A stretch of DNA of 64,000 nucleotides from contig CACYHE010000008.1 in the NCBI GenBank assembly GCA_902774185.1, forward strand, positions 84,978 to 148,977, written 5' to 3'. Each line of letters begins with the position of its first letter. The stretch's first letter is position 1. Of the stretch, positions 1-64,000 are shown in pieces. The stretch is from an uncultured Bacteroidales bacterium (GTDB lineage: Bacteria > Bacteroidota > Bacteroidia > Bacteroidales > Paludibacteraceae). A model generated the notes under the pieces. That model ran no database searches and was not told where the DNA came from. It saw only the letters and a program-made list of their open reading frames with translations. Made by a program: the position numbers and the translations under genes.

Positions 1-1694
1 CTGTGCTCACCGATGGTCTTGTTGTACTCCAACAATTGGTTCAGCGTTACCCATAACTGGTTGGCTTGCGCCTTGTAGGTACGACCGATACCTGCTGCGT
101 CACCATAGTACGCGTTCGTGTATTCGGATTGCGTCAAACCGCTATATTGTGCGTTGGCATTGAAGGTGAATTTCAAATCTTTGTACAATTTGAACTCCAA
201 CGAACCGCCGGCCATCACGAAGTGCTGGATACGGTTGTCACGGTCATAGCGCAGAGAACCGGCAGGGTTGATACCGGCACCGTAAGCACGACCGGCACCC
301 TCGTACATTCCGTAGTCATACATATTACCGCCCGTCTTCGGATCTACCGCAATTGTTCCGTCTTCATTATAAACGAATACCGGGAAAATCGGGGCGATCT
401 CATTGACATACGCAAAACCGTTGTTCATGTTATCTCCTTGACCTGCAGCATCCTGCTTGGAATAGGTGTAGGCCATGTTCACATTACCCTTCAACCATTT
501 CTTCGGTTGGAAATCCACGTTGCTACGTGCTGTGAGACGGTCGTAGGAAGAACCGATATAGTATCCTTCATCCTTCAAATAACCTACAGACGCGTAGTAA
601 GTGGTCTTTTCCGTACCACCGGAGATCTTCACAGTAGCATCTAATTTCTGACCGACACGGAAGATAGCGTCACGCCAACTGGGCAGGTTCTCCATACCCG
701 GTTTGTAAGTAACACCCATGTCTTCACCACGGAACTTACCGTTGTTGTCGATAAGCAAACTACCGGCTTTGTCATTAGGAATACCCTCTACCTGCCACAA
801 CAAATACTGTACCGGAATACCCTTCGGACCATACAACATCTCGTTGGCATCCTGGATCTTCTTGATGTCTATTGCACGCGAACTGATGTTGTACAAACTC
901 ATCCAAGCCATCTCGACAAACTCCTTCGGGTCGGTAACAACCTCATACATAGGCAGCAAACGCATGTTGGCACCGTACTTGATATCCACGTCAATATGAC
1001 CTTCGTCGCCAGATGTACCTTTCTTGGTGGTGATCACGATCACACCATTGGCACCGCGGCTACCATACAGAGAAGTAGCGGTGGCGTCCTTCAAGATCGT
1101 CGTACTTGCGATATCGCTCGGGTCAATCGTAGCGATGTACGAAGCGTCGTAAGGCACACCGTCCACGATGTACAAAGGAGACGAACCTCCGTACAACGAA
1201 CCGATACCACGGATACGGATACTGGCTGCCTCACCCGGCTGACCGGTGGTGGTGACAACCTGCACACCGGCAACCTCACCGGCAAGAGCCTTCGATACCT
1301 CGGAAGGACTCTTCTTTTCGATATCCTCCGCCTTTACTGCTTGCGCAGAACCGGCGAATGAACCTTTACTTACATTACCGTAACCCGTTACAACCACCTC
1401 TTGAATCACTTCGGTGTTCTCCAACAGGGTTACTTTGATGTTTTTGCCGGCAGGCACCTCTTGGGACGCCATTCCGACGAAACTTACGACCAGTGTCTTC
1501 ACAGACTCCGGTACGCTCATCTCGAATTCTCCATCATAGTCCGAGATTGTACCTAATGTGGTACCTACTGCCTGGATACTTGCACCGATCACCGGCTCGC
1601 CCTGGGCATCGACTACCACACCGCTAACTTGCTTCTCCGCATACAAGCCGATGCTCAATGCCGCAAGAAAAAGTAGTGTTAAAATCTTCTTCAT
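1..1694 (-). CDS. SusC/RagA-family TonB-linked outer-membrane receptor, N-terminal part (runs off the window)
   Basis: An open frame of 564 codons runs from an ATG at 1694 to the left edge, so the C-terminus is missing. The product begins with a signal peptide (MKKILTLLFLAALSIGLYA), followed by a CarboxypepD-regulatory-like domain (VSGVVVDAQGEPVIGASIQ) at about residues 23-105, then the plug domain with the SusC signatures VVVTGYG, SIRIRGIGS, PLYIVDGVP and GANGVIVITTKKG. The barrel follows. Members import glycans or peptides across the outer membrane with a SusD lipoprotein partner; the partner would lie to the left and is not visible, so the substrate is unknown. A consensus promoter lies at 1822-1852, giving a leader of about 120 nt that contains a degenerate CTTTCGT repeat. 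The family assignment is secure. Confidence 0.95.
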   Translation of the reverse strand, partial: MKKILTLLFLAALSIGLYAEKQVSGVVVDAQGEPVIGASIQAVGTTLGTISDYDGEFEMSVPESVKTLVVSFVGMASQEVPAGKNIKVTLLENTEVIQEVVVTGYGNVSKGSFAGSAQAVKAEDIEKKSPSEVSKALAGEVAGVQVVTTTGQPGEAASIRIRGIGSLYGGSSPLYIVDGVPYDASYIATIDPSDIASTTILKDATATSLYGSRGANGVIVITTKKGTSGDEGHIDVDIKYGANMRLLPMYEVVTDPKEFVEMAWMSLYNISSRAIDIKKIQDANEMLYGPKGIPVQYLLWQVEGIPNDKAGSLLIDNNGKFRGEDMGVTYKPGMENLPSWRDAIFRVGQKLDATVKISGGTEKTTYYASVGYLKDEGYYIGSSYDRLTARSNVDFQPKKWLKGNVNMAYTYSKQDAAGQGDNMNNGFAYVNEIAPIFPVFVYNEDGTIAVDPKTGGNMYDYGMYEGAGRAYGAGINPAGSLRYDRDNRIQHFVMAGGSLEFKLYKDLKFTFNANAQYSGLTQSEYTNAYYGDAAGIGRTYKAQANQLWVTLNQLLEYNKTIGEH

Positions 1695-1719
1695 GTTTGT
1701 TATTTTTGTTATTATTTTC

Positions 1720-1759
1720 TTTCCGCTTTTGTCTTTCGTCTTTCGACTTTTATCTTTCA
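1720..1759. repeat. degenerate tandem repeat, CTTTYGT units, in the susC leader
   Basis: On the plus strand the segment reads as successive variants of CTTTTGTCTTTCGTCTTTCG with period near 7. It lies between the susC-like start codon and its promoter. The same family in the other orientation occurs at 21048-21077 and 21841-21877. Confidence 0.7.
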
Positions 1760-1821
1760 TAACCTCACGCGTACGTATATTAGATATAGAATACGCACAC
1801 GCGCAAATACGAAAAATCGCG

Positions 1822-1852
1822 CAAAGGTACGACTTTTTTTTGATATGACCAA
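1822..1852 (-). promoter_or_regulatory. promoter of the susC-like gene
   Basis: On the minus strand TTG (1852-1850) is followed 20 bp later by TACCTTTG (1829-1822), matching the Bacteroidetes primary sigma consensus. The -33 part reads TTGGTCATATCA. Confidence 0.85.
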
Positions 1853-1891
1853 ATTTTTAGGAAAAAAAATGCAAAAAATCAACTTTTTGCG

Positions 1892-3136
1892 TTAAATATA
1901 TGACAAAATGTAACTTTTTTGGTCACAAAATAGTTCATTTGCTACATTTAAAAGGTCTTGTGTTGACGTTTTTGCAATTTTGTCAAATGTTTCTTGCCAT
2001 AATGGCGCAGCACCGTGGTATAACATGGATTTCGCCATCGCCAAAGCGCTGTTCTCTTGGTTCTGGGCGGAGATGGCTAACTGACCGCGTAACTGTTGCA
2101 AGGCATGCTGTAATCCGCTTTCGGTTAAGGGTGTCGTACGGAGCTTATCCAACTCGTGCCGGACCAATTCTAAACTGTAAGGATAATCTTCCGGATCGCA
2201 AGCCCAATAGATACACCAGTAACCCGTGTCGCTCAAGGGTGTATAAGTTGATTCTACGGTATAGACGAGTCCTTTGGATTCGCGCAGACTTAAGTTTAAA
2301 CGGCTGTTCAGACTTCCGCCGCCTAAGATGTTATTGAGCAGAAACATCGCCAACTGTTTCTCATGACCGATCTCATACGCGCGTCCGCCTAGCATCGCGT
2401 GCACCTGATGCGTGTGCTTTTTGAAAGACCGCTCACGCTCCGGGGGGCAAACTACTAGGTCCCTATGCTTCCTAGGCTCCCTAGGACTCATAGTCAAACT
2501 CCCGAACTCTTTCTCCGCGATGCGGAAGATCTTCTCCGGCTTTACATTGCCTTGGCAGAAGACCACCATTCGTTCCGGCGTATAATGGCGTGCCATCCAG
2601 TTTAGCGCATAGTCGCGTTTGGAGGATATATGTCTCAACGTTTTCTTGGTGCCTAAAATCGGCATGGCAAGACTGCTACCGGCAAAAACGAGGTTTTCAA
2701 AATCATCATAGATGAGTTCGGAAGGCTGGTCGTTATAACTCTCTATCTCGTCGAGGATGACCATTCGCTCTTTGTCCGTCTCTTCTTTCTTAAAAGCGGG
2801 TTGCAGAATCATCTCAGCGATAAGATGAAGGGTGAGTTGCACATGTTCGGCGAGAATAGCTGCATAGAAAGTGGTTTCCTCTTTGGTGGTATAAGCGTTG
2901 ATCTCACCACCGATGCCTTCGATGGCATGGATGATCTGTCGTGCTGAATGGTGGTTGGTGCCTTTGAATACGCAATGCTCGATATAATGCGCCATGCCGT
3001 TCTCTTCCGGTGCCTCGTCACGCGTACCTGCTCCCACCATCACACCTACGTAGGCGACGGGAGAAGGCGTCCATCTATGCACAATTTTGACGCCATTTGG
3101 CAAAATATGATAAAAAGTTTGCGAATTTTCTTGCAT
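1892..3136 (-). CDS. M16-family zinc metallopeptidase (insulinase/processing peptidase-like)
   Basis: The 414-residue protein has the inverted zinc motif HxxEH as HYIEH at residues 50-54, preceded by GAGTRDEAPEENGMAH, and an acidic segment near residue 130 (ILDEIESYND) that fits the third zinc ligand of M16 enzymes. The C-terminal half (GGGSLNSRLNLSLRESKGLVY) is the second M16 domain. Members cleave peptides or small proteins as clam-shell enzymes. No signal peptide is evident, so it may be cytoplasmic. An in-frame degenerate repeat (2453-2492; CCTAGG-type units) encodes the loop SPREPRKHRDLV between the two domains. The ATG at 3136 is used. It is divergent from tRNA-Leu, and no clear promoter of its own was seen. 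Confidence 0.92.
   Translation of the reverse strand: MQENSQTFYHILPNGVKIVHRWTPSPVAYVGVMVGAGTRDEAPEENGMAHYIEHCVFKGTNHHSARQIIHAIEGIGGEINAYTTKEETTFYAAILAEHVQLTLHLIAEMILQPAFKKEETDKERMVILDEIESYNDQPSELIYDDFENLVFAGSSLAMPILGTKKTLRHISSKRDYALNWMARHYTPERMVVFCQGNVKPEKIFRIAEKEFGSLTMSPREPRKHRDLVVCPPERERSFKKHTHQVHAMLGGRAYEIGHEKQLAMFLLNNILGGGSLNSRLNLSLRESKGLVYTVESTYTPLSDTGYWCIYWACDPEDYPYSLELVRHELDKLRTTPLTESGLQHALQQLRGQLAISAQNQENSALAMAKSMLYHGAAPLWQETFDKIAKTSTQDLLNVANELFCDQKSYILSYI
2453..2492. repeat. in-frame CCTAGG-type repeat inside the M16 gene
   Basis: Plus strand shows AGGTCCCTATGCTTCCTAGG followed by CTCCCTAGGACTC, units of about 10-11 bp. It is translated as an inter-domain loop. Related units occur at 35890-35940 (CCTATAGC) and in mutS2 near 61815-61845. 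Confidence 0.6.
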
Positions 3137-3161
3137 ATTCCGTTTTTTTGTTGTACCTTTG
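3131..3161 (+). promoter_or_regulatory. promoter of tRNA-Leu
   Basis: TTG (3131-3133), 20 bp, TACCTTTG (3154-3161). The -33 region reads TTGCATATTCC and overlaps the divergent peptidase start codon. Confidence 0.85.
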
Positions 3162-3197
3162 CACCCGTTTTTGAATTGGGGCGCTCGCTACGCTCGC

Positions 3198-3279
3198 GCG
3201 GCATTGGCGGAATTGGTAGACGCGCCAGACTTAGGATCTGGTTCCGAGAGGAGTGAAAGTTCGAGTCTTTTATGCCGCA
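3198..3279 (+). tRNA. tRNA-Leu (anticodon TAG)
   Basis: The acceptor arms GCGGCAT (3198-3204) and ATGCCGC (3272-3278) pair perfectly and A3279 is the discriminator. The D arm contains TGGCGGAATTGGTAGACGC. The anticodon stem CCAGA/TCTGG encloses CTTAGGA, so the anticodon is TAG (codon CUA). A short variable arm follows, then the T arm with loop TTCGAGT (3260-3266). CCA is not encoded. Length of 82 and the variable arm agree with the leucine class. Confidence 0.96.
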
Positions 3280-3280
3280 C

Positions 3281-3305
3281 AACGGGTTCGTTAGAGCCCG
3301 TTTTT
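3281..3305 (+). terminator. rho-independent terminator of tRNA-Leu
   Basis: A 9-bp stem, AACGGGTTC (3281-3289) with GAGCCCGTT (3294-3302, one G-T pair), loop GTTA, and a T run 3301-3305. It overlaps the last codons and the TAA of the convergent mazG gene. Confidence 0.85.
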
Positions 3306-4091
3306 CTTTGCTTCATTCCAAAGGGCATCCATTTCTTCAAGACACATGTCTTTGAAATCTTTTCCTTGCTCTTTAGCGCGTTGCTCTATATAATTGAACC
3401 TGCGAATGAATTTAAGGTTCGTTTGCTCCAGCGCATTGTCAGGCTTGATCTTATATAACCGTGCTGCATTGATGAGCGCAAACATCAGGTCTCCGAACTC
3501 CTCACTAACTCGTTCATTCGTTAACTCGTTCACTCGTTCACTCGTTAATTCTTCCTCAAACTCGGCTATTTCCTCTTTTACTTTATCCCATACATCTTCG
3601 CGTTTCTCCCAATCAAAGCCCACATTGGCTACTTTGTCTTGGATTCGATAGGCTTTGACGAGACTTGGCAATGAATCAGGAATGCCACCGAGTACGGTTT
3701 TGTTTCCGCCTTTCTCTTTGAGTTTGACTTGCTCCCAGAGTTTACTTACTTCTTCGGCATTCTGTGCGGCTTCTTCGCCGTACACATGCGGATGACGGAA
3801 AACGAGTTTATCGCAGAGCCGGTTGCACACGTCGGCAATGTCAAAGTCATTGGTTTCACTACCCATCTTGGCATAGAAAACGACATGCAGCAATACGTCA
3901 CCGAGTTCTTTGCTGATCTCGTTCATGTCATGACGCGAGATGGCGGTTGCCAACTCATAGGTCTCTTCAATCGTGTTTTGCCGTAAACTGTCGAAAGTCT
4001 GCTTGCGGTCCCAGGGACATTTCTCCCGCAGGTCATCCATGATATCCAGCAATCGACCGAAAGCCTGTAATTGTTCTTCTCTACTGTGCAT
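3291..4091 (-). CDS. mazG: nucleoside triphosphate pyrophosphohydrolase MazG
   Basis: A 266-residue two-domain all-alpha NTP pyrophosphatase that hydrolyses (d)NTPs to NMP and PPi. The N-terminal MazG domain carries LREKCPWDRKQTF, EETYELATAI and ELGDVLLHVVFYAKM (the EExxE and ExxD magnesium ligands). The C-terminal domain ends with EEFGDLMFALINAARLYKI. The ATG at 4091 (MHSREEQ) is preferred over an upstream TTG at 4118; it overlaps the lpxH stop by 11 bp, suggesting translational coupling. Between the two domains, a tandem repeat (3505-3550, TCGTTCAC-like units) encodes ELTSERVNELTNERVSE, so the variable inter-domain helix has been replaced or extended by repeat sequence. The 3' end is shared with the tRNA terminator. 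Confidence 0.95.
   Translation of the reverse strand: MHSREEQLQAFGRLLDIMDDLREKCPWDRKQTFDSLRQNTIEETYELATAISRHDMNEISKELGDVLLHVVFYAKMGSETNDFDIADVCNRLCDKLVFRHPHVYGEEAAQNAEEVSKLWEQVKLKEKGGNKTVLGGIPDSLPSLVKAYRIQDKVANVGFDWEKREDVWDKVKEEIAEFEEELTSERVNELTNERVSEEFGDLMFALINAARLYKIKPDNALEQTNLKFIRRFNYIEQRAKEQGKDFKDMCLEEMDALWNEAKKNGL
3505..3550. repeat. in-frame ACTCGTTC tandem repeat inside mazG
   Basis: Plus strand reads CTAACTCGTTCATTCGTTAA, then CTCGTTCACTCGTTCACTCG; units are 8-9 bp. On the coding strand it gives the linker LTSERVNELTNERVSEE. Confidence 0.75.
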
Positions 4092-4896
4092 GGTCGGATT
4101 CTTCTTCTTTGCCTTCAAACGTGTGTACGGTCAGATTACCGTGCTTGTCCAGTTTGGCGTAGGTCCATTGTTGGAAACAGTCGCCTAAGATCACCATTCG
4201 GGAGTCTTTTTTGATCTGCAGGTCCAAATCAATATGACGATGACCGAAGATATAATAATCGCGGTGGTTATGCAGTTTCTCCTGCTCTTTGGCGTACAAT
4301 ACCAGTTCCTCCTTGTCTTCGCCTTTGTACGGACAGGGGTTCTCGATCTCTTTCAACCGACTCTTCTTCGCCCAGTTATAACCGAACTTATTGCCCACCT
4401 CAGGCGGCAGACAGCGGTAAAGGAATTGCAGGAAGGGGTTACGGAAGATCTTGCGTAACCGCATAAAACTGCGGATCTTGGAGCGCACTTTAGGCGGGTA
4501 TAACTCTTCCCAGTTCTCCGGCAACAAACCGTCACCGTGCGCCAGGAATAATGTCTTGCCGTAACGGACAATGGTACAAGGCTCGTATTGCACTTCTACC
4601 TTCGCTATCTGCTCCAGACCGCCAAAAGTCCACAAGTCATGGTTACCGGTCAGATAATGAACATGGATGCCTTTCTTATGTAACTTTCGTAACTCTTTGA
4701 AGAAAGGAGAATACTGCCGTTTGGCTTTGTCATGAACGAAATACTCCATCCAGAAATCGAACATGTCGCCTAACATGTATATTGATACGGCATCTTCACT
4801 CATCATCTCCAACATGTCGATGAGTTTCTTTTGGTGTGCCCAACCTCTCTCGATGGCGAGGCTGCCTAAGTGAGCATCAGATAAAAAATAAATCAT
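4081..4896 (-). CDS. lpxH: UDP-2,3-diacylglucosamine diphosphatase-like metallophosphoesterase
   Basis: A 271-residue calcineurin-like phosphoesterase with metal motifs LSDAHLG (residues 5-11), LGDMFDFW, TGNHD, LAHGDG and FGHRHID, in the order and spacing of LpxH, which removes UMP from UDP-2,3-diacylglucosamine in lipid A synthesis at the inner-membrane surface. The ATG at 4896 (MIYFLSDAH) is chosen because it begins directly at the first metal motif, as in the family, and because it forms an ATGA overlap with the upstream gene; a longer in-frame extension upstream would be out of character. It is the middle gene of a minus operon with the SufT-like gene and mazG. Confidence 0.9.
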   Translation of the reverse strand: MIYFLSDAHLGSLAIERGWAHQKKLIDMLEMMSEDAVSIYMLGDMFDFWMEYFVHDKAKRQYSPFFKELRKLHKKGIHVHYLTGNHDLWTFGGLEQIAKVEVQYEPCTIVRYGKTLFLAHGDGLLPENWEELYPPKVRSKIRSFMRLRKIFRNPFLQFLYRCLPPEVGNKFGYNWAKKSRLKEIENPCPYKGEDKEELVLYAKEQEKLHNHRDYYIFGHRHIDLDLQIKKDSRMVILGDCFQQWTYAKLDKHGNLTVHTFEGKEEESDHAQ

Positions 4897-5207
4897 AAAA
4901 ATCCTAATTCCAATTTCGCTTCTTCGCTCATCATGTCCTTCGTCCATTCGGGTTCGAACACGATGGTCACGTTTACATCTTTGATTCCTTCTACCGAGCC
5001 GACTTTCTGCCGGATATCTTCCACCAGAAAGTCCCCTGCAGGACAGGAAGGGGCGGTCAGGGTCATGGTAATCTCGCACACCCCGTCCGGTTTTACCTCA
5101 ATACCGTAGATGAGCCCCAAATCGTATATATTCACCGGGATCTCAGGATCAAATACTGTCTTGAGCATTTTTAATATTGCTTCTTCTTTTTCTAAAAACT
5201 CGTTCAT
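4893..5207 (-). CDS. MIP18/DUF59-family iron-sulfur assembly protein (SufT-like)
   Basis: A 104-residue protein made of a single DUF59 domain: DPEIPVNIYDLGLIYGI near residues 19-35, TMTLTAPSCPAGDFLVEDI with the conserved cysteine, and a C-terminal VTIVFEPEWTKDMMSEEAKL. Members assist Fe-S cluster maturation. It is the first gene of the SufT-like/lpxH/mazG operon, with a consensus promoter at 5224-5254 and an ATGA overlap (4893-4896) with lpxH. The link between Fe-S assembly and lipid A is probably only co-transcription. Confidence 0.9.
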   Translation of the reverse strand: MNEFLEKEEAILKMLKTVFDPEIPVNIYDLGLIYGIEVKPDGVCEITMTLTAPSCPAGDFLVEDIRQKVGSVEGIKDVNVTIVFEPEWTKDMMSEEAKLELGFL

Positions 5208-5223
5208 ATTCCGAAAAATCGCG

Positions 5224-5254
5224 CAAAGTTACTGCTTTTTTTTGATATATGCAA
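5224..5254 (-). promoter_or_regulatory. promoter of the SufT-like/lpxH/mazG operon
   Basis: Minus strand TTG (5254-5252), 20 bp, TAACTTTG (5231-5224); the -33 region reads TTTGCATATATCAAA. Confidence 0.85.
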
Positions 5255-5320
5255 ATAAAACTGCCATTTTGGCAGAAAAAACACCTTGGCACGGAAATTG
5301 ACAAAGGTTAAATGGACCAA

Positions 5321-5357
5321 TAAATCGTCCAATCGTAAATCGTTAAATCGTAAATTT
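5321..5357 (+). repeat. AATCGTAAAT pre-start repeat before htpG
   Basis: Three to four copies of a 9-10 bp unit (AATCGTCC, AATCGTAAAT, CGTTAAATCGTAAAT) end a few bases before the htpG ATG. The same unit, same orientation, precedes nusA, infB, the GT4 gene and mutS2. Confidence 0.8.
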
Positions 5358-5364
5358 AAATTAT

Positions 5365-7224
5365 ATGGCAAAAGGTAACATTGGGGTAACAAGTGATAAT
5401 ATCTTCCCCGTCATTAAGAAATTTTTGTATTCGGATCATGAGATCTTCCTGCGTGAGTTGATCTCCAATGCCGTTGATGCCACGTCCAAACTGAAGACCC
5501 TCTCTTCCGTAGGCGAAGTAAAGGGAGACTTGGGGGATACGCGTGTGCGTGTGATTATTGACAAGGCAAAAAAGACCCTCACCGTCTCCGATCACGGTAT
5601 CGGAATGACCGCCGAAGAGGTGGATAAGTACATCAACCAGATTGCATTCTCGGGTGCGGAGGAGTTTTTGAACCAGTACAAGGACAAGGCAGAAGCCATC
5701 ATCGGTCATTTCGGTCTTGGTTTCTATTCGGCTTTCATGGTGAGCAAGAAAGTGGAGATTTTTAGCCAGAGTTACAAAGAGGACGCGAAGGCCGTACACT
5801 GGTCGTGTGAGGGTGATCCCGAGTACACGATGGAAGATACGATCAAGGCGGAACGTGGTACTGATATCGTGCTGCATATCGACGATGAGTTCAGTCAGTA
5901 TCTGGAAGATGCTACCATCGAGGGGCTCTTGAAGAAATACTGCAAGTTCCTGCCGGTTGAGATCGCGTTCGGTAAAAAGAAAGAGTGGAAAGACGGCAAG
6001 GAGGTAGAGTTGGACGAGGAGAATATCATTAATGATATTAATCCTGCCTGGACCCGTAAACCGACGGACTTGACCGAAGAGGATTATACGAAATTCTACC
6101 ACGAGCTCTATCCTATGCAGTTCGAAGAACCGCTGTTCCATATTCATTTGAATGTCGATTATCCGTTCAACCTGACGGGTATTCTTTATTTCCCGAAGAT
6201 CAAGACCAACTTGGACGTTCATCGCAATAAGATTCAACTCTATTGCAATCAGGTCTATGTGACCGACGAAGTGGAGAACATCGTTCCGGAGTATTTGACT
6301 TTGTTGCACGGTGTAATTGACTCACCGGACATCCCGTTGAATGTTAGCCGTAGTTATCTGCAGAGCGACAATAACGTCAAGAAGATCTCGGGCTATATCA
6401 CCAAGAAGGTAGCGGACAAGTTGGCAGAACTCTACAAGGCCGACAAAGAGGACTTCGCTAAGAAATGGGACGATATCAAGATGTTTATCCAATTCGGTAT
6501 GCTCACCGACGAGAAATTCTATGAGAAAGCTACCTCGTTTGCCCTTGTCAAGAACCTTGATGGGGCGTACAACACCTTGAACGATTACATGGATAAAGTG
6601 CGTGAGAACCAGGTGGACAAGGATGGCAATATGGTTCTTCTATATACCAATGATCCGGACGCGCATTATACCTATATAGAGCGTGCGAAAACCAAAGGGT
6701 ACGACGTGCTGCTGATGGACGGCGAATTGGATGTACACTGTATGAGCCAAGCCGAGCAGAAACACGAGAAACTGCGTTTTGTGCGTATCGACTCCGACAC
6801 CATCGAGAACCTGATTCGCAAAGAGGATACGGCGAAAGATACCTATACGGACGAGCAGAAAGAAGGACTCCGAAAGGCGTTTGAAGGATTGTTGCCGTCT
6901 GATGCCGATAAACTGCGTTACAATGTGACTTGCGAAGCAGCTGCGGCTGATGCGTTGCCGGTGTTCCTGACGCAGAATGAGTTTATGCGCCGAATGAAAG
7001 AAATGTCGGCTCATCAGCAAGGGATGAATTTCTACGGCAACATGCCGGATAGTTATAACCTCGTCCTCAATACGAACCATCCTGCCATCCAGGCGTTGGT
7101 GGACAATACCGAAGGACAGGACGAAAAGATGAAACAACTCATCGATATCGCGCTACTGGCAAGCGGTCAACTGAAAGGTGAAGCTTTGGCGAAGTTCGTG
7201 AATCGAAGCGTAGAATTGTTGTAA
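5365..7224 (+). CDS. htpG: molecular chaperone HtpG (Hsp90)
   Basis: A 619-residue Hsp90. The N-terminal GHKL ATPase domain shows the nucleotide-binding motifs ELISNAVDAT, VSDHGIGMT and GHFGLGFYSAFMV; the middle domain contains LNVDYPFNLTGILYFPK and DSPDIPLNVSRSYLQ; a dimerisation domain follows to the C-terminus. Cytosolic, ATP-dependent folding of client proteins under stress. No perfect promoter was found; a weak candidate lies at about 5242-5271. The AATCGTAAAT repeat leads into the ATG at 5365. The gene stands alone. Confidence 0.97.
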   Translation: MAKGNIGVTSDNIFPVIKKFLYSDHEIFLRELISNAVDATSKLKTLSSVGEVKGDLGDTRVRVIIDKAKKTLTVSDHGIGMTAEEVDKYINQIAFSGAEEFLNQYKDKAEAIIGHFGLGFYSAFMVSKKVEIFSQSYKEDAKAVHWSCEGDPEYTMEDTIKAERGTDIVLHIDDEFSQYLEDATIEGLLKKYCKFLPVEIAFGKKKEWKDGKEVELDEENIINDINPAWTRKPTDLTEEDYTKFYHELYPMQFEEPLFHIHLNVDYPFNLTGILYFPKIKTNLDVHRNKIQLYCNQVYVTDEVENIVPEYLTLLHGVIDSPDIPLNVSRSYLQSDNNVKKISGYITKKVADKLAELYKADKEDFAKKWDDIKMFIQFGMLTDEKFYEKATSFALVKNLDGAYNTLNDYMDKVRENQVDKDGNMVLLYTNDPDAHYTYIERAKTKGYDVLLMDGELDVHCMSQAEQKHEKLRFVRIDSDTIENLIRKEDTAKDTYTDEQKEGLRKAFEGLLPSDADKLRYNVTCEAAAADALPVFLTQNEFMRRMKEMSAHQQGMNFYGNMPDSYNLVLNTNHPAIQALVDNTEGQDEKMKQLIDIALLASGQLKGEALAKFVNRSVELL

Positions 7225-7260
7225 AAAACAACAAAAATAGTAGAAAAGTGGCATATGTTC

Positions 7261-7291
7261 TTGCATATGTCATTTTTTCTTTGTACCTTTG
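7261..7291 (+). promoter_or_regulatory. promoter of murF-alr
   Basis: TTG (7261-7263), 20 bp, TACCTTTG (7284-7291); -33 region TTGCATATGTCA. Confidence 0.87.
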
Positions 7292-7312
7292 CAGCGGCAA
7301 AGGTTTGGAAAT

Positions 7313-9164
7313 ATGAAACTATCGGAAATTAAACAAGTCATTGGCGATATCGCGGCCGTAAGAGGTGACGATGATCTGGAGATCAAACATCTGCTGACAG
7401 ATAGTCGGCAGTTGGGTGCAGAGCCGGAGAAAACATTGTTCTTTGCCATTAAGACGGAGAAGAACGACGGCGCAAAGTATATCCCGGAGTTGGAGGCGAA
7501 GGGTGTGCAGGCATTTGTAACCGGCAACGCGTTGGAAGCCTTGCAGGCACTGGCAGCTTACGTACGTTCGCAGTTTAAGGGTACGGTCATCGGTATCACG
7601 GGTTCGAACGGGAAGACGGTCGTTAAGGAATGGTTGTACCAACTCCTCAAAGACGACTATACCGTCATTCGAAGTCCAAAATCGTATAATTCCCAAATAG
7701 GTGTGCCGCTGAGCGTTTGGCAATTAACAATGTCAAACAACTTCAAACAACCTCAAACAACCTCAAACAACAAACCAGTTCTGGCAATCTTCGAAGCGGG
7801 GATTTCTGAGCCCGGAGAGATGGAGAAGTTGGAGAAGATCATTCGCCCGACAATCGGTGTGATTACGTATATCGGTCACGAGCACGATGAGAATTTTGAG
7901 TCGCTGGAACAAAAACGGGCTGAGAAGATGAAGCTCTTCATGCATTCCGAGAAGGTCATCGAAGATCCTACACATCAGAACGTGCGTACCTGTGCGGCAG
8001 TTATGCGGGCATTGGGTTACGATGAAGAGACTATCGCTGCTCGAATCCTTCAGCAAACGCATGAAACGGTTCTTAAAGTGAACCTTTCGGCACTGGTGGA
8101 TAATGTGCGTTATTTCCGTTCGAAACTCAAACCGACGACCAAGCTGACCTGCATGGTGAAAGCTTTTGCCTACGGTGCCGGAAGTGTAGAAGTAAGTAAG
8201 GCGTTGCAGGCTTCGGGACTTGTGGATTATTTGGCAGTAGCGGTGGCTGACGAAGGAGTGGAACTACGTCGTGCCGGTATCACCTTACCGATCATCATTA
8301 TGGATCCGGAGGTGGCGGCGATGGACTTGATCTTGGAGAATAACTTGGAACCGAACGTCTATAGCCATCAGTCTTTGAAGACCGTTATTGCGGCAGCACA
8401 AGCGAAGGGATTGGAGTATGTACCGATTCATATCAAGATCGATTCGGGTATGCACCGACTTGGTTTTTACAAGGAAGATATGCCTTGGTTGATCGACCGT
8501 CTGACGCATCAGAAAGCGGTGCGGGTGGCATCTGTCTTCTCGCATTTGGCAGGATCTGACGAGGCACAGTTTGATGACTTCACGCTTTCGCAGATCAAGT
8601 ATTTTGATGCTTGTGCCGAAGAATTGAAGAAAGGGCTAACGATTTCAAACGATTTCAAACAATCTCAAACAATTTCAAACGGCGAAGCCATCCTCAAGCA
8701 CATCTGTAATTCCGCAGGAATTGAGAGATTTGCTGAGTATCAATATGATATGTGCCGTTTGGGTATCGGTCTGTACGGTTTCTCGTTTGCGGGAGCCCGA
8801 CTGCGCAATGTGTGCACGTTGGAGACAACCATCCTTTCCGTCAAAACCGTTAAAGCGGGTGAGACGATTGGTTACGGTCGTCATACCACGCTTAGCGAAG
8901 ACCGCACGATCGCAGTTATTCCTATCGGCTATGCCGATGGTTTTGATCGCCGCTTCTCCAATTACGGGGGCGAAGTATGGGTGCGTGGTAAACGTTGTCC
9001 GGTGGTAGGTAACGTGTGCATGGACCAAGCGATGGTGGATGTCACCGGCGCAGATGCCCGACCCGGCGATATCGTCGAAGTGTTCGGAGAACACATGCCG
9101 CTTCAAGAACTTGCCGATAAACTCGGAACGATTACATATGAAATTTTAACCTCAGTAAGTCGCC

Positions 9165-9193
<29 letters not shown>
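7313..9193 (+). CDS. bifunctional MurF/alanine racemase with shortened MurF half
   Basis: A 626-residue fusion. Residues 1 to about 248 are MurF-like (UDP-MurNAc-tripeptide:D-Ala-D-Ala ligase): an N-terminal domain, P-loop GITGSNGKT near residue 94, and the central-domain motif AIFEAGISEPGEM. Residues about 250-626 are a complete alanine racemase with the PLP lysine in CMVKAFAYGAG (near 282) and the catalytic tyrosine segment ETIGYGRHTT. Bacteroidetes fusions of this kind are usually about 820 residues; here the end of the MurF central domain and the whole C-terminal Mur ligase domain (about 180 residues) are absent, the protein passing directly from ARILQQTHETV into Alr. MurF activity is therefore doubtful while racemase activity looks intact. 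Two CAAAC repeats are translated: SNNFKQPQTTSNN in the MurF half and [13 protein letters not shown] in Alr. ATG 7313 chosen over TTG 7289. Confidence 0.92.
7732..7771 (+). repeat. in-frame TCAAACAACC repeat in the MurF half
   Basis: After TTAACAATG come four copies of the 10-bp unit TCAAACAACN. It encodes MSNNFKQPQTTSNN in a loop before the AIFEAG strand. Confidence 0.85.
8641..8680 (+). repeat. in-frame TTTCAAACRA repeat in the Alr half
   Basis: Four 10-bp units (GATTTCAAAC, twice; AATCTCAAAC; AATTTCAAAC), preceded by CTAAC. They encode [14 protein letters not shown] in a surface loop before ILKHICNSAG. Confidence 0.85.
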
Positions 9194-9947
<754 letters not shown>

Positions 9948-9970
9948 TTGAGCAAATTTTGCAAATTTAT

Positions 9971-10001
9971 TTGCATATATCAGAAAAAAGTAGTAATTTT
10001 G
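9971..10001 (+). promoter_or_regulatory. promoter of the 10026/10151 pair
   Basis: TTG (9971-9973), 20 bp, TAATTTTG (9994-10001); -33 region TTTGCATATATCAG. Confidence 0.85.
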
Positions 10002-10025
10002 CAGCGAATTTCAAAATTTAACAAT

Positions 10026-10151
10026 ATGGGAACGTTAGTTAATACAAAAGAGCCGAAAACGGACAAGGGCAATCGGATGTACGAGTTTAAGCGCGTACAA
10101 AGCGATGAGTTGGAGCAGTATCGTATTCCCGTATATGGTTATATGGCATAA
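10026..10151 (+). CDS. small unknown protein, 41 residues
   Basis: The ATG at 10026 opens a 41-codon frame (MGTLVNTKEP to PVYGYMA) placed about 25 bp after a strong consensus promoter. It is charged, with no signal peptide or membrane segment. Its TAA shares one base with the ATG of the next gene (TAATG at 10149-10153), an arrangement typical of translational coupling, which is the main support for it being real. Function unknown. It could be a partner or antitoxin-like peptide of the 169-residue product, or a leader peptide. Confidence 0.65.
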   Translation: MGTLVNTKEPKTDKGNRMYEFKRVQSDELEQYRIPVYGYMA

Positions 10152-10660
10152 TGCTTCCGCACTATCCTTATACTTTTTTGACGCGCCAGTGCGCAGGTGA
10201 CATACCTGTGCTTGTTTATCATTTCCGTTCGACGAAAACTAAACGCTGGTATATCGTGCGGGTAGAACAATATCCAAATGATTTCTTTGGAATCAAATTC
10301 TATTTGAAGGCGGATAGTCGTAGCCCTCATAAGTATAATCGTCTGACCGGTCTTAATGAGCCCCGCCCGATTATTTATACGTGCATTGCCATATTAATGG
10401 AGTTGGCGGAACGATATCCCTCTTCGTCATTTGGATTTATAGGCGCAAATCTTATTGGAGAAAGCGAAAATGAGACGAAACGATTCCGTGTATATCGTCG
10501 TATTTTAACGACCTATTTTTCAGAAGAACACTATCTGCATTACCAAATCGTAGAAAAGAGCGCTTATGCGCTGGTTCGCAAATCTACCATAGAACAAAAT
10601 CCAAATCTAATCAAAGAAATTAGCACATATTTCTCTGATAACTATACGAATTTTGATTAA
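10151..10660 (+). CDS. unknown protein, 169 residues, coupled to a 41-residue upstream gene
   Basis: Starts at ATG 10151, overlapping the upstream stop by one base. The product is soluble, basic and aromatic-rich, with a segment FRSTKTKRWYIVRVEQYP near residues 26-43 that looks like the strands of a small alpha/beta fold, then a helix IYTCIAILMELAERYP and FGFIGANLIGESENETKRFR followed by VYRRILTTYF. I have an impression of similar conserved hypothetical proteins in Bacteroidales but cannot name a family. The layout of strand pair, helix and GxxGAN segment could be compared with acetyltransferase folds, but no motif proves it. The stretch after the gene holds a candidate structured RNA. Confidence 0.75.
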   Translation: MLPHYPYTFLTRQCAGDIPVLVYHFRSTKTKRWYIVRVEQYPNDFFGIKFYLKADSRSPHKYNRLTGLNEPRPIIYTCIAILMELAERYPSSSFGFIGANLIGESENETKRFRVYRRILTTYFSEEHYLHYQIVEKSAYALVRKSTIEQNPNLIKEISTYFSDNYTNFD

Positions 10661-10724
10661 ACCATCGTCTTCGCGAGTCCGCTATACTCCACAAAATATC
10701 TAAATCTGCATTAATTTTGCAACG

Positions 10725-11030
10725 CAAAATGCAAGTGCTGGCTCCGACAGCGTAAAAAAGCGGTGCGTCAGATCTTAGACGTTAAAAGGGATGACATAAT
10801 TAAAGGCGTTTATTGACGCTTGTTTTGGTATTACGAAATCTAGCAAGTTTCCATCCTATCCAAAACAAGAATGTGCAATAAGCGTTCTCGTGGATATGTA
10901 ATATCCGTTCACGCCCATAACGGGCGGGAGGGTCTGCATATCGGGCGTGGACGTTATTGTTTGTTCTTGGTCAAAGGTTTTGCTAGAGCCTAATAGTAGA
11001 GAATGAGCGTGAATAATGTTCGCGCTTTTC
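10725..11030 (+). ncRNA. candidate structured non-coding RNA in a 434-bp gene-free stretch
   Basis: No convincing frame occurs between 10661 and 11094. A perfect -7 element TAATTTTG lies at 10712-10719 (without a good -33). Downstream are a long two-part hairpin, CGTTTATTG (10807-10815) with CAATAAGCG (10876-10884) enclosing CTTGTTTTGG (10819-10828) with CCAAAACAAG (10860-10869); a hairpin GGATAT/ATATCC (10892-10906); a hairpin CGCCC/GGGCG (10912-10926); and a terminator-like hairpin at 11006-11026. Promoter-like start, nested helices and terminator together suggest a stable RNA of about 300 nt. It should be compared with Rfam Bacteroidales-1 and 6S RNA models. It could alternatively be a leader for 11095. 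Confidence 0.5.
11006..11029 (+). terminator. terminator-like hairpin ending the candidate RNA
   Basis: AGCGTGAA (11006-11013) pairs with TTCGCGCT (11019-11026, one G-T), loop TAATG, followed by TTTCTTG. Confidence 0.6.
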
Positions 11031-11094
11031 TTGTATTATATACGGAGTGTGCCGAAAATCCGCTAAAGAGTAGGAGAAATACACTATATGTAAT

Positions 11095-11343
11095 ATGGAA
11101 AACTTTATTAACATCCAACAACTACAAAATGCCATATCCGGCAGAGACTGTATTCGTAATGCGCAATGCATAAGTGAACTGAAGGAAAAGTATGGTCATG
11201 AGCGAATTGCTTTCTGGCATTTTAGACAATTTGAGGAAATATGTGATTATATACTACGAAACGATATTAATGATCTAAGTATAGATGCCAAAGAAAGATT
11301 AACTACATTCTTTTCTGCATTTATAGAAAAACATCCGTTATAA
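11095..11343 (+). CDS. unknown protein, 82 residues
   Basis: First gene of an A+T-rich series. The 82-residue product (MENFINIQQLQNAISGRDCI to FFSAFIEKHPL) appears all-helical and soluble; no motif is recognised. A purine-rich AGGAGA lies at 11072-11077, 17 bp before the ATG. Its codon use is visibly more A+T-rich than flanking housekeeping genes, which fits acquired or fast-evolving DNA. It might be an immunity protein or a cargo gene of a conflict system, by position only. Confidence 0.6.
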   Translation: MENFINIQQLQNAISGRDCIRNAQCISELKEKYGHERIAFWHFRQFEEICDYILRNDINDLSIDAKERLTTFFSAFIEKHPL

Positions 11344-11418
11344 ATTAGACTATGGTAAACATTGTCAAATATGGTGTAAAGTTAACGATAACCGCAAGTA
11401 AAATAAATATTTAATCAT

Positions 11419-11907
11419 ATGGCAAAGGAAGGTTCTTGGGAATTTGGTTTTATTGATGACAACCAAAATCAAATATGCATAGAACGTTGTAATGTATTTG
11501 GGAAAGATGAAATTTGCTCTCAAAATGATGTACTTATGCAATGTGTAAGTGCTAATTATAATGTAACGAAAGATAAAATTCTAAAGTTTCGTTGGTTGGG
11601 TATTGAATGGAACTATGCTCAACTTATTCTTGATGAAGATAACTATGTTCATGGAGTCAGATTGGTAATCATCACTCCATATCTGAATCCATTTTATAAA
11701 GTACGGTCTATTCTGGATGAAGAACTTCTTAATAAGCATTTTTATTGTAGGCATATGCTCTCTAATTGTAAAATATTGGAGAATTGTAATTTTTGTGTGA
11801 GATATGAAGAAATTGGTAATGCATATAAAATTATTACCGACGTAATCTCATGTTGGTACGATATAGATGAGAAAGCAGATAAATTATATGCTGAATTTAA
11901 ACTATAG
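11419..11907 (+). CDS. unknown protein, 162 residues
   Basis: ATG 11419 to stop 11907. The acidic, strand-rich product (MAKEGSWEFGFIDDNQNQIC at the start) carries eight or more cysteines spread through the chain, including CRHMLSNCKILENCNFC in the C-terminal third, which could bind metal or simply be a reduced cytosolic protein. No signal peptide. It precedes the next gene by 5 bp, so both are probably co-transcribed. No family recognised. Confidence 0.65.
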   Translation: MAKEGSWEFGFIDDNQNQICIERCNVFGKDEICSQNDVLMQCVSANYNVTKDKILKFRWLGIEWNYAQLILDEDNYVHGVRLVIITPYLNPFYKVRSILDEELLNKHFYCRHMLSNCKILENCNFCVRYEEIGNAYKIITDVISCWYDIDEKADKLYAEFKL

Positions 11908-11912
11908 ATATT

Positions 11913-12395
11913 ATGGGACTATTTTCCAGACAGTCAGAACCTCAGAGAGATTCTATAGAAGTTAGTTTTTGTAACTACAATCCTTTTTTATCAAAAATCG
12001 TCATTGATACGCCAAATGATTTTGACTTAGGAAAAACGCTTGGCAGATCAATGAAGGAACTTGCGCAGTACACCCATGAATTGAAGATAGGAGCAGAATC
12101 GCTTGAAACAATTTTACGGAGAAGTGATTGTTTTAATGGTGATATATATCGGATAACTGATTTTAAAATAGTAAAATGCGATGGCAAACAATTTGTTGAT
12201 GAAGTGTTTATATCTCTCCGTGGAAAACATAATTATGACGTTCGTTATAAAGTATGTTATGCATGCCCAATAGACTTGCTTCCCGTTTGGTATAAAGATT
12301 ATGATTATAATTGGGAGGGAGTTACAAAAGCGAACGACAAAATCTTATGGGAACTGATATGCGAAGCCAACAATACAGATGGAAACAATATATAA
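11913..12395 (+). CDS. unknown protein, 160 residues
   Basis: ATG 11913, five bases after the previous stop. The product begins MGLFSRQSEPQRDSIEVSF and contains a helical stretch LGRSMKELAQYTHELKIGAE and the strands VDEVFISLRGKHNYDVRYKV. It resembles in size and composition the small single-domain proteins found in Bacteroidales toxin-immunity clusters, but that is a guess from context. It overlaps or abuts the next gene. Confidence 0.65.
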   Translation: MGLFSRQSEPQRDSIEVSFCNYNPFLSKIVIDTPNDFDLGKTLGRSMKELAQYTHELKIGAESLETILRRSDCFNGDIYRITDFKIVKCDGKQFVDEVFISLRGKHNYDVRYKVCYACPIDLLPVWYKDYDYNWEGVTKANDKILWELICEANNTDGNNI

Positions 12396-12414
12396 GATTA
12401 AGAAAGGAACATAT

Positions 12415-12798
12415 ATGACAAGAGAAGAAAAATTGGAGTTCTTAAAAAGTTTAAAGCGCGCACGCGTTTATTATGAGGCAGGAAATAGCGCAGAGTTTGA
12501 CTATAACGACTCATCTGTTTATTTTCGTCATTATAATGGAGGTAAGTCTTATCAGAATTATGACAGATATTACTGGGACGAGACGGAGAAGATATTGTCA
12601 TATATGGATTTAATAGTGCGGATAGACAAAAAACTGGATACCGATTATTATCCTTTATGGACTGTGGAAGAGGGATTTGTAAAAGAAGGAGAGACATTCA
12701 TCAAGTTAAGAGGCAAATATTACTCTGCTACATTCTTGGAGAAACTGCTTGATAGTGTTGATAGACTAAAGTCTCAGATAAACTTACCTTATTTATAA
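12415..12798 (+). CDS. unknown protein, 127 residues
   Basis: ATG 12415 (MTREEKLEFLKSLKRARVYY) is preferred to ATG 12379 because a purine-rich AAGAAAGGAAC precedes it at a normal distance and the extra twelve residues of the longer form look non-domain-like. The chain has an N-terminal helix, a tyrosine-rich strand segment (VYFRHYNGGKSYQNYDRYYW) and a C-terminal helix FLEKLLDSVDRLKSQ. Unknown function. Same A+T-rich series as its neighbours; next gene starts 4 bp after the stop. Confidence 0.65.
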   Translation: MTREEKLEFLKSLKRARVYYEAGNSAEFDYNDSSVYFRHYNGGKSYQNYDRYYWDETEKILSYMDLIVRIDKKLDTDYYPLWTVEEGFVKEGETFIKLRGKYYSATFLEKLLDSVDRLKSQINLPYL

Positions 12799-12802
12799 TA
12801 TT

Positions 12803-13303
12803 ATGCAATACGATTATACAAAAACTGCAGTAGAGTTCATTCCTTTGTATGAACAACTACGCTTGAAACAGCCGATGGATCTCCTAGGAGATTTCGATAA
12901 TGGTACAACACACATGAACCATTATCGGTTCTACTACTATGACCACTATATGGATTGCTATGCAAGCACGGAAAAACCGTTTATTGAAATCGGAATGCGG
13001 CGTGTGACAGAAAAGTTGGTTTACTCAGAAGCGAACTTTGCTAAGGCAACAGCGCTCTGTAATGATCTAAACGAAGGCTATCATGCGGGCAAGGTTCTTT
13101 GTTATCCTGATTACGATAAGAAGATAATCTATTTTGATGTTTGGTTTCAATCCTTAGTTCCGCAGTTGCCGGAAGATATGGATTATTTGGTAGAAGGTAC
13201 AGAGATTTTGGCTGGTGTAGTTATGGAAGAAGTAGATAAACTTATCGACCAGCTTAATTCCGAACAAACAACCAAACCTAAAACCGCAAAACACTATGAG
13301 TAA
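12803..13303 (+). CDS. unknown protein, 166 residues (YbjN/secretion-chaperone-like outline)
   Basis: ATG 12803. The alternation of an N-terminal helix, antiparallel strands (YRFYYYDHYMDCYASTEKPF, GKVLCYPDYDKKIIYFDVWF), a middle helix (NFAKATALCNDLNEGY) and a C-terminal helix (LAGVVMEEVDKLIDQL) resembles the YbjN or type III secretion chaperone-like fold; this is inferred from secondary-structure pattern, not a motif. It overlaps the following lipoprotein gene by 8 bp, so it is co-transcribed. Confidence 0.7.
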   Translation: MQYDYTKTAVEFIPLYEQLRLKQPMDLLGDFDNGTTHMNHYRFYYYDHYMDCYASTEKPFIEIGMRRVTEKLVYSEANFAKATALCNDLNEGYHAGKVLCYPDYDKKIIYFDVWFQSLVPQLPEDMDYLVEGTEILAGVVMEEVDKLIDQLNSEQTTKPKTAKHYE

Positions 13304-14204
13304 AAAGATCATTTTTATTACCCTTACGTGCTTGTTTGTTGCATGTGGAAACAAGCAGGTACAGCACGACGAAAAAGCGTCTGATGTCGCTATCGTAACA
13401 TCAGACTCCATCATTGAATCCGATGAAGATGATATCGACATTTCTAATGACGAACGATTTTGGTTTGATGATGCACAAGAAAATCACAAAGTCATAATGC
13501 AAGCCATAATTGATGGCGATGCAGAAAAATTAGCCTCTGTAACAGAGTTCCCCATATACCAAGGATATCCGTTAAAAGACATAAACAACGCCAGAGAGTT
13601 AAAACAATTCTTCAACATTCTTTTTGACGATTCAATTAAGAACGTTTTGCAAAAGGCATCATTGGACGATTGGAGTCCCATGGGCTGGCGCGGTTGTATG
13701 CTGTTAGATGGCGAATATCTTTGGACAACTGAAGAAGGGTTATTGCATTTCGTGACGTATGAATCCCAAGCGCTTAAACAATATGAGCAGAAGATGAGGA
13801 TGGAAGAGCAGCAAGATCTGAATGAATCGACGGAATGGTTTACTCATTCATGTTATCTTGCGGAGGATAGTATTGTGTTTCTTCGTTTAGAGACATTTGA
13901 TGGTGTTGAACGGTTACACGTATTCACGCAAAGTGACATTCCATACAAGCGACATCTTATCTTCAATGGCTCTGTGGAATACGAGGGTTCATGTCATAAT
14001 GAGGTATATTGGTATGCGTGTGAAGATTCTGTAATCTCGGTAATGATAACCTCTCCTATGTGTATTGGTAAGCAGGATCTGAAAGTTATTGCTGACCATA
14101 TTGCCATATTCCCGAAACACTATAACCTGCCTGATGTTTTACAAGGAAAAACAATCCCTTTACAGAGAGCGTATTGGCGAGATGTAAAGAAATGGTGGAA
14201 ATAG
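13296..14204 (+). CDS. predicted lipoprotein, 302 residues, unknown function
   Basis: N-terminus MSKKIIFITLTCLFVACGN has a lipobox FVAC with the lipidated cysteine at residue 17. An acidic linker (SDSIIESDEDDIDISNDE) separates the anchor from a globular region beginning near residue 55 that starts with two predicted helices (NHKVIMQAIIDGDAEKLASV), a layout seen in periplasmic NTF2-like or ankyrin-like proteins, though no domain is certain. The start overlaps the upstream gene by 8 bp; the next lipoprotein gene follows after 9 bp. The acid-rich tether would suit export to the surface, which is an inference. Confidence 0.75.
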   Translation: MSKKIIFITLTCLFVACGNKQVQHDEKASDVAIVTSDSIIESDEDDIDISNDERFWFDDAQENHKVIMQAIIDGDAEKLASVTEFPIYQGYPLKDINNARELKQFFNILFDDSIKNVLQKASLDDWSPMGWRGCMLLDGEYLWTTEEGLLHFVTYESQALKQYEQKMRMEEQQDLNESTEWFTHSCYLAEDSIVFLRLETFDGVERLHVFTQSDIPYKRHLIFNGSVEYEGSCHNEVYWYACEDSVISVMITSPMCIGKQDLKVIADHIAIFPKHYNLPDVLQGKTIPLQRAYWRDVKKWWK

Positions 14205-14213
14205 TATTTGTTT

Positions 14214-14930
14214 ATGAAAACATCTAAAATAATCTCAATTACTCTATTGGCACTCACACTTGTAGCATGCCATAAGCTAGTAGCAGAAACGCCCCAGTTT
14301 GTGTGCTATTACTACAATAGTGCTGTCTCGCTCCCTGCATCTGACGACATGCCGGAGATGTCTTCTCAGATATACCGCGACATAGAGTGTCCGCTCCCCA
14401 CCAATGACGCGTGGACAAAGATCCACAACTTCATTGTTGCTGAGTTTTTGAACGACACTACAAGTAATTGCGCAAGGTTTGATACAGCAGATTTGCAGAA
14501 ACTGTATGAGTATCCGGCTGTTGTCGAGAAAGACACCGAATCTACGTACGCATATCGTCATAACGATTACATCAGTTTGCGAACGTATCATTTAGACGAT
14601 TCTGTGTACGGTTACTACTGTCATACTAAGTGGTACGACTTGGGCGCACATGGTACAGAGGGCTATTACTATCGCTATTTTGATACGCGTACAGGAGAAC
14701 CTATTTCTATAGAGAGTTTAGCAATCGATGTTTCAGCCGTTTCTGCGTATTTAGATAGTCATATCCGTCAATCCGACAAGGCATGGGGAATTTTGGTAGA
14801 CACGATTCTGCCAAACAACAACTTCATTATTTCCGATAGAGGTTTGACTTTTGTATATAATCAATACGACATCGCTAGTTATGCTGCCGATACTATAATG
14901 TGTTTCGTGCCCTACTATGTTATTAAATAA
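14214..14930 (+). CDS. lipoprotein with DUF3298/RsiV-like C-terminal domain
   Basis: A 238-residue protein with lipobox LVAC (cysteine at residue 19). The C-terminal part (IISDRGLTFVYNQYDIASYA, then a short strand ending VPYYVIK) matches the pattern of DUF3298, the domain of anti-sigma factor RsiV and of many Bacteroidetes lipoproteins, which binds lysozyme in RsiV. The middle region with a GTEGYYYRYFDTRTGEPIS segment fits the DUF4163/3298 pair. ATG 14214 is preferred to TTG 14208. It ends the A+T-rich run of genes and faces the methyltransferase operon across a hairpin at 14931-14980. Confidence 0.75.
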   Translation: MKTSKIISITLLALTLVACHKLVAETPQFVCYYYNSAVSLPASDDMPEMSSQIYRDIECPLPTNDAWTKIHNFIVAEFLNDTTSNCARFDTADLQKLYEYPAVVEKDTESTYAYRHNDYISLRTYHLDDSVYGYYCHTKWYDLGAHGTEGYYYRYFDTRTGEPISIESLAIDVSAVSAYLDSHIRQSDKAWGILVDTILPNNNFIISDRGLTFVYNQYDIASYAADTIMCFVPYYVIK

Positions 14931-14980
14931 CTTATCCTCTGCAATGATGAGGCATATGCCCTCATAGGGCAAGAGGTAAG
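14931..14980. terminator. nested hairpin between convergent genes
   Basis: CTTATCCTCT (14931-14940) pairs with AGAGGTAAG (14972-14980) with one bulge, around an inner stem ATGAGGCAT/ATGCCCTCAT. There is no long T run; on the minus strand it is followed by TTATTTAAT. Probably a terminator for one or both operons. Confidence 0.5.
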
Positions 14981-15045
14981 ATAAAGGGATATAATTGGCA
15001 GGAGTGGACAAATGGAACATTAGTGCATAGGTGTTACATAGGTAA

Positions 15046-15078
15046 TGACCACGTGATGATTACGTAATGATTACGTGT
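15046..15078. repeat. three 11-bp direct repeats
   Basis: TGACCACGTGA, TGATTACGTAA and TGATTACGTGT follow one another exactly. The same 11-bp theme (TGATACGTAAT permuted) occurs four times at 59565-59608. Confidence 0.75.
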
Positions 15079-15094
15079 GGGAAATGGAACATTT

Positions 15095-16282
15095 TTAGAC
15101 CCGCTCGGCGTAGAAAAGGGTAGGTTTGCCGGCAACACGGCAACCGATAATGAAAACTGTACCTCCATCTTTGAGGTGCAGTTTTTTCTTGAGAGCCTCA
15201 GGTGACAATGGATAATTGCGCGTCAATACGTTCGCATTGGTGATTTGTAATTTGTGATTTGTGATTTGCTCCGTAATGCGCCATATACGACCGGGAAAGT
15301 CCTCTATTAATTGCTCCGAACAATAAAGATGGGTATTGACATCTAATTTTTGAAGACCAAATCGCTGCGCTACCAACTTGTACGCGCCGGCCTTTAATAT
15401 CGCAGAATTTGGTTCATAAAGAAACCCACCATTAAGCAAAGCGTCACCATTCATCAATAAACAATCTCTTTCATCCTCTTTGGTGAAGACGAACGCTTGG
15501 TCTTTTTTGTCAAGATCTATCGCCGTTATTTGTCCCGTACCGCCGCTTAATAGCAATAACTCTTTTACTTCGTTCTTGATGGCGACCACATAAATATCCC
15601 AAATTAATTGACAATTGACACTTGACAATTGACAAATTGCTTGCGTCAAGTCCAACATGGGAGAGAGTTTGATCATCAACCGTTTGCCGTGTTGGAGCAG
15701 AGTAGGGAGTAGTTCGACTACATTCGGTGTGCAATCTTCGAGACGAAAGACTTTACCACCGTGACTATCTCGTCTTGCAGGGTCTATGAAAATAAGGTCG
15801 TAGCCCCTCCCGACCTCCCCCGTGAGGGAGGAGAGAAACACTTCAGCGGTACAATTATGAATCGTAATAGAGCCTACCCCCATCCCCTTCCTGTAGGGAA
15901 GTGAGAAGTTGTGCGAAGCAATTCTACATAATTCCGCATTCTGCTCGACGTAGTCGGTGTGCTCAAATTGTTCGCTTAAGAAATAGGTATCAACTCCGTA
16001 GCCTCCTGTTAGATCCACAAAATTTGAAACTTGAAATTTGAAATTTGCACGGCTCAGCCGATCGATAGAAATTAGCGAAGCTTTGTAGCGTGCAGCGAGT
16101 TCGGAGGAACACTGTTCGCAGCTAAGGCGAACGGGGTACCACCAATCGGGAATAGAGGCAAAGGTGGGCAACTTATCCGCTGTCCGTTCGCGACCTTCGA
16201 CTTGCTGAAGGAACCACCGCCATTCGTCGTCGCTGAGGTGCTTGTATTTAGAGCGTTGTAACGCTAAATCTTCAACCTTCAC
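15095..16282 (-). CDS. class I SAM methyltransferase, THUMP-like/PG_1098 type
   Basis: A 395-residue protein with SAM motif I VDLTGGYGVDTYFLS near residue 89, an acidic motif II and the motif IFIDPARRD near residue 165, then a C-terminal region ending LHLKDGGTVFIIGCRVAGK, the layout of Bacteroidetes THUMP-like domain methyltransferases of unknown (probably RNA) substrate. It starts with GTG at 16282 in a GTGA overlap with the SpoIID-like gene. Three repeat segments are translated inside it: NFKFQVSNF (16018-16048), QLSSVNCQL (15604-15639) and ITNHKLQITNAN (15237-15268). All lie in loops between core motifs. Last gene of a four-gene operon. Confidence 0.85.
   Translation of the reverse strand: MKVEDLALQRSKYKHLSDDEWRWFLQQVEGRERTADKLPTFASIPDWWYPVRLSCEQCSSELAARYKASLISIDRLSRANFKFQVSNFVDLTGGYGVDTYFLSEQFEHTDYVEQNAELCRIASHNFSLPYRKGMGVGSITIHNCTAEVFLSSLTGEVGRGYDLIFIDPARRDSHGGKVFRLEDCTPNVVELLPTLLQHGKRLMIKLSPMLDLTQAICQLSSVNCQLIWDIYVVAIKNEVKELLLLSGGTGQITAIDLDKKDQAFVFTKEDERDCLLMNGDALLNGGFLYEPNSAILKAGAYKLVAQRFGLQKLDVNTHLYCSEQLIEDFPGRIWRITEQITNHKLQITNANVLTRNYPLSPEALKKKLHLKDGGTVFIIGCRVAGKPTLFYAERV
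15237..15268 (-). repeat. in-frame CAAATCACAAATTACAAATC repeat in the methyltransferase
   Basis: Eight to nine bp units, read on the coding strand, encode QITNHKLQITN. Same family as the C-terminus of the 53164 gene and the GT2 linker at 18465-18500. Confidence 0.8.
15604..15639 (-). repeat. in-frame CAATTGTCAA repeat in the methyltransferase
   Basis: Plus strand reads TTGACAATTGACACTTGACA then ATTGACAA; coding strand gives ICQLSSVNCQLI. Confidence 0.8.
16018..16048 (-). repeat. in-frame CAAATTTCAA repeat in the methyltransferase
   Basis: Plus strand AATTTGAAACTTGAAATTTG then AAATTTG; codes for NFKFQVSNF just before SAM motif I. Confidence 0.75.
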
Positions 16283-17325
16283 TCTACAATCTTCAATTGA
16301 GTATTATGGTAATAATACGAAAGTATTTCTTCGTACTTCATTCCTTCGGACGCCATAACGGCTGCTCCTATTTGACAGAGTCCTGCTCCGTGACCCCATC
16401 CGTGACCTATAAGGGTGAATGTTGAAGGTTGAATGTTGAATGATTTTTCAACTTCAAACCAGGAACTATATAGACAGGATTTCGAAAGCCAATATCGGAT
16501 TTTCAGTTCTTTGCCGATGATCTCCGTGTGTTTGGTTCCGACGATCTTAAGGCTGTCGATACGTCCTGAGGCACCCCGATGAAGGGGAATGAGGTCGATG
16601 ATATCTCCGAAGTCGATGCCGGACTTGGTGCGTACTATCTCGCTGAGCTCTTCTTGCGTATAACTCACTTTCCAATCCCTGAAATCCTTGGTTTCCTGAT
16701 CGTAGTCATTGAGTACGAGTCGCAGCACTTTCGGCGATGGAGACTTGCAATAATCGCAATTCACCGATTGGATATACGGCACGTCGATGTCTTCCCAACA
16801 AGTACGCCAGATCTCCGTTCGCCCACCGCAACACTTGTAATACCGGCAGTCGCAGACCGCATCACCGTACATTAGTACTTGACCTTGGGTTGCCCGCACG
16901 GCTTCCACAGCCCGTTCATTCATTCTGCGAAGTCCTTCGTAGCGCTGACAGTGATCATCGGCACAGACATCAAAATCATTTACGATTTGTCCATTTACCA
17001 TTTGTCCGTGTGGTTTGGCAGCGATAGCTCTCATCGCCCAACTGCGACTGATCACCGCGTGTGCTTTGAGCAGTTCCATCGGACTGTTGGCGTTCATCTC
17101 AGACGAGATAACCGAACACAAGTAGTCTTCCAAATCAATCGTATTGATAGCGGTTTGGGTACCATCGGCATTGTTGCGTATTTCCAAAGAACCTGCGAAC
17201 TCTTGGTCTTCATGTCTGTCCCAATGAAAACCAATACCGATACGTACATTCTTTAGAATGAACGTCTTCTCCTTTTGCTCAAATTCAATCTTTGGCGCCG
17301 TTAATATGCCGACACGAATATTCAA
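16279..17325 (-). CDS. SpoIID/LytB-domain protein
   Basis: A 348-residue protein with the SpoIID signature EDYLCSVISSEMN followed by LLKAHAVISRSWAM (near residues 65-95) and the C-terminal motif GHGWGHGAGLCQIGA (near 305), in the order of amidase enhancer/lytic transglycosylase SpoIID, which acts on denuded peptidoglycan glycan strands. Four cysteines (CDCRYYKCCGGRTE) are typical of the Bacteroidetes form. No signal peptide is visible. The start is TTG at 17325, which is itself part of a GTTTGAA repeat unit (17320-17359); the next methionine is far inside the domain. Two more repeats are translated: GQMVNGQIVND (16977-17009) and SFNIQPSTFT (16413-16455). Overlaps the methyltransferase gene by 4 bp. 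Confidence 0.9.
   Translation of the reverse strand: MNIRVGILTAPKIEFEQKEKTFILKNVRIGIGFHWDRHEDQEFAGSLEIRNNADGTQTAINTIDLEDYLCSVISSEMNANSPMELLKAHAVISRSWAMRAIAAKPHGQMVNGQIVNDFDVCADDHCQRYEGLRRMNERAVEAVRATQGQVLMYGDAVCDCRYYKCCGGRTEIWRTCWEDIDVPYIQSVNCDYCKSPSPKVLRLVLNDYDQETKDFRDWKVSYTQEELSEIVRTKSGIDFGDIIDLIPLHRGASGRIDSLKIVGTKHTEIIGKELKIRYWLSKSCLYSSWFEVEKSFNIQPSTFTLIGHGWGHGAGLCQIGAAVMASEGMKYEEILSYYYHNTQLKIVE
16413..16455 (-). repeat. in-frame GAATGTTGAA repeat in the SpoIID-like gene
   Basis: Plus strand GGTGAATGTTGAAGGTTGAA followed by TGTTGAATGATTTTTC. It encodes FNIQPSTFTLI directly before the GHGWGHG motif. Confidence 0.75.
16977..17009 (-). repeat. in-frame ACAAATGGTAAATGGACAAA repeat in the SpoIID-like gene
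   Basis: Coding strand yields GQMVNGQIVNDF. Same family as the post-stop element found after nusA, infB, batC and the 52378 lipoprotein gene. Confidence 0.8.
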
Positions 17326-17359
17326 ACTACTTCAAACAAAGTCAAACTATTTCAAACGA
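17320..17359 (-). repeat. CAAAC-family repeat spanning the GT2 stop and the SpoIID-like start
   Basis: Plus strand: ATTCAAACTACTTCAAACAA, AGTCAAACTA, TTTCAAACGAG (10-bp units). The TTG start (17325) of the SpoIID-like gene and the stop (17347) of the GT2 gene are both inside it. Confidence 0.85.
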
Positions 17360-18693
17360 GCTTGCAGTTCCCAAGAACGCAAACGATCTTTGTACCAGTT
17401 ATTGCGGTTCATGGCGACGATGTCGCAGTTGGCATCGGAGTTATCTTCCCAGCGACGGCAGTTATATACGACGTCGTAGATACGACCGATGGGGTAGTCA
17501 CGCGAGATACGCAAACCTACCGCATAGTCCTCACCGTACTTGGTGGTCGGATAATTGATGGTGCGCAAAAGCGGTACGTAGAAGCCACGTGGCGCACCCA
17601 GACCATTGATACGCAAGGCGTTGTTACGTCCGTTGTAGTCAGTCCATTCCCGATGATCGATGACACCCGGAGGAAGGATCTCCCCTGCCATGTTGGTCAG
17701 TTGGTATGTACCGATGACCATTCCGTAATTACCCGATTCGAAACAATCTATGAAGCGTTGTACGGTGGTATCATCAAAATAGGTATCATCGCTGTCCAAC
17801 TGAATCGCATACTTACCGCAGCGCGGGTCGTGAATCGCTACATTCCAGTTACCGCCGATGGCATGCCAGGTCTTGTCCTGCGCAATATATATCAATTCAC
17901 CATTCGCATCATTAAGCGAAGCGTCACCATTCATCAATCCCTTAAGGATCTGGGCAGTGCCGTCGGTTGAGTTGTCATCGACGACGATGACATTGAAGGA
18001 GTAGGGTGCGCGCACTTTCTGATTCAGCGCGCTATGAATAGCGTCGGCTATCGTGCGTGCGCGATTCTTACAAGGAATAATCACGCTTGCCGTTACCGGA
18101 TAGTCTTCGGCTTTTGGCAACTCCTTATACACACCCGGTTTCAAGTACGCACCGATTCGTTTAAGGTGGGCCGTAACGCATTGTTCCATCTCGATTTGTA
18201 CGGCTCGATTGCGCGGATCGACATAGTCGAAGAGTTTTTCTCCGGACTTACGGGTGTCGGTCTCCACTTCGTAGTACAGGTACTCCGGTATATGTTCGAG
18301 TTTCTCGGCACGAAGACGAAGATCGTAGAGCCCTGCAAACTCATAGTCTGTGTCCATCTGGGCTACGAGGGCTTTGAGTTTGGCGGTATCCCACAGCAGT
18401 ACTGCACCGAAGTCAAAATCATCCCTTAAGGCGCCTATCTGGTAGTCAATCACAGGAGCCTCAACATTGGTAATTTGTGATTGGTCATTGGTGATTTTTT
18501 GGAAATGGTCGGCATAAACCATGGTTGCCCCGCTCATCTCCATGACCTGAATCATTCGTTCCTGTCCCAGATAGACCCATTCGATCTCTGGTTTGAGACA
18601 GATCATCGTATAAGGCGCTGAGGCTTTTTCGGCGATTTCCTTAATCGCTTTGGTCGAGCAAACTCTGCCCGGTAAATAGAAAGTATCAATCAT
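17347..18693 (-). CDS. family 2 glycosyltransferase
   Basis: A 448-residue protein. Residues about 1-195 are a strand/helix region of unknown role; from about 200 a GT-A domain follows with [32 protein letters not shown] and the DxD-type motif [11 protein letters not shown], then [19 protein letters not shown]. It should transfer a sugar from a nucleotide donor; acceptor unknown. No membrane segment, so cytosolic. A repeat at 18465-18500 encodes [11 protein letters not shown] in the N-terminal part. It overlaps the kinase gene by 4 bp (ATGA) and is followed by the SpoIID-like gene, so the operon combines sugar phosphorylation, glycosyl transfer and peptidoglycan-active functions. Confidence 0.88.
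18465..18500 (-). repeat. in-frame ACCAATGACCAATCACAAAT repeat in the GT2 gene
   Basis: Coding strand yields [15 protein letters not shown]. Same family as 15237-15268, 33054-33096 and 53222-53275. Confidence 0.8.
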
Positions 18694-19553
18694 TCTGTTG
18701 TGGGTTTAATAACAGCTTTATGATAGGATAAGAGACCTTCGATGGGGTCTTTGAGAATCGTGCCTAATGGCAGGCCTTCTGCTTTCATTGCCTCTTCCAA
18801 AATCGGCTTATAGTAATAGGCGATCGAACCTACGAATCCGATGGGTTGATCCGTTTTGTACTGCACGAGATTTCTCCGAATAAACTGCACGAAGTGATCA
18901 TAGACGAGTGCGTGGATACGAGGATCGTCAATGTAGTCGGCGCAAAAACGGGACAGTTGTGCTAAGAAACGATTCGGGAAAGCTTGCCGATAGACACGGT
19001 CGATGATATCGGGCATCGAGGTGTTGTATTCCTTGAAGAAGGCCTCTTTGAGGTCATCGCCCAGTTGATTCTTGAGCAGGTCACTGACGAGTCTTTTGCC
19101 GAGTACGGCGCCGCTTCCTTCGTCGCCTAAGATGAAACCAAGCGAAGGGACACACCACTCAATGGTCTCGCCGTTATAGAAACAACTGCCGGAACCGGTT
19201 CCTAAGATACAAGCCACTCCTGCGTTGTGCCCGAGTAGTCCCCGTGCAGCGCCTAACATGTCGGAGGCAACGAACACTTCGGCTTTCTTGAAGACGGTCT
19301 CCAAGGCGCTCTGTACCAGTATCTTCTTCTCCGGCGTACACCCTGCTCCGTAGAAGAACACATGCGTGAGCGTACCTGCCCAGAGTAATTTGGCTATCTG
19401 CGGCAGGAGTTGGTTACTGACACAGTGCCGGATCTGTTCTTCGGTTTGAAAAACGGGGTTGATGCCGTCCGTATAGACATGCGAACACTGACCGCTGGCT
19501 GTCGCCAGACACCAATGCACTTTGGTACTTCCGCTATCTGCAATTAAAACCAT
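18690..19553 (-). CDS. BadF/BadG/BcrA/BcrD-family ATPase, N-acetylhexosamine kinase-like
   Basis: A 287-residue ASKHA-fold kinase: phosphate-1 motif [14 protein letters not shown] at the N-terminus, phosphate-2/adenosine segment [18 protein letters not shown] near residue 115, [16 protein letters not shown] near 137-152 and [10 protein letters not shown] near 240. Members phosphorylate N-acetylglucosamine or N-acetylmuramic acid. With the downstream SpoIID-like protein this suggests recovery of wall sugars, though the substrate is not proven. First gene of the operon, with a consensus promoter at 19603-19633 and a TTTAC-rich repeat leader. Confidence 0.85.
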
Positions 19554-19556
19554 AAA

Positions 19557-19592
19557 ACCATTTACAATTTAATCATTTACCATTTTTTCATT
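19557..19592 (-). repeat. TTTACCATT-family repeat in the kinase leader
   Basis: Minus strand reads AAATGGTAAATGATTAAATT then GTAAATGG just before the ATG at 19553. Confidence 0.65.
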
Positions 19593-19602
19593 TTTTTCGC
19601 TG

Positions 19603-19633
19603 CAAAATTACAAAAAAATTTTGATATATGCAA
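19603..19633 (-). promoter_or_regulatory. promoter of the kinase-GT2-SpoIID-methyltransferase operon
   Basis: Minus strand TTG (19633-19631), 20 bp, TAATTTTG (19610-19603). Its -33 region overlaps that of the divergent DUF4301 promoter in TTGATATATGCAA (19621-19633). Confidence 0.87.
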
Positions 19634-19650
19634 AAAAAATTGTAACTTTG
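19621..19650 (+). promoter_or_regulatory. promoter of the DUF4301 gene
   Basis: TTG (19621-19623), 19 bp, TAACTTTG (19643-19650). Shares its -33 element with the divergent operon. Confidence 0.85.
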
Positions 19651-19681
19651 CAGCCAAATTACAAATTAACCCATACTAACC

Positions 19682-21043
19682 ATGACTGAATTTAGTGCAC
19701 AAGACCTCGAGCAACTTCAGGCACGAGGCATTTCCGTGGAGAAAGCGGAGGCACAATTGGCGTGTTTCCGAAACGGTTTTCCTGAATTAGACATCGTAGC
19801 TCCGGCATCGACGAAGAAGGGCATTTTGGCGCCGAAACGTGCGGAGCAAGAGGAGTACATCGCTGCTTGGCAGCAATACTTGAAGGAGGGACATAAGATT
19901 CTTAAGTTCGTTCCGGCTTCGGGTGCGGCAAGTCGTATGTTCAAGAACCTGTTCCAGTACTTGGAGGACGGTATCGAGACGCCGTTCATTCAAGATTTTT
20001 TGGCGCATAAGGACTGTTTCGCTTTTGGTCCGCAGTTGGCAGGAAAAGAAGGACAGGAAGCCGTTCGTTACCTGCTGCAGAATATGCACTATGGTGACCT
20101 GCCGAAGGGTCTTTTGTTATTCCATAAATACCGCGACGGTGCGCGTACACCTGCGTTGGAGCATCTGGTAGAAGGTGCACTTTATTGCGTCGAGCCGGCT
20201 AAGGATGGGCAGAAACCGACTGTTTATCTCCACTTTACGGTAAGTCATGACCATCTGCCGCTCTTCCGTCAACATATAGCCGATAATTTGGCTAAGTTCG
20301 AAGAGAAATTCGGTGTGAAGTACGACGTCACGTTCTCGGAGCAGTTGCCGAGTACCGATACAATAGCAGCTAACCCCGATGGTACGCCGTTCCGCACGAA
20401 GGACGGCAAGCTGCTCTTCCGTCCGGGTGGTCACGGAGCGTTGATAGAGAACCTCAACCAGCAGGATGCCGACATCGTATTCATTAAGAATATCGACAAT
20501 GTCGTGCCGGATCGTTTGAAGAAAGATACGGTTCGATACAAGCAGATCCTGGCAGGTGTGCTGGTGACCGAGCAGAAACGCGTCTTTGAGGCACTGAAAG
20601 ATCCGAACCTGAGTGACGAAGAGCGTGCTAAACTGAATCGTCCGATTCGTGTCTGCGGTGTGGTAAAGAACACAGGCGAACCCGGTGGTGGTCCGTTCTT
20701 GGTTCGTGAGGCCGATGGTTCTATCTCTTGTCAGATTCTTGAATCAACCCAGATCTCAGACCCGGCATTGATGGCGCAGAGTACCCACTTCAACCCGGTA
20801 GATCTGGTTTGTGCCATTCGGGATTACGAAGGTAAACCGTTTAACTTACCCGACTATGTCGATCCGCAAACGGGCTTCATCTCCAATAAGAGTAAAGACG
20901 GTAAGGAACTGCTGGCACTTGAGTTGCCGGGTCTCTGGAACGGCGCGATGAGTAAGTGGAACACGATCTTCGTAGAAGTACCGGTAAGCACGTTTAATCC
21001 GGTAAAGACAGTGAACGATCTGCTTAGAGAGCAGCATCAATAA
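19682..21043 (+). CDS. DUF4301 family protein
   Basis: A 453-residue cytosolic protein of the Bacteroidetes DUF4301 family. The segment ILKFVPASGAASRMFKNL near residues 78-95 resembles the phosphate-binding start of nucleotidyltransferases and is probably the active-site loop; further conserved-looking blocks are LLFHKYRDGARTPALEHLVE, FRPGGHGALIENLN, DIVFIKNIDNVVPD and CGVVKNTGEPGGGPFLV. A sugar-nucleotide or nucleotidyl-transfer role is inferred; no substrate is known to me. It is monocistronic: own promoter upstream and a terminator at 21076-21100. Confidence 0.85.
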   Translation: MTEFSAQDLEQLQARGISVEKAEAQLACFRNGFPELDIVAPASTKKGILAPKRAEQEEYIAAWQQYLKEGHKILKFVPASGAASRMFKNLFQYLEDGIETPFIQDFLAHKDCFAFGPQLAGKEGQEAVRYLLQNMHYGDLPKGLLLFHKYRDGARTPALEHLVEGALYCVEPAKDGQKPTVYLHFTVSHDHLPLFRQHIADNLAKFEEKFGVKYDVTFSEQLPSTDTIAANPDGTPFRTKDGKLLFRPGGHGALIENLNQQDADIVFIKNIDNVVPDRLKKDTVRYKQILAGVLVTEQKRVFEALKDPNLSDEERAKLNRPIRVCGVVKNTGEPGGGPFLVREADGSISCQILESTQISDPALMAQSTHFNPVDLVCAIRDYEGKPFNLPDYVDPQTGFISNKSKDGKELLALELPGLWNGAMSKWNTIFVEVPVSTFNPVKTVNDLLREQHQ

Positions 21044-21047
21044 TAGT

Positions 21048-21077
21048 AGAAAGTCAAAAGTCGAAAGTCGAAAGAAA
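21048..21077 (+). repeat. GAAAGTC repeat after the DUF4301 gene
   Basis: GTAGAAAGTCAAAAGTCGAA then AGTCGAAAG, period 7-8, running into the terminator stem. Confidence 0.7.
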
Positions 21078-21100
21078 GGGTTGCCCATTGGACAGCCCTT
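21076..21100. terminator. bidirectional terminator between DUF4301 and DUF5020 genes
   Basis: AAGGGTTG (21076-21083) pairs with CAGCCCTT (21093-21100, one G-T), loop CCCATTGGA, followed by ATTTCTTAATTT. Confidence 0.75.
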
Positions 21101-21110
21101 ATTTCTTAAT

Positions 21111-21911
21111 TTAATCAAAACACCATTTGATACCCAGGCAAGGATTACACATGAAGCCTTTGCTTGTCGAGCCGGAGAAATTATAACTGAACTCAATCTC
21201 CGTGCCGATATTCAGGTTCGGGCACTTGAACCATCGTCCGACGTTGTACCATAACTGAGGTTCGGAGATCATCACAAACGACTGTCCTCCTGCGTTCTTC
21301 TGTCCCCAAATATCGAGAAAGCCGGAGAAACGCAGACCCGGAGCGGTACAGAAATCATCGCAACCCCAAACAAAAGTAAACTGCAGCGGAATGTTATTTT
21401 TAATGCCGTTGAAGTCATCGGCGATATATTTGTACAGCAATTCAAGATTGAAGATATTCTTATAGTCAGCCGTGTGCAAGCAATAATTAAGACCCACCAA
21501 AGCGGCATGGTTGATGCCGTACCCGAAGAGCGTGTTGTCCGGCATTTTACCGATACCAAGCCCACCGTTATATTCCACTTGAATACTAAGGTCCTTGACC
21601 GGAGTCTTCTGCCAGAAATTAAGGCACCGTGCTATCTCTCCGTACATCATAAACGGCGTGTTCTTCGGGTCGTTGGGATGGATGGCATAGTCGATGTCGA
21701 TGAAGGCGAACGTACTGCCCCAACTATCCGGATAGAATAACTCCAAAGTCGTCGTGACGCGTCTTGACCGCTCATTCGGACAAGCCGTCTTCTCACTACC
21801 GAAATCGTAGTACAACTGCAGGTTCGTTCCGGCGTGTAATGGGGAAAAGTGAAAGACGAAAGGCGAAAGGAAAAGGGCAATCACGATACCCCTAAAGGCG
21901 TGTTTTTTCAT
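21111..21911 (-). CDS. DUF5020 family outer-membrane barrel protein
   Basis: A 266-residue exported protein. After a signal peptide ending LHAG the mature chain opens with TNLQLYYDFGSE and alternates amphipathic strands (ELLYKYIADDFNGIKNNIPL, LNIGTEIEFSYNFSG), as in DUF5020/Tsx-like barrels; many cysteines are unusual. ATG 21911 (MKKHAFRG) is preferred to the upstream ATG at 21962, which would overlap the promoter. The hydrophobic core of the signal peptide (SPFVFHFSPLHA) is encoded by a degenerate GAAAGGCGAAAGG repeat (21841-21877). Substrate unknown; nucleoside uptake is a guess from Tsx similarity. Confidence 0.8.
   Translation of the reverse strand: MKKHAFRGIVIALFLSPFVFHFSPLHAGTNLQLYYDFGSEKTACPNERSRRVTTTLELFYPDSWGSTFAFIDIDYAIHPNDPKNTPFMMYGEIARCLNFWQKTPVKDLSIQVEYNGGLGIGKMPDNTLFGYGINHAALVGLNYCLHTADYKNIFNLELLYKYIADDFNGIKNNIPLQFTFVWGCDDFCTAPGLRFSGFLDIWGQKNAGGQSFVMISEPQLWYNVGRWFKCPNLNIGTEIEFSYNFSGSTSKGFMCNPCLGIKWCFD
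21841..21877 (-). repeat. in-frame GAAAGGY repeat encoding part of a signal peptide
   Basis: Plus strand GTGAAAGACGAAAGGCGAAA with period about 8; coding strand gives PFVFHFSPL. Same family as 60813-60887. Confidence 0.7.
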
Positions 21912-21931
21912 TATTTTCAGTAAATTTTGCG

Positions 21932-21962
21932 CAAAGGTACAAAAAAATTTGCATATGTGCAA
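21932..21962 (-). promoter_or_regulatory. promoter of the DUF5020 gene
   Basis: Minus strand TTG (21962-21960), 20 bp, TACCTTTG (21939-21932). Shares the palindromic element TTGCATATGTGCAA (21949-21962) with the divergent promoter. Confidence 0.87.
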
Positions 21963-21979
21963 GAAATTTTGTAATTTTG
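21949..21979 (+). promoter_or_regulatory. promoter of the 22004 membrane protein gene
   Basis: TTG (21949-21951), 20 bp, TAATTTTG (21972-21979). Confidence 0.87.
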
Positions 21980-22003
21980 CGGCAAATTTTAAAATCTATC
22001 ATT

Positions 22004-22621
22004 ATGTATCGACAAAAAGGTTTACCGGGCTTATTGAAAGCTTCCGCCATCGTTTTGATTTTTAATTTGTTGGTTTATGACCTGCACAATTTCTTGTATT
22101 ATGTGGTTTATAGTCCGTATGGATATTTCGATGGTTACGACGCGGTGAATACGATTCAAAGTGTATTCTTCTATCATTACGCCGTATTGTTGTTGGTTGC
22201 TTCTATCGTCTTTTTGGGCTACAATGCCCGAAAACCTTTAGGCTTGGTCGGAGGCTTGTTGTTGCTGTTGGAATCCGTGCTTAAGATAGGATGGAATATC
22301 GTTCGTCGTGTACTTGTTTCTAACGAAAACTGGGAATTGGTGAATCGTATCGGCAACTGGGTGAACCCCATCCAAACGCTTCTTTTCATTGCCGCGTTCA
22401 TCCTCATCGCTATCTATGTGCGACATAAAGGAATGTTGGTTGTAGGTATCATCATTGCGGTACTGGAGATGATGATTTTGGCCACGTACCAGTATTTCTA
22501 CGGAGCGTTCGGTCTCGGTTACGAAGCATGGGCATACATCGGTTGGGGAATCGAATGGATGTGCGGTATAATGCTCGTTATTTACCTCTTTATGTGGTCT
22601 AAAAACGCAAAAATAGCATAA
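22004..22621 (+). CDS. integral membrane protein, 205 residues, unknown function
   Basis: Five or so hydrophobic segments are visible: SAIVLIFNLLVYDL, the YAVLLLVASIVFLGY region, LGLVGGLLLLLESVL, IQTLLFIAAFILIAIYV/MLVVGIIIAVLEMMI and WMCGIMLVIYLFMW. Short loops, no catalytic motif; no family recognised. ATG 22004 lies 25 bp after a consensus -7 element, and the longer in-frame form (from 21977) would start inside the promoter. Single gene with its own promoter, divergent from the DUF5020 gene. Confidence 0.8.
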   Translation: MYRQKGLPGLLKASAIVLIFNLLVYDLHNFLYYVVYSPYGYFDGYDAVNTIQSVFFYHYAVLLLVASIVFLGYNARKPLGLVGGLLLLLESVLKIGWNIVRRVLVSNENWELVNRIGNWVNPIQTLLFIAAFILIAIYVRHKGMLVVGIIIAVLEMMILATYQYFYGAFGLGYEAWAYIGWGIEWMCGIMLVIYLFMWSKNAKIA

Positions 22622-22647
22622 AAAAGCAAAAAAAAACGCGCATATGC

Positions 22648-22678
22648 TTGCATATGTCAAAAAAAAGCAGTACTTTTG
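22648..22678 (+). promoter_or_regulatory. promoter of the rimP-nusA-infB operon
   Basis: TTG (22648-22650), 20 bp, TACTTTTG (22671-22678); -33 region CTTGCATATGTCAAA. Confidence 0.87.
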
Positions 22679-22692
22679 CAGCGTGAAATGAA

Positions 22693-22718
22693 TGAGGGGA
22701 CCCCGAAAGGTTCCCTCA
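22693..22718 (+). promoter_or_regulatory. strong hairpin at the start of the rimP operon leader
   Basis: TGAGGGGACC (22693-22702) pairs over 10 bp with GGTTCCCTCA (22709-22718, one G-T), loop CCGAAA. It begins about 15 nt after the -7 element, so it lies at the 5' end of the transcript. It may stabilise the RNA or act in feedback by NusA/IF2. There is no T run, so a terminator is unlikely. Confidence 0.65.
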
Positions 22719-22730
22719 CTTGTATAAAAT

Positions 22731-22809
22731 AAGTTTGAAATGGTTTGAAAATGGTTTGAAATAGTTAACCATCTCAAACAACATCAAACAACATCAAACA
22801 ATGTCAAAC
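22731..22809 (+). repeat. inverted CAAAC-family element running into the rimP start codon
   Basis: Three GTTTGAAAATG-like units, the core AGTTAACCATC, then TCAAACAACA units. The arms are complementary (TTTGA with TCAAA). The rimP ATG is created inside the last unit (AATGTCAAAC beside AACATCAAAC). The DAHP synthase linker (51569-51657) has the same arrangement. Confidence 0.85.
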
Positions 22810-23259
22810 GAAATACTTAAAAATTGGATTGAGGAGTACCTGAAGGGTACGGAGTATGAGCTGATCACGCTGAATGTGTCGGCAGGTAATGACATCTTGG
22901 TTGAGGTGGACCGTCTTGCCGGAGTCGATGTCGATTTCTGTGCGGACTTGAACCGTTATCTGGTGGAGAAACTTGATGTCGTTGAACCGGACTATTCGCT
23001 CGAAGTAGGCAGCGTCAGTCTGACCGATCCGTTCAAGACGAAGATGCAGTATGAGAAGAACCTGGGGCACGATGTTGAGGTGCTTATAGACGGCAAGAAG
23101 TTGCGTGGTCAATTGGTCAGCGTAGATGAAGAGACCTTCTCGGTGGACATTGAGCAGAAAGTGGCAGTGGAAGGTAAGAAACGCAAGGAGACGCAGATCA
23201 TTACCCATACATGGCGCTATGATGAACCGAAATATGTGAAATATGACCTCAAATTCTAA
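22801..23259 (+). CDS. rimP: ribosome maturation factor RimP
   Basis: A 152-residue protein with the RimP N-terminal alpha/beta domain (GNDILVEVDRLAGVDVDFCA, LDVVEPDYSLEVGSVSLTDP) and C-terminal SH3-like domain (GHDVEVLIDGKKLRGQLVSV). It assists 30S subunit assembly. The LEVGSVSLTDP segment replaces the usual LEVSSPGLDRP. First gene of rimP-nusA-infB. Its first residues MSN come from the repeat element that forms the end of the leader. Confidence 0.93.
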   Translation: MSNEILKNWIEEYLKGTEYELITLNVSAGNDILVEVDRLAGVDVDFCADLNRYLVEKLDVVEPDYSLEVGSVSLTDPFKTKMQYEKNLGHDVEVLIDGKKLRGQLVSVDEETFSVDIEQKVAVEGKKRKETQIITHTWRYDEPKYVKYDLKF

Positions 23260-23290
23260 ATCGTAAATCGTAAAATCGTAAATATAAATT
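23256..23290 (+). repeat. AATCGTAAAT repeat between rimP and nusA
   Basis: It begins at the rimP stop codon (CTAAATCGTAAATCGTAAAA then TCGTAAAT) and ends 8 bp before the nusA ATG, filling the whole gap. Confidence 0.85.
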
Positions 23291-24556
23291 ATGGCAACAG
23301 CAAACAAACAACAAGAATCAATCAATTTGATTGATATCTTTCAAGAATTTAATGAGTTCAAGCGCATTGACAAGCAGACCTTTATCAATGTGCTCAAAGA
23401 TTCCTTCACCAGTGTGATCACGAAGATGTACGGCAACGCGGCTAACTATGACGTGATCGTGAACCCGGATAAGGGTGACTTGGAGATCTACCGTAACCGT
23501 CTGGTGATGGAGGATGACGATGTGGCGAATCCGGAGACGCAAATCGCACTCAGCGATGCCCTTAAGTTGGATGACGAGGCAGAGGTAGGCGAGGAAGTAA
23601 CGGATAAGGTAGAGATGCAGTCTTTCGGTCGCCGTATGATCCTGAATCTCCGTCAGACCCTGGCTTCGAAGATCCTGGAGTTGCAGAAGGAGAGCCTGTA
23701 TCAGAAATACAAAGAGATGGTGGGTGACATCGTTACCGGTGAACTCTATCAGGTTTGGAAGAAAGAGATGCTGCTCTTGGATGAGGACGGCAACGAACTG
23801 TACCTGCCCAAGCAGAACCAGATACCTACCGACTACTACCGCAAAGGCGAGATGGTTCGTGCCGTAGTCGTACAGGTGGACAATAACAACCAGAACCCGA
23901 AGATCATCCTTTCCCGTACCGCTCCTTTGTTCTTGCAACGTCTGTTTGAACAGGAGGTTCCGGAAGTGAAAGAAGGTCTGATCGCCATCAAGAATATCGC
24001 CCGTATCCCGGGTGAGCGTGCCAAAGTGGCAGTAGAGACCTTCGATGAGCGTATCGATCCGGTAGGCGCTTGTGTCGGTGTCAAGGGTGCCCGTATCCAC
24101 GGTATCGTTCGTGAGTTACGGAACGAGAATATCGACGTAATCAGTTACACCTCGAATATCAACCTCTATATCCAACGTGCGTTGGCACCGGCTAAGATCT
24201 CCAGCATGGAAATAGATGAAGAGTCGAAGACGGCTAAGGTCTATCTCCAACCGGATGAGGTAAGTCTCGCTATCGGTAAGGGCGGTTATAACATCAAGTT
24301 GGCTTGCATGTTAACCGGTTACCAGATCGATGTCTATCGTGAGATCAACGAGCAAGACCTGGACGATATCTACTTGGACGAGTTCAACGATGAGATCGAT
24401 CAATGGGTTCTCGATGCCTTCAAAGCAATCGGTCTGGACACCGCCAAGGATGTACTGGGTACGAGCAAGGAAGAGTTGCTCAAGAAGACCGACCTCGAGG
24501 AAGAAACCATCGACGAGGTGCTCCGTATCCTTGCGGCTGAGTTCGAAAACGACTAA
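23291..24556 (+). CDS. nusA: transcription termination/antitermination factor NusA
   Basis: A 421-residue NusA: N-terminal RNA polymerase-binding domain (FKRIDKQTFINVLKDSFTS), S1 domain (about 130-200), KH1 with VGACVGVKGARIHGIVREL, KH2 with LAIGKGGYNIKLACMLTG near 325, and a C-terminal helix-hairpin-helix segment (LDTAKDVLGTSKEELLKKTD). It regulates pausing, termination and antitermination on the transcribing polymerase. Second gene of the classic operon; a short hairpin AGCGAT/ATCGCT overlaps the region just after its stop. Confidence 0.97.
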   Translation: MATANKQQESINLIDIFQEFNEFKRIDKQTFINVLKDSFTSVITKMYGNAANYDVIVNPDKGDLEIYRNRLVMEDDDVANPETQIALSDALKLDDEAEVGEEVTDKVEMQSFGRRMILNLRQTLASKILELQKESLYQKYKEMVGDIVTGELYQVWKKEMLLLDEDGNELYLPKQNQIPTDYYRKGEMVRAVVVQVDNNNQNPKIILSRTAPLFLQRLFEQEVPEVKEGLIAIKNIARIPGERAKVAVETFDERIDPVGACVGVKGARIHGIVRELRNENIDVISYTSNINLYIQRALAPAKISSMEIDEESKTAKVYLQPDEVSLAIGKGGYNIKLACMLTGYQIDVYREINEQDLDDIYLDEFNDEIDQWVLDAFKAIGLDTAKDVLGTSKEELLKKTDLEEETIDEVLRILAAEFEND

Positions 24557-24574
24557 AGCGATGAAATCGCTCTA

Positions 24575-24694
24575 ATTTACCATTGGGTCATTTACCATGT
24601 ACCATTGATGTACCATTTGGCAATTTAGCCATTTAACTAAATGATTCAATGAACAAATAAATGACCAAATAGTAAATGATTTAATCGTAAATTA
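24575..24694 (+). repeat. palindromic TTTACCATT element after nusA, ending in AATCGTAAAT before infB
   Basis: Left arm TTTACCATTGGGTCATTTAC; right arm AATAAATGACCAAATAGTAA; the two are imperfect reverse complements. It closely matches 27350-27442 after infB. The last part (AATCGTAAATTATAATTTT) joins the pre-start family before the infB ATG. Confidence 0.8.
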
Positions 24695-24701
24695 TAATTT
24701 T

Positions 24702-27347
24702 ATGGCTATAAAACTAATTAAAGCATGTAAAGAATTAAATATTGGTATGGCTACTCTCACCGCATGGTGTGAGAAGAACGGTCATGCCATCGAGTCGGAT
24801 CCGAACGTGCGTATAGACGACGACCTCTATTTGCTTCTTGCCAAAGAGTTCAGCAAGGACTTGGCAGTCAAGTTGGAAGCAGACCGTCAGGCGGCGGAAC
24901 GTGCCGCACGTGAAGATGCGGAGCGGGCTGCTGCCGAGGCGGCTAAACGGGCTCGTGAAGAAGCGGAAGCTGCTCGTGCGGCAGAAGAAGCGGCGAAACG
25001 GGAAGCAGAACGTGTAGCAGCTCAGAAAGCAGCCGAAGAAGCTGCGGCTGCCAAGGCGAAGGCGGAGGCGGAGAGAGCGGCAGCGCAAGCAGCGAAGAGC
25101 GAAGAGGTAAAAGCGAAGAGTGAAGAACCCGAACCGGCTCCGGAGAAACCGAAGAAGGAGATCTTTACCTTGGGTAAACCGCAACTGAAGACAGCTCCGA
25201 AGGTGCTCGGTAAGATTGACCTCGACTCGATCGATACCTCTACCCGTCCTGCCAAGAAAACCAAAGAGCAGAAACGCAAAGAGCGGGAGGAACGTCAACA
25301 GTTGCAACATGAGCAACAACAAGCAGCCGCTGCGGAACGTCGTAAACGTGAGCGTATCAAGAACAACGCAGCCAAAGTAGATCCGAACGACAAGCGTAAC
25401 CAGGCGGGTAAGAAGAACAAAAACAACAAGCCTCGTGAAGCTACACAGGAAGAGGTGGATAAGGCACTGAAGGAGACGCTCAACCGTCTTCAACAGAAAC
25501 AGAACAAGTCCAACACGTCCAAGTACAAACGGGAACGTCGTGAGCAGGAGCGTGAGAAACTCGAACTCGAACGGATGGAGGCACAGGAGCAATCCAAAGT
25601 GCTCAAACTGACCGAGTTCGTGACCGCTAATGACCTCGCCGTCATGATGAACGTACCGGTGAATAAGATCATTGGAACCTGTATGAGCCTTGGTTTGTTC
25701 GTGTCCATCAACCAGCGTCTCGATGCCGAGACGATCAACCTCGTAGCCGAGGAGTTCGGTTTCACGACCGAGTACGTTTCTGCGAAGGTGGTAGAAGAGA
25801 TCAACGCCGACGAGGTCATCAACGATGAAGACATGGAGCCGCGTTGCCCGATCATCACCGTCATGGGTCACGTCGATCACGGTAAGACATCGCTCTTGGA
25901 CCACATTCGTAATGCCAACGTCATCGCCGGTGAGGCAGGTGGTATCACCCAGCATATCGGTGCGTATAATGTCAAGCTCAAGAACGGACAACATATCACC
26001 TTCTTGGATACCCCGGGTCACGCGGCCTTCACCGCCATGCGTGCACGTGGTGCCAAAGTGACGGATATCGCTATTATCATTATCGCTGCCGATGATGCGG
26101 TCATGCCGCAGACAATCGAGGCGATCAACCATGCCCAGGCGGCTGGTGTTCCGATGGTCTTCGCTATCAACAAAGTGGATAAACCGGGTGCTAACCCTGA
26201 TAAGATCCGTGAGCAACTCTCCAACATGAACATCCTCGTCGAAGACTGGGGCGGTAAATACCAGTGTCAGGAGATATCTGCCAAGAAAGGAACGGGTGTT
26301 TATGAATTGCTGGAAAAAGTGCTGCTCGAAGCCGAACTGCTCGACCTTAAAGCAAACCCGAAACGTCGTGCGAAGGGGTCGGTCATCGAGTCTTCATTGG
26401 ACAAGGGACGCGGTTACGTGGCTACACTGCTCGTACAAGACGGTACGCTCCACATGGGGGATATCGTACTGGCAGGTACCTTCCACGGTCGTATCAAAGC
26501 GATGTTCAACGAACGTGGTCAGAAGATCACCGAAGTGCGTCCGGGTGAACCTTGTTCGATACTCGGTCTGAACGGTGCACCGCAAGCAGGTGACGAGTTT
26601 AACGTACTGCCGACCGAACAAGAGGCACGTGAGATCGCCAATAAACGCGAACAACTCCAACGTGAGCAGTCTATCCGTACCAAGAAACACGTCGGACTCG
26701 AAGAGATCGGTCGTCGTCTGGCTATCGGTGACTTCAAGGAACTCAACATCATCGTCAAAGCCGATGTGGACGGTTCTGTCGAGGCAATTAAAGACTCGCT
26801 CATCAAACTCTCCACGGAGAACATCCAAGTCAATGTTATCCACGGTGCTGTCGGTGCTATCTCGGATAGCGATGTCATGCTGGCTGCGGCTTCAGATGCC
26901 ATCATCGTCGGCTTTAACGTCCGTCCTACTGGTACAGCTCGTCGGATGGCGGAGACCGAAGAGGTCGATATCCGTATCTACTCCATCATCTATGATGCGA
27001 TCAACGAAGTCAAAGCCGCTATGGAAGGTATGTTGGCTCCGGAAGTCAAAGAAGAAGTCACTGCTACCCTTGAGGTACTGCAGACCTTCCACATCTCGAA
27101 GGTGGGGACCATCGCCGGTTGTATCGTGCGTGAAGGTAAAATCAAACGCGGTAACAAGGTACGTGTCATCCGTGACGGTATCGTCATCAAGACCGTTGAA
27201 CTGGCATCCCTCAAGCACGTCAAGGACGATATCAAGGAAGCCGGTGTCAACACCGAGTGCGGTCTGAGCCTCAAAGCGTACGACGATCTCCAACCGGGCG
27301 ACATGCTCGAGTCCTTCGAAGAAATTGAAGTAGCCAAGAGTCTTTGA
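24702..27347 (+). CDS. infB: translation initiation factor IF-2
   Basis: An 881-residue IF-2. IF2_N helix ([20 protein letters not shown]), then a long Ala/Glu/Arg/Lys-rich linker (about 60-300), a second IF2_N domain ([20 protein letters not shown]), and the GTPase domain from about 386: G1 GHVDHGKT, G3 DTPGH, G4 NKVD. Domains II, III and IV follow to residue 881. GTP-dependent placing of fMet-tRNA on the ribosome. The linker is strongly charged but not made of the short repeats. Third gene of the operon; a palindromic repeat element flanks it on both sides. Confidence 0.97.
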
Positions 27348-27349
27348 TA

Positions 27350-27442
27350 TTTACCATTTGGTCATTTACCATGTACCATTTATTGAACCATTTAGTTATT
27401 TAGCCAAATGACTCAATGAACAAATAAATGAACAAATGGTAC
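27350..27442 (+). repeat. palindromic TTTACCATT element after infB
   Basis: Starts 3 bp after the infB stop with TTTACCATTTGGTCATTTAC; right arm AAATAAATGAACAAATGGTA is its near reverse complement. It shares a run of about 36 bp with the element after batC (minus strand, 30087-30125). Confidence 0.85.
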
Positions 27443-27463
27443 TTGTAAAAATGGTACATTGAA

Positions 27464-27496
27464 AAAATATGGAGCGTCAAATGCGCTCCATATTTT
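27464..27496. terminator. bidirectional terminator between infB and batE
   Basis: A perfect 13-bp stem, AAAATATGGAGCG (27464-27476) with CGCTCCATATTTT (27484-27496), loop TCAAATG. It includes the stop and last codons of batE. Confidence 0.9.
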
Positions 27497-28241
27497 GTTG
27501 TTTGATCCAACCTTCGTTCTTGCCGACACGGATGTTACACCATTCGCCGATGACGTCATGAATCGTCACTTTGGTACCTTCGTGCAGCGTGAACAGGTCG
27601 GTACCGGAACGGTCGGGAGAGGACTTGGCATTGACTGTCCCTTGCGTGATGATGGCTTCGTTACGCAGGGTGTCCCGTTTATGCAGCGAGGCGGCGTTAC
27701 AACCGGCTAAGATAGAGAAGAGCAGGGCAATCCATGCCACATGAAAAGCCGTCTTGCGTAACCATACCGTGCGACCTAACAGGAAGAGCATCACGCCGAT
27801 GAGCATCAAGATGAACAAACTGACGGAGGTGGTGAACCAACTGCGTTCCGACAGGCTGTTTCGGAAATTCTTAAACCATGTAGCCAGTACGAAATCCGAT
27901 TTCTGGATATTATCCACAATGCGACTTTGCGCGAAGGTCAAGTTGTACTGCGCGTCCTTGTGATGGGGATCCAAACGCAGCGCACGTTCGTACGCCAATA
28001 TCGCTTGTGCCAACTCACCTTGTTTGAAACGGGCGTTGCCTAAGTTGTAATAGAGCGTAGCGCTTTGATTTTCTGCCAACAAGGCCTCATACGTGATTGC
28101 CGCCTCTTCGTATCGCCCTTCCGCATAAGCGGTGTTAGCTTCATCAAACGATGTTTGCGCAAAGGTCAGTGCACTAATCAATAAGGTCGGTATAACGATA
28201 TACCGGTATACCGGAATGCCGAATATTTTTATATCTCTCAT
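27477..28241 (-). CDS. batE: BatE-like TPR and SH3 protein
   Basis: A 254-residue protein: signal-anchor, TPR pairs (FDEANTAYAEGRYEEAAITY, LYYNLGNARFKQGELAQAI, YERALRLDPHHKDAQYNL) at about 30-110, two membrane segments (FTTSVSLFILMLIGVMLFLL and AFHVAWIALLFSILAGC) and a C-terminal SH3-like domain (TVNAKSSPDRSGTDLFTLHE to GEWCNIRVGKNEGWI). This order is that of BatE, last gene of the Bat operon. The periplasmic SH3 domain may bind peptidoglycan or partners. It overlaps batD by 4 bp and its 3' end lies in the terminator shared with infB. Confidence 0.9.
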   Translation of the reverse strand: MRDIKIFGIPVYRYIVIPTLLISALTFAQTSFDEANTAYAEGRYEEAAITYEALLAENQSATLYYNLGNARFKQGELAQAILAYERALRLDPHHKDAQYNLTFAQSRIVDNIQKSDFVLATWFKNFRNSLSERSWFTTSVSLFILMLIGVMLFLLGRTVWLRKTAFHVAWIALLFSILAGCNAASLHKRDTLRNEAIITQGTVNAKSSPDRSGTDLFTLHEGTKVTIHDVIGEWCNIRVGKNEGWIKQQNMERI

Positions 28242-30064
28242 ATTTTTTCGTTTTCGAGGTTATTAATCAAGTTCGTGGTCGCTTTGTACAGGTCATCCAT
28301 CGCATGGTCGGTGGCAGGTGCATAACGGGCAAATTCTGCCGTAGAGAGTACGTCTTTGACCTCTTTAATAAGCGTATCCGATACCCCTTTCTGCATCAAG
28401 ATAGAAGCGATGTTCTCCTTGTTAAGGTCAGCGGTAGGGATAGACAGACGGTCGCTCAGATAGATCCATGCCGCACGTTCGATCTCTGCATAGAAGGCAT
28501 CTTTGTTATTGGCTTTCAACGCAGTAGCGGCAGCCTTCAGACGTTTCTGTGCCACTTTATTGGCTTGTTTGTACCGTACTCGTGTGATGTCCGCATTCTC
28601 CTTGATCTGCTTACGCAGCACGATAAGGATAACTATCGACAGAATAAGCGGCACTACGAAGTAAAGCCAAATCAGATCTGTGTTCTGTAGTCTTTGTTCT
28701 GTGCTCTTTTTCGGTGCCTTGGTGTCAATATACCGTATATCCGTTCCGAGTTGTTTGATGTCCTCTTTATGCGTGTACGTGATAACCTGTCCTTCACCAT
28801 TTTCACCATTTGCACCATTTGCACCATTCCCCCTATTCACATGAATGGTATATTCGGGAGACGAGAGGGTCTTGTAGGTCTTCTCTTCGATATCGAAATA
28901 ACTGAATCGGATAGCCGGTACGGTGTACTCACCTGCGCTGCGGGCTATAGCCAGATACTCAATGGATTTGGTTCCGCTCACACCTGAAGTGGTCGTATTG
29001 AAGTTATTGGTTACTTTCGGGTCATAAGGCTCAAAACCTTCCGGCCAGTCGATAGCGGGTGTCTTGAGCAGTTTCATGTTGCCTGCTCCGGTGATGTCCA
29101 GTTTGATAGTCACGGCATCGTTGGCTTGGATGTCGGTCTGAGAGATAGACGGAACCATACTGAATTTACCTACACCGCCACTGAAACCTGCCGGTTTACC
29201 GCCGGGCAGCGGAACCACGTGAATCGTAGCTTTCGGCGCCGTGATGGTTCGGGTGACGTTCGTATAGGTTTCAAAGAAACTATCGAAAATACTACGAACC
29301 TGTTGTTGGGTCTGCACACGCAGAACAGCTTCAAACACAGCGGGGTCGATGACAATGTCCCCCGAATGTTGCGGATAGAGCACCGTGCGATAGAGTACGG
29401 CGGTCTGGTAGTTCCGACCGTTATAATGCTCCAACTGCGTCTGTATCTGCCCCTGATCCAGGTCTTGCTTGAGGAAACCGGTGAACTCCGGTAACTTGGT
29501 GTTGTTGGTTAACTGCGCCACATCAACATTGGCGAAATAGAGCTTGTAGGTCACTAACAACGCTTCCTGTTCCTGCACATTGGTCTTGGAGACGATCGTT
29601 CGAACGAAGAGGTTGTCGGAATTGGCATTGACTGACGGCTGTTGGCTGTTAGCCGTTGGCTGTTGACTGTTAGTCGGTTGGTCTTCCGGTAACACTTCGA
29701 TACGCACACCGTTGGACTGCACCTGTTCGCCCTCTACTTTGACGGTTGCCGGAGCGATGGTATAGGTTCCTTCGCGTCGCGCCATCAGCGTGTAGGTGTA
29801 GGTCTGCGTGAAAGAAGACGTACGATGTCCGTTCACGAAAGAAGTACTGGAACTGGTACTGGAGTAGGGACCTGCCAGCAAATCGAAATCGGTGAACTCG
29901 GGAGCACGCAGATCGCGACTGCGTTGGTTGACCGTGTACGTTAACTGGAACGGTTTGCCTACGATCACCTGACTTGGTGCCTGTCCTTTAAAAACAACCT
30001 CATCGGCATACGCGCCTAACGCGATGCCGACAAAGCTCAATAAAACTAATAATCTATATCTCAT
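28238..30064 (-). CDS. batD: BatD family protein
   Basis: A 608-residue exported protein: signal peptide (MRYRLLVLLSFVGIALGAYA), beta-rich N-terminal half (VFKGQAPSQVIVGKPFQLTY; SSTSFVNGHRTSSFTQTYTY), a transmembrane segment LIWLYFVVPLILSIVILIVL near 470 and a cytosolic helical tail (ATALKANNKDAFYAEIERAA). ATG 30064 is preferred to TTG 30076. Two repeats are translated in linkers: QPTNSQQPTANSQQPSVN (29633-29680) and GNGANGANGENGEG (28795-28832). Bat proteins are linked to oxygen tolerance and cell-envelope integrity in Bacteroides and Leptospira; the mechanism is not settled. Confidence 0.9.
   Translation of the reverse strand: MRYRLLVLLSFVGIALGAYADEVVFKGQAPSQVIVGKPFQLTYTVNQRSRDLRAPEFTDFDLLAGPYSSTSSSTSFVNGHRTSSFTQTYTYTLMARREGTYTIAPATVKVEGEQVQSNGVRIEVLPEDQPTNSQQPTANSQQPSVNANSDNLFVRTIVSKTNVQEQEALLVTYKLYFANVDVAQLTNNTKLPEFTGFLKQDLDQGQIQTQLEHYNGRNYQTAVLYRTVLYPQHSGDIVIDPAVFEAVLRVQTQQQVRSIFDSFFETYTNVTRTITAPKATIHVVPLPGGKPAGFSGGVGKFSMVPSISQTDIQANDAVTIKLDITGAGNMKLLKTPAIDWPEGFEPYDPKVTNNFNTTTSGVSGTKSIEYLAIARSAGEYTVPAIRFSYFDIEEKTYKTLSSPEYTIHVNRGNGANGANGENGEGQVITYTHKEDIKQLGTDIRYIDTKAPKKSTEQRLQNTDLIWLYFVVPLILSIVILIVLRKQIKENADITRVRYKQANKVAQKRLKAAATALKANNKDAFYAEIERAAWIYLSDRLSIPTADLNKENIASILMQKGVSDTLIKEVKDVLSTAEFARYAPATDHAMDDLYKATTNLINNLENEKI
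28795..28832 (-). repeat. in-frame ACCATTTGC repeat in batD
   Basis: Plus strand CACCATTTTCACCATTTGCA then CCATTTGCACCATT, 9-bp units; coding strand gives GNGANGANGENGEG. Confidence 0.8.
29633..29680 (-). repeat. in-frame CTGTTGGCTGTTAGC repeat in batD
   Basis: Units near 8-10 bp (GGCTGTTGGCTGTTAGCCGT, then TGGCTGTTGACTGTTAG) encode PTNSQQPTANSQQPSVN. Confidence 0.8.
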
Positions 30065-30065
30065 A

Positions 30066-30128
30066 AAATGAATCAATATCTAAATGACCCAATAAATGGT
30101 ACATGGTAAATGACCAAATGGTAAATGA
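30066..30128 (-). repeat. post-stop TTTACCATT element between batC and batD
   Basis: On the minus strand it begins within 3 bp of the batC stop and reads TTTACCATTTGGTCATTTAC, continuing CATGTACCATTTATTG exactly as after infB. Orientation relative to transcription is the same. Confidence 0.85.
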
Positions 30129-30130
30129 TT

Positions 30131-30850
30131 TTACCATTCTTTTTCTACGCGACGTTTCTTACCATGAACCTTTTGCCGTTTCTCTTGGGTGTCTTGTTCG
30201 TCTTGTTCCAAGGCTTGCAGGATCTGTTCGGCAGTTTCTTTATCCATTTGATTCTCGTCTTGCTGTTGTTGCTGCTGTTGTTGTTGCTGTTCCTGCTGTT
30301 CCTGCTGCTCCTGATCCTGTTGGTCCTGTTGTTGCTGCTGTTGTTGCTGTTGTTGCTGCTGTTGTTGCTGATCTTGGTTCTGATCCTGATTTTGTTGCTG
30401 TTGTTGCTGCTCCAGGAACTGCATCGCTTTGACCATGTTAAAACGTGTGTCGTTGTCGGAAGGGTTGGCACGGAGTGACTCTTGATAAGCGGCAACGGCG
30501 GGACCGTACTGCTGTTGTTTAAAATAGCAGTTACCGATATTATGCATCACTTTGGAATAACGCGCTTTGTCCTTCTCGTTTTTCTTATCAAGCATCTGTT
30601 GCGCTTTATAAAACTCCTTCGCAGCATCATCGTATTTCTCTTGCTGGTACAAGGCGTCGCCTAAATTATAACGCGCCTCGTAACTGTCTTTATTGGTATC
30701 CAAGGCCCGGCGATAGTTGATCTCCGATTCCGTATAATGCTCTTTGCGGTACTGCTTGTTACCTTTGCGTACGTCACCGGCTTCGCGTTGGGCGAAGGTC
30801 AAATTGCAAATGACCAATAACAAACTACATATAATAAATATCCGTTTCAT
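30131..30850 (-). CDS. batC: BatC-like TPR protein with long polyglutamine tract
   Basis: A 239-residue protein. Signal peptide MKRIFIICSLLLVICNLTFA, four TPR-like helices (REAGDVRKGNKQYRKEHYTE to PAVAAYQESLRANPSDNDTR), then a tract of nearly pure Gln with some Asp/Glu/Asn of about 55 residues (encoded at 30246-30416 by CAG/CAA) and a short charged tail ending KKRRVEKEW. ATG 30850 gives a clean signal peptide and an ATGA overlap with batB. BatC proteins often have Q-rich tails; this one is long. It is thought to work with BatA/BatB. Confidence 0.9.
   Translation of the reverse strand: MKRIFIICSLLLVICNLTFAQREAGDVRKGNKQYRKEHYTESEINYRRALDTNKDSYEARYNLGDALYQQEKYDDAAKEFYKAQQMLDKKNEKDKARYSKVMHNIGNCYFKQQQYGPAVAAYQESLRANPSDNDTRFNMVKAMQFLEQQQQQQNQDQNQDQQQQQQQQQQQQQQQDQQDQEQQEQQEQQQQQQQQQQDENQMDKETAEQILQALEQDEQDTQEKRQKVHGKKRRVEKEW
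30246..30416 (-). repeat. CAG/CAA (Gln) microsatellite-like tract in batC
   Basis: On the plus strand runs of TTGTTGCTGCTGTTG-type triplets with a few CTG-ATC interruptions. Mixed CAG/CAA codons make slippage less likely than in a pure repeat. Confidence 0.9.
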
Positions 30851-31872
30851 TGCGCTCTGAAAATATCCATTCGGGTGATTAATTTGTTCTTGCGGTTGAA
30901 GATGAAGAAGTCCACCAGCAGGAGCAGTAAAGCCGGTAATACGAACCATGCAAACTGCTCGTTATACTCGGTATAGGACTGCGTCTCGAACTCTTCTTTG
31001 CCTAACTTATCCAATTCTTTCTGGATGGCTTTCATGGCGGTGTTGGTATTGTCGCAGCGGACGTAGATACCATCTCCTGCTTGTGCGATCTCCCGGCACA
31101 TGTCTTCGTTCAAACGGCTTACCACAGGGTTACCGTTCCGGTCTTTGCGGTAGTTATTGGTTCCCGGCATCGGGATGAAGGTCCCTTCGGGTTTACCGAT
31201 ACCTACTACCATCGTCAAAATACCATTCTCCCGTGCCTGTTTGGCTGCGGCAACAGCATCGTCTTCGTGGTTCTCACCATCGGTGATGACGATGATGACA
31301 CGGCTGGCCTCGTTCATCTCGCCGAAACTGCGTACGCAGGTGTTGATAGCTGTACCGATAGCGGTTCCTTGCGTCTTGATCAGTTCCGGTTTGATCGTAT
31401 TAAGGAACATCTTGGCGGATACATAATCGCAGGTGATAGGTAACTGCACGAAAGCGTCTCCGGCAAAAACAACCAGACCCACTTTGTCGTTCACCATGTT
31501 ATCCATCATCTTGCTCAGCATCTGTTTGGCACGGTCCAGACGGTTCGGCGCCACATCTTCGGCTAACATCGAGTTGGAGATATCCAAAGCGACCATCGCT
31601 TCGATACCGTTCCGTTTCTCGGTGCGTTCCTCCGTACCCCATTGGGGACGAGCCACAGCAATGATGAGTAAGGCATAGGCGACCATCAAAATAGCGAATT
31701 TGACAGTAGGACGTACCCTGCTGGCATTGGGCATCAAAACCTCCATCAACTCGGCATCGCCGAACGCCTTCAACTGGCGTCTCTTATGGTAGGTATAGAC
31801 GATATATCCGGCTACAAAAACCGGTATCGTCACCAGCAACCATAATAATTCTATATTTGCAAATCTAAACAT
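30847..31872 (-). CDS. batB: BatB, von Willebrand factor A-domain protein
   Basis: A 341-residue membrane protein: N-terminal membrane segments (LLWLLVTIPVFVAGYIVYTY; FAILMVAYALLIIAVA), a VWA domain from about 90 with MIDAS motif DISNS, threonine loop QGTAIGTAINTC and TDGENHEDD, and a C-terminal membrane segment FAWFVLPALLLLLVDFFIF. Binds metal and protein partners on the periplasmic or cytoplasmic face. Sits 1 bp after batA and overlaps batC by 4 bp. Confidence 0.93.
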   Translation of the reverse strand: MFRFANIELLWLLVTIPVFVAGYIVYTYHKRRQLKAFGDAELMEVLMPNASRVRPTVKFAILMVAYALLIIAVARPQWGTEERTEKRNGIEAMVALDISNSMLAEDVAPNRLDRAKQMLSKMMDNMVNDKVGLVVFAGDAFVQLPITCDYVSAKMFLNTIKPELIKTQGTAIGTAINTCVRSFGEMNEASRVIIVITDGENHEDDAVAAAKQARENGILTMVVGIGKPEGTFIPMPGTNNYRKDRNGNPVVSRLNEDMCREIAQAGDGIYVRCDNTNTAMKAIQKELDKLGKEEFETQSYTEYNEQFAWFVLPALLLLLVDFFIFNRKNKLITRMDIFRAQ

Positions 31873-31873
31873 A

Positions 31874-32860
31874 TTAATTGCTAATAGTTCTAATTACAAA
31901 ATAACGTATGATAATTTCGATGACCAGACATAGCAGGGCAGCAACGAGGAAGGGCATAAAATTCTCCGTGTGCTTGCTATACTCCCGTACACGCAGCTTG
32001 GTCTTCTCCATCTGGTCGATCTGTTCGTAGATCGCTTTGAGCGTCTGGTTGTCGCTTGCCCGGAAATACTGTCCGCCGGTGGTCTGAGCGATGGAACGTA
32101 AAGTTGTCTCATCGAACTCGGGATCCATCATGACGTACTGTTTACCGATAGGTGTCTGAACCGGAACGCGTGCCTGCCGGTAACTGCCCACACCGATGGT
32201 ATAGACACGGATACCGAAGGTCTTGGCGATCTCTGCGGCGGTCTGAGGATCGATGTCACCGCGGTTATTGGATCCATCAGTGAGCAGGATGATCACTTTC
32301 GATTTGGTCTCACTGTCTTTCATTCGGTTCACCGCGTTAGCCAGACCCAAACCGATCGCCGTACCGTCTTCGATCATACCGTAGTCCACCGCTTTGAAGA
32401 GGTTGACTAATGCGGCACGGTCGGTGGTTAACGGACACTGGGTAAAACTCTCTCCGGCAAAAACGACAAGACCGATCTGGTCGTTGGGACGGGCAAGGAC
32501 GAAGTCCTCTGCCACTTTCTTTGCCGCCTCCAGACGGTTGGGAACCAGGTCCTCCGCCAACATCGTACCCGAGATGTCGAGTGCCATCATGATGTCGATA
32601 CCTTCGGTACTCTGGGACGACCAGCGGTTGGTTAACTGCGGACGTGCCAGCACGATGGTCAACAGACTGATAGCGGCTACACGAAGTACGAACGGCACAT
32701 GCAAAAGCCATACCCGAATGGTACTCGGTTGCTTGGCAAAAGTGGAGGTACTGCTGATCTGTACGCTGGCATCGGACTTATGAAGTTCATAGATATACCA
32801 ACCGATGACGGGTATCAGCAGCAGTAATAAAAATAAATATCCCGGATTAGCAAATGTCAT
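31874..32860 (-). CDS. batA: BatA, von Willebrand factor A-domain protein
   Basis: A 328-residue paralogue of BatB with the same architecture: N-terminal membrane anchor (PGYLFLLLLLIPVIGWYIYE), VWA domain with MIDAS DISGT, DGTAIGLGLANAVNR and TDGSNNRGD, and C-terminal segment FLVAALLCLVIEIIIRYF. Overlaps the upstream 317-residue gene by 4 bp; only 1 bp separates it from batB. The two probably form a complex in the membrane. Confidence 0.93.
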   Translation of the reverse strand: MTFANPGYLFLLLLLIPVIGWYIYELHKSDASVQISSTSTFAKQPSTIRVWLLHVPFVLRVAAISLLTIVLARPQLTNRWSSQSTEGIDIMMALDISGTMLAEDLVPNRLEAAKKVAEDFVLARPNDQIGLVVFAGESFTQCPLTTDRAALVNLFKAVDYGMIEDGTAIGLGLANAVNRMKDSETKSKVIILLTDGSNNRGDIDPQTAAEIAKTFGIRVYTIGVGSYRQARVPVQTPIGKQYVMMDPEFDETTLRSIAQTTGGQYFRASDNQTLKAIYEQIDQMEKTKLRVREYSKHTENFMPFLVAALLCLVIEIIIRYFVIRTISN

Positions 32861-33810
32861 ATACTCTCAACTTTTAACTTTTCACTACTCTCAACACTCA
32901 ACTCTCCACTCTCAACTATTTTCGTGCTATTCACGAACTCATAAGCTGTGGAGAGCGCACTCTCGTTCTCATCGGGCGTCGTGTGCCATTTGGCGAACTT
33001 AACGAGGTCAGCCAGTTGCAGCATCTTACGCAACTTCTCATAGAGCTCCTTGCCATCACCATTGACCAATGACAAATTACCATTGACCAATAGAGGTTTT
33101 ACCTCTCTCAGCGTCTCGTCACTCGTCTTCTCGGTACTCTGTACGTCAAAACGACGACCGATATATTCGCGTACGACATCAGTCAGGTCGGTCTGGTACT
33201 CTTTGACCTTACCGTCCTTCCAGATCTTGGTTGCTTTGATGGCATCGAGTTTCTCCAGAGCCACTTCGTCAGCCGGACGCAGTAACTCGGGCGCTATCGG
33301 TTCCTCTTTCGGTTTACGCAGGGAAACGAGCCAACGAACGAGGTAATAGATACCGATGCCCAAACCGATGAGGCCGAGCGCCAACAGTATCCATCGGATG
33401 ATACCCCACCACCAGATAGGTGCTTTCTCGATATCTTTGATATCGGTAATGGCTAAGGTGGAGTCCATGACAAAAGGTTGCACGACATCCAACACCATGG
33501 CATCGGTCCAGAACGTGTCCTCTCCGCTTACCACCGGTAGGGGGTTGATGGAGAATAACGAATCCTGAAAACAGGTCAGCGTCAGGTCCTGCTTGAGTTG
33601 CAACCGACCGTCTTTGAAACGGGTGGTATCGACGGCGGTCTTTTGGACGATCTCGATACCGTCTTGCAAGGTCTCCCCGAAGACAGGTAACTCGACCCGT
33701 TCGGCGCCATCGCAGGTTACCTGCAGATGCATGGCGGTCTGGTCACCCATCATCAGCGTCGTCGAATCGATGCTCGCACTAACTACTATCGCTAATAAAA
33801 GATTTAACAT
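32857..33810 (-). CDS. unnamed Bat-operon membrane protein, 317 residues
   Basis: Lies between the DUF58 and batA genes, where many Bacteroidetes Bat operons have a protein of this type. Features: signal peptide, an extracytoplasmic beta domain (about 20-125), a membrane segment IIRWILLALGLIGLGIGIYY near 140-160, and a cytosolic helical domain (DVVREYIGRRFDVQSTEKTS) resembling the tail of BatD. Two repeats are translated: LLVNGNLSLVNGDG (33054-33096) and the entire C-terminus VESGELSVESSEKLKVES (32862-32920). Function probably with the BatA/B complex. Confidence 0.85.
   Translation of the reverse strand: MLNLLLAIVVSASIDSTTLMMGDQTAMHLQVTCDGAERVELPVFGETLQDGIEIVQKTAVDTTRFKDGRLQLKQDLTLTCFQDSLFSINPLPVVSGEDTFWTDAMVLDVVQPFVMDSTLAITDIKDIEKAPIWWWGIIRWILLALGLIGLGIGIYYLVRWLVSLRKPKEEPIAPELLRPADEVALEKLDAIKATKIWKDGKVKEYQTDLTDVVREYIGRRFDVQSTEKTSDETLREVKPLLVNGNLSLVNGDGKELYEKLRKMLQLADLVKFAKWHTTPDENESALSTAYEFVNSTKIVESGELSVESSEKLKVESI
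32862..32920 (-). repeat. in-frame CTCAACT repeat forming the C-terminus of the Bat-operon protein
   Basis: Plus strand ACTCTCAACTTTTAACTTTT, then CACTACTCTCAACACTCAAC; 7-bp units. The repeat stops 2 bp before the batA start codon region. Confidence 0.85.
33054..33096 (-). repeat. in-frame CCATTGACCAATGAC repeat in the Bat-operon protein
   Basis: Plus strand CACCATTGACCAATGACAAA then TTACCATTGACCAATAG. Coding strand LLVNGNLSLVNG. Confidence 0.8.
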
Positions 33811-33811
33811 C

Positions 33812-33867
33812 TTAATAACTTTAAACTTTCTTCTATCAAACTTCTCTAAACTCTATACTCTCAACTC
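33812..33867 (-). repeat. CTCAACT-type repeat between Bat genes
   Basis: The whole intercistronic gap is degenerate repeat (AACTTTAAACTTTCTTCTAT, ACTCTCAACTCTCAACTTC). Confidence 0.8.
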
Positions 33868-34755
33868 TCAACTTCTGAAAAGCTGCATCAACTTTTTCAC
33901 ATAGTCTTCATCCGTGCGGATGGATATATTATTCATACCGGTTTTGGTATAAACGGTTTCCAAAGCTGCTTGTTGGTCCCGCCAAGCCTTAGCGTAGGCG
34001 TTGCGAGTACTGCGGAAAGCGGTATCGACCCACATACGTTTACCCGTCTCGGCGTCTCTCACTTTGATCAGTCCCACGTTAGGCATTTCTGCGTCCCGAC
34101 GGTCGTAGATCTGGATCGCACTCAAATCATGCTTCCGGCTTGCGATGGTTACGGGGTCGGTTACTCCCTTCCCTTTAGGGAGGGGCAGGGGGTAGGCTCC
34201 TATAAAATCGCTTATCAGGAACGCCGTGCAGCGTCTCTTCTGGGCGTTCGTCAGGTACTGCAAAGCGGCATTGATATCCGTACCCGTATGGGCGGGTTCG
34301 AAACTCAGCAACTCACGGATAATATGCAGCACATGGCTCTTACCTTTCTTCGGCGGGATGAATTTCTCCACCTGGTCGCTGAAGAAGATAACGCCCACCT
34401 TATCGTTGTTCTCGATAGTAGAGAAGGCGAGGGTAGCGGCTACTTCGGCCATCGTGTCGCGTTTCATCTGGCTGATCGTACCGAAGTTACGACTGCCGCT
34501 GACATCGACGAGCAACATCACCGTTAGTTCTCGCTCCTCTTCGTAGATCTTGACGTACGGTCGGTTCATACGGGCGGTCACGTTCCAGTCGATGGCGCGT
34601 ACGTCATCCCCCGGTTGGTACTCCCGCACCTCGCTGAACGCCATACCACGACCCTTGAACTGGCTGTGGTACTCGCCTGCGAAGATGTTCCGACTCAAGC
34701 CATGCGTCTTGATCTCTATCTTCCGAACTTTCTGTAATAACTCTTCTGAAGTCAT
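33868..34755 (-). CDS. DUF58 domain protein of the Bat operon
   Basis: A 295-residue soluble protein with the DUF58 signature FKGRGMAFSEVREYQPGDDV followed by RAIDWNVTARM, and a VWA-like segment VMLLVDVSGSRNFGT. Typical partner of MoxR ATPases, presenting clients or linking MoxR to the Bat complex. A G-rich repeat-like insert (GAYPLPLPKGKGV) interrupts the second half. Flanked on both sides by CTCAACT repeats filling the gaps to moxR and to the 317-residue gene. Confidence 0.92.
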   Translation of the reverse strand: MTSEELLQKVRKIEIKTHGLSRNIFAGEYHSQFKGRGMAFSEVREYQPGDDVRAIDWNVTARMNRPYVKIYEEERELTVMLLVDVSGSRNFGTISQMKRDTMAEVAATLAFSTIENNDKVGVIFFSDQVEKFIPPKKGKSHVLHIIRELLSFEPAHTGTDINAALQYLTNAQKRRCTAFLISDFIGAYPLPLPKGKGVTDPVTIASRKHDLSAIQIYDRRDAEMPNVGLIKVRDAETGKRMWVDTAFRSTRNAYAKAWRDQQAALETVYTKTGMNNISIRTDEDYVKKLMQLFRS

Positions 34756-34756
34756 A

Positions 34757-34822
34757 AAACTTTCAACTTTCCACTTTCAACTAGACGACTTCTCTAAACT
34801 CTCAACTTTCAACTCTCAACTA
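34757..34822 (-). repeat. CTTTCAACT repeat between moxR and the DUF58 gene
   Basis: AACTTTCAACTTTCCACTTT then CAACTAGACGACTTCTC and CTCAACTTTCAACTCTC; fills the entire gap. Confidence 0.85.
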
Positions 34823-35818
34823 TTAAGGTACTTGTACCGCATTGAGTACTTCCGTAATGATATCTTCTGTGGTGATATTGTTAGCCTCTGCTTCGTACGT
34901 CAGACCGATACGGTGTCTCAGCACGTCGTAGCAAACGGCACGAACATCTTCCGGCGTCACGTAACCTCTCCTATGAATAAACGCGTACGCACGTGCAGCC
35001 TTCGCCAAATTGATCGAAGCACGGGGACTACCGCCGAAAGCGATCATCTGCTTCAGGTCCTTCAGACCGTACTCTTCCGGTTGACGGGTAGCAAAGACGA
35101 TATCGACGATGTATTTCTCGATCTTCTCGTCCAGATAAACCTCCTCCACGATCTTACGTGCCTTGATGATATCGGCGGTACTCAAGATCGGCAGCACGGT
35201 CTTCTTCTCGGAAGCGATGTTCTGACGAATGATAGCCTGCTCCTCCTCTTTCTTCGGATAACCGATAACGACCTTCAGCATGAAACGGTCGGTCTGTGCT
35301 TCGGGCAGCGGGTAGGTACCTTCCTGCTCAATCGGGTTCTGGGTAGCCAGAACCAGGAACGGGTCATCCAACTTGAAGGTCTGCTCACCGATCGTCACTT
35401 GACGCTCTTGCATCGCTTCGAGCAACGCACTCTGCACTTTCGCCGGAGCACGGTTGATCTCATCTGCCAACACAAAATTAGCGAAGATAGGACCGCGTTT
35501 GACCGTAAACTCTTCGCTCTTCTGACTGTAGATCTGCGTACCGATCACGTCGGCAGGCAACAGATCGGGGGTAAACTGAATACGACTAAAATCGGCTTTG
35601 ATCAAGTCGCTGAGGGTCTTGATGGCGAGGGTTTTTGCCAAACCCGGCACGCCTTCCAACAATATGTGCCCGTCGCTCAACAGACCGATCAACAGACTCT
35701 CTACAAGGTGCTTCTGACCTACAATCACTTGATTCATACCCAACGTAAGGGCATCTACAAACGAACTCTCGCGCTCCACGCGCTCTTGCAGTTCTCTAAT
35801 ATCCACTGGATTTTGCAT
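34823..35818 (-). CDS. MoxR-family AAA+ ATPase of the Bat operon
   Basis: A 331-residue AAA+ ATPase: Walker A GVPGLAKT (near residue 47), Walker B FVLADEINRAP, sensor 1 ATQNPIEQEGTYPLPEAQ and a C-terminal lid with GGSPRASINLAKAARAYA. MoxR proteins act as chaperones that mature partner complexes, here the VWA proteins downstream. First gene of the eight-gene operon. No consensus promoter is seen in the following 130 bp, which instead hold CATCCCACT and CCTATAGC repeats; the promoter may be degenerate. Confidence 0.94.
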   Translation of the reverse strand: MQNPVDIRELQERVERESSFVDALTLGMNQVIVGQKHLVESLLIGLLSDGHILLEGVPGLAKTLAIKTLSDLIKADFSRIQFTPDLLPADVIGTQIYSQKSEEFTVKRGPIFANFVLADEINRAPAKVQSALLEAMQERQVTIGEQTFKLDDPFLVLATQNPIEQEGTYPLPEAQTDRFMLKVVIGYPKKEEEQAIIRQNIASEKKTVLPILSTADIIKARKIVEEVYLDEKIEKYIVDIVFATRQPEEYGLKDLKQMIAFGGSPRASINLAKAARAYAFIHRRGYVTPEDVRAVCYDVLRHRIGLTYEAEANNITTEDIITEVLNAVQVP

Positions 35819-35851
35819 AATGTATATAGTGTTTTATTTAATTTTCTATCT

Positions 35852-35940
35852 TCATCCTCTCATCCCACTCATCCCACTCATCCTTCCTAACTCCCTATAG
35901 CTTCCTATAGCGTCCTATTCCTCCCTATAGCGTCCTATTT
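35852..35940. repeat. CATCCCACT and CCTATAGCGTC tandem repeats
   Basis: First CTCATCCCACTCATCCCACT and variants, then units of about 10 bp: CTCCCTATAG, CTTCCTATAG, CGTCCTATTC, CTCCCTATAG, CGTCCTATTT. Confidence 0.85.
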
Positions 35941-35970
35941 TTATCAACAAATTCCGTGCCAAACTACCTT

Positions 35971-36084
35971 TCTTCGTTCCTTTTCCGCAATTTTATGCGG
36001 ATCTTCCATCTCTTCGTTCCTTTTCCGCAATTTTATGCGGATCTTCCATCTTCGTCCTTTTCCCGCAATTTTATGCGGGTTCGT
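35971..36084. repeat. 40-bp direct repeats with a hairpin in each unit
   Basis: 35971-36010 and 36011-36050 are identical; 36051-36084 is a partial third. Each contains the palindrome CCGCAATTTTATGCGG (35985-36000, 36025-36040) or CCCGCAATTTTATGCGGG (36062-36079), flanked by TTCGTTCCTTTT. Confidence 0.9.
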
Positions 36085-36177
36085 TCTTTGCTGCAGTTGT
36101 TATTTGCCTTTTATAGCGTTTATGCGTCGCATATTTATGTGCGGCATATATTTTTTTCCATTTTCCAGCCCCAAAAT

Positions 36178-36208
36178 TTGCATATATCAAAATTTTTCCG
36201 TACCTTTG
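36178..36208 (+). promoter_or_regulatory. promoter of the 36402 gene
   Basis: TTG (36178-36180), 20 bp, TACCTTTG (36201-36208); -33 region TTTGCATATATCAAA. Confidence 0.87.
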
Positions 36209-36214
36209 CACCCG

Positions 36215-36401
36215 ATTTTCAACAAGCATAGTCTTTCGTTGGGTGCTTCGCGTGAGAACGCGAAGGATGACCCTCTTCATAGTCCCTCTCGGTCCCGGAA
36301 AGGGGTAAAATAAGGGGAAAACCGTATGAGGAAACTATGAGTCCTAGACCATACTTATTTTAGAAACGTATAACACACATAAATACAACACATTACAAAA
36401 T
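36215..36401 (+). promoter_or_regulatory. long structured leader of the 36402 gene
   Basis: About 190 nt of untranslated RNA. CTTCGCG (36246-36252) pairs with CGCGAAG (36259-36265). TCATAGT (36277-36283) pairs with ACTATGA (36334-36340), enclosing G-rich segments; GTATG (36324-36328) can instead pair with CATAC (36350-36354), so two exclusive folds are possible. No known riboswitch core was recognised. Confidence 0.5.
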
Positions 36402-37169
36402 ATGTCACGGCATTTGAAAACACGCATAATGAACCGTATGGACATCATCATAAGCCATTATGAGCACCTTCCGTCCAATACCGCGCCTCGTGCACGGGGA
36501 GTGCGTTATTTCGTGCCGATAGAACTCTTCAAAGCCTATTGGGGAGCGATGAATACCGTCGAAGAAGGCCAACACTACCGCAAACACATCGTTGTCCGCC
36601 GAATGCCCTATGCGAAAGGACTCCTCCAACTCTATACCTACCACTTCCCGACGCACTGGTCTGCAGCCTGTGTAGCTAACCGCGAACTCATCAAGCAAGC
36701 CCAGCGCTATGCCCATGCACTTGAGCACGACCACTCTTACGCAGCCCTTGAATGGAGAATGCGTTTCTTCCGTCATTACTACCGTGTTGTCAAAGGCGGT
36801 CACGCTCCCGAACCCGGCCTCAAAGCCTACTCCCGTTTCTATCAGTACGCCTACGTCTGTATCTACCGTGACCTCAAAGCCGAGCAGCAATCCCGCCTCC
36901 ACTCCGAGGCATCCTCCCGCCTTCAATCCGCTCAATCCGCCTCACAAAATACTCCGTTGACTGCGCAGAATGAAAGTTCTGCGTCTGTATCCGCGTCTCA
37001 AACCACCTCAAACGATCTCAAACAACATCAAACTACCTCAAACGATATTTTCTTCTCTCCCATAGACCTTTGTCCCTCCCGCCATTTCACACCCGCCTTC
37101 CGTCACCGTACCGCCAACGATTCCGCCCATAAATGGCTCCGCCAATACGCCCCTTCCCCCGGTGGTTAA
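36402..37169 (+). CDS. unknown protein, 255 residues
   Basis: ATG 36402 after a consensus promoter and long leader. Residues 1 to about 165 form an ordered, His/Tyr/Arg-rich region (RGVRYFVPIELFKAYWGAM, HYRKHIVVRRMPYAKGLLQL, AALEWRMRFFRHYYRVVKG). The rest is low-complexity, Ser/Gln-rich, including a CAAAC repeat (36996-37046) translated as SQTTSNDLKQHQTTSND, and ends with KWLRQYAPSPGG. No signal peptide, membrane segment or known motif. The basic ordered part could bind nucleic acid, which is only an inference from composition. It stands alone between two gene-poor intervals. Confidence 0.75.
   Translation: MSRHLKTRIMNRMDIIISHYEHLPSNTAPRARGVRYFVPIELFKAYWGAMNTVEEGQHYRKHIVVRRMPYAKGLLQLYTYHFPTHWSAACVANRELIKQAQRYAHALEHDHSYAALEWRMRFFRHYYRVVKGGHAPEPGLKAYSRFYQYAYVCIYRDLKAEQQSRLHSEASSRLQSAQSASQNTPLTAQNESSASVSASQTTSNDLKQHQTTSNDIFFSPIDLCPSRHFTPAFRHRTANDSAHKWLRQYAPSPGG
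36996..37046 (+). repeat. in-frame CTCAAACNAN repeat in the 36402 gene
   Basis: Five 10-bp units (TCTCAAACCA, CCTCAAACGA, TCTCAAACAA, CATCAAACTA, CCTCAAACGA) encoding QTTSNDLKQHQTTSND. Confidence 0.9.
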
Positions 37170-37335
37170 TACCGTTTCTCTTTTTTCTATGTCCATTTCG
37201 TCGGATGGCATCTTATTTGCATCTCTCATTGATATTTTAAATATTTCTTAAAAATAGTACATTTTGCAAAGTGGATTTAGCAACACTCTTTAGAGTGGGG
37301 CTTAATAATCGTATATTTTTTAATAAACAACGCTA

Positions 37336-37366
37336 TTGTGGGGTTGCGAAAAAAGCAGTAATTTTG
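37336..37366 (+). promoter_or_regulatory. promoter of the giant 37430 gene
   Basis: TTG (37336-37338), 20 bp, TAATTTTG (37359-37366). This -33 region lacks the GCATAT extension seen in most others. Confidence 0.7.
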
Positions 37367-37429
37367 CAGTCGTAGAAAAATGCGCTATTTTGCGCCAAAA
37401 AACATAAGAAATTGAATAGAAATATTAAT

Positions 37430-40400
37430 ATGAGTAAATTTTTGCGGTTAAGTATGGTCCTTTGGATGTCGTTGATGACATCGATGACCTTTGCGCAACA
37501 ACTTCCGGATCCGCATTTTGAGGATTGGTCGGGTGAGAAATTCAACGGAGAAGCACAACCGAAGTATTGGAATTTTTCCAATGTGGATCAAGTGGGACAG
37601 AAATTCAGCTTTGCACACAAGGGAACGGGGCGTAGCGGCGGTTCGCTCAAGATTCAGGACCAGTTCGTGGGAGTGGATATCGGTGTGACGAGTATCGGTG
37701 CCACGTCGCCGGGATATGTAGCTTTGGGTCATCCCTGGGCATATGTAGCCAGCGTGACGGCTATCAACGGAGCTACCGCCGGAACCTACGGCGGTATCAG
37801 TTGGAAATACCGTCCGGATTCGATGGTGGTGTGGGTCAAGCGTTACTATGACAGTTCGGTGATGGAAGCTGCGGGCGATCATATCAAAGATGAGCATTTC
37901 CACTTGCTTTACTACGCATGGAAGGGTACCTCCAAAGGAGCATCGTATAGGGCGAAAGACCTCTCCTGTACGGACCTCTCGACGGCGGCTCCCACCTATT
38001 GTGTGGACGAGGAGTCCGATATCCGTCAAGGTACGAACGGCAACGAGTGCGGAACCAAAGAGTTCGCTACGCAGGTTGCAGAGGGTTGGTTCTACCAGAA
38101 GAAAGCGTACGCCAACTGGACCCGTATCGTGGTACCGATCTATTATCTGAACGATGAGACGCCGCAGAAATGTAACGTCATCCTGTCTGCCGGTCGTTAT
38201 CCCGATTTCCGTGCGAACAGCGGTCAGTACGCCGGTAGCACGTTGGAGGTAGATGACATCGAATTGATCTACTCCAGTAAAATACAGAAGTTATTCGTAG
38301 GCGGGCGCGAATGGAAGGGTTTTGACCCCAACAGCTCTGCCGAGCAGGTATGCTCGTTGGGAGCCGATGCAACGGAGATACCGGAGTTGACACCTTACCG
38401 TGGTGTCGGTTCGCTCACCAATACCCGAGGCGGAACAACAGCTTTCCCGGGACGCCGCTTAAACAGCAGCGAATGCAGTATCACCTACGGTGAGGTAGAT
38501 GGCGAACCGACCGTCATCACCGTCAAATCCGAGGACGGCAAGTCCACCACGACCTATCGTATCAAGTTTGTCTCGGTGGTAAGTAACAATGCACGTCTGT
38601 CGGATATCAAGGTGAACGGTCAGACCATCAGCGGTTTCAATGCCTACCTGACGACGTATAACGTGGCGTTGCCGTATGGTACGACTGAGACGCCGGTGGT
38701 GGAAGCAACCACTCAAGACGCGACCGCCAAGATGACGATCACCCAACCGACATCCGTCAACGGTACGGCGACGATCGCTGTAATCGCCAGTGACGGTACG
38801 ACCAAGCAGACCTACACGCTGAACTTCTCCGTAGCAGCCCTTTCGGACGCTACGCTGCAGAATATCTACTTGGACGGCGCCCCTCTGCCCGGTTTCCAAC
38901 CCAACAAATCCAACTACACCGTGTCCCTGCCTTTGGGTACGACAACGGCGCCGGTAGTGACCTGGGAATCGGCATATAAGGAAGGTGCGCAGAAGGTCGA
39001 ACTGCTGAACAACAGTCTGGTAGAGGGTGCGCAGATCAAAGTGTCCATCCCCGGAGGAACGGCAACGAAGACCTATAAGATCACCTACAAGATAGAAGCT
39101 TCGTCTTATTCGTACTTAGCCGGTATCTTCCTGGACGGCGAACCCTTGGAGGGTTTCGAACCGGAGAAAACCGCTTACACGATCACTTTGCCGCTTGGTA
39201 CAACGACGTTGCCGGTAATCACATGGACAGAAGGCGACAAATATCAGGAGATACAGAAAACAGAGGGTGGAGTAGATGGCGTGACGCGTATCGAGGTGAA
39301 AGCAGCCAGCGGTGCCACAACTACCTACCGTCTGACCTTCCAAACAGAGAAATCGACCAATAACGCCTTGGCAGGTATCGCTATCAACGGCGAAGACCTC
39401 GAAGGCTTCGATCCCGACATCCTGACGTACACCGTCACCCTGCCTGCCGGAACGACTGCGCTTCCGGAGGTAAGTTTCACGCAAGGCGATGCATACCAGA
39501 AAGTGACGAAAACCATCAATACGGCGCTGATGACCGTTCGTCTGACGGTAGCCGCCGGGGACGGCTCGACACGGGTCTATCTGCTCTCTTTTGAGATCGA
39601 GAAATCCGTCAATGCCTTGCTGCAGATGATCTATCTGAACGGCAAAGCCTTAGACGGTTTTGTGCCGGAGCAGTTAAACTACTCGCTCGTATGGCAGGAG
39701 GCCACGATGCCCAAAGTGACGGTGCTTGCCAATGAGGGGCAGTCGGTGGCTATCTCCGCTCCGGCTTCCTACGGAACGGTTCAGATCATCGTGACACCGG
39801 AAGAAGGGACACCGAACACCTATACGGTGACCTTGATCTCTCCGGACGCCGTTTCGATACCGGCTTTCCCGGACGATATGTTCCCCGCTTCGACGAATGC
39901 GAACCTTGCCGCACTCTATATCGACGGTGCTAAATACGAAGCGTTCAACGAAGAGACGCTTACCTATACCTACGACCTGGCTTGGCGTACGTACCAAGTG
40001 CCGGCGATCCTTCCGGTAGCAGGTGACAAAGGGCAGACCATCACCATCGAGCACGGAGCGGTGAACCGTCCGACGTTCATTCATGTGATGGCAGCCGATA
40101 AGACGACAAGCAAGACCTATACCATCCAATTCAACGTGCCGAAGTCGGGCAACACCAGCTTGGCATCGGTGGATTTAGACGGAGTGGATAACTTCACGTT
40201 TGATCCGAATACCTATAACTATACGGGTCTGATGCTGCCGTACGGAACGACGGAAACGCCGACTATTATGGCAGAGCGGGCAGAACCCGAACAGTCGCTG
40301 CTCATCACCGAAGCGCCTATCGGCACGCCGTCCACCATCGTAGTGACGGCAGAAGACGGTACGACGGTTACCTATTCGTTCTCCTACCAACTGGCATACC

Positions 40401-43400
40401 CCGAAAAGGAGAATATCTTGTTGGGTATCGCTATCGACGGAGTAGGCGAATTGGATATGAGTCAAGGACCGGATTTCGCCGTAGATCTGCCTTTCGGTTC
40501 ACAGATCTTAGATATCGTGTCGTTGACCAAGAACTATCCGGAGCAGGAAGTGGTGGTCAATAACGGCGGTGCTTATTCAACGACCACAATCACCGTCAAG
40601 TCGCTTAACCCGAACGAAGCGGACGCGGTCTATACGATCACGCCGACGGTCTATCCGTATGACCCGGCGATGCTGACCGATCTTGCTATTGACGGGGCGA
40701 CGGTTCCGCATTTCCAACCGGACGTATATAACTACGTCGTATCGGTACCGGAGACTCCGGTGGTTACTTTTAAGGCTCAAACCGGTGCCGAAACAGATAA
40801 CAATATGAATGACAAGGCGGATACCATTTATGTGGAGTCTGGTGAGTATTCGCATAAATACATCCTCACGTTCTACTACCCGAACGATGTGACCTTCGAG
40901 CTGGATTTTGAGAACTGGGCAGATGCTACCAACGATGATGCAAATGAAACGGGTAAGCACCCTGTGGGATGGAACGCACCCGTTACGGCTATCACTTCGG
41001 GTTCGAAAGGTTCTTACCACCCGGCGGATGCCGTACAGTTCGTAACCAGCCCAAGGACGCATGGATCGAAGGCGGTCGAGTTGGCCACCACGTATCTGCT
41101 TACAGCCGCAGAGGCCATGCCGGGCTTTATATGCCTTTCGCAACCAACCGTGGCTGTCGGTTATTGGGCATTGGGCTTGCACGACCCGACTACTTTCTCC
41201 TACGGTTCGCCCATCACCTTCCGCAATACGCCCGATCAGGTGCAACTGGATTATAACTATAAGGAACACGCCAACAAGGCGAACGGATGGCGATTTATCT
41301 ATGATGCGAACGGGAAGAAACAAGTCAGCTACAGTCAGGCGTACAGTAAGTTAACCGCCGGAACCTGGTACACCCTTACACGTAACTTGACGTACGCTGA
41401 AGGGTACATTCCTTCGACGCTGGAGATCATCATCAGTTCAGCTCCGGACGATAATCCGGATACCTACTATACCAATTTCGGTGTAAGTCGCAGTTCGTCC
41501 AAGATGTATGTAGATAACTTACGTCTGAACTACTCGTCCGTACTGAACGGTTTGCGTGTGAACGGTGGGGATGCAACCATGAGCGGAACGGCTTTTGCCG
41601 CTACCATCGATGCCGATTATTACGGCATGCCGGAGTTGGCATTCTCGCACGCAGTGAGTGACCAGATGCCGGTGATCGCGTGGTCGGAGGAGACGGACGG
41701 CGTACGTACCGCTACCATTCGTAACTATGCGGAGAACGTATCATCCTATACCGATTATACGCTTACCGTCACACGTCCGAAGTCCACAAAAACGAACTGT
41801 ACCTACAGCCTGAACGGTCGTGACCTGAACGTATCCAAAGCTACACCGTACCAGACGATAGCTGTAACAACCAACGATACGGCATATGTCATCACCGTGA
41901 CGGCGGAGAACGGTGATCAGAAGACTTATTATGCCGCATGGAACGTAGCAGGCGAAGGTACGTCGGAGGTTACTACCGTACCGGCTCAAGACCCGATCAC
42001 GGGTGTCTCAACGGCTCGTCTTGTCAATATCGAAGAGGAACCGATCCTTACCTATGAGCGGGAGTACGCCTTGGACAGCGTCTTCATGGTGACGACCGAC
42101 ACTTGTTACGAATTGCATGTGTTCGGTACCGCAGGAGACACAACGTACGTGATTCGTCGTTACCCGTCCAAGAATGCGCTCTTGGCATCGATGGAGACGA
42201 ATAACGTGAGCGTGCCCGGTTTCTATGAGGAGAGTTACAGTTATGTCGTCTCTTTGGAATCGCTGGATGCTTTCTCCGCGACTGCCCAAGACCCCGATGC
42301 CGATGTGCAGTATGTAGTCGTACCGATCGATGCTGCCAATTCGGTGGTCTATGTATTGGTGACCGCAGCGGACGGAACGACGAAGGCCCGTTATTCGGTA
42401 CTCGTTCAACTGCATACCTTAGGCACTTGTGCGGACTTGGTATCGATCACGGCGGATGATGCAAGCTTGAGCGGTTTCCAGACCTCGAAGACCGATTATA
42501 CGATCGACTTACCTGCCGGTTCGACGATACCGCAATTAGCTTCTGTAGCCTGCGAAGGTGCAACGGTGGAGTCGAACACGCAGATGGTGGGTACCTCTGC
42601 AATCGTCACCTATACCGTGACCTCCGAAGACGCGAATGCCACTCAGACCTATACCGTGCATGTGAACGTGGCGCTGTCGGAGGTATGTAGCTTGGCAGAC
42701 CTGTTCGTAGAAGGAGAGACGGTAGAGGCCTTCGCTTCGGACCGTATCGATTATGCCATCGAGTTACCGTACGGCACGACCGAGTTACCGGAGATCAACT
42801 ATGTGCTGACCGACAAACGCAGTACGGCGAATAAGACGACGGAAGGCATGGTGGTTACCATCACCGTGACCGCCGAAGACGGAAGTCATAGTACGGTCTA
42901 TACCATCACCTTCACCATCGCCAAATCGACCAATGCCAACTTGGCTTCCATCGCATTAGACGGAGAGACCCTGCCGGCATTCTTTGCCGATGTCACGGAG
43001 TATACCGTTACCCTTCCGTACGGAGCAGTGATACCGACCATCACCGCTGAGAGCGAAGATCCAAATGCGACGGTTGTCGTGAACGAGGATCATACGATCA
43101 CAGTGACAGCAGAGGACGGCGTGAGCACACAGACCTATACGTTGACCTTCTCTTTCTTGCCTTCGACGAATGCACAGTTATTGTCGATTGACCTGAACGA
43201 TGAACAGGTGGAGGGCTTTGAAGCGGATGAGTTTGACTATACTATCACGCTGGCGTACGGTACTCCGCTGCCGGATATCACTTGGTTGGTCGGCGACGAG
43301 CAGCAACAGGTGGATACCACTTGGACCGATGAGACCCATCTGGTGATTACCGTGACGGCAGGAGACGGAACAACAAGTGAGGAATACACCTTGACGTTTG

Positions 43401-44272
43401 TCTTCCAACTCTCCTCCAACTGGTATCTGTCCGACCTGCAGGTTCGCGGTACGACCGTCACCGGTTTCCGTAAGGACTCCTTAGCGTACGAACTCATCTA
43501 TCCGGTAGGCACGAAACACGATGCCCTCTGTACCTCGGCAGACATCACCGCCATCCCGGAAGACGCGAACGCTACCGTCAATGTATCAATGGATGAAGAT
43601 CTGGTGAAGATCGTTGTTACCGCCCAAGACGGAACCTTGGGTGTCTATACGATAGACCAGATCATCCTTTTGTCCTCCGAAGCGCGTCTGCGTATGATCT
43701 GGATGGACGACACAACGGAGGTTCGGGATTTTAACCCCGACACGCTGGCTTATACCATCACCTTGACCCAGGGCTCGGTTCTTCCGATCATCACGGCAGC
43801 GACTATCGACCCGTCCGCGACTTGGGACTTGGGTATGGAAACCGAACTGGAAGACGGCGGTAAGCAGGTTGAGATCTACGGAGAGGCGGAAGACGGTACC
43901 ATCGTCACCTATCGCTTGACCTTCCGCTATGCCAACTGGAATGCGTCCAGTATCGTTGATGCGGATGATTACCTGTTCTTCTATATCGGCGACGGACAGT
44001 ACAAAGCCGTCACCATCGGTATCGGTATCCAGTTAGCCATCTACGACATGTCGGGTCACCGTCTGGTTATGGAGAACCTGCCGGTAGCCGATCCGTCGGA
44101 CGTGTATGTAGAACTGGAGATGAGCGGTAACCAACGCTTGATGAAGGCTTCGCCTAATGCGGCAGGCTATATCTTCAAACCCCTTCCCGGACAAGCGTAT
44201 TTCTATGTCTTCTATGACTCGAAGACGAAAAAGATCGCCAAGGGAGGTAAGTTTATGATGAGCGTTTTCTAA
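37430..44272 (+). CDS. giant secreted protein with two PCMD-like domains and about 18 cadherin-like beta-sandwich repeats
   Basis: 2280 residues. Signal peptide (MSKFLRLSMVLWMSLMTSMTFA), then a PCMD-like domain (FEDWSGEKFNGEAQPKYWNF; about 30-285). Repeats of 80-90 residues follow with the cadherin-like pattern of a Leu-x-x-Ile-x-(L/V)-(D/N)-G strand, GF-x-x-x-x-x-x-Y-x-(V/I)-x-LP-x-GTT and a VTAEDG-x-x-x-x-YT(L/I) strand (for example LAGIFLDGEPLEGFEPEKTA). Nine lie before a second PCMD-like domain (about 1150-1365; FELDFENWADATND) and roughly nine after it. The end (LAIYDMSGHRLV to KFMMSVF) resembles a type IX secretion sorting domain in length and pattern, without certainty. Probably cell-surface, adhesive or glycan-binding. 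ATG 37430 preferred to TTG 37412. Confidence 0.88.
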   Translation: MSKFLRLSMVLWMSLMTSMTFAQQLPDPHFEDWSGEKFNGEAQPKYWNFSNVDQVGQKFSFAHKGTGRSGGSLKIQDQFVGVDIGVTSIGATSPGYVALGHPWAYVASVTAINGATAGTYGGISWKYRPDSMVVWVKRYYDSSVMEAAGDHIKDEHFHLLYYAWKGTSKGASYRAKDLSCTDLSTAAPTYCVDEESDIRQGTNGNECGTKEFATQVAEGWFYQKKAYANWTRIVVPIYYLNDETPQKCNVILSAGRYPDFRANSGQYAGSTLEVDDIELIYSSKIQKLFVGGREWKGFDPNSSAEQVCSLGADATEIPELTPYRGVGSLTNTRGGTTAFPGRRLNSSECSITYGEVDGEPTVITVKSEDGKSTTTYRIKFVSVVSNNARLSDIKVNGQTISGFNAYLTTYNVALPYGTTETPVVEATTQDATAKMTITQPTSVNGTATIAVIASDGTTKQTYTLNFSVAALSDATLQNIYLDGAPLPGFQPNKSNYTVSLPLGTTTAPVVTWESAYKEGAQKVELLNNSLVEGAQIKVSIPGGTATKTYKITYKIEASSYSYLAGIFLDGEPLEGFEPEKTAYTITLPLGTTTLPVITWTEGDKYQEIQKTEGGVDGVTRIEVKAASGATTTYRLTFQTEKSTNNALAGIAINGEDLEGFDPDILTYTVTLPAGTTALPEVSFTQGDAYQKVTKTINTALMTVRLTVAAGDGSTRVYLLSFEIEKSVNALLQMIYLNGKALDGFVPEQLNYSLVWQEATMPKVTVLANEGQSVAISAPASYGTVQIIVTPEEGTPNTYTVTLISPDAVSIPAFPDDMFPASTNANLAALYIDGAKYEAFNEETLTYTYDLAWRTYQVPAILPVAGDKGQTITIEHGAVNRPTFIHVMAADKTTSKTYTIQFNVPKSGNTSLASVDLDGVDNFTFDPNTYNYTGLMLPYGTTETPTIMAERAEPEQSLLITEAPIGTPSTIVVTAEDGTTVTYSFSYQLAYPEKENILLGIAIDGVGELDMSQGPDFAVDLPFGSQILDIVSLTKNYPEQEVVVNNGGAYSTTTITVKSLNPNEADAVYTITPTVYPYDPAMLTDLAIDGATVPHFQPDVYNYVVSVPETPVVTFKAQTGAETDNNMNDKADTIYVESGEYSHKYILTFYYPNDVTFELDFENWADATNDDANETGKHPVGWNAPVTAITSGSKGSYHPADAVQFVTSPRTHGSKAVELATTYLLTAAEAMPGFICLSQPTVAVGYWALGLHDPTTFSYGSPITFRNTPDQVQLDYNYKEHANKANGWRFIYDANGKKQVSYSQAYSKLTAGTWYTLTRNLTYAEGYIPSTLEIIISSAPDDNPDTYYTNFGVSRSSSKMYVDNLRLNYSSVLNGLRVNGGDATMSGTAFAATIDADYYGMPELAFSHAVSDQMPVIAWSEETDGVRTATIRNYAENVSSYTDYTLTVTRPKSTKTNCTYSLNGRDLNVSKATPYQTIAVTTNDTAYVITVTAENGDQKTYYAAWNVAGEGTSEVTTVPAQDPITGVSTARLVNIEEEPILTYEREYALDSVFMVTTDTCYELHVFGTAGDTTYVIRRYPSKNALLASMETNNVSVPGFYEESYSYVVSLESLDAFSATAQDPDADVQYVVVPIDAANSVVYVLVTAADGTTKARYSVLVQLHTLGTCADLVSITADDASLSGFQTSKTDYTIDLPAGSTIPQLASVACEGATVESNTQMVGTSAIVTYTVTSEDANATQTYTVHVNVALSEVCSLADLFVEGETVEAFASDRIDYAIELPYGTTELPEINYVLTDKRSTANKTTEGMVVTITVTAEDGSHSTVYTITFTIAKSTNANLASIALDGETLPAFFADVTEYTVTLPYGAVIPTITAESEDPNATVVVNEDHTITVTAEDGVSTQTYTLTFSFLPSTNAQLLSIDLNDEQVEGFEADEFDYTITLAYGTPLPDITWLVGDEQQQVDTTWTDETHLVITVTAGDGTTSEEYTLTFVFQLSSNWYLSDLQVRGTTVTGFRKDSLAYELIYPVGTKHDALCTSADITAIPEDANATVNVSMDEDLVKIVVTAQDGTLGVYTIDQIILLSSEARLRMIWMDDTTEVRDFNPDTLAYTITLTQGSVLPIITAATIDPSATWDLGMETELEDGGKQVEIYGEAEDGTIVTYRLTFRYANWNASSIVDADDYLFFYIGDGQYKAVTIGIGIQLAIYDMSGHRLVMENLPVADPSDVYVELEMSGNQRLMKASPNAAGYIFKPLPGQAYFYVFYDSKTKKIAKGGKFMMSVF

Positions 44273-44300
44273 AAAAATCAACGATAATTCGAAAAAAAAG

Positions 44301-44332
44301 TCCCGTATATTTGCGTATATGGGATTTTTTTT
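44301..44332 (+). terminator. terminator of the giant gene, overlapping the next promoter
   Basis: TCCCGTATAT (44301-44310) pairs with GTATATGGGA (44315-44324) over 10 bp with two G-T pairs, loop TTGC, then eight Ts. The loop TTG is also the -33 element of the downstream promoter. Confidence 0.8.
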
Positions 44333-44341
44333 GTAATTTTG
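44311..44341 (+). promoter_or_regulatory. promoter of the GT4 gene
   Basis: TTG (44311-44313), 20 bp, TAATTTTG (44334-44341), embedded in the terminator of the preceding gene. Confidence 0.82.
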
Positions 44342-44353
44342 CGCCGCAAAATC

Positions 44354-44398
44354 ACCAATCGTAAATTGTCCAATCGTCAATCGTCTAATCGTAAATCA
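44354..44398 (+). repeat. AATCGTAAAT pre-start repeat before the GT4 gene
   Basis: CCAATCGTAAATTGTCCAAT, then CGTCAATCGTCTAATCGTAA; 9-10 bp units, ending a few bases before the ATG. Confidence 0.85.
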
Positions 44399-44403
44399 TT
44401 TTT

Positions 44404-45576
44404 ATGTTCGGTATCTTCAATGACAATTTCCCTCCGATTCTGGATGGCGTAGGTCTGACGGCGCAGAACTATGCGTACTGGTTGCGTCAGCAGGGTCATG
44501 AGGTGCGTGTGATTACGGACTATGCGCCGAACATGGATCAGGTGATTAGCGAGGCACCGTATCCGATAGATTTGATACCCTCTATCCCCATCCCCTTCCG
44601 GGCACCGTACCGATACGGCATGCCGTACTTATCCCCGGCGTTCGAGCGTCGGTTCAAGAAGATGCAGTTCGAATTGGTACATGCGCATTGTCCGTTTATC
44701 ACGGGTGACTTGGCGTACTCGGCAGCGAAACGGCAGAACATCCCTTTGGTGGCAACGTTCCATTCCAAATACCGGCAGGACTTCGAGCATAACGTGCACA
44801 GTAAGTTTATCGTGGATCTGATGGTGAAACGGGTCGTGCGGTTCTTCGACAAGGCGGACGAGGTATGGATCCCTCTTCCAGCAGTAGAAGAGACGCTGCG
44901 GGAGTACGGATACAAAGGGCATGTGGAGGTGATGGAGAACGGTAATGATTTCTATGCACCGGCGGCACAGATAGCTCAGATGCGTAGCCAGATGCGGGAG
45001 GAATTGGGTTTGATGCCGGACGAGACGATGCTTCTTTTCGTAGGGCAGCACACTTGGGAGAAGAACATAGGCTTCCTCTTGGATTCCTTGGCACTGATGT
45101 GCGATAAACCCTTCCAGTTGTTCATGGTAGGCACGGGTTATGCGGTGCGGGAGATCCGTCAGCGTATCGGTCAGTTAGGCTTGTCGCACCGCGTCACGCT
45201 CTTGGGTAATATCCATGATCGGGAGCGACTCAAGCGTATCTACGCGGCAGCGGACTTATTCCTCTTCCCTTCCTTCTACGACACCTGTGGTCTGGTCGTT
45301 CGTGAAGCGGCCGCGATGCATACACCCTCGATTCTCTTGAGCGGTTCTACAGCGGCTACCGCTATCACCGACGATGTGAACGGATTCCTTTCTCCGAACG
45401 ATATTCACGAATACGCAGCGCTTATCCAAACGCTGATGACCCAACCCAAGCGTATCGAGAAAGTGGGTATCAAAGCCTCGAAGACGATATCGCGTTCTTG
45501 GGAGAATGTGATGGAAGAGGTGATCCTGCGGTATCGTGATATACAGGCTTCGTATAAACTCAAACACGGCAAATAA
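44404..45576 (+). CDS. family 4 glycosyltransferase (diacylglycerol glucosyltransferase-like)
   Basis: A 390-residue GT-B enzyme. N-terminal domain starts FNDNFPPILDGVGLTAQNYA and contains VHAHCPF and TFHSKYRQDF; the C-terminal donor domain has LLFVGQHTWEKN, LLGNIHDRERLKRIYAAADL and the E-x7-E type motif PSFYDTCGLVVREAAAM. This pattern is that of GT4 enzymes that glycosylate diacylglycerol or phosphatidylinositol (MGS/PimB-like). No membrane segment; likely peripheral at the inner membrane. Four bases separate it from the small DMT gene, so the two are co-transcribed. Confidence 0.9.
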   Translation: MFGIFNDNFPPILDGVGLTAQNYAYWLRQQGHEVRVITDYAPNMDQVISEAPYPIDLIPSIPIPFRAPYRYGMPYLSPAFERRFKKMQFELVHAHCPFITGDLAYSAAKRQNIPLVATFHSKYRQDFEHNVHSKFIVDLMVKRVVRFFDKADEVWIPLPAVEETLREYGYKGHVEVMENGNDFYAPAAQIAQMRSQMREELGLMPDETMLLFVGQHTWEKNIGFLLDSLALMCDKPFQLFMVGTGYAVREIRQRIGQLGLSHRVTLLGNIHDRERLKRIYAAADLFLFPSFYDTCGLVVREAAAMHTPSILLSGSTAATAITDDVNGFLSPNDIHEYAALIQTLMTQPKRIEKVGIKASKTISRSWENVMEEVILRYRDIQASYKLKHGK

Positions 45577-45580
45577 AGCA

Positions 45581-45943
45581 ATGAAAACACTCTATCTTCT
45601 TTTGTTTATGTTGGTTCAGCAGGCGATGTCCGTCTTCGGACAACTGTTGCTTAAGATAGGCATGGCGCAAGCATCGCCGTTCACTTGGACCTGGCGGAAT
45701 GTAGGTCGATTATTCCTCAATTATAACTTACAGATCGGTCTTTGGTTACTGATCGCGGCGAATGTGTTCTGGTTGTGGTTACTCAACAAATACCCCATCT
45801 CGCTCGTGTATCCGCTTATCAGTTTCGGATTCGTGTTCAGCGTCGTGTCGGGTATCCTGATCTTGCACGAACAAGTCTCACCGCTCCAATGGATCGGTGT
45901 GTCGCTCATCATGGCAGGCAGTTTGTGTCTGATTAAAGTATAA
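45581..45943 (+). CDS. small four-helix DMT/EamA-type membrane protein
   Basis: A 120-residue protein with four membrane helices (LYLLLFMLVQQAMSVFGQLL, IGLWLLIAANVFWLWLL, SLVYPLISFGFVFSVVSGIL, WIGVSLIMAGSLCLI), the size and GQLLLKxGM start of half-size EamA/SMR-like proteins such as those that carry undecaprenyl-linked sugars (ArnE/F type) or small drugs. With a glycosyltransferase just upstream, a lipid-linked sugar flippase role is possible but unproven. Convergent with the sulfatase-fold gene, whose stop is 3 bp away. Confidence 0.82.
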   Translation: MKTLYLLLFMLVQQAMSVFGQLLLKIGMAQASPFTWTWRNVGRLFLNYNLQIGLWLLIAANVFWLWLLNKYPISLVYPLISFGFVFSVVSGILILHEQVSPLQWIGVSLIMAGSLCLIKV

Positions 45944-45945
45944 GC

Positions 45946-47691
45946 TTATTTGAAATAATTATTCCGGATTAACTTATCGGAAAGTACATACGCGTCGTCC
46001 TCTTCGATGACGCGTTTTTGTGTCTTATCCATTAGGTTGATACCGAAACCGTGCCAGCGGTAGTTCTCCACGCCCATCAGGGACTGATAGGTGGGGTAGA
46101 TATCCATCTGGTAGCAGTCTTCCGTATAACGCGGGTTTCCACTGATCTTCGGCGAATAGATGATGAGCGGCAAGCAGTCATCGGTGGGGTGCAGATCGCT
46201 GATCCAATCCAATGCCGGGTCATCGTTCCGGTTCGCCCAACGGTCCGCATAGTCCTGCATCTGTTCGCGTTTCTCATAATGGAGGATACGGTGGTCCCCA
46301 GTGAAGACGATGGTGTAGTTCTGCAACTTGGGATCGGACTCTATCTTACGGATGAAATAACCCAGACCGTCATCCAAGGAGTTGAAACCACGGATGAAGT
46401 TATACATCACCCAAGGCATCGAACCCGGTAAGTCCAAGTGGCTGTATTTCTCGTTCACGAAAGGAGCATGGGTCGATTGTGTGATACACTGGATGTATGA
46501 ATGTCCTTCGTCCACCAGACTGTCTAATTTCTGGAAGAGGATGGTGTCTATGTCGCAGTAACAGATGGTGGAGTCATAACCGTAGGCAGGGGACATCTTC
46601 GTCTGGTTCCATACGCAGGTGTCGTGCGGCAACAGGCAGATAGCCGGTTCCGGCGCGAGGCGCATAATGGCAGGGTAGGTGTTATCGCTGTAATGGAGAC
46701 AGGTGGCACCGGCGTTGATAGGCAACAATCCCGTGTTGATGATCATCTGTCCGTCAGCAGAGGGAGCCCCTACTATTTGGGTATGGATACGGTTGGCATA
46801 GAAAGTATGATCATTCTGCGCCAAGCGGTATAGGTTCGGCATAATCTCAGGCGTCAGTACCCAGTTCTCCAGGCTCTCTAAAAGGACGATGATAAGCGGA
46901 CCGTTCAGGGTAGCTTCATCTTGTCCCTGCGTGATGGAGGCTACGAAGAGCGAGTCTTCAGCAGTGAGCGGTCGTTCCGGTTGGATATTGTTCATCATCA
47001 GGTAATAATCCGACGTGATGTAGAAAGGCGAGTAGAGCACACTGGTGTTGGCTACAACGGTCGGGAAATCGGTACCGTAAACTGGTTCGCGTCGTTCCCG
47101 AATGAAAGGAGCCGGGTCATAACGCACTTCTTCCTGCTGTTTCTTGCGGTCGTTGACATAGAGTGCTGCTGCCGTATGACGCAGACCGACGGCAAGTACC
47201 AGCACGATAATCCAAGCCCACCAGTTACGTTTGGAGCGGGTAGTGAAGAAGAAGATAGTACTGAAGAGTGCGGTCATTAAGTAGAAGAGCAGGTCTATTT
47301 TCCATTCTACATAGATGAGTACCGACCAGAAATACCCGTGCAGGTTACCGGACATGTTAAAGGCCTCGGCGTCCAGCAGGATGTGGTTGTTACGCATGTA
47401 GATGAGGTTCGCCACGAACCAGGTATCGATGACCAGGGAGAAAGCGATGAGCCAACGTTTGTCTTTGAGGATAAACACCACCGAAGCAAAGAGAAGGGAT
47501 GCGGCTATCTTACTGATCCACATGGCGATTGTATTCTGCGTGGTGGCCTCTAATGCCATTTCCCGGAAGGCAAAATGATCGAAGATCAAGGTCTGCAAGA
47601 AGATCAACAGTGCGAATGCACCGAAGACAGACCATGATGCGCGGTTCCCTTCCGCCAACCATTGTTTACATCTTTTTCTCCACTGTTCCAT
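45946..47691 (-). CDS. LTA synthase/sulfatase-family membrane enzyme
   Basis: 581 residues: about five N-terminal membrane segments (FGAFALLIFLQTLIFDHFAF to AWIIVLVLAVGLRH), then a periplasmic alkaline-phosphatase-fold domain with IIVLLESLENWVLTPE (metal Glu), GAPSADGQM (serine in the nucleophile position that is threonine in LtaS), QSTHAPF and IVFTGDHRIL. Such enzymes transfer phosphoglycerol or phosphoethanolamine, or act as sulfatases. Gram-negative Bacteroidetes lack LTA, so modification of lipid A, capsule or periplasmic glycans is more likely. The ATG 47691 is part of a GAGTTATG repeat. Last gene of the five-gene operon from 52809. Confidence 0.87.
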   Translation of the reverse strand: MEQWRKRCKQWLAEGNRASWSVFGAFALLIFLQTLIFDHFAFREMALEATTQNTIAMWISKIAASLLFASVVFILKDKRWLIAFSLVIDTWFVANLIYMRNNHILLDAEAFNMSGNLHGYFWSVLIYVEWKIDLLFYLMTALFSTIFFFTTRSKRNWWAWIIVLVLAVGLRHTAAALYVNDRKKQQEEVRYDPAPFIRERREPVYGTDFPTVVANTSVLYSPFYITSDYYLMMNNIQPERPLTAEDSLFVASITQGQDEATLNGPLIIVLLESLENWVLTPEIMPNLYRLAQNDHTFYANRIHTQIVGAPSADGQMIINTGLLPINAGATCLHYSDNTYPAIMRLAPEPAICLLPHDTCVWNQTKMSPAYGYDSTICYCDIDTILFQKLDSLVDEGHSYIQCITQSTHAPFVNEKYSHLDLPGSMPWVMYNFIRGFNSLDDGLGYFIRKIESDPKLQNYTIVFTGDHRILHYEKREQMQDYADRWANRNDDPALDWISDLHPTDDCLPLIIYSPKISGNPRYTEDCYQMDIYPTYQSLMGVENYRWHGFGINLMDKTQKRVIEEDDAYVLSDKLIRNNYFK

Positions 47692-47741
47692 AACTCATAA
47701 CTCTTAACTCATAACTCTTAACTCTTATCTCTTAACTATCT
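47690..47741 (-). repeat. AACTCTTAACTCAT repeat across a gene junction
   Basis: Plus strand ATAACTCATAACTCTTAACT repeated with period 10; it covers the gap and the start codon of the sulfatase-fold gene and touches the stop of the 47736 gene. Confidence 0.88.
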
Positions 47742-48521
47742 AAACCGATATCCGAAGATGATACTTGCCGATTGCGGATAGATGAGGGCGTCTGCATCGG
47801 GTTTACCTTTCATTTCGCTGTAGAAACCGGCGATGTCCGACAGGCTCACTTTGTATTGCGCGTTGATCTGCATACCGAAGGAGAACTCGTAACCTACGGT
47901 GAGACAGACACCGAAGTGGTTGTTATGCAGGCTGTACAAACGACTGTAGTCATACTGCGTGGTGGCAGGAGTAGAAGCCGGCGCACTGGCGGCAACCGGT
48001 GTTTCATCTATATTATGATAGCGGTTCTTGACGTTCGATGCGAAGGTGAAATGGGTGAAGATACCACCACCGAACTGAACGTACCCTTTCTCCATGTTAC
48101 CGAACCGGCCTAAGAAATAAATAGGGATATCTACACCGAAGGACCACATGCGGTTGGTCGTGTCGGTAGCTGCGAAATAGTTCTGATGGGCAGTGAAGAT
48201 CACTTGGGGTTGCACCGCAAAATGCTTGGAGATACTGAAATCGAGGAATCCGCCTAACTCGCCACCGATACGCATGTACGAACTCATCGGGTGGTGGTCA
48301 CGCGTGATGATGAAGTTACTGGTGTTGACACCCGCCAACACACCGCCGGACACGAGACGAGGTAACTGCTCTTGGTCAAGCGAGTCCAGCATATGCTCCG
48401 TATCAAAATCTTGCAACTGTGCCTTCACGTTATCCAACTTCGTTTGGAGTTGGATATCCGTCTGTCCCATAACGGAAAGAAGGAAGAATGAACCAAAAAC
48501 TAAAATGAGTATCCTTTTCAT
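47736..48521 (-). CDS. outer-membrane beta-barrel protein (PorT-like family)
   Basis: A 261-residue exported protein: signal peptide MKRILILVFGSFFLLSVMG, short coiled segment (QLQTKLDNVKAQLQDFDTE), then barrel strands (SGGVLAGVNTSNFIITRDH, MWSFGVDIPIYFLGRFGNM, GVCLTVGYEFSFGMQINAQY) with the aromatic C-terminal strand IIFGYRFR typical of Bacteroidetes outer-membrane proteins. Substrate unknown. ATG 48521 is preferred over an upstream in-frame start. It follows the DUF5686 gene by 22 bp. Confidence 0.85.
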   Translation of the reverse strand: MKRILILVFGSFFLLSVMGQTDIQLQTKLDNVKAQLQDFDTEHMLDSLDQEQLPRLVSGGVLAGVNTSNFIITRDHHPMSSYMRIGGELGGFLDFSISKHFAVQPQVIFTAHQNYFAATDTTNRMWSFGVDIPIYFLGRFGNMEKGYVQFGGGIFTHFTFASNVKNRYHNIDETPVAASAPASTPATTQYDYSRLYSLHNNHFGVCLTVGYEFSFGMQINAQYKVSLSDIAGFYSEMKGKPDADALIYPQSASIIFGYRFR

Positions 48522-48543
48522 AATCAGTCTGTGCTCTGTGCTT

Positions 48544-51336
48544 TTATAATGCAAATCGAACGGTTATCTTCACGCCGTTTCGTCCCCAAGCCGGGATACG
48601 TCTACGTGCCTGTATCATATTTCCGTTGCCGTCCGGTACTTGGAACGGCAGTTCGTAGTCGTTATAGGTCAGACGGCGTACATAGTCGATACGGATGAAC
48701 TTGAAGATATTCTCAAATCCGGCAGTGATCTCCATATATGGCAGTTTACCGATAGGGGTAGAGGTGCGGAATCCGTCCAAGATATAACCGTTGGCATCGA
48801 AAGCTTTGCTGATATCGCCATCGGGCCAAGGAGTATGCGGGAACTCATACAGTCCTGTTCCGGTTTCCAAATAGGGGTTGTTCTTCTTGGTCAAACCGCC
48901 GTAGATACCGGAGAAGGAAACGACGCCACGCAGTTTGAGCTTGTTGATTCCCGGGATGCGGTTGAGGATCCAGCCTTTGAAATAATAGGTCATGTACAAA
49001 CCTACGTATTCATCCATCATGAACTCCATCGGTTTCATCTGGTTGAACGCACGTTGTGCCAGGAAGATACTGGTACTGCTCTGCGGGATGTAGAGGTGGG
49101 TGAACGGTGTCTTTTGCCAAACCATACCGGTCTGTACACGCATGTCGAGGTGCCCGAAGGCGGAGAACCAGAACCGCTTGTCGAAGAGGAACTCGGTGCG
49201 GTTATAGAGGAATCCGTCTCCGCCGTTATGACGGTCATCCAGGTACCCGACGTAGTGGGTCAGTTTGAAGGTCGGTGCATCTTTCTCCAAGGCGAACGGA
49301 CTCTCGATACCCATGCGGTCAATATAGACACGGCTACCCGGTGAATACTGCAGTTCGACGTATCCTTCGTAGTTCCGATAGGACTTGATATCGGTCGTGC
49401 TTGCGCTCCAAGTAGAGTCAGCGTTCATCATCCAGTTCATTCGGTTGTAGCGTAAAGCTCCGGCAGCTTCGTTGTTACTGAAATCAAAACCCGCCTTGAT
49501 GGACAGTTTGTTCCGCCATTCCTTCATGTAGTCCAGTTTGGCATGGAAGACATACTGGTCAAAACCCAGGGATGGCTTATTGATCGGTATAGACATCAGG
49601 ATGTGGTCACGCCGGATGACATCGGTCATCTGTCCGGGTTCCTCCACATCGTACTGTCCCGTCAGTTGGATATGATGCCTTAACCCGTCGTAGGGTTGGT
49701 TCTTATGCTTGTCGAAGGTCCAAACGAGCGTTCCGCTGTATTTGGGCCGCAGGTCGGTGGTACCGAAGGCTACGTAACCCCGGAAGAAGAACTGGTCATG
49801 CAGTTTGGCGGTACTGGTACCCCCCACACGGACACGGACACCTTCGAGCAGGTTCCAACTGACGAAGTTATAGATGGGTCCGAAGTCGAACTTACTAAGG
49901 TCCAAATCCTTTGCCGGTGTAGTAGCCACGAACTCCGAAGTGACGGCATTGACGGTTGCAATGGCACTGGCGATCTTGGGATTGTTCGTCATCTCGCCTA
50001 CCAACTCATATACCGAGTTTTCGTAGCGCGTCAAGGGTTCGGGACGCAAGGTATCCCATGCGGCTGCACCTAAACGGGCTGCTGTAGAGTCATTGGTCTC
50101 CACCTCATCGGCGGTCAGGCTGGAGAAGGTCTCCTTCGGTATCGGCGTGTCCAGATCCCAACCGGTGTAGATCTTGGTCTGCCGGGCTAACATACCCCGT
50201 TTATTATTCATGATATAGAACTTGGCGTAAGTCGTCGTGCGGTCGGGTGCCCAAAGGCCGTTCTCCAACTGCCGGTAACTATGCTCGACGGAGTAGTTGC
50301 TGACGAAGTTGAGGTTGATATCGGGCGGTACGTTGATGGCGTATTTCTTAAGCCGGAACGTACTATCGTTGACGATATAGAGGTGTCCGGTGAAACCGTA
50401 ACTCTCTGAGTTAACCGGCACGAAGGCAAGGTCGATACAGGGATAACCGTCCACCATGATCGTATCCATGATGTAATACTGATAGAACGTGACCGCCAGG
50501 GTAGAGGAGAGTGGGGATACGAAACGGTTGAACAGCAGGTTCATGTTGTTGTCGTTGATCTCCACATCCTTGAAGATGGCGTTGACGTTCTCTTGGAAAC
50601 TACCCTGGGAAACGAGGTCCTCCACACCGAAGATACGTTTCTTCTGCAGGATCTTCTTCTCTCGGTGCGGCTTACGCTGGTAGTACTCTTCGCTGATATG
50701 TTCCCGAAGCGAAATGGTGATATTGGGATAAACACCTGTTGTATCGATATATTTGCGTACAAACTGATAGTCTTTCCAGAAGGGTTTGTCCCAATTCACT
50801 TGGATGTTATCCAGTGCGAAGGACATACGGGAGTAGGTTTGTGCCGTGTATTGGTCCGCTGACTTGACGCAGAACGAGTCCTTATGCGCGATGACATTCT
50901 TGATGAGCTCGACGGCAGGGTTGCCTTTGCGTTTGTAATCGCGTTTGCGGTTCTTCGGCGTGACAACGATATCCTGCAGACCATAGACGTCGGGTGTCAT
51001 CTTGATCTTGACATCCTTACGGTTCTGCCCTTTGCGCAGCGTCAGCATCTCGGTTTTATAACCCAACATCTGGAAGTTAAGCGTGTTATATCCGGCGGTG
51101 TTACTGATGGTGAAATTACCGTCTAAGTCGGAGGTGGTACCTACCTCCGAAGCCACCATACCTTTGTTGGTGGTGGATTTGAGGAAGTAGATCTGTACGA
51201 ACGGCAAGGTCTCTCCCGTGTCGCCATCTACCACCACACCGGAGATACTTGTCGTCTGTGCTACTTCTTGTGCGTGAATAAGAGCACAGAATACAGAACA
51301 CAGAAGACAGACTACTATATGTTTGATAAATCTCAT
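48544..51336 (-). CDS. DUF5686 outer-membrane protein with CarboxypepD-regulatory-like domain
   Basis: A 930-residue exported protein. Signal peptide (FIKHIVVCLLCSVFCALIHA), then ISGVVVDGDTGETLPFVQIY, a CarboxypepD_reg-like domain at about 30-118, then the DUF5686 region (KGNPAVELIKNVIAHKDSFC near 140) and a C-terminal barrel of the Omp85/TamA-like type ending NGVKITVRFAL. Family members are outer-membrane proteins of unknown role common in Bacteroidetes. The signal peptide core LCSVFCAL is encoded by an ACAGAACACAGAAGACAGAC repeat (51287-51318). ATGA overlap with the DAHP synthase gene. Confidence 0.88.
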   Translation of the reverse strand: MRFIKHIVVCLLCSVFCALIHAQEVAQTTSISGVVVDGDTGETLPFVQIYFLKSTTNKGMVASEVGTTSDLDGNFTISNTAGYNTLNFQMLGYKTEMLTLRKGQNRKDVKIKMTPDVYGLQDIVVTPKNRKRDYKRKGNPAVELIKNVIAHKDSFCVKSADQYTAQTYSRMSFALDNIQVNWDKPFWKDYQFVRKYIDTTGVYPNITISLREHISEEYYQRKPHREKKILQKKRIFGVEDLVSQGSFQENVNAIFKDVEINDNNMNLLFNRFVSPLSSTLAVTFYQYYIMDTIMVDGYPCIDLAFVPVNSESYGFTGHLYIVNDSTFRLKKYAINVPPDINLNFVSNYSVEHSYRQLENGLWAPDRTTTYAKFYIMNNKRGMLARQTKIYTGWDLDTPIPKETFSSLTADEVETNDSTAARLGAAAWDTLRPEPLTRYENSVYELVGEMTNNPKIASAIATVNAVTSEFVATTPAKDLDLSKFDFGPIYNFVSWNLLEGVRVRVGGTSTAKLHDQFFFRGYVAFGTTDLRPKYSGTLVWTFDKHKNQPYDGLRHHIQLTGQYDVEEPGQMTDVIRRDHILMSIPINKPSLGFDQYVFHAKLDYMKEWRNKLSIKAGFDFSNNEAAGALRYNRMNWMMNADSTWSASTTDIKSYRNYEGYVELQYSPGSRVYIDRMGIESPFALEKDAPTFKLTHYVGYLDDRHNGGDGFLYNRTEFLFDKRFWFSAFGHLDMRVQTGMVWQKTPFTHLYIPQSSTSIFLAQRAFNQMKPMEFMMDEYVGLYMTYYFKGWILNRIPGINKLKLRGVVSFSGIYGGLTKKNNPYLETGTGLYEFPHTPWPDGDISKAFDANGYILDGFRTSTPIGKLPYMEITAGFENIFKFIRIDYVRRLTYNDYELPFQVPDGNGNMIQARRRIPAWGRNGVKITVRFAL
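51287..51318 (-). repeat. in-frame ACAGAAGAC-type repeat encoding signal-peptide residues
   Basis: Plus strand AGAATACAGAACACAGAAGA then CAGAC; coding strand gives VCLLCSVFC. The same units occur in mutS2 (63343-63363) and near 28680-28705. Confidence 0.65.
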
Positions 51337-52343
51337 TCCTGTTGTTTTAAACTCTCTTTATGAATGATTTCCCAAATACGTAGGGCAAAATCCCCTTTAT
51401 CTTTTATTCGCTCAACGATTTGTTGGTATCTCTCCGGTTGTAGCGGCGTGATATGATGTGCTTTCTTCCATTCGCCGATACGACGACTGACGTCCATACG
51501 TGCCGCTATCGTATCCCACAAGGCCTTGTCCAACTCATCTATCTCGGCGCGCAGCCAGGACAGTTCGGTGTTGTTTGATGTCGTTTGAGGTTGTTTGAGG
51601 TTGTTCGAAATGGTTAACGATGTCAAACCTTCAAACAAATTCAAACCATTCAAACTATCCGGCGTAATCTGCTGGGCATTATCCGATAAAGCTTTCTCCG
51701 GACAACAGTGTACTTCGATCATCGCGCCATCGAGACCCAATTCGGCTATCTTCTTGAGTAGCTCCGGTACTTGTGCGGCATCGCCGCTCATGTGACTGGG
51801 GTCAAGGAGCATGGGGACATCAGGACGAGCCGTTCGTACGTCATGCGCCATGGACCAGCAAGGTTGATGGTTACATCCCCGATGGACCGCCATCACCGGT
51901 AATCCGGTTTTCTCCAAACGCTCGATATTGCCGAGCCATAAGGCTGGGTCGGCGTTAACGGGGTTTTTGATTAGGACCGCCTTCCCATTATCGGTCTGTG
52001 CTCCAAGAGCGTCCGCTATCGCTTGTACGGCTATCGGGTTGGCACTTGTTCGTGCGCCTATCCAGAGATAGTCGATACCGGCTTTGCGGGCAGCGGTTAC
52101 ATGTTCAGGGGTGGCTACTTCGGTTGCCACCGGGATACCGAGGGTGTTTTTTACTTCCGCTAACCATTCCAGCCCCTCATCGCCTGCGCCTTGGTACGTG
52201 TCCGGGCGCGTACGCGGTTTCCATACGCCTGCGCGAAAAATAAAAGGAACACTGCACTGCGCCTTAATGGCACGTGCAGTATCCATCACCTGTTCGCGAC
52301 TCTCTGCGCTACAGGGACCGAATATATAGGTCTGGTTTGCCAA
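51333..52343 (-). CDS. DAHP synthase fused to type II chorismate mutase
   Basis: 336 residues. The N-terminal DAHP synthase (type I-beta, KDO8PS-like) shows FGPCSAES, RAGVWKPRTRPDTYQGAG, IKNPVNADPALW, VHRGCNHQ, LLDPSHMSGD and EVHCCPEKALSDNAQQ, about residues 8-240; the C-terminal AroQ mutase is LSWLRAEIDELDKALWDTIA to the end. Joins erythrose-4-phosphate with PEP and converts chorismate to prephenate, first and branch-point steps for aromatic amino acids. Between the domains an inverted CAAAC element is translated (LTSLTISNNLKQPQTTSNN). It begins with TTG at 52343, right at the end of a repeat, and lacks the usual residues before GPCSAE. Confidence 0.94.
   Translation of the reverse strand: MANQTYIFGPCSAESREQVMDTARAIKAQCSVPFIFRAGVWKPRTRPDTYQGAGDEGLEWLAEVKNTLGIPVATEVATPEHVTAARKAGIDYLWIGARTSANPIAVQAIADALGAQTDNGKAVLIKNPVNADPALWLGNIERLEKTGLPVMAVHRGCNHQPCWSMAHDVRTARPDVPMLLDPSHMSGDAAQVPELLKKIAELGLDGAMIEVHCCPEKALSDNAQQITPDSLNGLNLFEGLTSLTISNNLKQPQTTSNNTELSWLRAEIDELDKALWDTIAARMDVSRRIGEWKKAHHITPLQPERYQQIVERIKDKGDFALRIWEIIHKESLKQQE
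51569..51657 (-). repeat. inverted CAAAC-family element forming the DAHPS-CM linker
   Basis: On the coding strand: GTTTGAATGGTTTGAATTTG units, a core CGTTAACCATTTC, then CAAACAACCT units. It matches the arrangement in the rimP leader. Confidence 0.88.
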
Positions 52344-52344
52344 A

Positions 52345-52377
52345 TAGTAAATGGTAAATGACCAAATGGTAAATGGC
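52345..52377 (-). repeat. post-stop TTTACCATT element between the 52378 lipoprotein and DAHPS genes
   Basis: Minus strand reads ATTTACCATTTGGTCATTTA then CCATTTACTATTTG, starting within a few bases of the lipoprotein stop and ending at the DAHPS TTG start. Confidence 0.85.
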
Positions 52378-52809
52378 TTAGTACGTCAGCTGCAGACGGA
52401 AGAGCATTTTTTCCGGAGTATCCCCTTCCGGATAATAGAAATCCGAGATGGTGTACATGATCTCTACAAACTCCACCCCCACGGCATAGTCGATGTGTTG
52501 CTCATAGAAGATGGTCTGACCTCCTACGTTTTGGGACTTGTAGGAAGTCTCCGGCAGCACTACCTGATAATCACCGTAATCACGATTGATGCTCCACTCG
52601 CCGTAGTTATAGACGTCCTTGTTGAGCTCCGGCACTTCGAACCGGCAGTAGTACGTATTGAGTTGGTCGTCATACTGCCATTCTCTTACTTTCAGATCTA
52701 CAGTCTGCTTGTGGAATTTGGTTTTGCAGTCACATTGGGTCTCCACCTTACAACTGTTCATTCCGACCATGGCCAAAGCCATGAGGCACAAAAATACAAT
52801 CTTTTTCAT
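52378..52809 (-). CDS. predicted lipoprotein, 143 residues
   Basis: N-terminus MKKIVFLCLMALAMVGMNSC places a lipidated cysteine at residue 20. The mature part opens with CxC motifs (KVETQCDCKTKF) and continues as predicted antiparallel strands (DLKVREWQYDDQLNTYYCRF, YGDYQVVLPET, EQHIDYAVGVEFVEIMYTI), probably a small beta-barrel or sandwich. No family recognised. ATG 52809 follows a consensus promoter; this is the first gene of the operon that continues with DAHPS-CM, DUF5686, the 47736 barrel and the sulfatase-fold enzyme. Confidence 0.78.
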   Translation of the reverse strand: MKKIVFLCLMALAMVGMNSCKVETQCDCKTKFHKQTVDLKVREWQYDDQLNTYYCRFEVPELNKDVYNYGEWSINRDYGDYQVVLPETSYKSQNVGGQTIFYEQHIDYAVGVEFVEIMYTISDFYYPEGDTPEKMLFRLQLTY

Positions 52810-52850
52810 ATCAATCACGATAAATTAATTTACGATATTAAAATCGGCTG

Positions 52851-52881
52851 CAAAGGTACAAAAACTATTCCAAATGTGCAA
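52851..52881 (-). promoter_or_regulatory. promoter of the lipoprotein-DAHPS-DUF5686 operon
   Basis: Minus strand TTG (52881-52879), 20 bp, TACCTTTG (52858-52851); -33 region TTGCACATTTGG. Confidence 0.83.
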
Positions 52882-52949
52882 ATATGATGCCAAATAATTG
52901 CAAAATTTCTTAAAAATTGTACATTTATTTAGCATAACTATACAAAAAC

Positions 52950-52982
52950 AGCGTCTCTCTGATGGAAAGACGCTATTTTTTT
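52950..52982. terminator. terminator after the giant 53164 gene and its small companion
   Basis: AGCGTCT (52950-52956) pairs with AGACGCT (52968-52974), loop CTCTGATGGAA, with a T run on the plus side (52976-52982) and TGTTTTTGTA on the minus side. Confidence 0.8.
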
Positions 52983-53001
52983 GTGTGCGATCAAATGATC
53001 G

Positions 53002-53142
53002 TTAGAAATCCACGGTTGTTGACTTTGGAGCTAACTGAGGTTGTCCTTCACCTTGCTCTCCACCTACTGAGGTTATGTTGCAAACAAACGTGTCAGACAT
53101 AAGTGGTTGGCAATACGTTGCCGGTTTCAAATATGTTCTCAT
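53002..53142 (-). CDS. small protein, 46 residues, downstream of the giant surface protein
   Basis: A frame from ATG 53142 to TAA 53002 gives MRTYLKPATYCQPLMSDTFV followed by CNITSVGGEQGEGQPQLAPK and a VDF end. It lies 21 bp after the giant gene on the same strand and before the shared terminator. Bacteroidales genomes carry many such 45-60 residue proteins beginning MK(K/R)xYxxPxT and with a Gly-rich middle; this looks like one. Function unknown; the two cysteines could pair after export. Confidence 0.65.
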   Translation of the reverse strand: MRTYLKPATYCQPLMSDTFVCNITSVGGEQGEGQPQLAPKSTTVDF

Positions 53143-53163
53143 AATGCGATAATATTTTGCTGT

Positions 53164-56100
53164 TTATTGTACACGTGCACCTTGTGCGTTATAGGTAGCG
53201 CCATCGAGGATGATGTAGAGCTGACCGTTGACGATTTGCTTATTTGTGATTTGTAATTGGTCATTGGTCATTTCGATGCCGGTAGGCATGCCTGCACCCG
53301 GGCTGAGCGGGAAGCCACGACGAGCGACTACACTTTGCGGTTGTGATGCAGCAGGAATCTCCAGATAAGCCTTGCCGGCTTTGTTCTCAAACGATCCTAC
53401 ACCATAGTTGGCTCCGGTACCATACGGCCAGTAGAGACCTACGACGTTCTCACTATTGAGCGAGAGGATGTAGTGTACCAATTCGTTATTGATCTCTTGA
53501 TTAGCAACCGTACCCTTCATCATGTTAGCGGATACATCAACACCCATGTAACGGCTGTCACCCTCGTAGAAGTCATAGTTGCCTTGCGGCGCATGGAGCA
53601 GTACGCCGGTGTTTGCCGGGATGCGATAGATACGCTCTGTGGTCAGGTGGATACCATCAAGACCTGTGATGATATATGCCTCTACCTCATCCGGAACATC
53701 GAAGCCTGTTGCGCTGTACAGCGTAGCGTACTCGTATTGCGAAATCGCAACCTCGGTAGCATCGGTTTCTTTGAAGTGGATCGTCAACGTATTGGTAGAG
53801 ATGGTATATTTAAAGGTGTATGTGCCAGCTTTGAAGGCATTGAGGTTAGCTTGTGTAGCTTCATAAACCATCTGTACATCGGTGTTCCAATAGTAGTTGA
53901 AGTTATAGTTTGCACCGTACCAAGATCCGTTATGCACGAGTTTAAAGGCGTAGTCTGTATTTTCAGCAAGTGTTACCTCCAAGGTAGCAACATCACCGCT
54001 GACAGAGAACTTGTAATTCGGATCAGCCGGAGCCCAATTATTGAGCTTGTCGCAAGCGAGGAAGATATTTTGCGGTATCGGCATTGCTTCGCCTTCCGGA
54101 TAAGTAACGGTTATTTGACGATAGGTATCGGATTCCGGATCCAGATCAATCGTGAAGATGTAATTGCCTGCTGCATACGGAGTCATCAGTACGTTCTCGC
54201 CAGAAGCATTGGCAAGGATAGTAACCGTGTTGTCATCCTTGGTGATCGTCTTCTGCGGGTCACAACCGCGCCAGTTGCCATTATCAACGAGTTTAAAGGA
54301 GATGTCGCTATACTCCGTGATATTGACGGTTACGGATGCTTCTTTAGAGTCCTCGTTTTCTTTCATGAAGCGGTATGCATTCGGAGCGTCCCAACCCATG
54401 ATTGAACCAACGAGGAAGATCTTAGTAACCGGTTGATCACATTCTGCCAAGGTAGCGTACCACTCACCATCGTAGTAGTATGGTTTATCCGGATCAATCG
54501 TCATATTTTCCGTTTGGTTGCCAGAACCGCCGTTACCATTATTGAAGATGGCTGTGGTATATCTACCTGCAGGAATCGTGATGGAATAAACGGCATAAGT
54601 GTGTCTGGTGGTACTTTCTCCAGTAGCAGTCATTGTCTCACCCGGCCAGTTGGCATTCTTTACCTCGTTAGCGCCGAATGCGTAAGCGTGGATATTGCTC
54701 CAACCTTCTTTGTTGACGAAGTAGAGGGTGAGCGGGTTATAAACATTAACTGTTTTGGTAGCAGCCATCTCTCCTTCATCTCCGGTAACGGTTACTTTGA
54801 ACGTATATTCGCCGGTAGCCGCAAAGGTGTACGGATTATCTTCCAATGTAGCGAACTCGCCTTCATCGATCTTCAATTGGTAGGAGTACGACGGATTTGT
54901 CAGGTTTGTTGTAGCAGTGATAGATACTTGCTCTCCTACGATATATGCATCGTTGAGGTTGGTGATATTAACTGCCGGTTCAAGTGTCCAGTAGTACGAA
55001 GCACCGTCAGCTGCAACTTTGACAATATTCTGATAGCCGTTAGGAAGGGTGAATTTCTGAGCGTTCCAACCGTTCTTCTCGGTCTTAATGAAGTCTTGGA
55101 GCGTGCTCCATGTGACATCGGTCGTGAAGGTAATCGTTTTGACTGTACCTGCACCGTTGGCGTCATGAGCCAAGTTCGTTGACTGATCACCATAGGGGAA
55201 GTTAACGCCCTTCACTTCACCGCTGACATCCGAGAAGTCCACTTTGATGACTTCGCCGTTATGGTAAGTGCGGGTTGCGTAAACTTCTATTTCATGCTCA
55301 TTATAAGCCACTGGATCACCTTCTCCGTTCTCCAGAGCTTCCACTTTCAATGTGTAAGTTCCAAGTGCATCAAACGTATGCGGTGAGGTGATAGCAGCGT
55401 AGTCACCAACTGCAGGCTTAACGTAGTAATTGTAGGTAGGATTCTCTACGTTAGAAGTAGCAGCAAGTGTTAACGGAGTATTTACCTGTACCGTAGCGGC
55501 TACACCATCAAAGTTTACATAAATAGCAGGATCAATTTCTGCCAAAGTAGCTTTCCATTCTCCTTGGAACTTACCTTCGCCATCAGTGCTACTCGTCAAG
55601 AAATAATGTTTCGTGTCATCAATGGTCAAATTGACTGTTTGCTTGCTCGATCCATTAAAGATGACATTGCTGTATACACCCTCAGGTATTGTGAATGAGT
55701 AAACATCGTAATTATGTCCTTCTGTCTTAACTCCGGTATTCGTCATCGGGTCACCCGGCCAATCGGTTTTACCAGGACTAAAGAAATAGATATTCACACC
55801 TTCCCAACCTTCTTTGTTAACAAAGTACAGGGTGAGCGGGTTGTAAACATTTACTGTTTGCGTAACCGACTTACTTCCTTCGTCACCGGTAGCCGTTACT
55901 TTGAAGGTATATTCGCCGGCAACGGCAAAGGTGTACGGATTATTTTCCAATTCTACGTACTCACCCTCATCTATCTTTACTTCATAAGAATAGGATGCAT
56001 TAGTGAGATTGGAACTAGAAGAAAGTGTTGCATTCTCTCCTACGAGATATCTATTCTCTAAACCGGACAATGTAACTGTAATCGGATCGCATTCTTCCAA

Positions 56101-58347
56101 GGTTGCATACCACTGACCGTTGTAATAATACGGTTTAGCAAAGTTTATTGTCAGGTCACCGGTCTCAAGTCCAAAACCGTTATTGAATTTGATGTTCGTA
56201 TAATTCGGCGTGAACGTTACTGCATAAACAGTATATCGATTCTTTTCCGTTACAGATGTGGTGAGGGTCATTATGTCGCCAGGCCATTCTGTTCCGGGAG
56301 AAGCGCCCCACATATGAGCGTAAACTTGTGCCCAAGTAGCATGGTTGATGAAATAGATTGTATGCGCCCCATCTAAAACGGTTACCTCTTTCGTGGCTTC
56401 AGCATGTTTGGATTCATCACCATCCACTTCAACTTTTACAGTATATGTATCCGCTACGTCAAAGTTGAAAGATGTAACAGCAACGCCGTAGTCTCCTGTA
56501 CCTTTCTTCACATAGAATTTATATACGGGATTCTCAACATTCGTAGATGTCGCGGAGAATTTAGCCGTCATACCTGAAGCGATAGTATTTCCTAAAGATA
56601 CGAAATCAACAGTAGGAATCACAGGTGGTACATAAGTGCCCCATGTATAATTTATACCATCCGTGCTGACAATCATGTTTTTGCCTTCTGTAGGAAGCGT
56701 AGTACAGTAATAATCGTTCCAACTACCTCCAGCTTCACAGCGCCATAATTTAGTTGAAGCGGTAACTTTCCAATCGGCCTCCAAAGTCTGACTGATCACC
56801 GTACCGGTGCTCCCATGCCACACCTCAGTGCCTCCCACATAGGTATTGATACCTCCATCATAGGCTGTGAAATCATAATAGATCGTTGTTCCGGAAGTGA
56901 AAGTATAAGAAGGCGACGGAACGAACGTGGACCATGTAGCACTGGTGGAATTTTGGGCAAATACAGTCACGTAGTCCTTTGGTTCTGTCCCAATTAACGA
57001 TATATGATCCGTGTGTCCCCAGTCTTCAGATACATTACTCGGATTATGACGACTGAATTTAACGGATTTATAATAACCGGCTTCGGGAGTGAAGGCGTAT
57101 ATACTTCCTTCTTCCAATACGCCATTAACCTCTACAGTGCTGTTGTCTGCTTTTGTAAAGGTGGCTTTTTGAACAGCGTTCGCATCTAACCACCAACTTA
57201 CATGATCAGCCTTGAGATATATAGGAGTCGAACCATCGAATGAGCGGAGGGATTGCGCTGTAACAGCGATTGTTACATCTTGTGCCGGCATGGTGAAGGA
57301 ATAGACATTGTTTGCACCTGTTAACTCAGTGCCGTTCGCGGTTACCGTCAACAAATAATTAGCATCCGGAGTAACGGTGAAGTTGATTGCTGCATCCGTA
57401 TTTCCACTTGTCGGGTTACCAGCGGCAAGGGTATAATGCGACGGAGAAGCAGGATAGGAAATATTGTATGAAATTGGTGTTGCCGCAACCGTAATTGCCA
57501 CAGCTTTATTCGGCATTGTAAAACTATAGTTGTTGCCGTTCTGTGTGATCGTTGCATCGCTACTGCTTACTGTGACGGAATAACCTGCATCCGGGGTCAC
57601 CGTAAATTGAACGGTCTCCCCAGAGGTTTTAGAACTTGGTAATGAACCATATGTCCAATGGGTTGCTGTCGTTGCTGTGATAGCGTATTCTCCTGCTTGA
57701 GGGGGATAAGTAACAGTCAACGTATTTGTCTCATAAGTCCATGTGAAGGTATAATCACCTGCTACATCTGCATTGAGTGTGCAGTTGCCGCTGCCGGATG
57801 TTATTGTGCGAGAGTTATTAGCACGAGTAAAAGAAGAGCCATTAGAAGTCCAGTTTCCGCTACCTCCAACACGCATACCAAACGAGTAACTTCCTTTTTT
57901 GAGGTTATAGGTATGAGATGCTGTTTCTTTATTGCTGGCTGCCGTAAATTGAACAGTCGCCCAGCTTGAACTTGTCATTGTACCGTGTGCACCTACGTAT
58001 CCGCCAAGGATCTGCGCATTCACAGCATTACCGGAAGTGGTATAGGTGATCAGCAATTTGGTGTTTGCGGGAACCGTTATAGAATAATTCGAAGAAGGAT
58101 AAGCGTTATCCCAACTACCATTCTTAACCACCTTAAACTCAACAGATAAGGAACTACTACCGGTGTTCGATTTTACTAATCGGTACTTACCATCTTGGAG
58201 CGTCATCTTGTTATTGTCGTCAGTGGTGTTCCAATTGCTACCAAACAGACTGGAGCTTCCTGCAACGCGGTAAACATCGGCTGCCTGCACGACTGTCATA
58301 CTGCCGAATAAAAGAAGGGCAGTGAAAAGTGTTAGAAGTTTTTTCAT
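53164..58347 (-). CDS. giant secreted glycan-binding-type protein (starch-binding-like modules)
   Basis: 1727 residues. Signal peptide (MKKLLTLFTALLLFGSMTVV ending QAA), an N-terminal module with SSSLFGSNWNTTDDNNKMTL and FKVVKNGSWDNAYPSSNY like SusE/SusF-type starch modules, two InlB-B-like repeats (SGETVQFTVTPDAGYSVTVS; AINFTVTPDANYLLTV), three CBM26-like modules (TLYFVNKEGWEGVNIYFFSP; each with WPG and an YFVNK/YFINH start), spaced by PKD-like strands, and two more SusE-like modules (FLVGSIMGWDAPNAYRFM; IFLACDKLNNWAPADPNY). The end (NGQLYIILDGATYNAQGARV) is a common Bacteroidales terminus; just before it MTNDQLQITNKQ is repeat-encoded. Probably surface capture of alpha-glucans or related glycans; no catalytic domain seen. 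Confidence 0.87.
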   Translation of the reverse strand: MKKLLTLFTALLLFGSMTVVQAADVYRVAGSSSLFGSNWNTTDDNNKMTLQDGKYRLVKSNTGSSSLSVEFKVVKNGSWDNAYPSSNYSITVPANTKLLITYTTSGNAVNAQILGGYVGAHGTMTSSSWATVQFTAASNKETASHTYNLKKGSYSFGMRVGGSGNWTSNGSSFTRANNSRTITSGSGNCTLNADVAGDYTFTWTYETNTLTVTYPPQAGEYAITATTATHWTYGSLPSSKTSGETVQFTVTPDAGYSVTVSSSDATITQNGNNYSFTMPNKAVAITVAATPISYNISYPASPSHYTLAAGNPTSGNTDAAINFTVTPDANYLLTVTANGTELTGANNVYSFTMPAQDVTIAVTAQSLRSFDGSTPIYLKADHVSWWLDANAVQKATFTKADNSTVEVNGVLEEGSIYAFTPEAGYYKSVKFSRHNPSNVSEDWGHTDHISLIGTEPKDYVTVFAQNSTSATWSTFVPSPSYTFTSGTTIYYDFTAYDGGINTYVGGTEVWHGSTGTVISQTLEADWKVTASTKLWRCEAGGSWNDYYCTTLPTEGKNMIVSTDGINYTWGTYVPPVIPTVDFVSLGNTIASGMTAKFSATSTNVENPVYKFYVKKGTGDYGVAVTSFNFDVADTYTVKVEVDGDESKHAEATKEVTVLDGAHTIYFINHATWAQVYAHMWGASPGTEWPGDIMTLTTSVTEKNRYTVYAVTFTPNYTNIKFNNGFGLETGDLTINFAKPYYYNGQWYATLEECDPITVTLSGLENRYLVGENATLSSSSNLTNASYSYEVKIDEGEYVELENNPYTFAVAGEYTFKVTATGDEGSKSVTQTVNVYNPLTLYFVNKEGWEGVNIYFFSPGKTDWPGDPMTNTGVKTEGHNYDVYSFTIPEGVYSNVIFNGSSKQTVNLTIDDTKHYFLTSSTDGEGKFQGEWKATLAEIDPAIYVNFDGVAATVQVNTPLTLAATSNVENPTYNYYVKPAVGDYAAITSPHTFDALGTYTLKVEALENGEGDPVAYNEHEIEVYATRTYHNGEVIKVDFSDVSGEVKGVNFPYGDQSTNLAHDANGAGTVKTITFTTDVTWSTLQDFIKTEKNGWNAQKFTLPNGYQNIVKVAADGASYYWTLEPAVNITNLNDAYIVGEQVSITATTNLTNPSYSYQLKIDEGEFATLEDNPYTFAATGEYTFKVTVTGDEGEMAATKTVNVYNPLTLYFVNKEGWSNIHAYAFGANEVKNANWPGETMTATGESTTRHTYAVYSITIPAGRYTTAIFNNGNGGSGNQTENMTIDPDKPYYYDGEWYATLAECDQPVTKIFLVGSIMGWDAPNAYRFMKENEDSKEASVTVNITEYSDISFKLVDNGNWRGCDPQKTITKDDNTVTILANASGENVLMTPYAAGNYIFTIDLDPESDTYRQITVTYPEGEAMPIPQNIFLACDKLNNWAPADPNYKFSVSGDVATLEVTLAENTDYAFKLVHNGSWYGANYNFNYYWNTDVQMVYEATQANLNAFKAGTYTFKYTISTNTLTIHFKETDATEVAISQYEYATLYSATGFDVPDEVEAYIITGLDGIHLTTERIYRIPANTGVLLHAPQGNYDFYEGDSRYMGVDVSANMMKGTVANQEINNELVHYILSLNSENVVGLYWPYGTGANYGVGSFENKAGKAYLEIPAASQPQSVVARRGFPLSPGAGMPTGIEMTNDQLQITNKQIVNGQLYIILDGATYNAQGARVQ
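53222..53275 (-). repeat. in-frame repeat encoding the C-terminal linker of the giant 53164 protein
   Basis: Coding strand ATGACCAATGACCAATTACA then AATCACAAATAAGCAAATCG; gives MTNDQLQITNKQIVNGQ. Confidence 0.82.
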
Positions 58348-58638
58348 GATTTAAATGATTTTTAGTTAAAAAATATGATTGTTTTTGTTATACAAAATAA
58401 AAGGCAATGCGCAAAAAGCGCACCGCCTGTGTCGTTGCTTATTTATAGGATGTTGTTATGCCGACAAATACACAATTTTTCCGCTGGGTGGGGTAAAATT
58501 GGATATTTTTGTGTATTCATAGTACGTTTATTTTGTTTCAAGATTAATTATTTTTGTCTAACATAGATTATCTTTTTACTTGTTACTCTATGGTCATAGT
58601 TTGCATCATACGCATTAATTTTATTTATAAAATATTTT
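58348..58638. other. 291-bp gene-free interval
   Basis: Holds the hairpin at 58403-58427 and otherwise A+T-rich DNA. No consensus promoter for the leftward giant gene was found; it may use a degenerate one or read-through. Confidence 0.6.
58403..58427 (-). terminator. hairpin, probable terminator of the MNT/HEPN operon or leader hairpin of the giant gene
   Basis: TGCGC (58408-58412) with GCGCA (58418-58422) and outer GGC/GCC pairs; on the minus strand it is followed by TTTTATTTTG. Confidence 0.55.
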
Positions 58639-59031
58639 TTATAATTGTTCTTTTATTTTGCTGACAAGTGCTTTTAACGGCTCTATCAAAGGAAGAACCT
58701 CATCTTCGGTTGCATCAATAAAGCAATTATAATCACCTCGTTCACGCATACTCTCTAATTTAGAAAACAAGTGACCTTCTTCTGCAGAGAATATGCCTGT
58801 CCGTACGAATTCCTTATTAAACGCAATTAGGGCACCCCTATGAGTATGTACTTGGATGGCATTATGTATCATCAGCGCGCTCACTGCATGGAAAACGGCA
58901 TAATACATTCTATTAACTAAAGTGTCCCAATATTTTTGTTCTACTAAAGTTGGAAACTGTAGCATAATCTTCTCTGCACGCTCAATCTCCAACTCTACCA
59001 TTATTCGGCGTTCTTCCTCGGACAAACTCAT
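58639..59031 (-). CDS. HEPN-domain protein, partner of an MNT nucleotidyltransferase
   Basis: A 130-residue all-helical protein with LEIERAEKIMLQFPTLVEQK, the HEPN R-x4-6-H segment as NRMYYAVFHAVSALM near residues 40-55 and HRGALIAFNKEFVRTGIF. In MNT/HEPN modules the HEPN protein is an RNase toxin or a stable partner silenced by nucleotidylation. ATGA overlap (59028-59031) with the upstream MNT gene makes a standard two-gene module. Confidence 0.9.
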   Translation of the reverse strand: MSLSEEERRIMVELEIERAEKIMLQFPTLVEQKYWDTLVNRMYYAVFHAVSALMIHNAIQVHTHRGALIAFNKEFVRTGIFSAEEGHLFSKLESMRERGDYNCFIDATEDEVLPLIEPLKALVSKIKEQL

Positions 59032-59348
59032 ATCAGTACTATTTTATCCTGTTCGACATTTTGGACAAATGGAGTAAATTGCATTTGTTGCCATTGTTTT
59101 TTAGTGTATATCTGAGGAATGACCACTTGGTCATCTGCACTAGCCATTAACGTGAAGGGGTAGGCGTATTGTGCAAAATCCGTACTTTTCTGTTTGTCCT
59201 CATCAAGTAATATCAACAAATCCCAGTCGGAATCAGTACGTGCGGTGCCTCTTGCACGAGAACCATACAACCATAGAGAAGCCGAACCGGGTAGGACTTT
59301 CCTTCCCAATCTCGATAAACGCCCCATGAATCGTTGTGAACCGCTCAT
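59028..59348 (-). CDS. MNT-type minimal nucleotidyltransferase
   Basis: A 106-residue protein with the pol-beta-type motif GSRARGTARTDSDWDLLILL (GS, then DxD) near residues 28-48. It likely adds a nucleotide to the HEPN partner (antitoxin role) or to another target. First gene of the pair; the promoter lies at 59374-59404. Confidence 0.9.
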   Translation of the reverse strand: MSGSQRFMGRLSRLGRKVLPGSASLWLYGSRARGTARTDSDWDLLILLDEDKQKSTDFAQYAYPFTLMASADDQVVIPQIYTKKQWQQMQFTPFVQNVEQDKIVLI

Positions 59349-59373
59349 TTTTTTACATTATATTTTTCGGCGA

Positions 59374-59404
59374 CAAAGGTACAAAAAAAAATGCACATGA
59401 GCAA
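59374..59404 (-). promoter_or_regulatory. promoter of the MNT/HEPN pair
   Basis: Minus strand TTG (59404-59402), 20 bp, TACCTTTG (59381-59374); -33 region TTTGCTCATGTGCA. Confidence 0.85.
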
Positions 59405-59662
59405 ATTTATTTTATTTTTTTTTGAGTTTTTCTCGATTTATTTGCGTATATTTGCATTTTTTTCAATTTGCACGAAATTCTGAACAGGTAATAATTAGGT
59501 AAAAAGTAGGGAATAATATGCTAATAAGTACGTGTGAGAATTTTTCGTCAGAAATTCATCATCTTACGTAGTTGATACGTAGTTGATACGTAATTGATAC
59601 GTAATCGACCCGTCGAAGTTGAGGAAAATTGGTACAAATTACATCTTTTTTACCTCAAAAAT
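59405..59662. other. gene-free spacer between divergent genes
   Basis: Part of the 382-bp interval 59349-59730. Very A+T-rich; contains the 11-bp repeats at 59565-59608 and nothing else recognisable. Confidence 0.65.
59565..59608. repeat. four 11-bp direct repeats
   Basis: TACGTAGTTGA twice, TACGTAATTGA, TACGTAATCGA. Same theme as 15046-15078. Confidence 0.88.
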
Positions 59663-59693
59663 TTGCATATATGCAAAAAAAACACTATCTTTG
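59663..59693 (+). promoter_or_regulatory. promoter of the glucosaminidase gene
   Basis: TTG (59663-59665), 20 bp, TATCTTTG (59686-59693); -33 region is the full palindrome TTTGCATATATGCAAA. Confidence 0.87.
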
Positions 59694-59730
59694 CACCCGC
59701 ATTTTGTGTGAATTTAAAAATCAGTATCAG

Positions 59731-60825
59731 ATGAAAAGAATCAGTTTCATTGTTTTGGCGGTTGTGATGGCAATGAGCGTGGCAGCGCAGAAACAGAACC
59801 AGACCTATCTGGATTATATCGAAGAATGGAAGAATACCGCCATCCTGCAGCAGGAGGAGTACGGCATTCCGGCATCTATCACGATGGCGCAGGCTTTGTT
59901 GGAGTCCGCAGCGGGTCAGAGTGAGTTGGCGCGTAATGCGAAGAACCATTTCGGCATCAAGTGTACGAGTGAGTGGTTCGGCGGCGTGTATTACTACGAC
60001 GATGACAAGAAAGACGAGTGTTTCCGTCAGTACGCCAATGCGGCAGAGAGTTTCAAGGACCACTCCCGTTTCTTGCAGCGTCCCCGTTACTCAACCTGTT
60101 TTGAGATCGCCGTGGATGACTATGAGGGTTGGGCGTTCCGTTTGCGCGAATGCGGTTACGCCACCGACAAGCACTATGCCTCCAAGTTGATCCGCTTGAT
60201 TGAGGATTACCGTCTGGACACCTTGGGTAAAGGCGCTGCGGTCGGAGCATACGATCCGGACGGAGAGCAGGATATCGTAGCTACGGAACCGACGGCAGAG
60301 AGCCCGAAAGCGGAGCAGCAACCGGTACCGCAAGACCAGCAGTTACCGCCGGATAATCAGAAACCGAAGAAGGCCGTTGTAGTACATCGTAACGAACCGA
60401 TCATGGTGATCAAGAACGATCCCGAACCCGAATATGTGGCTCCGAAGACCGCCCGTCAAGAGCGGGACAGCTTCCTATTGATGCACCCCAAGAAACGCTT
60501 CAACGGCGTCAACTACGTGGAGGCACGGGAAGGCGATACGTACGCCAATGTGGCATTCCGTCTGAATGTGCGGGAACGGGATCTGAGAGAGTATAACGAC
60601 GCTTTGGGTCGTGACTTGGCAGTGGGTGACCGTATCTACATGGCGCCGAAGAAATCATCCGGCACGAAGGATTATGTATGGTCCTATACCGGTTTGTCGT
60701 TGTGGAAACTGAGTCAGGACGAAGGTGTCACCATCGAGGCGATACAGAAACTGAACGGACTGGATCAGACGGTACGCGTGTTCCGCACACGGCAGAAGAT
60801 CTACCTCAAGAAAGGTGAAAGGTGA
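59731..60825 (+). CDS. secreted glucosaminidase-domain protein with LysM
   Basis: 364 residues: signal peptide MKRISFIVLAVVMAMSVAAQ, glucosaminidase domain at about 25-170 with the catalytic-type GIPASITMAQALLESAAGQS and AKNHFGIKC, a Pro/Gln-rich linker, a segment with VEAREGDTYANVAFRLNVRE (LysM-like) and a C-terminal LysM (GLSLWKLSQDEGVTIEAIQK). It cleaves peptidoglycan glycan strands while bound by LysM. ATG 59731 follows the promoter at normal distance. The last codons KKGER and the stop are inside the GTGAAAG tandem repeat. Confidence 0.92.
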   Translation: MKRISFIVLAVVMAMSVAAQKQNQTYLDYIEEWKNTAILQQEEYGIPASITMAQALLESAAGQSELARNAKNHFGIKCTSEWFGGVYYYDDDKKDECFRQYANAAESFKDHSRFLQRPRYSTCFEIAVDDYEGWAFRLRECGYATDKHYASKLIRLIEDYRLDTLGKGAAVGAYDPDGEQDIVATEPTAESPKAEQQPVPQDQQLPPDNQKPKKAVVVHRNEPIMVIKNDPEPEYVAPKTARQERDSFLLMHPKKRFNGVNYVEAREGDTYANVAFRLNVRERDLREYNDALGRDLAVGDRIYMAPKKSSGTKDYVWSYTGLSLWKLSQDEGVTIEAIQKLNGLDQTVRVFRTRQKIYLKKGER

Positions 60826-60887
60826 AAGGTGAAAGGTGAAAGGTGAGAGGTGAAAGGTGAAAGGTGAAAGGTGAAAGGTGAAAGGAA
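60813..60887 (+). repeat. GTGAAAG tandem repeat across the stop and start of two genes
   Basis: About ten 7-bp units (AAAGGTG). They contain the TGA stop of the glucosaminidase gene and the GTG start (60878) of the DUF721 gene; each unit offers both a purine-rich site and a GTG. Confidence 0.92.
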
Positions 60888-61165
60888 GCGAAACGATAGG
60901 AGAAGCGATGCTGGCATTCCTGCGCGAGAGCGGACTGGAGCAGTCCGTGTTAGACGTGCAGGTAGAGGAAGCATGGCCGCGTGTGATGGGCGAGACGGTA
61001 ACTCGCCTGACCCGTAGTGTGGAGGTCAAAGACGGCATGCTAATCGTGCATATCAACTCCGCTGCTCTCAAAGCCCAACTATTCGAGAACCGGTTTGAGT
61101 TGGTGAAGAAACTGAACGAGGCCGTTGGCGCTAATGCCATCAAGGATTGTAGAATCCTTGGATGA
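60878..61165 (+). CDS. DUF721 (DciA-like) protein
   Basis: A 95-residue DUF721 domain: ETIGEAMLAFLRESGLEQSV, VQVEEAWPRVMGETVTRLTR, GMLIVHINSAALKAQLFENR. Members include DciA, the helicase loader/regulator, and small Bacteroidetes homologues. The N-terminal IGEAMLAFL matches the family start, so initiation must be at or near GTG 60878, which lies in the last units of the GTGAAAG repeat; ATG 60908 would cut into the domain. Follows the glucosaminidase gene by 52 bp of repeat. Confidence 0.87.
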   Translation: MKGSETIGEAMLAFLRESGLEQSVLDVQVEEAWPRVMGETVTRLTRSVEVKDGMLIVHINSAALKAQLFENRFELVKKLNEAVGANAIKDCRILG

Positions 61166-61199
61166 AATGACGATTGGACGATTGATTGATCTATTGCAA

Positions 61200-61368
61200 A
61201 TTAGTACTGATGCGATAAAATTAGAAAAAAACAATAAAAACCCTTTCGAATGATTTAGATGTTGCACATCTTACGTACTTTGCTACTAAAACCTACTTAA
61301 AAGTAAACTTTTAGATAGAGCTTTTACTACCAAATTACGTACTCCAGAGTGTATAAATCATTCGAAAG
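61200..61368. repeat. copy 1 of an element with 15-bp inverted repeats (MITE-like)
   Basis: ATTAGTACTGATGCGATAA (61200-61218), then CTTTCGAATGATTTA (61243-61257) and its exact reverse complement (61354-61368), with TACTAAAACC and TTTTAGATAG blocks between. The 280-bp interval 61166-61445 holds this element and the AATCGTAAAT repeat, no gene. Confidence 0.75.
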
Positions 61369-61409
61369 AAAAAACATAAAAAATATTTTTTGTTTCAAAT
61401 CGAAAAATA

Positions 61410-61445
61410 AATTGTAAAATCGTAAATCGATAAATCGTAAATCAT
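61410..61445 (+). repeat. AATCGTAAAT pre-start repeat before mutS2
   Basis: AAATTGTAAAATCGTAAATC, then GATAAATCGTAAATCATT, running directly into the TTG start. Confidence 0.85.
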
Positions 61446-63767
61446 TTGTATTATCCGGAGAACATAGAGCAGAAGATAGACTTCGTGGAGATACGCGAAG
61501 AGTTGGGTCGTCGTTGTGCGTCGGGGTTGGGGCGTGAGCGGGTGGCTGCGATGCAGATGGAGACGGAATTTGAGACGGTGCAAGGTCTGTTACTGTTAAC
61601 CGACCAGATGCGTCTCGCGCAAGCGGACCCGATGTTGACGTTCCCGCGCGGAGACATCCACGATATGCGGGAAGCCGTGTCGCGTATCCGTATCGAGGGA
61701 CTGTTCTTAGACGAAGCCGAACTGGACGACCTGCGTAAGACGCTCGCCTATGCGGTTGAGTTAGAGCGATTCTTCGCTGCGCTGGATAGCGCCAAGTATG
61801 CGCTGCTAAAGGAACTAGGCGGCCTAGGGAGCCCGGGCATCCTGGGAAGTCTGGTGGATGAGATAGACCGCATACTCGATCGTTACGGACGGTTAGCGGA
61901 CCATGCTTCGCCGGAGTTAGCCCGTATACGGCGGGAGTTAGTGAACCTGCAGGGCAGCGTAGGACGCACTTTAGCATCTATCTTACGTCAAGCTAAAGCA
62001 GACGGGTTCGTAGATGCAGACGCAGCTCCTACGCTTCGCGAAGGACGACTGGTGATTCCCGTTTCCCCCGGCTACAAACGCAAGATAGGCGGTATCGTAC
62101 ATGACGAGTCCGCAACGGGTAAGACCGTCTTCATCGAACCCCAACAAGTGGTGGATGCCAATAATCATATCCGGGAGTTGGAAGGCGCGGAACGACGGGA
62201 ACGGGTACGTATCCTGCAAGCCATCACGGACCGTCTGAGACCCAACACCGAAGCCATCCTGATGAGTCAGAAGATGTTGGCGGAGGTGGATTTTCTCAAT
62301 GCCAAAGTGTCGTTGGCGAACACGCTGCATGCGATCCGTCCGGAGATCGTAAACGAACCCCTTATCGACTGGAGCGAGGCGCGACACCCGGTGCTTTGGA
62401 TGCATTATACACCGCAAGGCAAGACGGTGGTTCCGCTCTCGATACGTTTGCGTGGCGAAGAGAACCGGATGCTCGTCATCAGCGGCCCCAACGCAGGCGG
62501 TAAGTCGGTATGTCTGAAGACCGTGGCGATATTGCAATACATGCTCCAATGCGGTTTGTTAGTGCCGGTAGCGGAGCAGAGTAGAGCGGGACTGTTTGAC
62601 CGCCTGATGATCGATATCGGCGACGAGCAGTCAATACAGGATGAACTTTCCACTTATTCGTCTCACCTAAAGAATATGAAAGCCTTCTTGCGTCAAGCCG
62701 ATGACCGCACGTTGGTGTTAGTCGATGAGATGGGAACGGGTACCGAACCCTTGTTAGGCGGTGCGATCGCTGAGGCCATCTTACGGGAGTTGGTGAACCG
62801 TCGTGTGTTCGGTGTGATCACGACCCATTATACCAACCTCAAGCATTTTGCGGAGCAGACGCAGGGCGTTGTCAACGGCGCGATGCTGTACGACCGAGGG
62901 GCGATGCGTCCGCTGTTTCAGTTATCCATCGGTCAAGCCGGCAGTTCGTTCGCCATCGAGATAGCGCGGCAGACGGGATTGAGCGAAGAGATCATTCAGT
63001 ACGCCACCGAGTTGGTGGGCGAAGAACATATCGATTACGATAAGCAGTTACAAGATATCGCACGGGATAAGCGGTATTGGGAGAACAAACGGCAAGCTAT
63101 CCGACAGAAAGAGAAGGCATTGGAGGAACGTATCGCGCAGTACGACGAGCAGATGAAAGGTATCAAAGCCAAGAAGAAAGAGGTGCTGGAGGAAGCGCGT
63201 CAACAGGCGGAACAACTGTTGCAACAGTCCAATGCGACTATCGAACGTACCATCCGTGAGATCAAAGAGGCGAAGGCCGATAAGGAGAAGACGAAGAAGG
63301 CGAGGGAGAGAGTGGAGACGCTCAAAGAGAGCGTACAGAAGACAGCGCACAGCGCACAGACCGAATTACCTAAGAAGAAGGTGATGAAGGATTTCAGCGA
63401 ATTGAGGAAGCTGAAGGGGGATCTTGGGAATCCGAGTAATCCGAGTAGTCCGAAGAGTCGGAGTAATCCGACCTCGATGATCGCGCATAGTCGCACGATG
63501 CGTTTTGAGCGGACGCTGGATCTGCGAGGCTATCGTGCTGATGAGGCGCTGGAGAAACTGATCGCTTACATGGACGATGCGCAGATGGTAGGAGCCGGAG
63601 AAGTGACAATCCTTCATGGAACGGGTACGGGCGCGCTCAAACAATTGACACGCGACTACCTCAATGACCTCAACCGCCAACGTCGCAAACGAGGGAAGGT
63701 GGCACTTGAGTTCGGGGATGGCGATGTCAATCATGGCGGAGCAGGGCTTACAATTGTACAATTGTGA
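61446..63767 (+). CDS. mutS2: endonuclease MutS2
   Basis: 773 residues. MutS core and clamp domains, ATPase domain with Walker A VISGPNAGGKSVCLKT (near 346) and Walker B LVLVDEMGTGTEP (near 422), a long coiled coil (IRQKEKALEERIAQYDEQMK to KTKKARERVETLKES; about 550-640) and a C-terminal Smr nuclease domain (LDLRGYRADEALEKL; ILHGTGTGALK). Acts in suppression of recombination or rescue of collided ribosomes. It begins with TTG 61446 (YYPENIEQKIDF matches the family start; an in-frame TAA at 61431 excludes earlier starts). Repeats are translated at 63343-63363 (TAHSAQT) and 63424-63472 (NPSNPSSPKSRSNPTS) before the Smr domain. Confidence 0.94.
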   Translation: MYYPENIEQKIDFVEIREELGRRCASGLGRERVAAMQMETEFETVQGLLLLTDQMRLAQADPMLTFPRGDIHDMREAVSRIRIEGLFLDEAELDDLRKTLAYAVELERFFAALDSAKYALLKELGGLGSPGILGSLVDEIDRILDRYGRLADHASPELARIRRELVNLQGSVGRTLASILRQAKADGFVDADAAPTLREGRLVIPVSPGYKRKIGGIVHDESATGKTVFIEPQQVVDANNHIRELEGAERRERVRILQAITDRLRPNTEAILMSQKMLAEVDFLNAKVSLANTLHAIRPEIVNEPLIDWSEARHPVLWMHYTPQGKTVVPLSIRLRGEENRMLVISGPNAGGKSVCLKTVAILQYMLQCGLLVPVAEQSRAGLFDRLMIDIGDEQSIQDELSTYSSHLKNMKAFLRQADDRTLVLVDEMGTGTEPLLGGAIAEAILRELVNRRVFGVITTHYTNLKHFAEQTQGVVNGAMLYDRGAMRPLFQLSIGQAGSSFAIEIARQTGLSEEIIQYATELVGEEHIDYDKQLQDIARDKRYWENKRQAIRQKEKALEERIAQYDEQMKGIKAKKKEVLEEARQQAEQLLQQSNATIERTIREIKEAKADKEKTKKARERVETLKESVQKTAHSAQTELPKKKVMKDFSELRKLKGDLGNPSNPSSPKSRSNPTSMIAHSRTMRFERTLDLRGYRADEALEKLIAYMDDAQMVGAGEVTILHGTGTGALKQLTRDYLNDLNRQRRKRGKVALEFGDGDVNHGGAGLTIVQL
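63424..63472 (+). repeat. in-frame CCGAGTAAT repeat in mutS2
   Basis: Nine-bp units: AATCCGAGTAATCCGAGTAG, then TCCGAAGAGTCGGAGTAATC. Linker LGNPSNPSSPKSRSNP before the Smr domain. Confidence 0.88.
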
Positions 63768-63874
63768 TTTGTGATTTATTATAAAAAGAAAATAAACATA
63801 GATAAACACTGATTATTAATTTTATTAAAATACGAATATTTATTTAAAAATTGCTCTTTCAAATAAATTTGACA

Positions 63875-64000
63875 ATTAGTATTGATGCGATAACTTTAAG
63901 AAAAAAAACAGACAAAACACTTTTGAATGATTAAAAACTTTGTTTTTTGTGTCAATTACTGCTAAAAACTCCTTAAAAATATATTTTTAGATAGTTTTTA
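63875..64000. repeat. copy 2 of the inverted-repeat element, cut by the window edge
   Basis: ATTAGTATTGATGCGATAA (63875-63893), TTTTGAATGATTAA (63921-63934), ACTGCTAAAAACTCCTTAAA and TTTTTAGATAG blocks follow in the same order and spacing as copy 1. The right inverted repeat would lie beyond 64000. Together the two copies flank mutS2. Confidence 0.75.

What the first reader, a model, noticed from the sequence alone, without database searches (positions are those of the whole stretch)
1720..63472. More than forty loci of short degenerate tandem repeats, in gene gaps and in frame inside genes
Seen directly: families with 7-11 bp units (TCAAACAAC; AATCGTAAAT; TTTACCATTTGGTCA; CTCAACT; GTGAAAG; CAATTGTCAA; ACCAATGACCAA; ACTCGTTC; TGATACGTAAT; CCTATAGC; AACTCTTA; ACAGAAGAC) recur throughout. 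They fill intercistronic gaps and also encode linkers in mazG, murF-alr, the ABC ATPase, the methyltransferase, spoIID-like, GT2, batD, the 317-residue Bat protein, DAHPS-CM, 36402, mutS2 and the giant 53164 protein, always in frame and in loops or termini. The units of one locus vary from each other, so simple slippage does not explain them alone. Inference: a lineage-specific process spreads or maintains them. I know of no formal description.
Basis: partly seen in the sequence, partly recalled or inferred. Interest (0 to 1): 0.87.

Follow-up and report, generated by a model that had tools for sequence, protein, structure and literature searches.

The report
Short repeat elements overwriting protein loops
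In a genus of gut bacteria from ruminants and horses, many tiny repetitive DNA blocks fill the gaps between genes and also lie, readable, inside loops of essential enzymes, often a different block in different species, which suggests that a process of mobile-DNA kind keeps rewriting these genomes.

Summary
The window holds 52 degenerate tandem-repeat loci (score >=40; shuffles 0.8); a 400-kb sample of its genome (probably Paludibacteraceae, ruminant/horse gut) holds 132 loci >=50 (shuffle 0). Periods are discrete: 7, then 8, 10 and 11; exact runs with 4-6 and 13 are absent. Twelve other genomes of the order lack the period-7 excess. In-gene arrays lie in loops that are plain in a near relative, while other species often carry different words there. 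Slippage alone does not explain this. One element has a non-repetitive core, found in 31 of 121 genus genomes but in none of the four nearest relatives. A 26-nt stop-free copy (55 matches, 17 genomes) was inside genes in 29 of 30 loci examined, always in one frame encoding IKNEKLKI; its closed twin in 0 of 30. No reverse transcriptase or Y1 transposase was detected in the window's 87% complete genome. Best reading: tandem-built mini-elements copied as blocks, trimmed by slippage, exchanged by recombination, filtered by selection into gaps and loops. The copying mechanism is inferred. Known kinds combined: dispersed heptamer repeats and translatable mini-elements.

The parts
1718..1758. 7/21-bp array (TCTTTCG) in the leader of the SusC-like ORF (start about 1694, read by eye; the gene finder placed it just inside the ORF; SusC-like is recalled, not from a call)
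3506..3551 (-). 8-bp array in frame inside mazG
   Evidence: one of 20 of 74 internal arrays whose all-consensus version would carry an in-frame stop
5321..5355 (.). AAATCGT element (7+8 structure) just upstream of the HSP90 (htpG) gene
   Evidence: similar variant order at L024 7456/4597 and L021 7505
7733..7771 (+). 10-bp TCAAACAACC array, loop 1 of MurF-Alr
   Evidence: residues 143-151 pLDDT <50, coil
8638..8681 (+). 10-bp AACGATTTCA array, loop 2 of MurF-Alr
   Evidence: residues 446-457 pLDDT <50, coil from 449
9566..9611 (+). 7-bp CTCAACT array in ABC ATPase loop
15042..15076 (.). 11-bp array GTAATGATTAC in a gap
15236..15268 (-). 7-bp CAAATCA array in methyltransferase loop
15606..15635 (-). 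7-bp CAATTGT array in methyltransferase loop
16020..16047 (-). 7-bp AAATTTC array in methyltransferase loop
16267..16297 (-). 7-bp array over the SpoIID/methyltransferase gene junction
16411..16442 (-). 7/14-bp array in SpoIID-like gene
16977..17007 (-). 15-bp (7+8) array in SpoIID-like gene
17320..17357 (-). 10-bp TCAAAC-family array at a gene junction
18466..18496 (-). 7/14-bp array in GT2 gene
19559..19593 (.). 15-bp CATTTACCATTT array in a divergent gap
21045..21074 (+). AAAGTCG array directly after a gene end; its variant order recurs at other loci
22733..22809 (.). two TCAAAC-family arrays in opposite orientation, between genes and over the start of the next
23257..23283 (+). AAATCGT array over a gene 3' end
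24597..24671 (.). ATGTACCATTG and AATGAACAAATA arrays upstream of the IF-2 gene
27415..27468 (.). AATGAACAAATA / AATGGTACAT array in a convergent gap
28677..28717 (-). 14-bp CAGAACA-family array in batD
28795..28828 (-). 9-bp array in batD
29637..29681 (-). 7/21-bp array in batD
30093..30127 (.). AAATGGT/AAATGACC array upstream of batD; variant order shared with 52342
32862..32917 (-). 7/24-bp array at the 3' end of ORF 32857-33810
33058..33091 (-). ACCAATG array inside ORF 32857-33810
34758..34821 (+). composite element: AACTTTC arm, core AACTAGACGACTTCTC, AACTCTC arm, filling the DUF58/MoxR gap
35859..35938 (.). CTCATCCCA and CTTCCTATAG arrays
36996..37043 (.). TCAAACAAC-family array in ORF 36402-37169 (gene status uncertain)
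44355..44397 (.). CAATCGT array upstream of 44404
47691..47737 (-). ACTCTTA array filling an intercistronic gap
51276..51311 (-). CAGAACA-family array at the 5' end of the DUF5686 ORF (start codon uncertain)
51569..51605 (-). TCAAACAAC array in DAHPS-chorismate mutase gene
51623..51655 (-). TCAAACCAT array in the same gene
52342..52376 (.). AAATGGT/AAATGACC array at the start of DAHPS-CM
59565..59603 (.). 11-bp TACGTAGTTGA array in a gap
60810..60885 (+). 11-copy GAAAGGT array over the 3' end of the glucosaminidase/LysM gene; 38 matches genome-wide for a 121-base query
61408..61443 (+). AAATCGT array just upstream of mutS2
63429..63471 (+). 9-bp (codon-multiple) array in mutS2; may be ordinary low complexity

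Best explanation
The arrays are copies of many families of small dispersed elements, about 25-60 bp, built mostly from degenerate 7-, 8-, 10- or 11-bp units, some with a unique core. Shown: they are enriched in this genus; the same words occupy gaps and genes; the order of variant units, and in one family a non-repetitive core, is shared between unrelated loci; orthologous loops are plain in some near relatives and carry other words in other species; a stop-free sub-family was found almost only inside genes, in one frame. Inferred: blocks are copied to new sites by host recombination/repair (homology- or microhomology-driven template switching, ragged ends, no dedicated transposase); slippage then changes unit number; homologous recombination exchanges filled loop alleles between species; selection removes insertions except in gene gaps, gene ends and surface loops where one reading frame stays open.
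For: Composite element with core AACTAGACGACTTCTC: 44 matches in the genome for a 91-base query, simple arms included; 12 core matches (<=3 mismatches of 16) in window, sample and 20 fetched stretches, 11 of them between array arms; a 23-base pattern with <=2 mismatches matches in 31 of 121 genus genomes (30 in G137, 11 in own, 0 in the four relatives nearest by murF-alr DNA, G015, G046, G003, G048), reversed-pattern control 0 in all 121; 22 core copies printed from the 20 G137 stretches, which were fetched for that match. Variant order: 33 pairs among 217 arrays share an imperfect 22-mer vs about 11 (max 18-19) under permutation. Stop-free 26-mer: 55 matches in 17 of 121 genomes; of 30 loci examined 29 in CDS, all sense, one frame, about 23 gene contexts by eye; uniform twin 57 matches in 16 of 121, of 30 examined 0 inside CDS, 11 intergenic, 19 at gene ends (two of the 30 are shifted hits of another). 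20 of 74 internal CDS arrays would contain a stop if all units were consensus. 7 of 7 tested loops plain in G046, 5 of 7 clearly with other repeats in other species. Same-genome array pairs from different stretches share 13-mers at 1.92% vs 0.71% between genomes. No distance effect and no strand bias of sharing (180 direct, 202 inverted). RVT_1 and Y1_Tnp not found in G000.
Against: No insertion was caught at base-pair resolution: the nearest relatives differ by about 18-25% in DNA, so insertion followed by drift cannot be told from replacement. One array differs by exactly one 7-bp unit between G017 and G067, so slippage acts too. A survey outside the pattern-fetched loci found several frame-opening solutions in 13 in-gene AAAAATT-family arrays (TCA 5, GAA 5, GAG 1, TAC 2), so independent origins occur. 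When perfectly periodic matches are included, sharing does not clearly exceed the permutation maxima at any length from 18 to 28 nt. The pooled same-genome excess rests mostly on the window's genome; in 4 of 13 genomes no pair from different stretches shared a 13-mer and in a fifth the ratio was 0.9 (small samples). Some near relatives do hold the composite core (G042 1, G021 6 matches). Other transposases, Ku/LigD and Cas1 were not searched.
Confidence: 0.52

Rival explanations
1. A dedicated but unrecognised mobiliser (transposase, integrase or RNA-templated enzyme) moves the elements, as assumed for MITEs and Rickettsia palindromic elements.
For: Patchy genus-wide distribution and lineage-specific amplification of the composite core; similar copies in G137; in-frame stop-free sub-family.
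Against: No RVT_1 in G000, and in 3 of 10 genus genomes searched; no Y1_Tnp over cut-off in any of the same 10, two with a match below it. No terminal inverted repeats or fixed ends seen by eye in the copies printed. The genomes are incomplete MAGs (own 87%) and other enzyme families were not searched.
Confidence: 0.25
2. Replication slippage with a biased spectrum of unit lengths and words, plus selection for open frames, makes the arrays independently at each locus.
For: One-unit (7 bp) difference between G017 and G067; part of the vocabulary is shared between genomes (0.71% of array pairs); several frame-opening solutions; heptamer overrepresentation is known elsewhere (PMC4692102, passages).
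Against: Non-repetitive core shared by many loci and genomes; shared variant order; no exact 4-6 bp runs; one identical stop-free 26-mer in about 23 gene contexts; 20 of 74 in-gene arrays would be closed if uniform.
Confidence: 0.13
3. The arrays are selected for function, e.g. as translational spacers or terminators in gaps and as useful flexible linkers in proteins.
For: Arrays make up 21.3% of the bases of co-directional gaps under 150 bp against 0.90% of CDS; 19 of 30 uniform-array hits overlap a gene end.
Against: The same loop is plain or carries unrelated words across species; the inserts in MurF-Alr have very low predicted confidence; gaps and loops are also where neutral insertions survive best.
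Confidence: 0.08
4. Assembly or binning artefact.
For: All material is MAG-derived.
Against: Loop inserts occur in MAGs from many projects (RUG, RGIG, UBA, SRR, horse, sheep); four arrays are identical in two different MAGs (G160/G108); frames are intact.
Confidence: 0.02

Closest known systems
Dispersed heterogeneous heptamer repeats: GGGAATC in Xanthomonas, GGGGA(C/T)T in Nostoc, Calothrix repeats (PMC4692102, passages read)
   Same: 7-bp degenerate units, mostly few copies (often four), 186 and 183 loci in two Xanthomonas genomes, dispersed, over-represented in intergenic regions.
   Different: Here many words per genome, units of 8, 10 and 11 too, no such G-rich motif, 93 of 212 loci inside genes, and loops holding different words in different species.
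TAACTGA direct repeats of Beggiatoaceae, cyanobacteria and five Bacteroidetes including Paludibacter (PMC4679880, abstract and two sections read)
   Same: Heptamers in gaps, some overlapping stop codons, lineage-patchy; indels mostly in 7-nt increments between close strains.
   Different: One word, in Beggiatoaceae mostly just upstream of start codons, intragenic copies in few ORFs; here in-frame copies in core enzymes are common.
Rickettsia palindromic elements, and the two Neisseria Correia versions (PMC2229807 and PMC10969869, passages read)
   Same: Small elements fused in frame in conserved genes; Correia has an ORF-bearing 107-bp version found in genes and a stop-bearing 155-bp version almost only between genes, like the two AAAAATT versions here.
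   Different: 100-155 bp, long stem-loops with terminal inverted repeats; here 25-60 bp tandem arrays.
PARCELs (PMC2996958, abstract and outline read)
   Same: Tandem coding repeats thought to spread between and within genomes.
   Different: 25-residue repeats in variable-number tracts in ORFs lacking assigned functions; not short loop inserts in core enzymes.

Membership tests
Simple sequence repeats (slippage microsatellites) | Copy number changes by whole units between close relatives | tested here: met
   One locus, G017 vs G067, exactly 7 bp; few arrays were comparable
Simple sequence repeats (slippage microsatellites) | Short units (1-6 bp) prominent; loci of independent origin | tested here: not met
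   Exact runs of >=14 matches with periods 4-6 are 0 in own 464 kb (periods 1-3 not tested); core and variant order shared between loci
Dispersed heptamer repeats (Xanthomonas/Nostoc type, STRR) | Degenerate 7-bp tandem units at many dispersed loci | tested here: met
   58 of 132 loci have smallest period 7 in 400 kb, 33 loci per 100 kb in all
Dispersed heptamer repeats (Xanthomonas/Nostoc type, STRR) | One or a few motifs, mainly intergenic | tested here: not met
   146 distinct units in 235 unit-array records; 93 of 212 loci inside CDS, although per base gaps are far denser
Rickettsia palindromic elements / translatable MITEs | Insertion in frame inside unrelated conserved genes | tested here: met
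   29 of 30 loci, one frame, about 23 contexts by eye; loops of core enzymes
Rickettsia palindromic elements / translatable MITEs | Length of 100-150 bp | tested here: not met
   Most arrays are 25-60 bp; the composite element is about 60 bp
Rickettsia palindromic elements / translatable MITEs | Terminal inverted repeats / long palindrome | tested here: inconclusive
   None seen by eye in printed copies; no systematic scan; some other loop inserts are short palindromes
Rickettsia palindromic elements / translatable MITEs | Target-site duplication | not testable with these tools
   No strain-level empty site available
REPIN/RAYT | RAYT (Y1_Tnp) gene in the genome | tested here: not met
   0 matches in G000; none over cut-off in 10 genus genomes searched, two below it; genome 87% complete
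Retron/DGR/group II-type retrotransposition | Reverse transcriptase gene | tested here: not met
   0 in G000, present in 3 of 10 genus genomes; genome 87% complete

The most novel reading that the evidence does not exclude
A genus-wide population of translatable, tandem-built mini-elements with separate 'gap' (stop-bearing) and 'gene' (stop-free, fixed-frame) lineages that propagate between genes and species without a recognisable transposase and keep replacing surface loops of essential enzymes with short, often recurrent peptide cassettes.
Probability: 0.35. Interest if true: 0.86.

Novelty: new variant of a known kind. Interest (0 to 1): 0.73.

Why it matters
It makes a standing question testable: how short tandem repeats of 7-11 bp arise and spread in bacteria without a known mobiliser, and how new loops and linkers enter essential proteins. 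The collection holds 178 species of this genus, so gain, loss and exchange can be followed at many orthologous loops. The two AAAAATT versions, one almost only in genes and one never inside genes in the loci examined, give a direct handle on copying versus selection. Annotators should also know that loop inserts, recurrent peptides such as KIKNEKLKIKN, and fuzzy gene ends in these MAGs can come from such elements.

Tried and rejected
Reverse transcriptase and RAYT-type mobilisers: searched, not found in the window's genome. Local copying at the fork: array pairs within 10 kb share words at 2.1-3.5% against 1.9% between stretches, no useful distance effect and no strand bias. Known RNA families: only a tRNA and a DUF805b motif in the window. 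One fold of an 11-mer array plus promoter-like stretch was unremarkable (z -1.23). De novo seeds of high-copy 12-mers gave four promoter-like families besides seven array families; I set them aside as promoters from recalled knowledge of Bacteroidetes promoters. Pairs that looked like sister species at the methyltransferase locus (G053/G191 95%, G160/G108 92%, G184/G187 91%) are not sisters in the two pairs checked: most longer matches of the 20-kb queries are 64-82% identical, so the local identity points to allele exchange; this removed them as strain-level tests, and the G191/G053 stretches fetched first did not align. The loop search by regular expression failed for loop 16020 in many species; only the 15236 and part of the 15606 output is used. 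output was cut, so its counts are quoted only for segments I saw. Runs of N (masked or gapped) inflate exact-run counts in G029, G033 and G042; one fetched contig each of G029 and G033, and two of G004, read N throughout, so those genomes were sampled less than the lengths printed suggest. Protein-coding low complexity (periods 9, 12, 18, 21) was not counted as part of the phenomenon.
Full report
1. The observation. Tandem Repeats Finder at score >=40 gives 52 merged loci (2,210 bp) in the window against a mean of 0.8 in 20 dinucleotide shuffles (max 3); at >=50, 30 against 0.1. The window is G000:C8:84978-148977 of a 2.19-Mb, 35-contig, 87% complete assembly. The 80 closest named records are titled Paludibacteraceae, Bacteroidales or Bacteroidia MAGs, many from ruminant gut, some from horse and one from pig, among them two Candidatus Colicola species; that the window's own genome is one of these is inferred. 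In twenty 20-kb stretches of the same genome there are 132 loci >=50 (33 per 100 kb, 1.47% of bases), 0 in one shuffle; the smallest period is 7 in 58, 8 in 12, 10 in 9 and 11 in 9.

2. A discrete spectrum, mostly confined to the lineage. Exact runs of at least 14 period matches in 464 kb occur at 6.7 per 100 kb for period 7, 1.7 for 8, 1.3 each for 10 and 11, 3.0 each for 14 and 21, and 0 for 4, 5, 6 and 13; period 9 (2.2) and 12 (0.6) may be partly codon repeats. In most genus members sampled 7 leads; G011 has 8 and 11 and no 7, G017 little 7. In 12 genomes of the order outside the genus (389 kb printed, about 4.8 kb of it all N), period-7 runs of at least 11 matches occur at 1.3 per 100 kb, N-run artefacts included, against 16.2 in the window's genome, 19.6 in G015, 17.0 in G191, 35 in G051 (40 kb) and 4-5 in G046, G014 and G053. 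Against strict confinement: G034, another family of the order, has five matches to the GAAAGGT array and 21 TRF loci in 50 kb, partly a stretch chosen for such a match and mostly of other periods. The GAAAGGT query matched 18 of 41 genomes, 17 of 25 in the genus and G034.

3. Where they lie. Of 212 loci >=45 in window plus sample, 93 are inside CDS, 39 overlap gene 3' ends, 7 overlap 5' ends and 73 are in gaps (simple codon-usage gene finder that can misplace starts and misses some genes; coding density 0.857). Arrays of period 7-11 cover 21.3% of co-directional gaps shorter than 150 bp, 3.8% of longer co-directional gaps, 6.4% of divergent gaps, 8.3% of convergent gaps and 0.90% of CDS. The same words serve both: 48 of 72 CDS arrays share a 13-mer with a non-CDS array on another stretch, against 3-8 of 72 for shuffled arrays. 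The AT-rich block at about 10,000-14,930 is absent from G046, whose matches run to window 9947 and resume at 15094 with 87 bases between them; it has no array at >=40.

4. Orthologous loops. A search with MurF-Alr matched in 60 of 61 genus genomes, at least two of them (G001, G009) only in a distant Mur-ligase-like stretch. In the 30 loci aligned, own included, two loops are hypervariable between near-invariant flanks. At loop 1 the window has TCAAACAAC, G022 AAAGTCG, G042 CAGCCTT, G060 AAAAATT, G062 ACAATGT, G050 CACAATTCACAATG, G049 CAACCGACAGT, G051 a short palindrome, and G046, G015, G048, G003 and G006 a plain six-residue loop. At loop 2 the plain form is nine residues of the type KAGLNYPII; in a second set of 80 loci plus the window, 21 of 81 have a TRF >=30 repeat there. 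AlphaFold on 30 sequences (mean pLDDT 78.7, pTM 0.54) gives pLDDT <50 at residues 143-151 and 446-457, that is, at the inserts, coil apart from 446-448; four other stretches are also below 50. For seven further in-gene arrays of the window (ABC ATPase; three in the methyltransferase; two in SpoIID; one in GT2) G046 is plain in 7 of 7, and in 5 of 7 other species clearly carry other repeats in the same loop (eight relatives for the ABC gene, six for the others). At methyltransferase loop 15236, 7 of 30 species have the plain 15-residue segment and 23 have other, by eye mostly repetitive, inserts, some shared by two or three species (the gene matched in 99 of 178 genomes at the strict cut-off).

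5. Not slippage alone. (a) A 91-base query over 34740-34830 has 44 matches in the genome. Twelve places match the non-repetitive core AACTAGACGACTTCTC with at most 3 mismatches (9 of the 20 stretches fetched for the query, the window and two sample stretches); 11 lie between array arms, one (L033) looks like chance, and in 8 by eye there are exactly four 7-bp units on the right. The core pattern matches in 31 of 121 genus genomes, 30 times in G137, 16 in G069, 11 in the window's genome, never in G015, G046, G003 or G048 (the four nearest by murF-alr DNA), but once in G042 and six times in G021; the reversed control never matches. Twenty G137 stretches fetched for the match show 22 copies between AACTCTAAACT-type arms. 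(b) Imperfect 22-mers are shared by 33 pairs among 217 arrays, against 11.3 (max 18) with unit order permuted and 11.4 (max 19) with columns permuted; at 24 nt 22 against 10.1 and 9.9 (max 17). When perfectly periodic stretches are included the excess is small and does not clearly exceed the permutation maxima at 18-28 nt (e.g. 58 against maxima of 57 and 58 at 22 nt). (c) Of 74 usable internal CDS arrays (79 in all), 20 would carry an in-frame stop if all units were the consensus. (d) Within a genome, arrays from different stretches share 13-mers in 424 of 22,060 pairs (1.92%, 382 of them in the window's genome), between genomes in 0.71%; 8 of 13 genomes have a ratio above 1, one is 0.9 and four have no sharing pair.

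6. A stop-free copy that lives in genes. The uniform AAAAATT array is closed in all frames. A copy with one T-to-G change opens one sense frame. The exact 26-mer occurs 55 times in 17 of 121 genomes, reversed control 0; the uniform 26-mer 57 times in 16 of 121, with reversed-control hits in several genomes because it is nearly symmetric. Of 30 variant loci examined (30 of 55), 29 lie inside predicted CDS, all in sense and all in the frame that reads IKNEKLKI, in about 23 gene contexts by eye; one is intergenic. Of 30 uniform loci examined (30 of 57 matches, two of them shifted hits of another), none is inside CDS, 11 are intergenic and 19 overlap gene ends (gene finder trained on the window's genome). 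The single frame follows from the stop codons; the near-absence of the variant from gaps does not, and suggests that it is copied mainly from gene to gene, or is kept only there. In a survey of the other 2.87 Mb held, which includes repeated, outgroup and all-N stretches, 31 arrays of this family were found: 13 in CDS in sense, 0 antisense, 18 outside; the frame-opening codons were TCA 5, GAA 5, GAG 1, TAC 2 and never CAA, some rows being the same gene in two species. So there are several coding-competent lineages, not one. The ends of the variant copies are ragged by about one unit, by eye.

7. Dynamics and mechanism. Between G017 and G067 (94% over 18.5 kb) one array differs by one 7-bp unit. 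In the stretches of 92-94% identity four arrays are unchanged in the G160/G108 pair, while others are present in one genome and absent in the other (G108 at 6295; G187 at 9899 and 10106; G184 at 9167), and a 36-bp array at what looks like one site is identical in G187, G160 and G108. G160/G108 and G191/G053 are mostly 64-82% identical elsewhere (G184/G187 not checked), so loop alleles appear to be exchanged by recombination. No RVT_1 or Y1_Tnp was found in the window's genome; RVT_1 was found in 3 of 10 genus genomes searched, Y1_Tnp over cut-off in none and below it in two. Sharing is not local and not strand-biased. I therefore favour host recombination/repair copying blocks of an existing vocabulary into new sites, with slippage as a length editor and selection as the filter. 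The filter is supported by position and frame; the copying enzyme is not shown.

8. Known relatives. Papers seen: PMC4692102 (passages), PMC4679880 (abstract, outline and two sections), PMC10969869 and PMC2229807 (passages), PMC2996958 (abstract and outline). A search of the library for Paludibacteraceae with tandem repeat gave 0 papers; the listings of searches on heptamers, STRR, simple repeats, Bacteroidetes, palindromic elements and in-frame repeats showed no description of this genus. The claim of absence rests on those searches of open-licence papers only. The phenomenon joins two known kinds, heterogeneous heptamer arrays and translatable mini-elements, with a scale in core enzymes that I did not see described; I file it as a new variant of a known kind.

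Noticed in passing
window 10000-14930: AT-rich block (36-38% GC) absent from the syntenic G046 contig and free of arrays at score >=40; looks like recently acquired DNA in which arrays have not yet accumulated.
   Followed up: partly
window 35971-36078: 2.8 copies of a 40-bp unit holding a CCGCAATTTTATGCGG hairpin, upstream of ORF 36402; unlike the short-word arrays.
   Followed up: no
L174 5618-5680 and 17930-17998, L180 15860-15935, and 12-mer families 1, 2, 7 and 10: A long, uniform promoter-like motif (TTGTACCTTTGCA type) recurs at many loci and makes up most of the short cross-species DNA matches printed.
   Followed up: no
murF-alr loops of L084, L089, L091, L092, L224, L247; methyltransferase loops of G022, G052, G085, G093: Short palindromic inserts (CCCTCC..AAGGGG type) and AGACCGCTTCGCTGAA-type inserts occupy the same protein loops as the tandem arrays of other species.
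   Followed up: partly
L310, L313, L327, L132 and the G015 SpoIID loop: A second composite core (ATACGGCTTGCCGATCGCGCCC..GGGCAGAGAACT type and variants) lies between the same AACTCT/AACTTTC arms, once in frame in a SpoIID loop.
   Followed up: no
G053/G191, G160/G108, G184/G187 at murF-alr to spoIID: Local 91-95% identity between genomes that are mostly 64-82% identical elsewhere in the two pairs checked: apparent recombination of this gene block between species.
   Followed up: partly
G160:C59 about 833 (L172): A 25-bp tandem duplication, near the ABC ATPase array, in one MAG and not in G108; not a multiple of three, possible frameshift or assembly error.
   Followed up: no
window 11042-11076: Rfam match to the DUF805b RNA motif (36.8 bits, cut-off 35.6) in the AT-rich block.
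   Followed up: no
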